Position numbers and translations under genes: made by a program. The notes under the pieces are model-generated. The model made no database searches, had not been told where the DNA came from, and was given only the letters and a program-made list of their open reading frames with translations. This document shows, piece after piece, positions 1-26,539 of a DNA stretch of 26,539 bases (its first letter is position 1; every line of letters starts with the position of its first letter). The stretch comes from a virus, in the IMG/VR virus record IMGVR_UViG_3300024308_000056, positions 1 to 26,539 of that record. One strand, written 5' to 3'.

Positions 1-77
1 GCTTCCTGATTCATTTCACTGAAGATTCCACCGGGGTACTCACAAACCCCGTGGTTGAATCGCTTAATCCCACTCAT
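1..77 (-). CDS. 5' end of an unidentified gene (partial)
   Basis: Only the first 25 codons lie in the window; the gene runs off the left edge. The reading starts MSGIKRFNHG. The start is chosen because an excellent Shine-Dalgarno (AGGAGGG) lies just upstream of the ATG and a complete promoter lies 23 nt further up. In many phages the portal or another head gene follows the terminase, which is an inference from position only; nothing in the visible residues identifies it. Its leader (AACTAGGAGGGTGTTGGGATG in part) is almost identical to the leader of the partial plus-strand gene at the other end of the window. Confidence 0.6.
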   Translation of the reverse strand, partial: MSGIKRFNHGVCEYPGGIFSEMNQE

Positions 78-106
78 CCCAACACCCTCCTAGTTATCGA
101 TGGCCC

Positions 107-171
107 AATCTACCATCGTTGTTTGATTTGATAAATATCAGGAATGGAACAGTACAGGTCATAGATAGAAC
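107..171 (-). promoter_or_regulatory. Phage-type promoter with tandem GTTCYA boxes
   Basis: On the minus strand: box 1 GTTCTA at 171-166, box 2 GTTCCA at 150-145, -35 TTTATC at 135-130, 17-bp spacer, -10 TAGATT at 112-107. Predicted +1 is near 100, giving a 23-nt leader to the ATG at 77. It separates the terminase genes from the next leftward unit. The spacing is identical to the other members of the promoter family in this window. Confidence 0.7.
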
Positions 172-172
172 A

Positions 173-1609
173 CTAGCCACGGACCGCTGCGATGGGGTCG
201 AACTTCTTCCCAGCCAGCACACGATAGCGGATGGCGTCATAGGCATGGTCCTCTGCTGAGGTGTCTACGTCATCCGGATTCTTGGGGTCACGAGGCAGCA
301 CTGGAAGCTGGGCAATCGCTGAGCGGCAATGATCCATGAAGTAGATTGCAGGACGCTCGGGGTACTCCTTGCCGGCCTCCTTCACGCGGGATCGCAGCAA
401 CTCTAGGCCGATCTTGCGGGTTCCAGGCGCCTTATCAGACTTGCCCCAGCGGATGCCAACGGATGCCATCTCATCGGCGATAGTAGGCGTCCCAGGTTGG
501 GACACTGCACTGATTTGGTTGTCGGCTGGTCCTGGCATGACATTGCGCGAGATATGGCCCGATTGTCGCATGGCCGCTTCACGGTCCTTTATGCCTTGGG
601 CAACCTCACGCGGGGCCATCTTCAAGCCCTCATTAGGAGCCTTGGCCCCATACCATTCCCCGCACAGGATGATAGACCCACGGGGCGGACAGAATTTGTC
701 GCCGTTGGGGAGCGTTGCCTCTGTGCCATCAGCCTCAGCCCACCAGCACACAGAGAACGGGTGGGTGCTACCCCAGTCAAAGGATCGATCCACGGTCCAG
801 CTATGCGGGACATTAAATGCAGGAACGATGACCCGCTCCGACCAAACATCATCCAGCGCACCGCCAGCCACGATGTTCCAGTCACCGGAAAGCATCGCCT
901 TAATTAGCGCGGCATTGCCCAAGCCCTCTAGGCGATCGGCATAGTCGGGGTCATTCTCAGTCAGAGTCGGGTTGTCATCCAGACGGGCGGGGATGTACTG
1001 CCGCTTCAGGCCACCCTCCTTCTTATCCATCTGGACGATTGCCAGCGGCGGGGCATTATCTACAAATCCAGCCTTGACCCAGTTGTGGCCGGGGCCACCA
1101 GGATTAGAGCCGCATAGTATTCTCGGGAATAGCCCCTTCATGGCAGGCGGAACTACGAGTCCACCTAGACGCAGACGACCGCGAAGATACCGGTACATAG
1201 ATGCGCTGAAGTGAGTCAACTCATCCATCAGCAGCACATGGATTTCGGCACCCTGATACTTGATTACATCCTTCTCATGCTGAAGGTGGCAAAGGTGAAT
1301 CTTCGCCCCATTCCAGAACTCAATGAAGTTCTTTGAGTAGTTGATCTTCACATGCCCCGCATCGATCCACTCACCGAGTAGGGCAGGGAAGCTAGTCGGG
1401 CCTTCCATGTGATTCTTATACAGGTCATCGAACAGACGCCGGAACAAGTAGACCTGCAAACCCGGAACCGTCGCGCACCACATGATCGAGGCCACGCGGA
1501 AAAGGTGGCTCTTACCGCCACCCGCCGCGCCGCCGTATAGGATTTCAGTCGCCTCAGACTCATACGCAATGGTCTGCTTAGCGTGAAGACTAAGGTTAAG
1601 TCCCGCCAT
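173..1609 (-). CDS. terL: Terminase large subunit
   Basis: The 478-residue product is the packaging ATPase/nuclease motor that docks on the portal, translocates DNA into the prohead and cuts the concatemer. The N-terminal ATPase has a Walker A GGAAGGGKS (26-34) and a Walker B VLLMDE (125-130), followed by a GSNPGG segment (168-173) suiting the coupling motif. The C-terminal RNase H-like nuclease domain begins around FDWG (D278) and carries a late acidic motif HAYDAIRY (D458). Length is usual for the family. The ATG at 1609 lies inside the end of the small-subunit gene (14-nt overlap), the normal TerS-TerL arrangement. It is last in the transcription unit that begins near 7929. Confidence 0.93.
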   Translation of the reverse strand: MAGLNLSLHAKQTIAYESEATEILYGGAAGGGKSHLFRVASIMWCATVPGLQVYLFRRLFDDLYKNHMEGPTSFPALLGEWIDAGHVKINYSKNFIEFWNGAKIHLCHLQHEKDVIKYQGAEIHVLLMDELTHFSASMYRYLRGRLRLGGLVVPPAMKGLFPRILCGSNPGGPGHNWVKAGFVDNAPPLAIVQMDKKEGGLKRQYIPARLDDNPTLTENDPDYADRLEGLGNAALIKAMLSGDWNIVAGGALDDVWSERVIVPAFNVPHSWTVDRSFDWGSTHPFSVCWWAEADGTEATLPNGDKFCPPRGSIILCGEWYGAKAPNEGLKMAPREVAQGIKDREAAMRQSGHISRNVMPGPADNQISAVSQPGTPTIADEMASVGIRWGKSDKAPGTRKIGLELLRSRVKEAGKEYPERPAIYFMDHCRSAIAQLPVLPRDPKNPDDVDTSAEDHAYDAIRYRVLAGKKFDPIAAVRG

Positions 1610-1889
1610 CTGGCTTTGTCAGGGTCAAATTGATGATAGGACCACCCTTGTTCTCGACCTCTGCCTTAACCTCAGATCGGCTTAGCTTAGGCGCAGCGAA
1701 CTCGGCCAACTGGGCAAGCCGCTGCAATGCCTTGTCAGGGTCATCTGCCGCCACATGCTCAAGCCAACGTGCGACGTTCTCAGCGTTGTCCTCTAGCAGA
1801 CGTGTAACCGTCTCTCTAAACGCTGTAGTGGCCTTGTTGGGCACCCCAGGCTTCCTGCCGCCCGTTTTAGGTTTGTTAGGACCTGCCAT
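1596..1889 (-). CDS. terS: Terminase small subunit-like protein
   Basis: A 97-residue basic protein directly upstream of, and overlapping, the large terminase. The N-terminus contains GGRKPGVPNKATTA (10-23), a motif common at the start of phage small-terminase-type and other DNA-binding proteins. The middle is helical (LLEDNAENVARWLEHV), and the last 20 residues look extended. The role would be recognition of the packaging site and regulation of the large-subunit ATPase. Identification rests on the N-terminal motif plus position; the sequence is shorter than many small terminases (often 140-180 residues), so it could be a minimal form. Confidence 0.7.
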   Translation of the reverse strand: MAGPNKPKTGGRKPGVPNKATTAFRETVTRLLEDNAENVARWLEHVAADDPDKALQRLAQLAEFAAPKLSRSEVKAEVENKGGPIINLTLTKPDGGT

Positions 1890-1924
1890 CTCTGTTTCCG
1901 TCTACTTTTTCGATATATCGAATA

Positions 1925-2158
1925 CTACACGATCTTCCAATCAGGGTCATTCTGAGTCTGAACCCAGCGAATTGTATCCCAGCGACTGTCACACGATGCT
2001 ACAACCATGAATCTTGAACTATCACCGTCAATAGCCCCAACTCGCTCCCACATCAGTCGGTCAATATCCACCCCTACAGCCATTGCCGTCCGCTGCTGAG
2101 CGTTCCTAGCCTTCCTAGTCAAAGGCTCCATCTTGAATGGCTTGCCTACCTTATTCAT
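1925..2158 (-). CDS. Hypothetical protein, 77 aa
   Basis: A small mixed-charge protein beginning MNKVGKPFKMEPLTRKARN. Not recognised. It has a basic N-terminal 25 residues and a C-terminal part rich in Trp, Asp and Val (SRWDTIRWVQTQNDPDW). No membrane segment. The start overlaps the stop of the upstream gene by 8 nt, so translation is probably coupled. It lies immediately before the small terminase. Confidence 0.7.
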   Translation of the reverse strand: MNKVGKPFKMEPLTRKARNAQQRTAMAVGVDIDRLMWERVGAIDGDSSRFMVVASCDSRWDTIRWVQTQNDPDWKIV

Positions 2159-2384
2159 CTACCTTCCTATCCTTTGTCTTTACAGTCAAACGGTAGACCT
2201 GCCCATTGTGTTCAGAGTAAATATTTCCATCAGAGTCATGCTCGCCGTGGAACATCACAAGGTCATTTCCAAATTTCACACAGTAACAAGTAATTTTAGT
2301 TAACTGGATAATTTGTTTATCACCTTCATCGACTGGATCAATCCCAGTTTCTGCAATAAATACTTGGCGGTCCCACTCATTCAC
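2151..2384 (-). CDS. Hypothetical protein, 77 aa
   Basis: Not recognised. The acidic protein begins with GTG (MNEWDRQVFIAETG). The GTG is used because the ATG at 2380 is out of frame, and a GGGGAG sequence stands just upstream. The central part alternates hydrophobic residues (IIQLTKITCYCVKFGNDLVMF), suggesting a small beta-rich fold. No signal peptide. It sits between two other small genes in the same unit. Confidence 0.65.
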   Translation of the reverse strand: MNEWDRQVFIAETGIDPVDEGDKQIIQLTKITCYCVKFGNDLVMFHGEHDSDGNIYSEHNGQVYRLTVKTKDRKVDE

Positions 2385-2387
2385 GCC

Positions 2388-2561
2388 TCACTCCCCATCC
2401 AGTCCGAGTTTTTTCATTAGGGCGTCTGCGGTTTCATCATCCATGGAACCTATAATCCCCATCATTTCATGGACAATTTCTTGGTTGTTTGATAAGTATT
2501 CATCTTTCTCAGCCAATGAAGCCAACTCAGCCCTAAGCTTGATCTTGTCGCCTGCGGTCAT
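2388..2561 (-). CDS. Small acidic protein, 57 aa
   Basis: A short gene starting MTAGDKIKLRAELASLAEKD and ending MKKLGLDGE. It is preceded by a strong AGGAGGG Shine-Dalgarno nine bases before the ATG and overlaps the upstream zinc-finger gene by 4 nt (ATGA). The composition is helical and acidic, with a run of Met/Ile in the middle (EMMGIIGSMDDE). No family recognised. Confidence 0.7.
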   Translation of the reverse strand: MTAGDKIKLRAELASLAEKDEYLSNNQEIVHEMMGIIGSMDDETADALMKKLGLDGE

Positions 2562-2773
2562 ACGTAAGCCCTCCTAATCCAGTATCCATTACCGTCACAA
2601 TTCGGGCATTGTGCCTTGGGATTTGAGAATGCGTACCCGCCAAGGGTCTCATCGATATATCCAAGACCGCCGCAGCATTCGCACTCTTCCTCTCGCTCAA
2701 GCGGCATCACCGTCAAATGCCGGAACCTGGCATCTGCCTTCAGCGACTCCTCTACCACTTCAGTCATTGACAT
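2558..2773 (-). CDS. Small DnaJ-type zinc-finger protein
   Basis: 71 residues. The second half carries paired motifs CECCGGLGY and CPNCDGNGYW, matching the CxxCxGxG repeats of the DnaJ cysteine-rich domain, so it should bind one zinc ion. There is no J domain; such stand-alone proteins are common in phages and have no established role. The ATG at 2773 is chosen because it overlaps the upstream gene's stop region (ATGTCAATGACTGA); a second ATG at 2767 is possible. A longer in-frame extension would run deep into the upstream gene. Confidence 0.75.
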   Translation of the reverse strand: MSMTEVVEESLKADARFRHLTVMPLEREEECECCGGLGYIDETLGGYAFSNPKAQCPNCDGNGYWIRRAYV

Positions 2774-3176
2774 TGGACACCTCTGGGCGAGCGGCGAGCA
2801 TGGCCCCAAACACCATTGCGGCAGTGCTTTCCTTGGTCAGCGGACCGCGCTCGTCCAGAACGTCCTCGGGGATTCCTGCCGTTGAGCGACCTGAGGCCTC
2901 AAAGTGCTGGCGCGGCGTCCATTTAGGACCTGCGCAGTGCTCCGCCATTACCGCAGCACGTCCTGCGTCCAGCATCTCTTCAGTCGGCTCCACCGGCACC
3001 AACACGTAACCTTGGAGCTGATCGTCACGAAGTGCCTCCTCGATAGCGCGACCTGCTTCCTCTGCACCGTCGATTCCTTGATCAAATGCGTAGGCAATAA
3101 ATGGAAGCGCAGCCCTAGCAGCATCAATTAGACCCTTACCCGCCGTAGTGCTGGTGTCGATCTGTTCTAGGTTCAT
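2760..3176 (-). CDS. Hypothetical phage protein, 138 aa
   Basis: Starts MNLEQIDTSTTAGKG, with GAGGTGATCG as ribosome binding site and an ATGA overlap with the upstream gene. Contains VLVPVEPTEEMLDAGRAAV (around residues 68-86). This 'PVEPTxEMLxAG' sequence recurs in many small phage proteins of unknown function, often beside 'WxxM' segments. The C-terminal 40 residues are Ala-rich and helical. Cytoplasmic; no catalytic motif seen. Confidence 0.75.
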   Translation of the reverse strand: MNLEQIDTSTTAGKGLIDAARAALPFIAYAFDQGIDGAEEAGRAIEEALRDDQLQGYVLVPVEPTEEMLDAGRAAVMAEHCAGPKWTPRQHFEASGRSTAGIPEDVLDERGPLTKESTAAMVFGAMLAARPEVSNVND

Positions 3177-3457
3177 TCGATCACCTCGCGGAAGCAAACA
3201 GGCTTCCAACCAGGACGGATACCATCGGCAGCGGCTTCTTTACTCGCGTAGAAGTTGTATCCAAGGCCAACTTCTTCATGATGGTTAACCCAAATCTCTC
3301 GCGGCTCAGGCTTGATGCGGTAAAGTCTTGCCGGGATTTCTGACGAAATCTCGACCATATCAACCCAATAGCCATGGCCTTCAAGCATCTGAATCACTTT
3401 TCCTTCTGCCAAAGCCTGCACCAGCGGCAGGTAGTCCCGTGCGTTGTCCTTGTTCAT
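3173..3457 (-). CDS. Hypothetical phage protein, 94 aa
   Basis: Starts MNKDNARDYLPLVQALAEGK and contains RLYRIKPEPREIWVN (45-59). The 'YRIKPEPxEIWV' segment is a recurring signature of small phage accessory proteins of unknown function. The first half reads like a short helix followed by a strand (GKVIQMLEGHGYWVDM). Its stop overlaps the next start by ATGA, so it is translationally coupled to the 138-residue protein. Confidence 0.75.
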   Translation of the reverse strand: MNKDNARDYLPLVQALAEGKVIQMLEGHGYWVDMVEISSEIPARLYRIKPEPREIWVNHHEEVGLGYNFYASKEAAADGIRPGWKPVCFREVIE

Positions 3458-3476
3458 CCCTTATTCCTCTCAGTTG

Positions 3477-3851
3477 TTAGATTTCTTCCCATCGAGCACG
3501 CATGCGCTCAATAGCCTCATACGGCACGCCATGCACATTCTTGAAATTGCCCGTAGCCTCGATCACGCGGACGGGAATGTTCAGGCTAGCTGCCATATCA
3601 AAGTAAGGCTGCATTTCCCACTTCTGCGTGAAAGTGTTAGAAACCACCACATGGCGTCCAGCTTCAAGCATCCTGCGGGCCCCAGACTGGCACCAGCCAT
3701 GCGCAGCGCGAAGCTTCGACGGATCAAACACATATCCGACATAGGGCTGGACGAAGTACATATCAGCCTCAATGTGGTGGTGCATTTGCATCGACTTAGC
3801 CAGAGTGGACTTGCCACTACCCGGAAGGCCGCGAATCAGTACCAATTCCAT
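3477..3851 (-). CDS. P-loop kinase-like protein (polynucleotide kinase fold)
   Basis: 124 residues. The N-terminus MELVLIRGLPGSGKSTLAK has a perfect Walker A (GLPGSGKS, 8-15) right after the first strand, as in the 5'-kinase domain of T4 polynucleotide kinase and other small AAA_33-type kinases. EADMYF (29-34) gives an Asp in the usual phosphate-acceptor position, and VVVSNTFTQKWEMQPY (69-84) resembles the lid/strand region. It lacks the phosphatase domain. RNA or DNA end-phosphorylation is a plausible role, but the substrate cannot be told from sequence. Confidence 0.75.
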   Translation of the reverse strand: MELVLIRGLPGSGKSTLAKSMQMHHHIEADMYFVQPYVGYVFDPSKLRAAHGWCQSGARRMLEAGRHVVVSNTFTQKWEMQPYFDMAASLNIPVRVIEATGNFKNVHGVPYEAIERMRARWEEI

Positions 3852-3856
3852 TTAAC

Positions 3857-4054
3857 TCATCCGTAGATAACGCCCCTCTGGCGCACCTCAATCATGCTGT
3901 ATTTGTGGCCGCAGTGACAGATAGGCTGCTGGAACTGACTGTTCCAGATTTGTTCGTAATCTACCTCATGGACAGGGTAGTCCGTGTCCTCATCGCAAAC
4001 GGGGCACGACAGTTCAAGCCACGGATACAGCGTTGCCATTGGTACGTGGCGCAT
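3857..4054 (-). CDS. Small zinc-ribbon-like protein
   Basis: 65 residues. It has CPVC (18-21 region) and, 28 residues later, CHCGHKY, which together would make a four-ligand zinc site (Cys/Cys...Cys/Cys or His). The ATG at 4054 overlaps the spanin stop as TGATG, which fixes the start. Located just downstream of the lysis genes; no known lysis role. Function unknown. Confidence 0.65.
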   Translation of the reverse strand: MRHVPMATLYPWLELSCPVCDEDTDYPVHEVDYEQIWNSQFQQPICHCGHKYSMIEVRQRGVIYG

Positions 4055-4602
4055 CAATTAGCCTTCGGAATCATGCACTTACTGTAAAGCTCTCGGGTAG
4101 CCGTCAGTTCGGATTGGAGCCACTGGACTTGGTTGTCTGCGTCTGCGCCGATCCGAAGAACTCTTCCGAAAGCCTCTGCTGGTACTGAGGCTTGCTCATC
4201 CGATCCGCTGGAAGTGGGGCCAAGGGCGCTACCTGCTGGTACTCGCTGGGACATACAAGCTGCCCATTCGCCGCGCAGCCGGATACGGTCATTGCGAAGA
4301 TCATCAACAATAGTTTGCTGCGCATGGATAGCCGACTCCCGTCCGGCCTCATAGTTACGCTCGGCCTCAGCCGACTTGGATTTATATTCGATGAGAGCCG
4401 CTTGGGCCTTCTCACGGGCCGTAGCCGCCGCCTGAGCCGCCTTGGCAGTTGCCGCCACTACCTTATCCCGATAGGAAGCATAGGCGTCCTGAGTCTCCCC
4501 AAGACGCCACGTCTGCACCCCAGCCACCAGGAGGAATGCAGTAGCCAATGCCGCAAACAGCGTAGCGCGTGCGCCCCCTAGGGCTAGGATTATGGCGTTC
4601 AT
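4054..4602 (-). CDS. Inner-membrane spanin subunit (Rz-like, DUF2514 type)
   Basis: 182 residues. Residues about 10-32 (ARATLFAALATAFLLVAGVQTW) form one N-terminal membrane anchor; the remainder is periplasmic and Ala/Lys/Glu-rich coiled coil (TAKAAQAAATAREKAQAAL onward), with a conserved Cys (ACMSQ). With its partner it bridges the periplasm and fuses inner and outer membrane after the endolysin has cut the wall. The ATG at 4602 is preferred over an upstream TTG because it lies in a TAATG with the end of a preceding short reading frame. The o-spanin gene is entirely inside it in another frame. Confidence 0.8.
   Translation of the reverse strand: MNAIILALGGARATLFAALATAFLLVAGVQTWRLGETQDAYASYRDKVVAATAKAAQAAATAREKAQAALIEYKSKSAEAERNYEAGRESAIHAQQTIVDDLRNDRIRLRGEWAACMSQRVPAGSALGPTSSGSDEQASVPAEAFGRVLRIGADADNQVQWLQSELTATRELYSKCMIPKAN
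4104..4325 (-). CDS. Outer-membrane lipoprotein spanin subunit (Rz1-like), embedded
   Basis: 73 residues, read in a different frame wholly within the Rz-like gene. The start MRSKLLLMIFAMTVSGC is a lipoprotein signal with lipobox VSGC (Cys17), so the mature protein would be lipidated and sent to the outer membrane. The short mature part is Pro/Gln-rich (LVCPSEYQQVAPLAPLPADR), typical of Rz1. A GGGAG ribosome binding site lies upstream of the ATG at 4325. Full nesting is one of the known spanin gene layouts. The lipobox plus context make this a confident call despite overlap. Confidence 0.85.
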   Translation of the reverse strand: MRSKLLLMIFAMTVSGCAANGQLVCPSEYQQVAPLAPLPADRMSKPQYQQRLSEEFFGSAQTQTTKSSGSNPN

Positions 4603-4691
4603 TACAGCCAGTCGATCACTTCGATGCAATCAGGAGTGTTCTGCGACTAGCCTTCAACACCATTATCAATCCAACCGTTCTTATCATTCAT
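4602..4691 (-). other. Short reading frame interrupted by an in-frame amber codon
   Basis: From ATG 4691 the frame reads 14 codons (MNDKNGWIDNGVEG), a TAG, then 14 more codons (SQNTPDCIEVIDWL) to a TAA that overlaps the spanin start as TAATG. Both halves look like ordinary protein and the second half ends exactly at the next start, as coupled genes do here. It may be a decayed small gene or one with an amber mutation; it is too short for a firm call. It fills the gap between holin and spanin genes. Confidence 0.25.
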
Positions 4692-4703
4692 CTCATTGCC
4701 CTC

Positions 4704-5075
4704 TTAGTCTACTTTCTTCACTTGCTTAACGCTGGTAGCAGCCGGGATTAGGCCAGTAGCCAGCAGGGAAACGCCGATCAGGCCATGCACAGCAGCCGGG
4801 ATGGCGTCTAGCATACGATCAGGCAACATTGCATAAAAAGCAACTACTGCTGCGAAGTTGATGCCTGCCAGGTGGGTAGACCAGCGCTTCCACCAGCTAA
4901 CCTTGACAGGCTGGACAGTGATCGGCGGGCCGTCCGGCTTCTTGTCAGGTTCTAAGATGATCGTGTCATCGGAACCGGCAATGCGCGGAGGCTCAAGAAT
5001 AATAGGGTCATCAGAACCCATAGGTTTAACTACGCCTTGGGGATCAAGGATGATTGGATCATCTGGCGTCTGCAT
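4704..5075 (-). CDS. Putative holin with repeated acidic N-terminus
   Basis: 123 residues. After a soluble N-terminus come WWKRW (near 61), a first hydrophobic segment (HLAGINFAAVVAFYAML) and a second (AIPAAVHGLIGVSLLATGLI), ending in a basic tail (SVKQVKKVD). Two membrane segments with a lysine-rich end, set between spanin and endolysin genes, suit a small class II-type holin that sets lysis timing. The first 45 residues hold three near-copies of DDPIILEP separated by short linkers, which is unusual for a holin. It overlaps the upstream gene by 17 nt. Confidence 0.65.
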   Translation of the reverse strand: MQTPDDPIILDPQGVVKPMGSDDPIILEPPRIAGSDDTIILEPDKKPDGPPITVQPVKVSWWKRWSTHLAGINFAAVVAFYAMLPDRMLDAIPAAVHGLIGVSLLATGLIPAATSVKQVKKVD

Positions 5076-5439
5076 GGGATTTTTCCTTTTCTTTCAGTTT
5101 GGCGGAAGCTTCTTTCTCTATCTCTTCGCGCATCCACTGAGGCATGCGTCCGTAGATTGATGAAAGGTAAGTTTGAGAACGATCAGACTCAGCCTTACGC
5201 TCAGATAGATCGTTATCGTATCGGTTGAACTCGCGGCTCATCCATACAGCCCCCATCGCCATACTTACTAGCATCATGCAGCAAAGGCATACGCAAATCC
5301 AAACACCTATACCGCCTGCATTTACCTGGATCGAGCTAGTAGTATTGCCAGAATTAAGGCTAAGAACCTTGTCAGCCTTATCTGTAAATCTATCCAGCGC
5401 CTCAATCAACGCCCGCTGATCCCCCTGAGAATCGCTCAT
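5059..5439 (-). CDS. Single-pass membrane protein of the lysis cluster
   Basis: 126 residues: a soluble N-terminal 45 residues, one long hydrophobic segment (GVWICVCLCCMMLVSMAMGAV, about 45-65) unusually rich in Cys and Met, then a charged C-terminus of coiled-coil character (REEIEKEASAKLKEKEK). Its start overlaps the upstream stop as TAATG. Position suggests a second holin, antiholin or lysis regulator, but no family is recognised. Confidence 0.6.
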   Translation of the reverse strand: MSDSQGDQRALIEALDRFTDKADKVLSLNSGNTTSSIQVNAGGIGVWICVCLCCMMLVSMAMGAVWMSREFNRYDNDLSERKAESDRSQTYLSSIYGRMPQWMREEIEKEASAKLKEKEKSHADAR

Positions 5440-5708
5440 TATCGGTCTCGCCTATATGGTTCCGAGAATACAGGTACTTCCATTTTAACAGCAATCCTAT
5501 AGACCACATCCCTAAGAGCGTGGATTTCTCCCTTTAGCTCATTAATGGATGAAGCCTTCATATAGTCCTCAGATACCTTCAGCTTAAAGTCTGTATGGGC
5601 TTTCCATAGCGCCCAAACCCAAGCGATCAGACCGCTAATCCCTATACCCATCAAAGATAGGATCGGACCAATATAGGCTTCCATATTATTCTGCCACCAT
5701 GTGTTCAT
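5439..5708 (-). CDS. Small membrane protein with coiled-coil tail (lysis cluster)
   Basis: 89 residues. One hydrophobic segment (GPILSLMGIGISGLIAWVWAL, about 14-34) followed by a charged helix (VSEDYMKASSINELKGEIHALRD). This TM-then-coiled-coil layout resembles many phage lysis-cassette proteins. An AGAGG ribosome binding site precedes the ATG. It lies directly downstream of the endolysin gene. Confidence 0.6.
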   Translation of the reverse strand: MNTWWQNNMEAYIGPILSLMGIGISGLIAWVWALWKAHTDFKLKVSEDYMKASSINELKGEIHALRDVVYRIAVKMEVPVFSEPYRRDR

Positions 5709-5774
5709 GGGGATTACCTCTTACTGCTGATTGCAGTTCAAGGCTACCCACGCTGGCTGAACCTCGCGTGCAGG

Positions 5775-6452
5775 TCATCGAATCACCCAAGCGGCGGCGT
5801 ACTTCTGCGTCCACGTCTTTCGGTCGCTTAGGCCCAAATTTCCGCCGTTCACCACCTTAGTTACAGCATCCACCGAGCCTCGATCAGCAATCTCATTCAG
5901 CCCGTTAGCGCGCCAGAACCAAATCGCCGAGGCAACCGCCCCATCCGGATTGGCTACACGGTCCGGATTCTCTAGAAGGCTTTCGTCTCCCAGCCATGCG
6001 CGGCTGAATCGCTTGTAGTTATCGCGGCCTGTAAGTTGTTTGATCCCTCGGCCACGGAAGCGCCAGCCATCGCCAGGCTGCGTATTACCAAGATTCTTAC
6101 GCCCCCACTCACCGCCGTACAGGATGTTGGCAAGCGCATTCTGATGGGCTGGCTGATCGGCCAGTTTCCAGCCGGTCCGCTTGCGTACATCAGAATCAAT
6201 CCGGCCAAACTTCTTTGAATCGGCGTCGCTGATCCGGTGACGGCCAAACGTCTTTAGGATCGCATCCGCCGAGTAGTTCAAACTTTCGACTACCGTGCGG
6301 AATCCTCCGCTCTCCACATGAACCTGCCCGAGGAACATGGATGCTCGCTTTACGTTATCCATGATCCCAGCTGCCTTCATCTGCTTAACTAGCTCATCCG
6401 CATATTTTGCGGCGGCTGGGGCGATTCGGGTAATGGCTTGGGCGGTAATCAT
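5775..6452 (-). CDS. Endolysin, glycoside hydrolase family 19 (chitinase-like)
   Basis: 225 residues, one catalytic domain with no signal peptide or separate wall-binding domain. GH19 enzymes cut beta-1,4 links; the phage members act as peptidoglycan muramidase/endolysins. Visible motifs are HVESGGF with the general acid Glu47, a second acidic region at LYGGEWGRKNLGN (Glu115) and WRFRGRGIKQLTGRDNY (130-146), the family signature. Release to the periplasm would need the holin genes downstream. Oddly, the ATG has no Shine-Dalgarno: it is preceded by UUCUUU directly after a strong hairpin. Confidence 0.9.
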   Translation of the reverse strand: MITAQAITRIAPAAAKYADELVKQMKAAGIMDNVKRASMFLGQVHVESGGFRTVVESLNYSADAILKTFGRHRISDADSKKFGRIDSDVRKRTGWKLADQPAHQNALANILYGGEWGRKNLGNTQPGDGWRFRGRGIKQLTGRDNYKRFSRAWLGDESLLENPDRVANPDGAVASAIWFWRANGLNEIADRGSVDAVTKVVNGGNLGLSDRKTWTQKYAAAWVIR

Positions 6453-6500
6453 AAAGAATCAGGGCGGTGGTTTACGCGATGGTAAGCCAATCCGCCCTGA
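6453..6500 (-). terminator. Stem-loop directly before the endolysin start
   Basis: A 9-bp GC-rich stem (TCAGGGCGG with CCGCCCTGA, 6492-6500 and 6459-6467) is extended inside by TGG/CCA and TTAC/GTAA pairs. On the minus strand it is followed by TTCTTT and then the endolysin ATG. The stem plus U-rich tail resembles an intrinsic terminator or attenuator; it may instead be a translational control hairpin. Confidence 0.5.
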
Positions 6501-6521
6501 CGTGCAAATAATAGAATTCAA

Positions 6522-6734
6522 TCACTCAGTTGGACCATTAAGGTCTAACTTCAGAAAATGGGTAGGGTAAACCCTGTGATTAGCAAATCCACTTTCAGTA
6601 AGCCAACCATCATCCGCGTCCAGATAAGCAATGTAGAAATCCTTCCCATCACTAACGACGCACGTCTCCCCGAACAAATCCTGCTCATACGGGTCTTTGA
6701 TCCTTTCAAGTTTTGCGTACATATCAGTTCTCAT
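6522..6734 (-). CDS. Hypothetical protein, 70 aa
   Basis: Starts MRTDMYAKLERIKDPYEQD at an ATG lying inside the end of the upstream gene (11-nt overlap). An upstream in-frame TTG exists but would lengthen the overlap to 59 nt. Alternating hydrophobic/charged residues (TCVVSDGKDFYIAYLDADD) suggest a small beta-sheet protein. Not recognised. Confidence 0.6.
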   Translation of the reverse strand: MRTDMYAKLERIKDPYEQDLFGETCVVSDGKDFYIAYLDADDGWLTESGFANHRVYPTHFLKLDLNGPTE

Positions 6735-6957
6735 CCAGTCCAAGAAGTAGTGTTCGCCTTTTACGCTGATCTTCGGAAGCAAATTGGTTATTTCTTAAGT
6801 CAGTATGCTCCGCGTGCTTCTCAGGGTCGAATTCAACCTCGCTTGTTACCCCGCCCTGAGCGTAGTATCCGCCGCCGCCCTCATTGTGTAGCACCTTAAC
6901 AACCGCATCCTGATCCTCAAACGCTTGAAGCCACGCAATCAGTTCATGAACCTTCAT
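6724..6957 (-). CDS. Small phage protein of the 'KVxELIxxLQ' type
   Basis: 77 residues beginning MKVHELIAWLQAFEDQDAVV. Many phage and prophage proteins of unknown function start this way (a short helix followed by 'DA.V.V' strand). The middle is Gly-rich (HNEGGGGYYAQGG) and then acidic. Coupled to the upstream gene by TGATG. No catalytic residues apparent. Confidence 0.7.
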   Translation of the reverse strand: MKVHELIAWLQAFEDQDAVVKVLHNEGGGGYYAQGGVTSEVEFDPEKHAEHTDLRNNQFASEDQRKRRTLLLGLDEN

Positions 6958-7136
6958 CAGAAATGCTCCATCGGGACAAAGTAGGAAACCAATCTCTTGT
7001 GATACTCATCCCTTTCTTCATTTACAGGAAGAATGCAGTTAATCAAAAAATGACTGCATCCCACGGTAATGTGGGTGATTTCAGCTTCTTGCTCAGGAAG
7101 AGAGCGCAAATATTCAACAAGACCCTCAATTTTCAT
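6957..7136 (-). CDS. Hypothetical protein, 59 aa
   Basis: Starts MKIEGLVEYLRSLPEQEAEI and ends YFVPMEHF. The start overlaps the upstream stop (ATGA) and its own stop overlaps the next start (TGATG), so both ends are fixed by coupling. Amphipathic helix followed by hydrophobic strands (THITVGCSHFLINCIL). Not recognised. Confidence 0.7.
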   Translation of the reverse strand: MKIEGLVEYLRSLPEQEAEITHITVGCSHFLINCILPVNEERDEYHKRLVSYFVPMEHF

Positions 7137-7612
7137 TTGAACTCATCCTTATTCGGAACGAAAGGTCTTTCAAAGAAAGCATCCTCCCAGTCAATAGGCA
7201 TCTCCTGAAATCCGATCTCCCTACTCATGCCTTTAGACTCCCATCCCAAGTTCCAGATATAAGGTCGAAGCTCATGAGCCAGCCAACGGCCACTCTTGCT
7301 CATGGTGTAATACTTTGCCCACCCCGGAACCCTAGACCAATCAGGCGCGAGGTGATACTTAGCCTCATCTAGCGAAGCTTCAGTGGCCTCAAGTCGATTC
7401 TCGAGGCTAATGCAACGATTCTTCATTCGGTTCATCTCATCCAGATGCTCAGCATGGCTCTTACGGAGCTTGCACCAATCCAAATACAAGCTGCCAGCAA
7501 CCTTTGCAGCAAGGCGAACCTCGTTCATCACACTATTGCCCGCGCCACTGGACTCAGCCTCTTCCAGAAGATAGCGCTCAAGGTCAGCGTAGTCGATGTA
7601 ATCCCGCATCAT
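7133..7612 (-). CDS. Hypothetical coiled-coil protein with 'APDW' segment
   Basis: 159 residues. The middle (HLDEMNRMKNRCISLENRLE, about 56-75) is a probable coiled coil. Next is LAPDWSRVPGWAKYYTMS, a variant of the APDWAxW motif found in two other small proteins of this phage (at 15433 and 20576). The C-terminus is aromatic and acidic. The function of APDW proteins is unknown to me. First Met is at 7612, a second at 7609. Confidence 0.7.
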   Translation of the reverse strand: MMRDYIDYADLERYLLEEAESSGAGNSVMNEVRLAAKVAGSLYLDWCKLRKSHAEHLDEMNRMKNRCISLENRLEATEASLDEAKYHLAPDWSRVPGWAKYYTMSKSGRWLAHELRPYIWNLGWESKGMSREIGFQEMPIDWEDAFFERPFVPNKDEFK

Positions 7613-7623
7613 TCTATCTCTCC

Positions 7624-7770
7624 TTATCGAATAACCCGCGAGTGCAAGGGCGCGACTCGCTCTGCCTTCTCTCTATCCCGCTTAACCTGCTCAGACGTTC
7701 CGTGCCATGCTCGCCATGATGATTTGCCTGGATTCTTCGCCCGCTGCATTGCGCGCTCTTGGTCAGTCAT
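7624..7770 (-). CDS. Small basic protein, 48 aa
   Basis: MTDQERAMQRAKNPGKSSWR onward, ending APLHSRVIR. Strongly basic with a run of alternating Arg/Lys/Glu in the middle (QVKRDREKAERV). A GAGGTG ribosome binding site lies within the end of the upstream gene, with an ATGA overlap. Could be nucleic-acid binding; function unknown. Confidence 0.65.
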   Translation of the reverse strand: MTDQERAMQRAKNPGKSSWRAWHGTSEQVKRDREKAERVAPLHSRVIR

Positions 7771-7895
7771 GCAAACACCTCAAAGCAATCAACACTAGAT
7801 TCATCAATCCCAAGACGATGAAGATTATCAATCAACTCGGCGTATGTAATGCCATCTGCCACGCACTCTCCAAACCCATTGTATGCAGCCCACAT
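7767..7895 (-). CDS. Small acidic protein, 42 aa
   Basis: First gene of the transcription unit that leads to the lysis and terminase genes. Starts MWAAYNGFGECVADGITYAE. A GGAG Shine-Dalgarno seven bases before the ATG and a complete promoter 34 nt upstream support it despite its size. Short helices; no known family. Confidence 0.65.
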   Translation of the reverse strand: MWAAYNGFGECVADGITYAELIDNLHRLGIDESSVDCFEVFA

Positions 7896-7935
7896 GTCTC
7901 ATCTCCTATGGCTCGTGGCCGTTCTGTGTGGAGCT

Positions 7936-8001
7936 AGATTAACTATATGCGACAATCCTATCAACATCATGGATAGGACAGTAAAGCAGCATTGATAGAA
8001 C
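7936..8001 (-). promoter_or_regulatory. Phage-type promoter for the lysis/terminase unit
   Basis: Minus strand: box 1 GTTCTA 8001-7996, box 2 GTCCTA 7979-7974 (22 bp apart), -35 TTGATA 7964-7959, 17-bp spacer, -10 TAATCT 7941-7936. Best -35/-10 match of the family. It follows immediately after an intrinsic terminator, so the two units are cleanly separated. Confidence 0.82.
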
Positions 8002-8014
8002 GCTGAATGACAGG

Positions 8015-8054
8015 AATAAAAAAGCCGCAACGGCGGGATGAGTTCCGTTGCGGC
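8015..8054 (-). terminator. Rho-independent terminator
   Basis: Minus strand stem GCCGCAACGG / CCGTTGCGGC (10 bp, perfect) with an 11-nt loop, followed by TTTTTTATT. It ends leftward transcription coming through the tRNA/structured RNA region, just before the next promoter. Confidence 0.9.
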
Positions 8055-8060
8055 CTAGGC

Positions 8061-8151
8061 TTGGGGCGGGAGAGGACGCCTTACACCCTACCGGTGGAGA
8101 GGGACACCGGGCGGCGTGTGAACAGCCAGCACCGTTAGTGTATCGCCCCAA
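8061..8151 (-). ncRNA. Possible 91-nt structured RNA closed by an 8-bp stem
   Basis: TTGGGGCG (8151-8144) pairs perfectly with CGCCCCAA (8068-8061). Inside are ACGCC/GGCGT and a hairpin CCGGTG-TCCCTCTC-CACCGG whose loop is pyrimidine-rich. No credible gene covers it, and the terminator follows six bases downstream. It lacks a T-loop and anticodon arm, so it is not a normal tRNA. The pyrimidine loop complements GGAGAG, the ribosome binding site of several genes here, so a small regulatory RNA is one possibility (inference). Confidence 0.45.
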
Positions 8152-8197
8152 ATCCATCCGTCAATAGGTGGTGCGCGTAGAAGGATTTGAAAAGCCA

Positions 8198-8725
8198 TCA
8201 TAATTGTCCAGAGTAGACCTTGGCCCAATATCCCCTTGGCGGTTTAGTTATGCCAAGCTTTTTACACCTCTTTGAAACAGCAACATCACTCACCCCAAGC
8301 TTTTCGGCAACCCTAACAGTTGGCATTGACCAAACTAGCATTTCAAGGTCATCCGCATCTATAAAAAACCTAGTTCCCGCTTTTACAGAACAGTCGCATG
8401 AGCAATACTTTTGATTTGAATTGACAGAGCAATTGAATTGCATACTGCACCATGGGCATATGCGAACATCAACCGCATATCCCCTATCCTCCATGGCGTG
8501 TAATTTTGCGTGCTCAGCTATAGTCATCAACCTAAGGTTTGATAGGGAATTGTTTTTTCTGTCCCTATCTCTGTGATGAACGCACTCCCACGGCTCTAGC
8601 CTCCTGCCAATGCTTTCACACATAACATATACATGCTCCATCACCTTACCAGCCTTATTAGCGCAATAGTGATTTGGAGCATATGCGTACATATACCCAC
8701 TACCCTTGTCTTCTCTGAAAATCAT
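8198..8725 (-). CDS. HNH homing-type endonuclease with C-terminal helix-turn-helix
   Basis: 175 residues. The HNH core is around ECVHHRDRDRKNNSLSNL (His-His, then Asn-rich turn, then LRLMTIAEHAKLH). A zinc site follows (CPWCSMQF...CSCDC). The C-terminus has SVxVAEKLGVSDVAVSKRCK-like helix-turn-helix ending GITKPPRGYW, as in many free-standing phage HNH enzymes where it binds the target DNA. The ATG at 8725 is two bases after the tRNA-Arg CCA end; a longer frame from 8764 would lie inside the tRNA. The Shine-Dalgarno GGAG is supplied by the tRNA acceptor stem. Confidence 0.88.
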   Translation of the reverse strand: MIFREDKGSGYMYAYAPNHYCANKAGKVMEHVYVMCESIGRRLEPWECVHHRDRDRKNNSLSNLRLMTIAEHAKLHAMEDRGYAVDVRICPWCSMQFNCSVNSNQKYCSCDCSVKAGTRFFIDADDLEMLVWSMPTVRVAEKLGVSDVAVSKRCKKLGITKPPRGYWAKVYSGQL

Positions 8726-8726
8726 T

Positions 8727-8804
8727 TGGCACTCCAGGTAGGAATCGAACCTACATTGATCCATTACTGCTCATCCGCTTAGAAGGCGGTGCAGGTACTG
8801 GAGT
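8727..8804 (-). tRNA. tRNA-Arg(UCU), aberrant D region
   Basis: Acceptor ACTCCAG/CTGGAGT (7 bp), discriminator G, encoded CCA. T-arm GTAGG-TTCGATT-CCTAC is canonical. Anticodon hairpin CCGC-CTTCTAA-GCGG gives U33 and anticodon TCT. However only eight bases (TACCTGCA) lie between the acceptor and the anticodon stem, too few for a D-arm, while about 20 bases lie between anticodon and T stems; CTGC and GCAG on either side can extend the anticodon stem. Either a non-canonical tRNA or a decayed one. Confidence 0.6.
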
Positions 8805-8849
8805 GTATCATGGCTTGATTCCAATCAAACCAATAAAGGCATATGATTT

Positions 8850-8924
8850 TGGAGCGAGTAACCGGTAACGCTCCGGTTCCTACAGGGTGGAAACCTGTCG
8901 TGCGTCTATAAACACCTTACTCGC
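8850..8924 (-). tRNA. tRNA-Gly(UCC)
   Basis: Acceptor GCGAGTA/TACTCGC with U73 discriminator (as in tRNA-Gly) and encoded CCA. Anticodon arm ACAGG-TTTCCAC-CCTGT has U33 and anticodon TCC. The D stem is weak (GTGT/GCAC). The T-stem ACCGG/CCGGT is perfect but its loop is AGCGTTA rather than TTCRANY, which is unusual for a working tRNA. Confidence 0.65.
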
Positions 8925-8929
8925 TTATA

Positions 8930-9088
8930 TGGCCGAAAGTGATGGAGTCGAACCATCTAGACCTCTAACAAGCTTGGCACACGGCGGGCAATGAGCGCTC
9001 ATCCCTACACAAATGTGATCCAAGCGAGCCACAGAAGAGGCGATGCACTCTAACGTGCAACCGTGCTACCCGAACACGCTGACTCTCG
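8930..9088 (-). tRNA. tRNA-like RNA with greatly enlarged variable region
   Basis: The 3' end is canonical: T-arm GATGG-TTCGACT-CCATC, acceptor ACTTTCG, discriminator G, CCA. The only matching 5' acceptor (CGAGAGT, one G-U pair) is 159 nt away at 9088-9082. It is followed by a D-arm-like CGTG-TTCGGGTAG-CACG and a hairpin TGCAC-GTTAGA-GTGCA with a 6-nt loop reading U33 then TAG. The remaining 85 nt fold further: CCTCT/AGAGG, GCTTGG/CCAAGC and inner hairpins. Could be a tRNA-Leu-like molecule with a giant variable arm or insertion, or two damaged tRNAs. Confidence 0.4.
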
Positions 9089-9096
9089 ATAAAACT

Positions 9097-9182
9097 TGGC
9101 GGGACTACACTGAATCGAACAGTTATCTATTCCTAGATAGCCAGGTTTTCAAGACCTGTTTGCACCCTGTGCGCGTAGACCC
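9097..9182 (-). tRNA. tRNA-Ser(UGA)
   Basis: 86 nt. Acceptor GGGTCTA/TAGTCCC (one T-T mismatch), discriminator G, encoded CCA. Anticodon arm CAGGT-CTTGAAA-ACCTG with anticodon TGA and A37. A class II variable arm TATCTA-GGAA-TAGATA is present, as expected for Ser. T-loop TTCGATT is standard. The D-arm is compact (GCAC/GTGC with a short loop). Confidence 0.78.
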
Positions 9183-9190
9183 TAAATGCT

Positions 9191-9321
9191 GTTTGTAGTG
9201 GAGGCCGGAGGTGATCCCGGCTTATCACGTTGACCTTTCGGCCTGCTCAGGGGGCGGTGCGCACCGCCGTGATATACCCCAGTGATTCGCAGTCACTACC
9301 TGCGCATTCTCCACTACAAAC
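9191..9321 (-). tRNA. tRNA-like RNA with 13-bp end stem and three-way variable region
   Basis: The ends pair perfectly over 13 bp (9309-9321 with 9191-9203). Anticodon-like arm AGTGA-CTGCGAA-TCACT has U33 and anticodon GCG (Arg). Then TATCACG/CGTGATA encloses two hairpins: GGCGGT-GCGC-ACCGCC and GGCC-GAAA-GGTC (GNRA loop). A final T-arm-like GCCGG-GATCACCT-CCGGC lacks the TTC motif. There is almost no room for a D-arm. It is clearly structured RNA; tRNA function is doubtful. Confidence 0.35.
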
Positions 9322-9367
9322 AACACTTCAAATGAACTATCGGCTGATGATTGAGAATCCGTCGATT

Positions 9368-9458
9368 CATGAGCTAGTGGATTTGAACCACTTCCTAGGC
9401 ATGACCCTAGTTAACCATTAGGCTTTCGCCATACTCCAATCATCATGCGATAACTCAC
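9368..9458 (-). tRNA. tRNA-like RNA, possible CAU anticodon
   Basis: T-arm AGTGG-TTCAAAT-CCACT is canonical and is followed by AGCTCAT, which pairs with GTGAGTT (9458-9452) using two G-U pairs. A 3-bp D-stem CGC/GCG with a long loop follows. The best hairpin in the anticodon/variable region is CTAGG-GTCATG-CCTAG, whose 6-nt loop reads U33 then CAT, but it could equally be a variable arm, leaving the anticodon uncertain. No CCA is encoded. 91 nt in total. Confidence 0.35.
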
Positions 9459-9462
9459 TAGC

Positions 9463-9578
9463 GGAATCATACAGGATTCGAACCTGCGGCGGACTTGTTA
9501 TTCCCTAACTCTTCGCTAGAGCAAGCTACCCGCTATCCCTGCAACGGGATCACGTTAAACCACTCCGTCAATGATTCC
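9463..9578 (-). tRNA. tRNA-like RNA with branched variable region, possible UGC anticodon
   Basis: 116 nt. Acceptor strands GGAATCAT/ATGATTCC pair over 8 bp. D-arm ACG-GAGTGGTTTAA-CGT is like that of class II tRNAs. Anticodon-position hairpin ATCCC-GTTGCA-GGGAT has a 6-nt loop reading U33 then TGC. T-arm GCAGG-TTCGAAT-CCTGT is canonical. Between them about 48 nt form GCGGG/TCCGC, CTTG/CAAG and two small hairpins (CTCT/AGAG and GTTA/TAAC), i.e. a branched variable arm. No CCA is encoded. Confidence 0.42.
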
Positions 9579-9586
9579 ATATCTCC

Positions 9587-9911
9587 CCCGCCAGCAGCCC
9601 TAAGCCATCTAGAGCCACTGGCGGGTCACTTTACGATACACGTTAGCGGCATGTACCGTCTAGATGGCGTTAGGGTTCCAAAATCTCCAACCCCATCCCT
9701 CAGCCTCGATTACGTCGCTACTCGCCTAGATCACGCTGCGGAGACGCCCGAAGGCTACACGACGCTCTAGGTGCCGCTGTTGTTTCGTCAAGCCAAGACC
9801 TGCGGCTGCTCGACTTCGCAGGTATCCGGACTACCGGGGCGCTGCGCTCGCCTACATCTGTTGAATCCAATCTTACTCTTGCTGGAATCCTATGCAATAG
9901 GCTGCATAGGA
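9587..9911 (-). ncRNA. Large structured RNA of unknown class, with probable pseudoknot
   Basis: No credible gene covers this stretch, but it is dense with perfect stems: 9888-9896/9903-9911 (9 bp), 9798-9804/9817-9823 (7 bp), 9826-9829/9834-9837, a GCC-TTCG-GGC tetraloop hairpin inside 9725-9730/9766-9771, and a 16-bp stem 9598-9613/9659-9675 with one bulge. An 8-bp stem 9587-9594/9618-9625 interlocks with the last one, implying a pseudoknot or a switch. Position next to tRNAs in a phage recalls large ornate phage RNAs such as GOLLD, but I cannot show homology. Strand is inferred from neighbouring tRNAs. Confidence 0.5.
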
Positions 9912-9945
9912 CTCAGCGGTGCATATGTGGAACGATCATTATTGG

Positions 9946-10488
9946 TTAAGAGTGCTCATCAAGATAATCTATTGCGGCTAACAATGTATCACGATTATCT
10001 TTGGCAAGGCCAAGCATCATATTGCACTCAGTACAAAGCAAAGCCCTAACTTTTCCGCTTCCATGGCAGTGATCTACATGGAACGTTCCCTTACCCCTTG
10101 GCTCTGTAGTTTTACATATTTTACAACTACCGCCTTGAGTCGAAAGCATGGACTCATAGTCATCTATTGATATTCCGTACTTTCTTTTTAGCCAAGAATT
10201 GTATCTACGCCTTTTCTCAGCATTCCTTCTCTCGTCTGTCCACTTACTCTCTCTTTCCTTTCTCAATGCATTCTTTTGAGCATTTAGCTCAATCCTGCAT
10301 TTTCCAGACTCATACTTTTTCTGTCTATTCGTCCAGCATGTCTTACATATATATCTTGGTCTATTGCCTTTTTCGCCTCGCATACTGGGAGACCAGTTAT
10401 GGTCCCCCAGCTTCTCAAGGCAATCTTGGCAACAATCAAGATTTATCCTAGCTCGCCTCACCCTTGGACGTTTATAGGCTTTTTCCAT
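9946..10488 (-). CDS. Recombination endonuclease VII-like protein
   Basis: 180 residues. The C-terminal 85 residues match the T4 endonuclease VII family: RRRYNSWLKRKYGISIDDYE, then CKICKTTEP with the first Cys pair, FHVDHCHGSGKVRALLCTEC with the catalytic Asp-His and second Cys pair, and NMMLGLAKDNRDTLLAAIDYL. The N-terminus adds another zinc site (CCQDC...CKTC). Endo VII resolves branched DNA before packaging; such enzymes also occur as free-standing mobile nucleases. The ATG at 10488 is preferred to a longer start because it leaves only a 17-nt overlap with the MazG-like gene. Confidence 0.88.
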   Translation of the reverse strand: MEKAYKRPRVRRARINLDCCQDCLEKLGDHNWSPSMRGEKGNRPRYICKTCWTNRQKKYESGKCRIELNAQKNALRKERESKWTDERRNAEKRRRYNSWLKRKYGISIDDYESMLSTQGGSCKICKTTEPRGKGTFHVDHCHGSGKVRALLCTECNMMLGLAKDNRDTLLAAIDYLDEHS

Positions 10489-10879
10489 TTTTAGCCTGTC
10501 TTGCCTCAAGAGTGTGATCTTTCCTTGACTTGTTGTATTCCAATTTAGCCAGCATAGCAGGGCCAACATTGAGTTTCAGCGCGCCAGCTAGGTCAAGAAT
10601 CCGGATGATCGTATCCGCGAACTCGACCTCAATCATAGGCCGATCCGGAAGATGATCGTCATTCAGACCCTTTCGGAATCCTTCTAGCGCCTCGGAAACC
10701 TCCGAATGCACTAGCGCAATCTTTCCCGCAATGAAGTGCTTACGGCCAACTTCATCCATAGCATCGTACTCATCCCACCAACCGGACTGGCGAGCCAGCC
10801 GGTGGCAGAGTGATTGCAGACAGACCATGCCAGCGTTGGCAATATCCTTGGCAGCCTCGCCAATCACTTCATTACTCAT
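10472..10879 (-). CDS. MazG-like nucleotide pyrophosphohydrolase
   Basis: 135 residues, an all-alpha MazG-type domain. The magnesium-binding motif appears as ALVHSEVSEALEGFR (ExxE type, about 55-69) and VEFADTIIRILDLAG (ExxD type, about 84-98). MazG proteins hydrolyse (d)NTPs to monophosphates; phage versions are thought to alter nucleotide pools or alarmone signalling. Its ATG overlaps the upstream regulator gene by 8 nt. Confidence 0.85.
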   Translation of the reverse strand: MSNEVIGEAAKDIANAGMVCLQSLCHRLARQSGWWDEYDAMDEVGRKHFIAGKIALVHSEVSEALEGFRKGLNDDHLPDRPMIEVEFADTIIRILDLAGALKLNVGPAMLAKLEYNKSRKDHTLEARQAKNGKSL

Positions 10880-11321
10880 CGTCGCTCACCACTCGGCCTG
10901 CGTCGGGGTCGGACTCAAGCTCATCCGACATAACGACCGAATCGGGGACAGCCTCGCCATCAACCACATGGCCTACCTCGATGGGGAACGGCTTTCCTTC
11001 TTCAACTTCATTCCTCGGGAAATCGGGTGATTCAATCTCTGGCAGAACCTTGCACTCAGCCTTATCGAGACTCAGCACAATCTCAGTGCCATTGCCCGAG
11101 CCGGTGATGCCAGTCAGCCGGTAGCCGAATCCGCCCAGCACGTTTACTAGGGCATCGGAGCTAATCTTGGCTACGTCGCCTCGCAGGATTTGGCTGATGC
11201 GGCTGTACTGCACGCCTGCGGCCTCTGCGGCATCCTTAGCCTTCAGGCCATTTGTGGTTACGTGGTTCTTGATAGCTGCGGCAAGCGCGTTGCGAAGCGT
11301 GGTTGCGTTGGTGTCGGTCAT
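10872..11321 (-). CDS. Helix-turn-helix regulator with acidic tail (XRE-like)
   Basis: 149 residues. Residues about 25-60 form a helix-turn-helix: KAKDAAEAAGVQYSRISQIL followed by RGDVAKISSDALVNVLGGFG, like XRE/HigA-type antitoxin proteins. After residue 85 it becomes strongly acidic (VVMSDELESDPDAGRVVSDDE at the end), an unusual extension that might mimic DNA or bind a partner. No toxin gene is adjacent. It is a candidate regulator of the GTTCYA promoters, but nothing in sequence proves this. Confidence 0.78.
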   Translation of the reverse strand: MTDTNATTLRNALAAAIKNHVTTNGLKAKDAAEAAGVQYSRISQILRGDVAKISSDALVNVLGGFGYRLTGITGSGNGTEIVLSLDKAECKVLPEIESPDFPRNEVEEGKPFPIEVGHVVDGEAVPDSVVMSDELESDPDAGRVVSDDE

Positions 11322-11330
11322 GTTTCCCTC

Positions 11331-11570
11331 TTAGATAGTAGGCGGTGCCGGAAGCGGCATCCAGTGCGTTGGCCGGGAGCCGCGAAGGGCAAACGGACCA
11401 AGCTTGTTATCAGTCACACACCACAGTCCATTAAACATAGACTCGCTATCCCCATGTTCAAAGTACGGATCAGTAGCGTCATCCTGAAGCCATGCAACAA
11501 ACTGCTGATTACTAGCAAAAACTAAGACGCTTTCATTCTTAGGCGCTGTCTCAATCGGCTCCCAACTCAT
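11331..11570 (-). CDS. DUF551-like protein
   Basis: 79 residues with both signature ends of the family: SWEPIETAPKNESVLVFA at the start and PTHWMPLPAPP at the end. These small proteins are widespread in phages of Proteobacteria; function unknown. The start overlaps the upstream stop by ATGA. Confidence 0.82.
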   Translation of the reverse strand: MSWEPIETAPKNESVLVFASNQQFVAWLQDDATDPYFEHGDSESMFNGLWCVTDNKLGPFALRGSRPTHWMPLPAPPTI

Positions 11571-11776
11571 CTCTTGCCCCTCTTTCGTCGTTGAAGTTCT
11601 TTCTTCATCATCTCAGCTTCTTCCTTGAACCAGCGGGCCTCATGTAGCACCTCGCTCATGTCGTACCCTTGGCGGTGTAGGCTGAAAATCTCGTTTGCTA
11701 GCTCTCGGTCCAGAACCATGACGATCCTTAGTTGATCGTCTGTGTATTGGCTAAACCTTTGCTGCTTCGATTTCAT
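11567..11776 (-). CDS. Small basic helical protein, 69 aa
   Basis: Begins MKSKQQRFSQYTDDQLRIVM at an ATG inside the end of the DUF6378 gene; longer in-frame starts would overlap it much more. Mostly alpha-helical with a strongly basic end (KKELQRRKRGKR). No recognised domain. Coupled to the DUF551-like gene downstream by ATGA. Confidence 0.68.
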   Translation of the reverse strand: MKSKQQRFSQYTDDQLRIVMVLDRELANEIFSLHRQGYDMSEVLHEARWFKEEAEMMKKELQRRKRGKR

Positions 11777-12023
11777 TCTCGACCAACTTGGCATAGCCAC
11801 CAATGTCATGCCAGTTATCGGCATACATCGGATCACCGCACACTGCCCGTGCCATTTTGTTGCAGATCATATGCAGGGCTTCGATATGGTAAGGCTCAAA
11901 CTCCTGTCGGCCCTCCATTTTTTCACTCAGCGCACCAAAAAGCTCCACAGTCAGCGCCGAAACATGCGAATAGCTGCCATAGCGTGATCCTCTCTGCCGC
12001 AGCGTTTCATCTACGTTATTCAC
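11751..12023 (-). CDS. DUF6378-like protein
   Basis: 90 residues from a GTG at 12023, chosen because it overlaps the upstream stop as GTGA and has GAGG upstream. Contains ETLRQRGSRYGSYSHVS near the start and EALHMICNKMARAVCGDPMYADNWHDIGGYAKL, matching the 'RGxxYG ... KxxR ... DNWxDxxGY' pattern of this phage family. The Glu/Asp/His arrangement resembles small all-alpha NTP pyrophosphatase folds, but the activity is not established. Confidence 0.8.
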   Translation of the reverse strand: MNNVDETLRQRGSRYGSYSHVSALTVELFGALSEKMEGRQEFEPYHIEALHMICNKMARAVCGDPMYADNWHDIGGYAKLVENEIEAAKV

Positions 12024-12346
12024 GACAAATCCACCTCTCTGCACTCGTAGCGGCCATTGGCCTTGCGCCCCCATCCGTGGACATAAACTAGCATACCCGA
12101 CTCACGAATTGCACCGATATGCTCACTTTCTGCGATCTTTTTGATTCTGGCTGAGACATTCGGAGCGCTAGTAACCTGGACTAGCATGATTTCATCTCGA
12201 CGGATTGCCAGAAGGTCGCCGATGTTCCACAAGTCATGGCGGCGGAACACTCCACGGAAGTTTGATGACCGCTCAACCACTGCCACGGTGTAGCCGCGTG
12301 ATCGCAGTAGCTCTAGGCTGCGCTGGGTAGGGGTTTTAGTCGCCAT
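12020..12346 (-). CDS. PD-(D/E)XK nuclease-like protein
   Basis: 108 residues. TQRSLELLRSRGYTVAVVER (helix-strand), then WNIGDLLAIRRDEIMLVQVT (Asp45 region followed by a strand with Gln where Glu-x-Lys is usual), then ARIKKIAE. This layout recalls VRR/Holliday-resolvase-like phage proteins; the altered ExK suggests weak or no catalysis. The ATG at 12346 overlaps the methyltransferase stop (TGATG). Confidence 0.6.
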   Translation of the reverse strand: MATKTPTQRSLELLRSRGYTVAVVERSSNFRGVFRRHDLWNIGDLLAIRRDEIMLVQVTSAPNVSARIKKIAESEHIGAIRESGMLVYVHGWGRKANGRYECREVDLS

Positions 12347-13086
12347 CAAATTAGCCTTGCACTAGCTTTCTCAATCCGCTCATTTGCGATTTTAAAGTAT
12401 CCCTCATCTCGCTCAATGCCGATGAACTTTCTACCTGTGTTTACGCAGGCAACACCAGTGGTTCCAGAACCCATGCAGTTATCCATTACCACGTCACCTG
12501 GACTCGTGTAGGTCCGGATCAGGTATTCCATAAGGGCTACCGGCTTCTGGGTCGGGTGGACTGTCCTTGCTTCTGACGTAAACCGTTGGACACTACGCGG
12601 GTACTTTGACACTTCGCGCTTCCCACTCTTTTCGCTCCCTGTTCGGCTGTTTCCGCTAACCGGCTTTGCAGTCCATGCGCCGACGCCTTCTGTCAAGCCC
12701 TGCGGGGCGTACTTCATCGGGAGCTTGCTCCCGTTTGAGCAGCCGCCGCTACTGAACACCAGCACGTCTTCGTGCGCCTTTAGCGGGCGGAATTTGCAAT
12801 CCCAAAATCCGCCAGTCCTGCTCTTCTCCCACACCCAGGCATACTTGAACCAGTTGGGATTGCTCATCACAAGAGCGCTGGTGAACGGCTGGCTGGCGGT
12901 CAGCACTATCGCGCCCGCACCGTTAATGACTCGCCGATACTGAGCCCAAAGCGCATCGAAAGGAATTACCGAATCCCACGCACACGCAGTCGTTCCATAC
13001 GGCAGATCGCACAGGATCATGTCCACGTACCGATCCGGGATTGACTGCATGACTTGCAGGCAGTCGCCATGCGCAAGTTGTATCAC
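12346..13086 (-). CDS. DNA methyltransferase (N4/N6 amino type), copy A
   Basis: 246 residues from a GTG that overlaps the upstream stop. Motif IV is DLPYG (27-31) near the N-terminus and the AdoMet-binding motif I, NCMGSGTTG (about 203-211), is near the C-terminus: the beta-class order. HPTQKPVALMEYLIRTY lies in between. It would methylate adenine N6 or cytosine N4 in a short site, probably to protect phage DNA from restriction or to regulate it. No restriction gene adjacent. It has a paralogue at 19230; the middle third (target recognition region) differs. Confidence 0.92.
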   Translation of the reverse strand: MIQLAHGDCLQVMQSIPDRYVDMILCDLPYGTTACAWDSVIPFDALWAQYRRVINGAGAIVLTASQPFTSALVMSNPNWFKYAWVWEKSRTGGFWDCKFRPLKAHEDVLVFSSGGCSNGSKLPMKYAPQGLTEGVGAWTAKPVSGNSRTGSEKSGKREVSKYPRSVQRFTSEARTVHPTQKPVALMEYLIRTYTSPGDVVMDNCMGSGTTGVACVNTGRKFIGIERDEGYFKIANERIEKASARLI

Positions 13087-13247
13087 TTCCGCTTCCTCCT
13101 AGCATCCTCATCCTTCCACCCGCGCTCCCACTCTTTGCGAAGCTCGGCGCATTCTTCTGTTGGTCCGTACATTGGCTTGCTGTCGATGCCTCGGCCTGAC
13201 TCCCTAGCCCAGGTTCCGGCTTGGTAGGCTTGCTCTTTAGCTGTCAC
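13083..13247 (-). CDS. Rmf/CrpP-like small protein
   Basis: 54 residues: MTAKEQAYQAGTWARESGRG, then a Cys in EECAELRKEWERGWKDE and a basic end. The pattern (A..G......C......W..GW) is that of the ribosome modulation factor/CrpP family often found in phages. Host Rmf dimerises ribosomes; the phage versions' role is unknown. GTG start overlaps the upstream stop (GTGA), and its own stop overlaps the methyltransferase start. Confidence 0.75.
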   Translation of the reverse strand: MTAKEQAYQAGTWARESGRGIDSKPMYGPTEECAELRKEWERGWKDEDARRKRK

Positions 13248-13519
13248 CACTCAGACCCGCACAGCCAATCCGCATGCTTCATCTGATTCAAACAGCGCCG
13301 GATCGTGGTCGTTCCGCCCGTAGCAACTTCATTATCATCAAACTCAGGGTATTCCTTATCCAAATCTGAGTCAGTTAGCTCAATAACGTCATCCATAGTG
13401 AAAACGGGATCATCATGCACGCTTCCACATGTGTTATTAGCTAGATATAGCGCTTGGGCAGCAGACCTTGCCGCATAAACATCGCTATCGCCAACTGCGT
13501 AAGCCTTCAAATTACTCAT
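13244..13519 (-). CDS. Hypothetical protein, 91 aa
   Basis: Begins MSNLKAYAVGDSDVYAARSA, a strand-turn-helix opening seen in other small phage proteins ('YAxxDxDxYAAxSxxEA'). The middle is strongly acidic (ELTDSDLDKEYPEFDDNEV) and the C-terminus holds Cys/Trp (HADWLCGSEW). Function unknown. Separated by one base from the upstream Ref-like gene. Confidence 0.7.
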   Translation of the reverse strand: MSNLKAYAVGDSDVYAARSAAQALYLANNTCGSVHDDPVFTMDDVIELTDSDLDKEYPEFDDNEVATGGTTTIRRCLNQMKHADWLCGSEW

Positions 13520-13520
13520 A

Positions 13521-13877
13521 TCAATCTCCTAGTAGTTGATTTTGCCTTTCCCACAATTCCTGTTCGCTGCCATAGGCTCTAGCGAACGTCTTGCCGCCAT
13601 CCATAAGGCTTGGTCCGTACTCAGCAACCATTTCCTTTAGCGTCATACCTTCCAGCGGGATTCGGCGATGGTGCCATGCACAAAGAGCGTACCCGTAAAT
13701 ATGCCCCATCCGGATGTTTCCAGACTTCATGTGCTGGTAGTCGCATCCTTCTTCATCACATGTAGCTAGCCCGCTTTCGCGCCTAACCTCGCAGGCCATA
13801 CATGGGCCTTCCTTGCTCGCTACGATCCGTGCAGCCTCGTTCTTTGTTGGCGCGCTAGTGGATCGACCTCGCTTCAT
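13521..13877 (-). CDS. Ref-like RecA-dependent nuclease family protein
   Basis: 118 residues. Cys-rich HNH-type domain: CMACEVRR, then CDYQHM, GHIYGYALCAWHHRRIP, and YGPSLMDGGKTFARAYG. This order matches phage P1 Ref and relatives, which cut single strands within RecA D-loops and bind zinc. The N-terminus is basic (MKRGRSTSAPTKNEAARIV), as in Ref. Likely involved in recombination, alongside NinB and endonuclease VII in the same operon. Confidence 0.78.
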   Translation of the reverse strand: MKRGRSTSAPTKNEAARIVASKEGPCMACEVRRESGLATCDEEGCDYQHMKSGNIRMGHIYGYALCAWHHRRIPLEGMTLKEMVAEYGPSLMDGGKTFARAYGSEQELWERQNQLLGD

Positions 13878-14014
13878 CGCTGAATTCGCAAATCAGCCCA
13901 CATACCTGCGATCAGGGCAGCAATCATCGCAGCCCAAGATGGAGCATCGGTCAGCCAAGAAACGACTACGAACGCGATAACCACATACAGCAGGATAAGT
14001 ATTTCACGAATCAT
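13874..14014 (-). CDS. Small membrane protein, 46 aa
   Basis: MIREILILLYVVIAFVVVSW is a hydrophobic helix from the very start, and a second one (APSWAAMIAALIAGMWA) follows after a short loop; the end is basic (DLRIQR). Two-span hairpin topology. ATGA overlaps at both ends place it firmly in the operon. Function unknown. Confidence 0.7.
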   Translation of the reverse strand: MIREILILLYVVIAFVVVSWLTDAPSWAAMIAALIAGMWADLRIQR

Positions 14015-14205
14015 CCCATCACCTTCTCTTTGTGATAGCTGCCACTCTGGAACCCATAGTCAAAAGCCTGGCGTTCAATCTCATCCTCATACGGGTTTCG
14101 GTACAGCATCCCCATAAGCGCCTGAGACGTTCCCTCATTCATGATGATGGAATATTTGGAGCCAATCTTGGGAATCTTGAAATCTACTGACACAGCGCTC
14201 TCCAC
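14011..14205 (-). CDS. Hypothetical protein, 64 aa
   Basis: From GTG 14205 (GAGGTGGAG upstream): MESAVSVDFKIPKIGSKYSI. The C-terminal part is DEIERQAFDYGFQSGSYHKE, a helix with aromatic residues of the 'AFxxGF' type frequent in small phage proteins. It overlaps the upstream gene by 22 nt, so the true start could be slightly further in. Confidence 0.6.
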   Translation of the reverse strand: MESAVSVDFKIPKIGSKYSIIMNEGTSQALMGMLYRNPYEDEIERQAFDYGFQSGSYHKEKVMG

Positions 14206-14363
14206 TTCTCCACCTCTCTTGTGTAATGCTCGATTCTATCATTTTTGACAACCCCGTAGAAGCTAGGATCAACCTTTGCCACCTCTAACTGAGCAATGGC
14301 GCGCTCTAGCATCCGTTCCGGGCTGTCGTTCCAAATGTCAAGATTGCGTCCCTCTGAGCGCAT
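14184..14363 (-). CDS. Hypothetical helical protein, 59 aa
   Basis: MRSEGRNLDIWNDSPERMLE, ending EHYTREVEKWRALCQ. Preceded by AGGTGAGAT. Helix-rich with regular heptad-like hydrophobics (MLERAIAQLEVAKVD). Not recognised. Confidence 0.65.
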   Translation of the reverse strand: MRSEGRNLDIWNDSPERMLERAIAQLEVAKVDPSFYGVVKNDRIEHYTREVEKWRALCQ

Positions 14364-14370
14364 ATCTCAC

Positions 14371-14748
14371 CTATTCAAAATCGTTTGGGTTGAACCCCAT
14401 TCCGATAAGAGCCGTTCGGCACCACCGCACTGGCTTTGACTGCAATCCCTGCTCATCCGGATGGTCGCCAATCTGGATAGCCATAGTGATGGCATCCGAA
14501 GCTTGAGACTTGGTTAAGTCCTTGCTGCTTCCGCCAAGATAGATAAGCCCAGGCGAACCGTTTCCGGTGTCAATGCCTGGAAGCATCCGCCATCCAAGAA
14601 CAGTTCCGCTAAGCATATGCCGCCAATCATCTTTGGACAGCCTATTGCCATGCCAAGCCAGTTGCGAAGATAGGTCGCCACAGACGCAGTTGAGCATTTT
14701 ACGCTGCTCATCCGTCATCTTGGCCTGGCCTTCAACTTTCCAGTTCAT
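14371..14748 (-). CDS. ninB: NinB-like recombination protein
   Basis: 125 residues. TDEQRKMLNCVCGDLSSQLA, then RLSKDDWRHMLSGTVLGWRM and KDLTKSQASDAITMAIQIGD resemble the NinB/lambda Orf family, which binds single-stranded DNA and SSB and can replace RecFOR in loading recombinase. The ATG at 14748 (GGGGACGGC upstream, ATGA overlap) is chosen over a longer frame. Identification is by pattern only, hence moderate confidence. An SSB and a RecT are encoded on the other strand. Confidence 0.7.
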   Translation of the reverse strand: MNWKVEGQAKMTDEQRKMLNCVCGDLSSQLAWHGNRLSKDDWRHMLSGTVLGWRMLPGIDTGNGSPGLIYLGGSSKDLTKSQASDAITMAIQIGDHPDEQGLQSKPVRWCRTALIGMGFNPNDFE

Positions 14749-14948
14749 GCCGTCCCCACATAGAACAATCGAACAGCCACAACGACAAGGCACCCGATCA
14801 CAGCCCAGGTCACGATGCGCTCCTTGATCCGCTGACTACGCGCCTTGCGATCCAGCACACGCTGCCACATCTGCGCCCGCTCAACGTCAGCCTGAGTCTC
14901 GCGGCGAATGTCGGTGTACCTGTCTACGTGGCGGTTAGAACGACTCAT
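14745..14948 (-). CDS. Small tail-anchored membrane protein, 67 aa
   Basis: MSRSNRHVDRYTDIRRETQA opens a charged cytoplasmic helix; the C-terminus IVTWAVIGCLVVVAVRLFYV is one membrane segment. ATG at 14948 has GGAGAGGTGAG upstream. A neighbour of similar layout precedes it, perhaps a diverged duplicate. Function unknown. Confidence 0.7.
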   Translation of the reverse strand: MSRSNRHVDRYTDIRRETQADVERAQMWQRVLDRKARSQRIKERIVTWAVIGCLVVVAVRLFYVGTA

Positions 14949-14961
14949 CTCACCTCTCCAA

Positions 14962-15144
14962 TTAGCAAAAAATCTTGGGAATAACAGCCATCGCAACCGA
15001 GAAGATGAACGCTACTCGCAAAACAATTCCGACAACATTATGAATCCTCATCGCGCGGTCATGCTTGATAGCCGCCTTTCTACAAGCCTCATGAAACTCA
15101 GCAAGAATCTGAGAATATTGCATAACAACTTCGCGGCTATTCAT
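14962..15144 (-). CDS. Small tail-anchored membrane protein, 60 aa
   Basis: First gene of the long operon. MNSREVVMQYSQILAEFHEA begins a helix, basic middle (CRKAAIKHDRAMRIH), then one membrane segment (VVGIVLRVAFIFSVAMAVI). GGAGAG lies upstream of the ATG, and the promoter -10 is 36 nt upstream. Function unknown. Confidence 0.7.
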   Translation of the reverse strand: MNSREVVMQYSQILAEFHEACRKAAIKHDRAMRIHNVVGIVLRVAFIFSVAMAVIPKIFC

Positions 15145-15179
15145 CTCATCTCTCCGTTAGGCCGTTGCCCGATGTGGCT

Positions 15180-15223
15180 AGATTGCCTCTATCCTATCAG
15201 TCGATCAACATCACCGGTAGAAC
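15180..15223 (-). promoter_or_regulatory. Phage-type promoter for the NinB-to-tRNA operon
   Basis: Minus strand: box 2 GTTCTA 15223-15218, -35 TTGATC 15208-15203, 17-bp spacer, -10 CAATCT 15185-15180. A box 1 at the expected distance is not clear. It drives the unit that continues to the terminator at 8015. Confidence 0.72.
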
Positions 15224-15225
15224 GC

Positions 15226-15423
15226 TCAATCCTGCAAGTCAGGTAGTTCCTCTGATTTTTTCAGGTACATTTCTGAACGAGCCTCTGCTTCAATGGCCAG
15301 CCGATCATAGAACTGAGCGTTATCAGAATCTCCAACCATCTCCAAAGCCTTAACGTTAAAAGAATGAGAAAGCGCAAGATGTGTGTAGCTGATGCTTAAT
15401 GCTTTGTAGTAAGCCTTTTTCAT
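15226..15423 (-). CDS. Hypothetical protein, 65 aa
   Basis: MKKAYYKALSISYTHLALSH onward; all helical with many Ala/Glu (YDRLAIEAEARSEMYLKK). The stop lies three bases from the next promoter's distal box. Not recognised. Confidence 0.65.
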   Translation of the reverse strand: MKKAYYKALSISYTHLALSHSFNVKALEMVGDSDNAQFYDRLAIEAEARSEMYLKKSEELPDLQD

Positions 15424-15432
15424 AAATCTTCC

Positions 15433-15654
15433 TTAGAAAGGCAATGGTCTAGCCTCTATTCCCCAAAAATGATCTTTCTTAGAACTTGGCGCAGCCTCTT
15501 CACTCCGCCCGTCCTGACCGAATTGCTCATGCCAATCACCACAATCCTCGCAAAAGATCGGCTCGTTTTCCCACCACTTCCAATCGCAATTAACTAGGCA
15601 GTGAACAAGCCAGCTTGCCCAATCAGGGGCGCTAGACCAATTCGGCTTACTCAT
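15433..15654 (-). CDS. APDW-motif protein with Cys pair, 73 aa
   Basis: Starts MSKPNWSSAPDWASWLVHCL; continues with W/E-rich KWWENEPIFCEDCGDWHEQ. It shares the 'P.W..APDWA.WL......W.W.E..P' pattern with the 61-residue protein at 20576, so they are paralogues. The Cys pair may bind metal. The start overlaps the upstream gene by 8 nt. Function unknown. Confidence 0.7.
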   Translation of the reverse strand: MSKPNWSSAPDWASWLVHCLVNCDWKWWENEPIFCEDCGDWHEQFGQDGRSEEAAPSSKKDHFWGIEARPLPF

Positions 15655-16003
15655 CTCTTTTAACTCCAGGCTTGCGCATGTGTTTTTGAAATCCTTTCTC
15701 AAGGATCGCAAGCTTAGGAGCTAAATCCTTTGCCACAACAGTAACAATGTTAAACTTTCCGTGACCCTTCTTTTCCTCTTCACATAGATGCGCAATCCAT
15801 TGATTCTTATCAACAAAGTCTTTAACGCAAGAGTCTACATCGCGCTTTGATCTTTCTGATTTGATAGCGGCCTCAATTGCCGCTAGTGGAAAGTACATCG
15901 ACTTCTCATATGGGCCGTTCAAAATCTTATCTGCTGAATCATCGTCGCCATACTCCGCATAAGCGCGAGCAAGAAAATGTCGGGCTTCAGTCTTAATATC
16001 CAT
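15647..16003 (-). CDS. Hypothetical protein, 118 aa
   Basis: MDIKTEARHFLARAYAEYGD onward; soluble, alternating helix and charged stretches, Lys-rich C-terminus (FQKHMRKPGVKRDE). No motif recognised. One-base overlap with the upstream gene's stop. Confidence 0.65.
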   Translation of the reverse strand: MDIKTEARHFLARAYAEYGDDDSADKILNGPYEKSMYFPLAAIEAAIKSERSKRDVDSCVKDFVDKNQWIAHLCEEEKKGHGKFNIVTVVAKDLAPKLAILEKGFQKHMRKPGVKRDE

Positions 16004-16227
16004 TACATCAGCTCCAAAAGCAGTTCATCATCGGAAATTTCAGAAAGAACATCAGCCATTGCCTGCGGCTTGATGTCGAGGAATTTGTATTCGTCTGCCA
16101 ATTCCTGCTCGACGCCCGCAACCCACACCTTGCGCATCTCAATTTCCTTGGGGTTAGTAGACTGGCTCAGCCTTACGCGCTCATTGCTCAGGCGGGAAAG
16201 AATAGCGTCAAGGTGGCTGGTGTTCAT
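16003..16227 (-). CDS. Hypothetical protein, 74 aa
   Basis: MNTSHLDAILSRLSNERVRL opens a long helix; the end is very acidic (SEISDDELLLELM). First gene after a promoter whose +1 starts a 24-nt leader with the conserved sequence ACACCAACGAACTGAG. Not recognised. Confidence 0.68.
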   Translation of the reverse strand: MNTSHLDAILSRLSNERVRLSQSTNPKEIEMRKVWVAGVEQELADEYKFLDIKPQAMADVLSEISDDELLLELM

Positions 16228-16257
16228 GGCTGCGTCTCAGTTCGTTGGTGTAGGTCT

Positions 16258-16322
16258 AGATTACGGATTTACTCAAATCCTATCAACATCGTCAGTAGAA
16301 CGATCATCTTCATGGATGTAAC
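16258..16322 (-). promoter_or_regulatory. Phage-type promoter
   Basis: Minus strand: box 1 GTTACA 16322-16317, box 2 GTTCTA 16301-16296, -35 TTGATA 16286-16281, 17-bp spacer, -10 TAATCT 16263-16258. The -35 and boxes lie inside the 3' end of the upstream gene. Predicted +1 at 16251. Confidence 0.82.
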
Positions 16323-16458
16323 GATGGAGACGCGCTGCATCCGCCACGATCCGCTCTCCGCTCACCTTAGCCGTCTGCCGAACATCCACCGGCACGCTAT
16401 TTCCGCTGGTAAACCAGGCTACTAGCTCGCGGGCTACTGCTTTCGTGTCTGTGTTCAC
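16273..16458 (-). CDS. Hypothetical protein, 61 aa
   Basis: GTG start overlapping the upstream stop. MNTDTKAVARELVAWFTSGN, helical, ending RSTDDVDRI. The last codons double as promoter boxes and -35 for the next unit. Not recognised. Confidence 0.6.
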   Translation of the reverse strand: MNTDTKAVARELVAWFTSGNSVPVDVRQTAKVSGERIVADAARLHRYIHEDDRSTDDVDRI

Positions 16459-16652
16459 AATGACACCACCTTATCGCTGATCGGCCAGCCTCGCCAGCCG
16501 TTGAATGCCCATAGGAGTCGATCTTTTGCCAGCGGCCTCGGCCTAGCTAGACGGACCTTGATGACCTTTTCCTTGTATCCGACCGCCAAGGCAATCTCGC
16601 TAACGCTGCATCCCTCACGGTGGAGAAGGCGGATTGTTTCAGCTTTAGTCAT
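16455..16652 (-). CDS. Small helix-turn-helix protein
   Basis: 65 residues. MTKAETIRLLHREGCSVSEI then ALAVGYKEKVIKVRLARPR is a compact helix-turn-helix of the kind found in small phage DNA-binding proteins and sigma-like region 4 domains. Basic throughout. Could regulate phage promoters (inference). ATGA overlap upstream. Confidence 0.68.
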   Translation of the reverse strand: MTKAETIRLLHREGCSVSEIALAVGYKEKVIKVRLARPRPLAKDRLLWAFNGWRGWPISDKVVSL

Positions 16653-17083
16653 GACTTCAGCTTTTCCATGATGGCAGCAACCAATGGCTCTTGTACGCGA
16701 TATGCCAAATCCTCATCGCTCATGCTTTCAATCAAACCGACAACCCGGCTGACAATGAGAGGCTCGGCATCCTCCACTGCCTGCTGAAGAATGTCATAAC
16801 CCTTGCTAGAAGCTTTATCCCAAGAGTCCGGCTTTTTGAAAACGGTGAAAGCAGAAAGCTCTTTGACGACCTTCTCAACTCGCTCGACAAGAAACTCTTG
16901 CATCTTTCCGTCGAACAATTTATCCACCTCATCCCTCACAATCGAATATGCGGAATTGGTGATGATTCGATCGAAGTCAGCCTGTGATTTCATACGAGCA
17001 ACCTCAGCAAACTGGTCTCGGCAAATCTGGCGCTTATCTTCTTCAGTCAGATAGCTGTCGATATTCAATTCAAATGTGCTCAT
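16649..17083 (-). CDS. Hypothetical protein, 144 aa
   Basis: MSTFELNIDSYLTEEDKRQI onward. Helical protein with many Val/Glu/Lys (FLVERVEKVVKELSAF). A phage protein of unknown function; no catalytic or binding motif seen. Confidence 0.68.
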   Translation of the reverse strand: MSTFELNIDSYLTEEDKRQICRDQFAEVARMKSQADFDRIITNSAYSIVRDEVDKLFDGKMQEFLVERVEKVVKELSAFTVFKKPDSWDKASSKGYDILQQAVEDAEPLIVSRVVGLIESMSDEDLAYRVQEPLVAAIMEKLKS

Positions 17084-17105
17084 CCCAGCAACACTCCTAG
17101 GTCAT

Positions 17106-17297
17106 CTATCGGTTTGGTCTCTTATTGAAAAGTGCCTGGAACTCACCATGAGAAAACCATTGCCCATCCGAAGAGCCATAAACATGTGCAATAGGATTTT
17201 CAGAATTGAACTTATCCCGAGCAGCCTCCCAGCCCATACCATTGATCTCAACAATCTTTGATTCGTATCCAGCGTAATAAGAGTCAGGCTTGTTCAT
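17106..17297 (-). CDS. Hypothetical protein, 63 aa
   Basis: MNKPDSYYAGYESKIVEING, with Trp/Gly-rich centre (GMGWEAARDKF) and HVYGSSDGQWFSHGEFQAL. First gene after a tandem-box promoter; its leader shares ACACCAACGAACTGAG with the leader at 16251. Not recognised. Confidence 0.65.
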   Translation of the reverse strand: MNKPDSYYAGYESKIVEINGMGWEAARDKFNSENPIAHVYGSSDGQWFSHGEFQALFNKRPNR

Positions 17298-17327
17298 TTG
17301 AAAACCTCAGTTCGTTGGTGTGAGACA

Positions 17328-17391
17328 ATATTACCAATTAAGCCAGCTACATCAACACCACTTGTAGAACGATCACTTCGTGAAATGGAAC
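17328..17391 (-). promoter_or_regulatory. Phage-type promoter
   Basis: Minus strand: box 1 GTTCCA 17391-17386, box 2 GTTCTA 17370-17365 (21 bp apart), -35 TTGATG 17355-17350, 16-bp spacer, -10 TAATAT 17333-17328. Predicted +1 about 17321, exactly where the conserved leader starts. Confidence 0.8.
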
Positions 17392-17414
17392 GCTGAGGCA
17401 AGCTCGTCAATCAT
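17373..17414 (-). other. 13-codon micro-ORF between tandem promoters
   Basis: ATG at 17414, preceded by CAGAGG, reads MIDELASAFHFTK and stops inside the boxes of the downstream promoter. It would be the only reading frame at the start of the transcript from the promoter at 17463. Could be chance or a leader peptide. The rest of 17298-17497 holds only the two promoters. Confidence 0.2.
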
Positions 17415-17462
17415 CCTCTGCACCTTTGCCTGATCTACTGGCTTGGGTGCGCCGTTGAGTTC

Positions 17463-17528
17463 AAATTACGCTTTTGCCTTGATCCGATCAACATCACTTA
17501 TGGAACACTTTGGTCACGAACACGGAAC
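17463..17528 (-). promoter_or_regulatory. Phage-type promoter, second of a tandem pair
   Basis: Minus strand: box 1 GTTCCG 17528-17523, box 2 GTTCCA 17506-17501 (22 bp apart), -35 TTGATC 17491-17486, 17-bp spacer, -10 TAATTT 17468-17463. Overlaps the 3' end of the replication gene upstream. Confidence 0.75.
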
Positions 17529-18037
17529 AATGATCCAAGCTCAGCAAGTGCTGCCTCCGCCGATTCCTTGCTGGCTGGCTTAAACTCAGGCTCAGCATGG
17601 GCAATGGCTGCTTCTGGAGCCTCGGGCAACGGCTGGCCTCGCATCACCATCTCCCTAGCCAGCTCGTACGCATCCCGAAGCATCCGATCCGACTTGTCCG
17701 CCGATGACTGCTTGAACAGGTAGCCATCGATCTGCTGCCAAACCATGATCGTAAACGGGCTACGCTGGCCGCTGTGAATCTCTAGCTTTACCTCTTGCAG
17801 CGAGGGAATGCCGAGACAGCGGGAGCGGAACTCAGGGAGCGTAGGCGGCCAAGGATCGGAGCTAGCCAAACACGCTTTCAGCCCGTTACCCACCTGGGCT
17901 GCGGTTAACCCACCTAATCCCTTCGCCCACGTCTGACCCGCCGAGGACGTTGCGTCCGTTCCGTAGGCCGAGGTCCACTTGTGGCCGTAGATTTCGCTCA
18001 ACCTCAGCCACAACGTTTCCATTGTTTTCGTAGCCAT
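17498..18037 (-). CDS. Replication protein P-like helicase loader
   Basis: 179 residues. ETLWLRLSEIYGHKWTSAYG and AGQTWAKGLGGLTAAQVGNG followed by PWPPTLPEFRSRCLG match the N-terminal region of lambda P-like replication proteins, which recruit the host DnaB helicase to the origin. The second half is more variable. The ATG at 18037 (GGAG-AAATCCCCG upstream) gives a 152-nt out-of-frame overlap with the O-like gene, so the two proteins share DNA. Placement after an O-like gene supports the call. Confidence 0.78.
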   Translation of the reverse strand: MATKTMETLWLRLSEIYGHKWTSAYGTDATSSAGQTWAKGLGGLTAAQVGNGLKACLASSDPWPPTLPEFRSRCLGIPSLQEVKLEIHSGQRSPFTIMVWQQIDGYLFKQSSADKSDRMLRDAYELAREMVMRGQPLPEAPEAAIAHAEPEFKPASKESAEAALAELGSLFRVRDQSVP

Positions 18038-18767
18038 CGGGGATTTCTCCGCCGTTGTTGAGGGCGATGCTGACGGCAGTGCGTTCGGCAGGAGTGAGCT
18101 TAGGTTGTGCATGATTTGATCCGTTGTTATTTCGATTGTTCCCTGTTACCCATTCGGCTTTGAATCCCTGCCATCCACGCTCGCAGCACGTTCTGATAGC
18201 CTGCTCCATCGTGTAGCCAGCTTTGTTGGCCTCTCGCCTGATACCGTCAACAGCGGTCTGCGTTACGCTGGCTCGCTTGGCCTTGCGTAGCTTCACGAAG
18301 TCATCCACCAACTCAGGCGGCACGTCTGGAAGCAATGCGTGCGCCGAAGGTGCACGAATAGTCTTTTGCTTCTTCTCTTGGTTATTGGTTATTGGTTCTT
18401 GGTTAGCATCGGAATCACTAGCATCCGCATTGCGTTCGTTTTGCGTTGGCAATGCGTTCGCATTCTTCCACCGTGCGTTAGCAGATGCACGGGCCTTTTC
18501 AGCCTTGCCCTTGTATTCTGCAATCTCCTTGTCGCAACGCGTATGACGCCAACCGTCATCGCCGAGAGTGAAGTAATGCTTCAAAAGCAGACGTACAGTT
18601 TTTTCATCCGAACGGTATGCGAACGCAATGCTTTCGCAGTCATCTTCAAATGGAGATTCATCGGTGTAGTATCCCCACAGCATACGCATGTAGGTAGCAA
18701 TCTGATGATCGTTTAGGTTGGCGGTGTCTTTGATGAAGTCGCCAATATGGTGCTGGTAGTAGTGCAT
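17886..18767 (-). CDS. DUF1376 replication initiator-like protein (O-like)
   Basis: 293 residues. The DUF1376 N-terminus is clear: MHYYQHHIGDFIKDTANLND, HQIATYMRMLWGYYTDESPF, then KTVRLLLKHYFTLGDDGWRH and CDKEIAEYKGKAEKA. After a low-complexity linker (NANALPTQNERNADAS) a second helical domain follows (GYTMEQAIRTCCERGWQGFK), as in phage O-like initiators that bind origin DNA. The C-terminal tail is encoded across the P-like gene. Start overlaps the upstream stop by 1 nt. Confidence 0.83.
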   Translation of the reverse strand: MHYYQHHIGDFIKDTANLNDHQIATYMRMLWGYYTDESPFEDDCESIAFAYRSDEKTVRLLLKHYFTLGDDGWRHTRCDKEIAEYKGKAEKARASANARWKNANALPTQNERNADASDSDANQEPITNNQEKKQKTIRAPSAHALLPDVPPELVDDFVKLRKAKRASVTQTAVDGIRREANKAGYTMEQAIRTCCERGWQGFKAEWVTGNNRNNNGSNHAQPKLTPAERTAVSIALNNGGEIPDGYENNGNVVAEVERNLRPQVDLGLRNGRNVLGGSDVGEGIRWVNRSPGG

Positions 18768-19015
18768 CAGCCAAGAGCCTTCATGTAGCGAGCAACTAGA
18801 CGATCACGAACAGCCACTAGACGCGGCTCTTCCGTGAAGTTCCAGCCAGGATATGTGCAACGGCCGTAATCGTCTTCATACTCAGCCTCCTCAGACGGGA
18901 AAGCTTTGTACATGCGCGCATTAGCCTCAGCGCGAGCGGCCCCGATCTTCGTCATGAAGTGGCGACCACGGCGAGGGCTGTAGTAAACCTCTCGCGTCTT
19001 CTTTTCTACAGGCAT
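18767..19015 (-). CDS. Hypothetical protein, 82 aa, first gene of the replication unit
   Basis: MPVEKKTREVYYSPRRGRHF, basic N-terminal half, then EAEYEDDYGRCTYPGWNFTE. Small phage proteins with 'VYYSPxxGRHFxTK' openings are common in this position, function unknown. The Shine-Dalgarno (AAAGGG) lies in the arm of a long inverted repeat. Confidence 0.72.
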   Translation of the reverse strand: MPVEKKTREVYYSPRRGRHFMTKIGAARAEANARMYKAFPSEEAEYEDDYGRCTYPGWNFTEEPRLVAVRDRLVARYMKALG

Positions 19016-19124
19016 GAAAATACCCTTTAGGTTCGATGGACCGCATGGATAGCGATCCCCGAGATGGTAGGGTCATTGCGACCTATGTTAAGGGTCCACA
19101 ACAGCCCACCGAACCTAAAGGGTA
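19016..19124 (-). promoter_or_regulatory. Long inverted repeat in the leader of the replication unit
   Basis: 19-nt arms at 19106-19124 (TACCCTTTAGGTTCGGTGG on the minus strand) and 19021-19039, differing by one G-U pair, enclose 66 nt that hold GGTC-GCAAT-GACC and GGAT-CGCT-ATCC hairpins. The downstream arm contains the AAAGGG ribosome binding site seven bases before the ATG at 19015, so folding would hide it. It could also be an origin or binding site. Confidence 0.6.
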
Positions 19125-19196
19125 CTCGCTACCAACTCTTTTATTCCGGCCGCTAAACCGGGCCAACGCAGAACGCTGGCTGACATAGTAGAGCAA

Positions 19197-19225
19197 ATAA
19201 AAAAGGCCGCGTCAATAGCGGCCTT
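19197..19225 (-). terminator. Rho-independent terminator
   Basis: Minus strand stem AAGGCCGC / GCGGCCTT (8 bp) with 7-nt loop TATTGAC, then TTTTTTATT. It starts four bases after the methyltransferase stop and ends the unit from 21830. Between it and the inverted repeat (19125-19196) I see only a weak possible promoter, TTGGCC-17-TAAAAG. Confidence 0.88.
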
Positions 19226-19229
19226 GGGG

Positions 19230-19943
19230 TTAGATCAGTCGGCCATCGAAGGCTTGCTCGATACGATTCTTTGCAATCTCGAAATACCTATCATCGCGCT
19301 CAATGCCAATGAACTTACGGCCAGTGTTTGCGCAGGCAACCCCAGTCGTGCCGGAACCCATGCAGTTGTCCATAACAATCTCGCCCTCATTGGTGTACGT
19401 GCGAATAAGATATTCCATTAATGCTACTGGCTTTTGAGTTGGATGTTCGCCACTCTGTACAACGTCGAACTCAAGAGTCTGCTTTGGGTAATTAGTCCAT
19501 TCTTGCACATAACTTTTATCAGTCCCGCTCCCGTAGTTTTCTCCATCTCTCTTTGAATTTCTAGAATTACTTGGGGAGTAGATAAGACCTTGTGGGTTAT
19601 AAGTTGATCCTCCAAACACACAGATTTCCTCTGTGTCCCTAAGTGGCATTCTTTTTGCGTTGAGAACATTTGTTGCCCGGTTTTTACGCCAATACCATAC
19701 GTACCGGAAAATGTTCGCTTTACTCATTACAAGGGCTGATGTAAATGGTTGTGCCGCAGTAAGCACAATTGCGCCACGACATAGCCTTGTGTAATGGTCC
19801 CATAATGGTTCAAACTGAATGATTGAATCCCATTTATTCTGCGTAGTTCCATATGGAAGATCGCACATGATCATATCAACCGATCCATCTGGAATCTTCT
19901 TCATCTCCTTTAGGCAATCGCCTTTGTAAAGCGTATATCGCAT
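19230..19943 (-). CDS. DNA methyltransferase (N4/N6 amino type), copy B
   Basis: 237 residues. Motif IV DLPYG (28-32), HPTQKPVALMEYLIRTYT and motif I NCMGSGTTGVAC near the end: beta-class order, like its paralogue at 12346. The last 65 residues are nearly the same in both proteins, whereas the central target-recognition region differs (here NSRNSKRDGENYGSGTDKSY). Probably a different recognition site. ATG at 19943 overlaps the upstream stop (TGATG). Last gene before the terminator. Confidence 0.92.
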   Translation of the reverse strand: MRYTLYKGDCLKEMKKIPDGSVDMIMCDLPYGTTQNKWDSIIQFEPLWDHYTRLCRGAIVLTAAQPFTSALVMSKANIFRYVWYWRKNRATNVLNAKRMPLRDTEEICVFGGSTYNPQGLIYSPSNSRNSKRDGENYGSGTDKSYVQEWTNYPKQTLEFDVVQSGEHPTQKPVALMEYLIRTYTNEGEIVMDNCMGSGTTGVACANTGRKFIGIERDDRYFEIAKNRIEQAFDGRLI

Positions 19944-20104
19944 CAATACACCACCTTTGGCATTTCCGGCCAAACCTGATTGCCGCGCATATCCTCAACG
20001 CGCCGAGTACATGGATTGCACTCGGCATTGGATGCGGCGTCGGCATCGTCCATAAGCTCGATCATGTAGAACATGTCATCGCGGTAGAAGATATAGGTGT
20101 TCAC
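19943..20104 (-). CDS. Hypothetical protein, 53 aa
   Basis: GTG start overlapping the upstream stop (GTGA), stop overlapping the methyltransferase start. MNTYIFYRDDMFYMIELMDD, then AECNPCTRRVEDMRGNQVW. The aromatic strand opening and Cys pair are seen in other small phage proteins; no function known. It may be linked to the methyltransferase by coupling. Confidence 0.68.
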   Translation of the reverse strand: MNTYIFYRDDMFYMIELMDDADAASNAECNPCTRRVEDMRGNQVWPEMPKVVY

Positions 20105-20379
20105 TTGTTACCCCAATGTGCAACCTTGATCCATGCAGGCTTGGCGCTGCCATTGCTAGTTTTTGCTGATGCATATCCGATCCGCTGAATGAAGCCATCG
20201 TTAGACAGCGAACGGATCGTTCCGCCGAATGTGCGGAAGTCCATCGTTTCGCCAATGTCCTTGACCACATCGACCAACAGTTCCTCAGCCAAGAATGACT
20301 TTGCGCGATACTTACGGGCGATGATTCGCTTTGCTGAGTAGTAGCTAGCGGCCTGCCATGCGTATTTGTCCATCATCAC
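20101..20379 (-). CDS. Putative winged-helix protein, 92 aa
   Basis: Three Met codons in a row open the frame (20379, 20376, 20373). SFLAEELLVDVVKDIGETMD, then FRTFGGTIRSLSNDGFIQRI followed by strands (KPAWIKVAHW) reads like a small winged helix with a recognition helix at TFGGTIRSL. Possible DNA-binding role; uncertain. Confidence 0.65.
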   Translation of the reverse strand: MMMDKYAWQAASYYSAKRIIARKYRAKSFLAEELLVDVVKDIGETMDFRTFGGTIRSLSNDGFIQRIGYASAKTSNGSAKPAWIKVAHWGNK

Positions 20380-20576
20380 ACCTTCCTCCCAGTCAGTTCC
20401 TCAGTACAGCGATGGCAATACTTGAACCGCGAACCCATGCCGGTCACATGGACAGGATATTCCTCGCAGTGGGAACAGATCGGCAGTTCAGTCTCAGGCT
20501 TACGGTTAGCGTGCTGGCGGAGCGAAAGGGCCAGGTGGTATTCGCTCAGGTCGCTTGCGGAGTCTGCGAAGTCCAT
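20376..20576 (-). CDS. TraR/DksA-type zinc-finger protein
   Basis: 66 residues. MDFADSASDLSEYHLALSLR is the typical TraR-like N-terminal helix with an acidic tip; ICSHCEEYP and YCHRCTEEL form the C4 zinc finger. TraR-like proteins bind RNA polymerase in the secondary channel and change promoter choice; phage copies are often early. It is a candidate for altering host and phage transcription here. Confidence 0.82.
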   Translation of the reverse strand: MDFADSASDLSEYHLALSLRQHANRKPETELPICSHCEEYPVHVTGMGSRFKYCHRCTEELTGRKV

Positions 20577-20761
20577 TACGGGCGCTCCTCTAGTGTCCCA
20601 TTGCCATCAACAGCATTTGCCTCCTCATATCTACCATTTGTAACCCATTGTTTTGTTGGATAATCCCATGATGGCTGGTTCTCGTACCAATGCCATTTTT
20701 CATCGCCATCCTGCGAAAGCCAATTTGCCCAATCTGGCGCGCCATCCCAACTAGGTTTCAT
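20576..20761 (-). CDS. APDW-motif protein, 61 aa
   Basis: MKPSWDGAPDWANWLSQDGD, then KWHWYENQPSWDYPTKQWV. Paralogous to the protein at 15433 by the shared APDW and W.W.E..P pattern. Very Trp-rich. Stop overlaps the TraR-like start by one base. Function unknown. Confidence 0.7.
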   Translation of the reverse strand: MKPSWDGAPDWANWLSQDGDEKWHWYENQPSWDYPTKQWVTNGRYEEANAVDGNGTLEERP

Positions 20762-20771
20762 ATCTCTCTCC

Positions 20772-20924
20772 TTATTCCTTCTGACCTAGAAGAAGTCCAC
20801 TAACAAAAAATCCAATAGCAGCCATTACGATGTTTGCAATTTTTTGCTCAGGCTGCCCGTAGATAACAATACTTTGGTAAATCCCGCTTGCAAGATTCAT
20901 CCAAAAGAATGCCTTAGTCCACAT
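20772..20924 (-). CDS. Small two-span membrane protein, 50 aa
   Basis: ATG at 20924 (AGGGGATT upstream). MWTKAFFWMNLASGIYQSIV and KIANIVMAAIGFFVSGLLLG are two membrane segments. Function unknown; several such tiny membrane proteins occur in this phage. Confidence 0.65.
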   Translation of the reverse strand: MWTKAFFWMNLASGIYQSIVIYGQPEQKIANIVMAAIGFFVSGLLLGQKE

Positions 20925-20934
20925 TGGCAATCCC

Positions 20935-21087
20935 CTACTTAAGAATGACCCAGCCGACAATCAGCAGGGTTACGGCGGTCCAGATTGCCACAGTCGGCAG
21001 CTTGGACTTGCGATAGCGGCGGTACTGTGCGGTTTGCGTTGTGGCGTCGATTGAGTGCCACAGCATGCGGTCGGAAAGGCGGCTCAT
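20935..21087 (-). CDS. Small membrane protein, 50 aa
   Basis: MSRLSDRMLWHSIDATTQTA, basic stretch YRRYRKSK, then one membrane segment (LPTVAIWTAVTLLIVGWVIL). ATGA overlap with the upstream gene. Likely inner membrane with N-terminus in the cytoplasm. Not recognised. Confidence 0.68.
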   Translation of the reverse strand: MSRLSDRMLWHSIDATTQTAQYRRYRKSKLPTVAIWTAVTLLIVGWVILK

Positions 21088-21335
21088 TCTTCACCTCTAA
21101 CACGTGCGAGAGCGGTTACCAATTCTGCGCGCATGCGCTCTTCAATCGCCTCTCCTGCACCGCCGTAGCCTCGGTACTCGCCGTGAGTAGAAAGAAGCTC
21201 ATCCACCTTTTCGATTAGATTTTCCACTGCTTCGCGTGCATCTGCCAACTCACACGGAGTTGCTACGAATCCATCGTCAAGAAGAACTCGCTCAACCTCA
21301 TGCATCAATCGAACACAATCAACAGGGCTTCTCAT
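21084..21335 (-). CDS. Hypothetical protein, 83 aa (tandem paralogue)
   Basis: MRSPVDCVRLMHEVERVLLD, then ADAREAVENLIEKVDELLST and ALARVRGEE at the end. It resembles the next gene upstream over this part, so the two are probably a tandem duplication. All-helical. ATG at 21335 has GGAGCCTGAA upstream; longer in-frame starts would overlap the paralogue. Confidence 0.68.
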   Translation of the reverse strand: MRSPVDCVRLMHEVERVLLDDGFVATPCELADAREAVENLIEKVDELLSTHGEYRGYGGAGEAIEERMRAELVTALARVRGEE

Positions 21336-21336
21336 T

Positions 21337-21609
21337 TCAGGCTCCTTTGACGCGGGCGAGGGCGGCGCGGAGAGAAACATACTCTGGCTCTTCGCCATCA
21401 TGCGCCAACCTTTCAATTGAGTACCCGTAACCACGTTCCCTATCCAGAGCTTCTGCGTAGTCCCCAAGTGTATGCAAAGCCTCTTCAGCCGTATCGATAA
21501 GCTCGGCTACTGCGGCGCGGGCTTCGACCAAGCTGGATGGCGCAGTTGCAAACTCGCACATCAGCTCGTCCAGTTCCGCCAGCACATCAACATTCTTATT
21601 CATATTCAT
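21337..21609 (-). CDS. Hypothetical protein, 90 aa (tandem paralogue)
   Basis: MNMNKNVDVLAELDELMCEF, then VEARAAVAELIDTAEEALHT and LRAALARVKGA. Shared pattern with the downstream gene: AR.AV..LI....E.L.T.G.Y then ALARV.G. Soluble and helical; no known function. Four-base overlap with the gene upstream. Confidence 0.68.
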   Translation of the reverse strand: MNMNKNVDVLAELDELMCEFATAPSSLVEARAAVAELIDTAEEALHTLGDYAEALDRERGYGYSIERLAHDGEEPEYVSLRAALARVKGA

Positions 21610-21830
21610 CCCTTAACAAGTTTAAGTTTCGTTGGTTTAGGCCCATCATGCGGACTTTTGACGCAGTGCAGCATGTAGCCCTTGACTGTCGGCTGAGGCT
21701 CTATCGTGTAACCTTGCTCGCTCATCACCTCTAGGTATGTGTCAATTTTGTGCTTGGGGATAGTGGTGTGGATCATATCGCCACTATGGAGGTGCAGCCA
21801 TGCTGCCGGTGGTTTTCGGTGCTTTGCCAT
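21606..21830 (-). CDS. Hypothetical protein, 74 aa
   Basis: MAKHRKPPAAWLHLHSGDMI; basic, with a C-terminus KPTKLKLVKG. First leftward gene from the divergent promoter region. No Shine-Dalgarno is visible, and the promoter's predicted +1 coincides with the A of the ATG, so the mRNA may be leaderless; an internal ATG at 21776 is an alternative start. Confidence 0.62.
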   Translation of the reverse strand: MAKHRKPPAAWLHLHSGDMIHTTIPKHKIDTYLEVMSEQGYTIEPQPTVKGYMLHCVKSPHDGPKPTKLKLVKG

Positions 21831-21836
21831 GGGTCC

Positions 21837-21880
21837 ACTTTGCCTAGGTTTGGCGGGCCTATCAAGTCAGCAAATAGAAC
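21837..21880 (-). promoter_or_regulatory. Phage-type promoter, leftward
   Basis: Minus strand: box 2 GTTCTA 21880-21875, -35 TTGATA 21865-21860, 17-bp spacer, -10 CAAAGT 21842-21837 (weaker). A distal box is only a partial match (GTACTA). Six bases away on the other strand is the box of the rightward promoter. Confidence 0.62.
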
Positions 21881-21885
21881 GATCA

Positions 21886-21930
21886 GTTCCAGATTAGTAC
21901 ATTTATTGGCACTCTGGGTTGGCGTAATCT
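21886..21930 (+). promoter_or_regulatory. Phage-type promoter, rightward (divergent)
   Basis: Plus strand: GTTCCA 21886-21891, -35-like TTTATT 21902-21907 (16 bp from the box start, one more than elsewhere), 17-bp spacer, -10 TAATCT 21925-21930. Drives the rightward unit whose first ATG is 21972. Back-to-back with the leftward promoter, so one protein could control both. Confidence 0.6.
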
Positions 21931-21971
21931 ACACCCATCGACAGGGCTGATGCCCACATAGGAGAGGCAAC

Positions 21972-22253
21972 ATGGCTACCAAGTACGACAACTGGAAGAC
22001 CTCAGCGCCGGACACCAATAGCGAGGCTTGGACGGAGGCTGTAGAGGAAGTGGCTGACGAAATCGGACCCGTTGAGCGCGCTGAGATGGTGCAGACTCTG
22101 GCAGTAGCTACGGGCGCTCTGGACTGGATCGCTGGCGCTATCGAACTGCCGCAGCATCATCTGGCCGCATTCCGCGACCTCATCAAGATGGCCGACAGCT
22201 ACCGTGAGCAGGTCGAGGATGCAATGAAGGTGTACCATGACCCGCGAGATTGA
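21972..22253 (+). CDS. Hypothetical protein, 93 aa
   Basis: First rightward gene. MATKYDNWKTSAPDTNSEAW; acidic and helical throughout (VEEVADEIGPVERAEMVQTL). GGAGAGG lies seven bases before the ATG. Not recognised; overlaps the next gene by 17 nt. Confidence 0.72.
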   Translation: MATKYDNWKTSAPDTNSEAWTEAVEEVADEIGPVERAEMVQTLAVATGALDWIAGAIELPQHHLAAFRDLIKMADSYREQVEDAMKVYHDPRD

Positions 22254-22641
22254 TTGGAAGAAGAAGGATGTTTGGACTCACCGCGAGTCCAACTTCTGCG
22301 TAGAAGTAAGCCGCCATGATGGCTCGAAGCTGGATGGCAGCACTGAGAACATTTGGTGTATCTATGCTTACGTCTGGAACAATCATCCGGCGTTCGCCCT
22401 ATTCAAACGCGATGGAAGGTCTTCGGATCAGCCTTGCTTTGATGTTCACAGCTATCCAAGTTTTTACAATCCGCATATCAACAAGGATGGCGAAGTTACT
22501 GCCCATCAAATCGGCTGGGATTACAACCATGATGGTGACTGGCACTATCTTGAATGCGAAACAAAGGATGATGCAGCCAGCGTTTTTTGGGATGCCGCTG
22601 GACTAGCAAATCAGTTGAGGAATTGGGGAAATGAGGATTGA
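22237..22641 (+). CDS. Hypothetical protein, 134 aa
   Basis: MTREIDWKKKDVWTHRESNF; rich in Trp, Tyr, His and Asp (GWDYNHDGDWHYLECETKDD), probably a compact beta-rich fold. 'FxVEVSRH' and 'W.vYAYI...HP.F' stretches recur in phage proteins of unknown function. No catalytic motif assigned. Confidence 0.7.
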   Translation: MTREIDWKKKDVWTHRESNFCVEVSRHDGSKLDGSTENIWCIYAYVWNNHPAFALFKRDGRSSDQPCFDVHSYPSFYNPHINKDGEVTAHQIGWDYNHDGDWHYLECETKDDAASVFWDAAGLANQLRNWGNED

Positions 22642-22747
22642 TTGGTGCCTTGTGTTCAGCGACGTTCGCACCATCGCAACCGTAGCCGCCATGACCGTAT
22701 GCGTCGGCGGCTTGCTCATCATCGGCTTGATCGGAGTGGCTACCTGA
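22631..22747 (+). CDS. Small membrane protein, 38 aa
   Basis: MRIDWCLVFSDVRTIATVAA then one hydrophobic segment to the end (MTVCVGGLLIIGLIGVAT). GAGG upstream, overlapping the preceding gene, and its stop overlaps the next start (TGATG). Too short for family assignment. Confidence 0.6.
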   Translation: MRIDWCLVFSDVRTIATVAAMTVCVGGLLIIGLIGVAT

Positions 22748-22896
22748 TGCTCAACAAATGGACCAGCCTGGCGATGTTCCTTGTATGTCTCGCAGGCATC
22801 TACTACTGCTGGCACGATGACAGCGGAGGGATCGTGCTTTTCACGTTCGGCGCTGCTGTGTGTGGTGTGCTGACTTACTTTGAGTGGAGGAAGTGA
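22747..22896 (+). CDS. Small two-span membrane protein, 49 aa
   Basis: MLNKWTSLAMFLVCLAGIYY, a short polar loop CWHDDSGG, then IVLFTFGAAVCGVLTYFEW. ATG overlaps the upstream stop; stop overlaps the next ATG. Hairpin topology. Function unknown. Confidence 0.65.
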   Translation: MLNKWTSLAMFLVCLAGIYYCWHDDSGGIVLFTFGAAVCGVLTYFEWRK

Positions 22897-23309
22897 TGGC
22901 TAAAAGGATGGAGGGGCTTGTCGGGAAGCTCACGATAAGCAGACGAAGCGATGACATGATTTATATACAAATCACAGACGAATCATCAAAATCAAGGTTT
23001 GTTGAGCTTGAATTGACGACTTCTAACTTTGCAATGGCAGTGACTGGGTTGTCTCATGTCGAGTGCAAGCTATCTGTTGATCGACTGGATGCAGTTGGCA
23101 AGGAAAAACAGGTAGAAACCCGAAAAGCACTTTGCCCTCTTAACACATATGACAGAGAAAAGCTGGTTCAGTGGATTCATCAAAATTGCTGGGAAGATGG
23201 CTGGGAGATTGATGCATACATTGGGTCTCAAGGCAGTGTAACTAGAGTTGAGGATGGAACACTTCTTCGGTACAAAGTGTTTAGATACATTGATAGAGTG
23301 GACCGCTGA
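22896..23309 (+). CDS. Hypothetical phage protein, 137 aa
   Basis: MAKRMEGLVGKLTISRRSDD then MIYIQITDESSKSRFVELEL; a beta-rich first half, Cys-containing second half (HQNCWEDGWEIDAYIGSQGS). The 'EGLVGxLTISRxSDD.I.I.I.DE.S' opening recurs in phages and has no known function. GAGGAAGTG upstream; start fixed by the TGATG overlap. Confidence 0.72.
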   Translation: MAKRMEGLVGKLTISRRSDDMIYIQITDESSKSRFVELELTTSNFAMAVTGLSHVECKLSVDRLDAVGKEKQVETRKALCPLNTYDREKLVQWIHQNCWEDGWEIDAYIGSQGSVTRVEDGTLLRYKVFRYIDRVDR

Positions 23310-23371
23310 TTCTCAGCTAGAGAGACTACAGCACGGTAAAATAGCTGTACGATGCAGATATGGAGAGGAAA

Positions 23372-24274
23372 ATGAATGAAGTAGTTGAGGCGCAGCCGAA
23401 AGAGCAGCGCATGGCCCCGTATCAGGCGGCTATCAAGAAGGCAGAGGAAAAGTTCCGCGAGGTAGCTGAAAAGACGGTCAACTATGATCGTGAGTGCATC
23501 TTTGCCATGCAGGCATTGATGAAAACCGACTTCGCCATGCAGACGGCCAATAAGAACCCAAAGTCTGTTCACCTGGCGATGATTAACGTGGCATCCACCG
23601 GCCTGACGTTGAATCCGGCGAATGCCTACGCGTATCTGATCCCGCGTGATGGCGCTATTGTCCTTGACATTAGCTACAAGGGACTTATCAAAATCGCCAC
23701 GGACACCGGCGCTATCCGGTGGGGCCGTGCTGAGATTGTCTACGAAAGCGATACGTTTGAGTACCACGGCCCAGCCCGCGAGCCGATCCACAAGTGCAAT
23801 CCGTTCAAGCGCAAGGATGATGACCAAATCATCGGCGTCTACTGCATCGCCAAGACTAGTGACGGCGACATTCTGACGGAGGTCATGGGCGCGGATGAGC
23901 TAGAAAAGATTCGCGGTAAGTCCATGAGCTACGCCAAGAAGAAGTCGGGGCCGTGGGTTGAGTGGTTTGAGCAGATGGCCAAGAAGGCGGTCATCAAGCG
24001 CGCTAGCAAGACTTGGCCGTATACCGAGCGAGCCGAGAAGCTGAATCAGGCAATCGAGATGGCTAACGAGTCTGAAGGCGGCTATGACCTTGAGGCCGAG
24101 GCCGTCAAGCTTGTCAGCCAGGATCAAGCGGCAACGATCCGCGATCACATTGAGGCATCCGGCATTGATGCGTCTAAGCTTCTTGGGATCATCGGTGTTG
24201 AGGCGGTTGAGGCAATTCCGGCTAGTCGATTCACCGAGGTTGTTCAGACAATCCAAGAGGCTTCGAAGGCGTGA
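23372..24274 (+). CDS. recT: RecT-family single-strand annealing protein
   Basis: 300 residues. The RecT core is plain: FAMQTANKNPKSVHLAMINV, ASTGLTLNPANAYAYLIPRD, LDISYKGLIKIATDTGAIRW, then YCIAKTSDGDILTEVMGADE and EWFEQMAKKAVIKRASKTWP. RecT-type proteins coat single strands made by the partner exonuclease and anneal them, used in phage recombination and replication. The ATG at 23372 has GGAGAGG upstream; an earlier ATG at 23360 would hide it. The exonuclease follows, overlapping by 4 nt. Confidence 0.95.
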   Translation: MNEVVEAQPKEQRMAPYQAAIKKAEEKFREVAEKTVNYDRECIFAMQALMKTDFAMQTANKNPKSVHLAMINVASTGLTLNPANAYAYLIPRDGAIVLDISYKGLIKIATDTGAIRWGRAEIVYESDTFEYHGPAREPIHKCNPFKRKDDDQIIGVYCIAKTSDGDILTEVMGADELEKIRGKSMSYAKKKSGPWVEWFEQMAKKAVIKRASKTWPYTERAEKLNQAIEMANESEGGYDLEAEAVKLVSQDQAATIRDHIEASGIDASKLLGIIGVEAVEAIPASRFTEVVQTIQEASKA

Positions 24275-24918
24275 AGATTCTAGAGTGCGAGCAATACTCG
24301 CCTGAGTGGTGGGCGGCTCGGGCTGGCGTTCCTACGGCATCCAATGCAGACCGAATCCTGACCGCAGCGGGCAAGCCATCATCCAGCCAAGCCGCTTACA
24401 TGGCCGAGCTGATAGATGAGATTGTTCGCCCACGTGATGAGCGGCCAAGCGATGAGCAGGCATTCGGCGGTAATCGACACACTGAGCGCGGCAATGAATT
24501 GGAGCCTAAAACGAGAGCTTGGCACAGCCTAGTTAGCGGATGTGAAATCAAGGAAGTCGGAATGATCTTCCGAGACGATGGTCTAGTAGCTTGCTCCCCG
24601 GATGGGCTAATGCTCGGGCGAGACTCACAGCCAATCGGAGGCGGAGAATACAAGGCTCCGGAAGGCAAGAAGCATGTACTATGGATGATCGAGAACAAAC
24701 TACCGGATGAGCATAAGCAGCAGGTTCATTTCTCACTGGCAGTCAGCGGCTTGCCGTTTTGGGAGTTCGTGAGCCACTGTCCAGGCTACAAGCCGTTCCG
24801 AATCCGAGTAACACCCGACGACTACACAGCCAAGATGGCGGCTGAGATTGACGCATTTGTCATCAAGCTACAGGCAGCAAAAGAAAAGTTCATCGACTAT
24901 ATCAACCAAAGGAAGTGA
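24271..24918 (+). CDS. YqaJ-type viral exonuclease
   Basis: 215 residues from a GTG that overlaps the RecT stop. Lambda-Exo/YqaJ fold: SPEWWAARAGVPTASNADRI at the N-terminus, RGNELEP (73-79), SPDGL with Asp111, and GGEYKAP with Glu126 and Lys128, the PD-(D/E)XK active site, then KQQVHFSLAVSGLPFWEFV. It resects duplex ends 5'-3' so that RecT can load. Together with RecT and SSB it makes a full phage recombination module. Confidence 0.93.
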   Translation: MKILECEQYSPEWWAARAGVPTASNADRILTAAGKPSSSQAAYMAELIDEIVRPRDERPSDEQAFGGNRHTERGNELEPKTRAWHSLVSGCEIKEVGMIFRDDGLVACSPDGLMLGRDSQPIGGGEYKAPEGKKHVLWMIENKLPDEHKQQVHFSLAVSGLPFWEFVSHCPGYKPFRIRVTPDDYTAKMAAEIDAFVIKLQAAKEKFIDYINQRK

Positions 24919-24919
24919 G

Positions 24920-25369
24920 ATGGCAAGCGGATTGAACAAAGTTCAGTTGATCGGAAATTTGGGAAATGACCCTGATTGTAAATACACCCAAGCTGGCAAG
25001 TGCATCACTCGGATCAGCGTAGCAACAACCAATGTCTACAAGGACAAGGAAGGCAATCGCAAGGAGGATGTTCAGTGGCATCGAGTTGTATTCTTCGGGA
25101 AGATTGCGGAAATTGCAGGCGAATATCTGCGGAAAGGATCAAGCGTCTACATCGAGGGTTCGCTGAAGTACGATAAATTCACTGGTCAGGATGGTGTAGA
25201 GAAATACACAACCGACATTGTTGCTAGTGAGTTGAAGATGCTTGGCGGAAAGCAGGAAGGCCAAAGCGGAGGCTCTGTCGGATCGCGCGGTAGTACGCCA
25301 CAGCGACAGCAGCCACAGCAACAGACTCCGCCGATGGATGATTTTGAATCAGATGATATTCCATTCTGA
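24920..25369 (+). CDS. ssb: Single-stranded DNA-binding protein
   Basis: 149 residues. An OB-fold with MASGLNKVQLIGNLGNDPDC, then WHRVVFFGKIAEIAGEYLRK and GSSVYIEGSLKYDKFTGQDG, a Gly/Gln/Pro linker and the acidic tip ESDDIPF that binds partner proteins. Coats single strands during replication and recombination. The ATG at 24920 (GGAAGTGAG upstream) is used; a longer frame overlaps the exonuclease. Its last codons lie in the first unit of a 13-bp tandem repeat. Confidence 0.96.
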   Translation: MASGLNKVQLIGNLGNDPDCKYTQAGKCITRISVATTNVYKDKEGNRKEDVQWHRVVFFGKIAEIAGEYLRKGSSVYIEGSLKYDKFTGQDGVEKYTTDIVASELKMLGGKQEGQSGGSVGSRGSTPQRQQPQQQTPPMDDFESDDIPF

Positions 25370-25379
25370 TATTCCATTC
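25354..25379 (+). repeat. 13-bp perfect tandem repeat at the end of ssb
   Basis: TGATATTCCATTC occurs twice back to back; the first copy encodes the end of the SSB tail and part of its stop codon. A further partial copy (GATTCTGATATG) follows. It marks the junction between ssb and the HNH gene and may record the insertion or slippage. Confidence 0.85.
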
Positions 25380-25406
25380 GATTCTGATATGTGATATGGT
25401 GCTGCA

Positions 25407-25871
25407 ATGGACACAAAACATTGCAACACCTGCAAAAAGACAAAGATACACAGCGAATTCCATCTTAGAGCAGCTAGCCCTGATGGTCTTTCTGCAAAAT
25501 GTAAAGATTGCGCAAAAGCCTACGACAAGGCTAGAGCAAATCTTCCGCATCGAGTTGCAGCAAGGATTGCATACCAAAAAACAGAAAATGGGAAGAAATC
25601 TGTTTTAAAAGCTAAAAAGAAGTATGACTCTTCTGAAAAGAAGTTGGCTTGCATTCAACGGCATAGAGCAAAGCACCATAAGAAATACAAAGCTAGGCAG
25701 GCTGTAGGAAATGCAATAAGAGATGGAATTTTAATTAGAGGCGTATGTGAGGTATGCGGCGAAATTAGAACGCATGGTCACCATGACGACTACAACAAGC
25801 CGCTTGATGTTAGATGGCTATGTACTACACACCATGCGCAGTGGCACAAAGAAAACGAACCAATAACCTGA
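25407..25871 (+). CDS. HNH endonuclease-like protein
   Basis: 154 residues. N-terminal CNTCKKTKIHSEFHLR and CKDCAKAYDKARAN form a zinc-ribbon of the kind seen in free-standing phage HNH enzymes. A basic linker follows (KSVLKAKKKYDSSEKK). The C-terminus CEVCGEIRTHGHHDDYNKPL and WLCTTHHAQWHKEN carries the HNH-type His/Asp and second Cys-His set. Inserted between ssb and a small gene. A mobile element by type; A+T-richer than its neighbours. Confidence 0.83.
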   Translation: MDTKHCNTCKKTKIHSEFHLRAASPDGLSAKCKDCAKAYDKARANLPHRVAARIAYQKTENGKKSVLKAKKKYDSSEKKLACIQRHRAKHHKKYKARQAVGNAIRDGILIRGVCEVCGEIRTHGHHDDYNKPLDVRWLCTTHHAQWHKENEPIT

Positions 25872-25882
25872 GAGGAATTGAA

Positions 25883-26215
25883 ATGACCACTAAGCAAGAA
25901 CTTGAACTCTCTGTAGCTAATGCCAAGGCCGCTCTTGCAACCGCTGAGGCTGCACTTCAGGCATTCAATGATGCGCCTGAAAACAACCGATTTGATGATC
26001 TGCAAGTTGCGCTTGATACGATTGAGGATGATCTTCGCAGCCAGGCTTTTGAGGATTGCCAAGGTGCTTACAACTGCGGCGCAGACTCCTACAGCAAGGA
26101 GTTCTACGTAGGCGATACGCTCTATCGTGGCACGGCTGAGTTTGAGTACAACCGCCATGACAAGACGTACTACTACATTGAAGAATGCAATTTCACCTAT
26201 GAGGAAGTGAAATGA
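25883..26215 (+). CDS. Hypothetical protein, 110 aa
   Basis: ATG at 25883 with GAGAGGAATTG upstream; longer in-frame starts lie inside the HNH gene. MTTKQELELSVANAKAALAT, a helical Ala-rich first half, then a beta-like half rich in Tyr (KTYYYIEECNFTYEEVK). No family recognised. Before the HNH gene inserted, it probably followed ssb directly. Confidence 0.7.
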   Translation: MTTKQELELSVANAKAALATAEAALQAFNDAPENNRFDDLQVALDTIEDDLRSQAFEDCQGAYNCGADSYSKEFYVGDTLYRGTAEFEYNRHDKTYYYIEECNFTYEEVK

Positions 26216-26397
26216 CCAAGCCTAAGAAGAAGCCTAAGACTGGCGATGTTGTTGGGTGGGTGGTGCTGGACAATGAAGGAGATATTCGCGGAGGCGTTCG
26301 ATCAAGCCGAGAGGATTCCCGTTCGGCTAAAGAATGGATGAACGATAGGGCTAGCTGTCCTCCATACCGAATCGCCAAGATCGTCCTAGCCAAGTGA
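26212..26397 (+). CDS. Hypothetical protein, 61 aa
   Basis: MTKPKKKPKTGDVVGWVVLD, very basic start, then a strand-rich segment and KIVLAK. ATGA overlap with the upstream gene. Last gene of the rightward unit; the distal box of the next promoter starts two bases after its stop. Confidence 0.68.
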   Translation: MTKPKKKPKTGDVVGWVVLDNEGDIRGGVRSSREDSRSAKEWMNDRASCPPYRIAKIVLAK

Positions 26398-26399
26398 TC

Positions 26400-26465
26400 G
26401 TTCCATTTCCGTAAACGATCTGTTCCACACATGATGGCTTCATCGTTCCTAGTAATGGGTATGAT
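26400..26465 (+). promoter_or_regulatory. Phage-type promoter, rightward
   Basis: Plus strand: box 1 GTTCCA 26400-26405, box 2 GTTCCA 26422-26427 (22 bp apart), -35-like GCTTCA 26437-26442, 17-bp spacer, -10 TATGAT 26460-26465. GATCGTT and AACGATC flank box 1 as an inverted repeat. Predicted +1 about 26472, leader 24 nt. Confidence 0.68.
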
Positions 26466-26495
26466 GTAGCCATCAATCACTAGGAGGGTGTTGGG

Positions 26496-26539
26496 ATGAA
26501 GCGATATAGTTGGTCAACTGATTTTATGGAATGGTGGGA
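26496..26539 (+). CDS. 5' end of an unidentified gene (partial)
   Basis: Fourteen codons are visible (MKRYSWSTDFMEWW) before the right edge. Preceded by TAGGAGGG, an excellent ribosome binding site, and a full promoter. Its leader is nearly identical to that of the partial minus-strand gene at positions 1-77. Product unknown. Confidence 0.55.
   Translation, partial: MKRYSWSTDFMEWW

Follow-up and report, generated by a model that had tools for sequence, protein, structure and literature searches.

A 16-bp box adjoining the −35 element precedes operons in phages related to Stenotrophomonas phage CUB19 and suggests a phage-made promoter activator

Introduction

Why should one short motif, GTTCYA, recur at a fixed distance from promoter-like elements throughout a phage genome, and which protein might read it? 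The window analysed here, the whole 26.5-kb stretch (26,539 nucleotides) of IMG/VR record IMGVR_UViG_3300024308_000056, is a genome fragment from a siphophage that has Stenotrophomonas phage CUB19 as a relative; the group to which it belongs infects Stenotrophomonas and allied bacteria. CUB19 is named in PMC9612306, PMC11881566 and PMC13222311; the main text of the first two does not contain the word ‘promoter’, and the best literature matches listed, from a search whose coverage leaves out most subscription literature, held no published account of the promoters of these phages. Such a common tag ahead of many operons suggests that one virus-made protein aids the host RNA polymerase.

Results and discussion

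Nine sites in the window

A sequence-only reading had described nine promoters bearing GTTCYA boxes, and all nine were found at its positions, which on the minus strand (seven sites) mark the 3′ end of the −10 and on the plus strand (two sites) the point where the first box begins. On the minus strand, the promoter after the terminase large-subunit gene (107–174) has a distal GTTCTA (171–166), a proximal GTTCCA (150–145), a −35 TTTATC (135–130) and a −10 TAGATT (112–107), and a matrix scan found the same class of promoter in four relatives (S72, G001, G002 and G004). The next (7936–8004), recognised from sequence and matrix, follows a short stem and T-run and reads distal GTTCTA (8001–7996, 22 bp upstream), proximal GTCCTA (7979–7974), TTGATA (7964–7959) and TAATCT (7941–7936). 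Sequence, exact pattern and matrix agree on four more minus-strand promoters: 15180–15226, with GTTCTA (15223–15218), TTGATC (15208–15203), CAATCT (15185–15180) and no clear second box; 16258–16325, with tandem boxes GTTACA (16322–16317) and GTTCTA (16301–16296), TTGATA (16286–16281) and TAATCT (16263–16258); 17328–17394, also tandem, with GTTCCA (17391–17386), GTTCTA (17370–17365), TTGATG (17355–17350) and, after a 16-bp spacer, TAATAT (17333–17328); and 17463–17531, with distal GTTCCG (about 17528, 22 bp), proximal GTTCCA (17506–17501), TTGATC (17491–17486) and TAATTT (17468–17463).

A divergent pair follows. The leftward promoter (21837–21883, minus strand; sequence and matrix) has GTTCTA (21880–21875), TTGATA (21865–21860), a poor −10 (CAAAGT, 21842–21837) and no clear second box, and heads the gene at 21606–21830 (minus), the first of a leftward operon, whose 74-aa product has no Pfam or PHROG match and occurs in 12 of 13 relatives; with six nucleotides from −10 to ATG, its mRNA is predicted to be leaderless. 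Its rightward partner (21886–21930, plus strand), seen in the sequence and in an alignment of the divergent region, has GTTCCA (21886–21891), TTTATT (21902–21907) and TAATCT (21925–21930); it is the weakest of the nine, figures in neither matrix list and has lost its box in some relatives. Finally, a promoter-like site seen in the sequence (26400–26465, plus strand) has GTTCCA at 26400–26405 and 26422–26427, 22 bp apart, then CTTCAT (26438–26443) and TATGAT (26460–26465); it scored 20.6 in the first matrix scan and is not in the list of the later one, with orthologues listed in SOVA965 (19.2, first scan) and G007 (17.2, later scan).

The regularities claimed for these sites held with small corrections. 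Exact GTTCYA-N9-TTGAT occurs five times, always on the minus strand (15223, 16301, 17370, 17506 and 21880), and these with the site at 7979 make up the six with TTGAT; second boxes lie 21 or 22 bp upstream at the six sites claimed (starting at 171, 8001, 16322, 17391, about 17528, and at 26400 ahead of 26422). The distance from box to −35 is fixed at 15 bp, with 16 bp at both plus-strand sites (21886 and 26422) where one such case had been noted; at 7936 GTCCTA takes the place of GTTCYA beside the −35; the −35 at 107 is TTTATC; and the −10 at 21837 is poor.

A conserved module beyond chance expectation

GTTCYA occurs 41 times in the window compared with 20.3 ± 4.8 in shuffled sequence, and 0 of 100 shuffles reached 41. 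We tested the box pattern in 13 related records, selected for an XRE gene or a DNA match to the window; GTTCYA-N9-TTGAT was found 44 times across all 13, and the reversed pattern once. Together the window and five relatives yielded 56 sites of at least 12 bits in the matrix scan, where 10 Markov controls averaged 1.6. Exact matches in these six sequences had served to seed the matrix, which was then refined on the genomes scanned, so that both matrix scans are partly circular. The reversed pattern, the unseeded −10 and gene context are independent of the matrix.

Across 14 genomes the same module is conserved: a 16-bp asymmetric box (ANYGTYCYAYNNRTGR) adjoining a TTGAT −35, then about 17 bp, then a TANNNT −10. 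In the logos, from which any site within two mismatches of another was excluded, the box spans about −53 to −38 (numbering relative to the −10), the −35 is kept, and the two hexamers stand at the 16–18 bp spacing of sigma70-type promoters (57 sites). The −10 is conserved though outside the matrix (second base A in 54/57, last base T in 50/57), and the distance from box to −35 is constant across sites. A second copy, where present, lies two helical turns upstream, at about −74 to −59; 26 of the 93 scanned boxes are such partners, a count restricted to exactly 21 bp, so that 22-bp cases such as 8001 in the window are overlooked. In diverged promoters box, −35 and −10 are conserved and the DNA between them is not. 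An IHF-like site at TTGAT, judged by eye, was dropped because its position 10 is T where the IHF consensus wants A, and an Rfam scan of the window returned nothing at the gathering threshold.

The module is largely confined to this clade. Among viral contigs its tandem form matched 8 times, in 7 contigs that all belong to this clade; among 84,980 cellular genomes it matched once, in Paenibacillus. Of the 38 stretches matched by a looser single-box pattern, 32 lay outside the clade; the matrix scored 7 of the 32 at 14 bits or more, the XRE protein was sought in 5 of the 32 records and matched in 0 of 5, and we treat these out-of-clade matches as chance. L104, a short contig of 5.4 kb that carries a relative of the winged-helix protein discussed below, has no box of at least 18 bits.

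Position ahead of genes

The proposal that the boxes sit at the heads of operons was borne out in five annotated relatives: 19 of 21 proximal sites of at least 18 bits had a gene start within 150 bp (28% for random positions), and 3 of 21 lay inside a gene (81% for random positions). CUB19 24288 and Kintu 31353 are the two that exceed this distance. The next gene start comes after the −10, and the repeat is upstream of −35 and −10, not at the translation start; the genes that follow belong to several functional groups. Separately, identical promoter-plus-leader sequences were seen ahead of different reading frames, and one cassette junction falls between two tandem boxes.

The box sites are probably active promoters. 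A sigma70 consensus scan (9 of 12 positions) of 7000–26539 listed 8 matches, none of them a box promoter, as expected if the polymerase needs help at these sites. TTGAT alone makes a fair −35, and some sites may work unaided.

A putative phage activator and its candidates

Phasing, conservation over 14 genomes, clade restriction and gene context all support the suggestion of a dedicated phage regulator beside the −35, one that may activate or repress and for which several proteins are candidates. We propose that a phage-encoded transcription factor would occupy the 16-bp asymmetric site touching the −35, which at many promoters has a second copy two helical turns upstream, and that the factor would help the host sigma70 RNA polymerase on weak phage promoters heading many operons. 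A phage origin of the factor, and activation instead of repression, are our reading of the sequence; activation by a phage factor, whatever its identity, we judge on balance probable.

The best single guess for the factor, a tentative one, is a tandem winged-helix protein of ~243 aa encoded outside the truncated window (CUB19 24330–25061 and orthologues), a candidate box binder favoured because two DNA-binding domains in one chain suit a non-palindromic box. It occurs in 12 of 14 genomes, being absent only from two fragments, and its predicted model has two winged helices at modest confidence (mean pLDDT 68, pTM 0.33). In the first recognition helix R32, G33, Q36 and M38 are invariant in 11 sequences; the second winged helix is variable while the box is constant. 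TrmB matches were sub-threshold in Pfam, among the best fold matches in the PDB are winged helices that bind RNA or protein, and a PDB sequence search with its profile gave a best E of 0.21.

The XRE-type protein encoded at 10872–11321 (minus strand), one of three regulators put forward by the sequence-only reading, is kept in play by a clear Pfam HTH_37 match (E 2.7e-11) and ranks below the winged-helix protein. As a dimer it would bind an imperfect dyad, CGTTCYA-N9-TTGATCG, in which the −35 forms the right arm, and from this position would either repress or activate. It is present in 13/13 relatives, S40 and R41 of its recognition helix are invariant in 11 sequences, and the arms agree at 5 of 7 positions (counted on the consensus); an imperfect dyad of 23 bp that takes in the −35 is possible. 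However, conservation in the 24 non-redundant distal boxes covers an asymmetric 16 bp, which weakens a palindromic operator as the sole reading, and takes in the right arm only where this overlaps the following box; the 16-bp consensus shares zero positions with its reverse complement (again a count on the consensus). Arm centres 16 bp apart would be unusual for an HTH dimer, and the protein falls into groups with three recognition-helix types (QYSR, QLSR and ANSR), yet the boxes show no clear difference among them. We regard this reading as rather unlikely. Relatives of the XRE protein were sought among cellular genomes and none was confirmed.

The other two regulators put forward fared worse. 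The small HTH-like protein (16455–16652, minus) had no tblastn match (E 1e-3) in the box-bearing genomes G004 and G006, and only its first 38 residues matched in SOVA965. The TraR-like protein (20376–20576, minus; 12/13 relatives) is a zinc-finger protein with a weak DksA-like match (PHROG 54, E 7.4e-4), and is disfavoured as a DNA reader because that family works on the polymerase, not through DNA reading. A minor candidate is the small product of 20101–20379 (minus; 12/13 relatives), possibly a winged helix from a weak Pfam match (E 0.13). Co-occurrence does not single out the factor: the XRE, 21606, 16455, 20101 and tandem winged-helix proteins match the same 10 phage records. Co-variation of box and protein type was likewise set aside, the 20101 groups, like the XRE groups, showing no clear box difference; B group boxes had more C at position 6 and more G at −4.

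The boxes might instead be operators through which a phage repressor closes promoters, as in immunity or early shut-off. A site touching the −35 also suits repression, with the same geometry, and single regulators over many promoters are known among repressors. Against this, all boxes lie upstream of the −35 and none falls between it and the −10, the promoters match the consensus poorly and precede genes of several functional classes, and the CUB19 authors report no lysogeny-associated proteins in their published account (PMC9612306). We consider repression unlikely.

Among viral contigs the tandem form is limited to the clade, and among cellular genomes it matched once, a distribution that speaks against a host regulon. 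Host factors are exploited by phages, yet reading of the boxes by a host regulator is, with that single match, very improbable. Least probable of all is that the repeats are mainly recombination points of promoter–gene cassettes with a spacing copied from one ancestor, as the shared promoter–leader units and the junction between tandem boxes could suggest, since conservation of box, −35 and −10 amid diverged DNA is not explained by copying alone.

Returning to the activator, its fullest form, in which a monomeric single-chain tandem winged-helix protein reads the asymmetric box, attaches upstream of the −35 at 21-bp intervals and controls most operons of the genome, with box-bearing cassettes moving among small genes and recombining at boxes, would be a new kind of promoter activator and is doubtful as a whole. 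More broadly, the promoter family offers a compact model: many operons under one factor, and promoter–leader units exchanged among small genes. With it, the phage group, which includes isolates proposed for Stenotrophomonas maltophilia therapy, would gain a regulatory code, a clearly delimited DNA target and a pair of proteins open to testing.

Comparison with known systems

T4-type phages carry mobile promoter and stem-loop cassettes, in which promoter units are interspersed among small genes that can be exchanged. The arrangement here is alike, some units following a stem and T-run, and differs in that the units bear a dedicated upstream box and that one junction lies between two boxes.

T4 middle promoters, of which nearly 60 have been identified, are served by a MotA monomer with AsiA, and as described in PMC2988021 they likewise combine a phage-specific asymmetric box with a host −10. 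Centred at −30, the MotA box takes the place of the −35, whereas the box of the present phages stands upstream of a −35 that is retained and often has a second copy at 21 bp. Family scans of selected phage proteins gave one weak MotA_activ match (E 0.029), which is not evidence of kinship. At the Mu middle promoter Pm, a phage activator, Mor, binds a 16-bp element immediately ahead of the −35 and works together with sigma70 polymerase (PMC4390567). The Mor site contains inverted repeats and is occupied by a dimer at −43.5, in contrast to the asymmetric box found here at many promoters. The SAS/ESAS repeats of Cluster K mycobacteriophages resemble the boxes as short asymmetric repeats before many genes of one clade, and about half of the SAS have a second element (PMC3203893). 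SAS stand at the translation start, whereas the boxes described here stand upstream of the −35.

Promoter family and its relatives

All nine promoter sites that a sequence-only reading of the window (G000, an IMG/VR virus record of 26,539 bases) had claimed, each with a GTTCYA-type box at fixed distance from the -35 hexamer, are real in its sequence. GTTCYA occurs 41 times, twice as often as in shuffles (20.3; none of 100 had as many), and GTTCYA-N9-TTGAT fits exactly at five sites. Each of 13 related records contains this exact pattern, with 44 occurrences in all, against one for the reversed control. A matrix scan (28 positions) of the window and five relatives returned 56 sites of at least 12 bits vs 1.6 in Markov controls. 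Extended to 14 genomes, the scan gave 93 sites of at least 14 bits; 26 of these are distal partners with another site exactly 21 bp downstream, and 67 are proximal or single. We conclude that the promoter family is real.

The 14 genomes were the window, five named phages and eight related IMG/VR records (G001–G008); most of these span 46–50 kb, a length against which the window, G003 (24.8 kb) and G008 (28.4 kb) count as fragments. In matched pieces (7–41% of the query), the window is 81–89% identical to Stenotrophomonas phages CUB19, S72/SBP2phi2 and SOVA965, Xanthomonas phage Kintu and the Silvergun record. The latter (OZ038342.1) is named as an Acinetobacter phage with no host given and falls within a clade of Stenotrophomonas and Xanthomonas phages, and its name or host may deserve a check. 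Several other features of the comparison are recorded here. A basic 48-aa protein (window ~7620–7770, minus strand; 39550–39696 in named phage L009) shares 79–98% identity with its counterparts in the other 13 genomes, and was the most conserved small protein seen. Near window 8700–9900, relatives carry one to six annotated tRNA genes; ARAGORN found only a tRNA-Gly in the window, and Rfam at gathering threshold found no tRNA there. Two related DNA methyltransferase-like genes (12346–13086 and 19230–19973, both minus strand) match CUB19 genes annotated as adenine-specific, and GATC is frequent within the boxes.

Module anatomy and gene context

Among 57 non-redundant proximal sites, the module reads A-N-Y-G-T-Y-C-Y-A-Y-N-N-R-T-G-R, T-G, T-T-G-A-T, ~17 bp, T-A-N-N-N-T; the -10 is conserved though it lies outside the matrix (A in 54 sites, last T in 50). 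The 24 non-redundant distal boxes have the fuller consensus ATCGTTCCATCCATGA, and bases 13–16 after it are more weakly conserved, up to the start of the next box, a pattern from which we read the box as a 16-bp unit that is direct and asymmetric. Placing the -10 at -12 to -7 and allowing a 17-bp spacer would put the proximal box at about -53 to -38, with the distal box at about -74 to -59; these positions follow by arithmetic from the sequence rather than from mapped starts.

Gene context was assessed at 21 strong proximal sites in the five phages with annotation. At 19 of them the next annotated gene on the same strand begins no more than 150 bp from the -10 (28% for random positions on the coding strand), and only three have their core inside an annotated gene (random, 81%). 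A stem and T-run precedes some box sites in relatives; the one before 7979 in the window is absent from the terminator scan's list, its stem falling below the length that scan requires. When 7000–26539 was scanned for the sigma70 consensus, eight promoter-like sites came up, fewer than in shuffles (19.4), none of them among the eight box promoters of that range, and box promoters therefore look weak on their own. For the 21880 class (window 21830–21842, minus strand, and orthologues), nine of ten rows show CAAAGT, then 6 nt, then the start codon ATG of gene 21606; the tenth (G004) has identical spacing, with a frame below the script's length filter. If CAAAGT is the -10, the mRNA of this gene is predicted to be leaderless. 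Its divergent region also holds a rightward promoter.

Different reading frames stand behind an identical promoter and leader: CAATCTAGCCACATCGGGCAACGGCCTAACGGAGAGATGAGATG precedes frames starting MNSREVV (window, G001), MSRSNRHV (G002) and MKRNPRKD (G004), each taken by script, not from annotation, as the first ATG or GTG frame of at least 35 codons. A box promoter also precedes an 85-aa gene (MNIEYTAEQ) whose position varies: in S72 and G004 it comes after terminase, in Kintu it neighbours the winged-helix gene, and in G003 it stands behind a 7979-class promoter. Between the terminase and the 150-type promoter, a stretch is present in S72, G004 and G002 and absent in the window and G001. This gained or lost promoter–gene cassette (window 107–260, minus strand; 35100–35900 in named phage L007) has its junction between two tandem boxes: homology ends at 256–261 and resumes at 268–270, and the boxes start at 250 and 271. 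The position of this junction suggests that boxes may also serve as exchange points.

Candidate regulators

The best reading of the module is a phage factor acting beside the -35, with activation predicted to be more likely than repression. A dedicated phage regulator in this position was also the sequence-only proposal. One of its candidates, the protein at 16455 (minus strand), is disfavoured: a search of 13 genomes left it undetected in G004 and G006 and matched only residues 1–38 in SOVA965, and all three carry boxes. Another of its candidates, the XRE-type protein (HTH_37; 10872–11321, minus strand), is present in all 13 genomes compared with the window, including the eight IMG/VR records. 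Its recognition helix is mostly different among three groups, and the boxes show no clear difference; S40 and R41 do not vary across 11 sequences. The proteins at 20101, 20376 and 21606 (minus strand) each occur in 12 of 13 genomes, G003 being the exception.

Ahead of XRE we place a tandem winged-helix protein of ~243 aa encoded outside the window (CUB19 24330–25061 and orthologues), which came up when SOVA965, a phage with different structural genes, was set against the other genomes. Of the 14 genomes, 12 encode it, the exceptions being the window and G003, both fragments; a contig of the same sample as G003 (L103) carries it. Two further IMG/VR contigs encode it (L101, L104); boxes of at least 18 bits number one each in the L101 and L103 DNA examined and none in L104 (5.4 kb). 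The predicted structure for G002 (mean pLDDT 68, pTM 0.33) shows two winged helices (3–57, 74–129) and a long helix (141–170); only the winged helices reach good confidence. The first recognition helix keeps R32, G33, Q36 and M38 in all 11 aligned sequences, a set that omits G004, where the gene spans the record ends; the second winged helix is variable. The C-terminus carries a strongly conserved motif, VDEWL..GG.IDRSPT...FERL. As an argument from form, two DNA-binding domains per chain would suit an asymmetric 16-bp box; the factor may also be one of several other clade-wide proteins.

A host regulon is argued against by the distribution of the strict tandem pattern, GTTCYATCCATGA-N5-ATYGTYCYA, as distinct from a looser host motif: among 2.9 million viral contigs it had eight matches in seven contigs, all seven in the clade, and among 84,980 cellular genomes a single match, in Paenibacillus, near the chance estimate of 0.5. 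Outside the clade, a GC-rich viral contig (3300034103_001120) holds a single box match of 28.2 bits, at position 443, which is either chance or the mark of a distant box user; a search of that record for XRE gave no match.

As far as our limited literature searches reach, the promoter family is undescribed, and its box module is a new form of a kind of system known in other phages.
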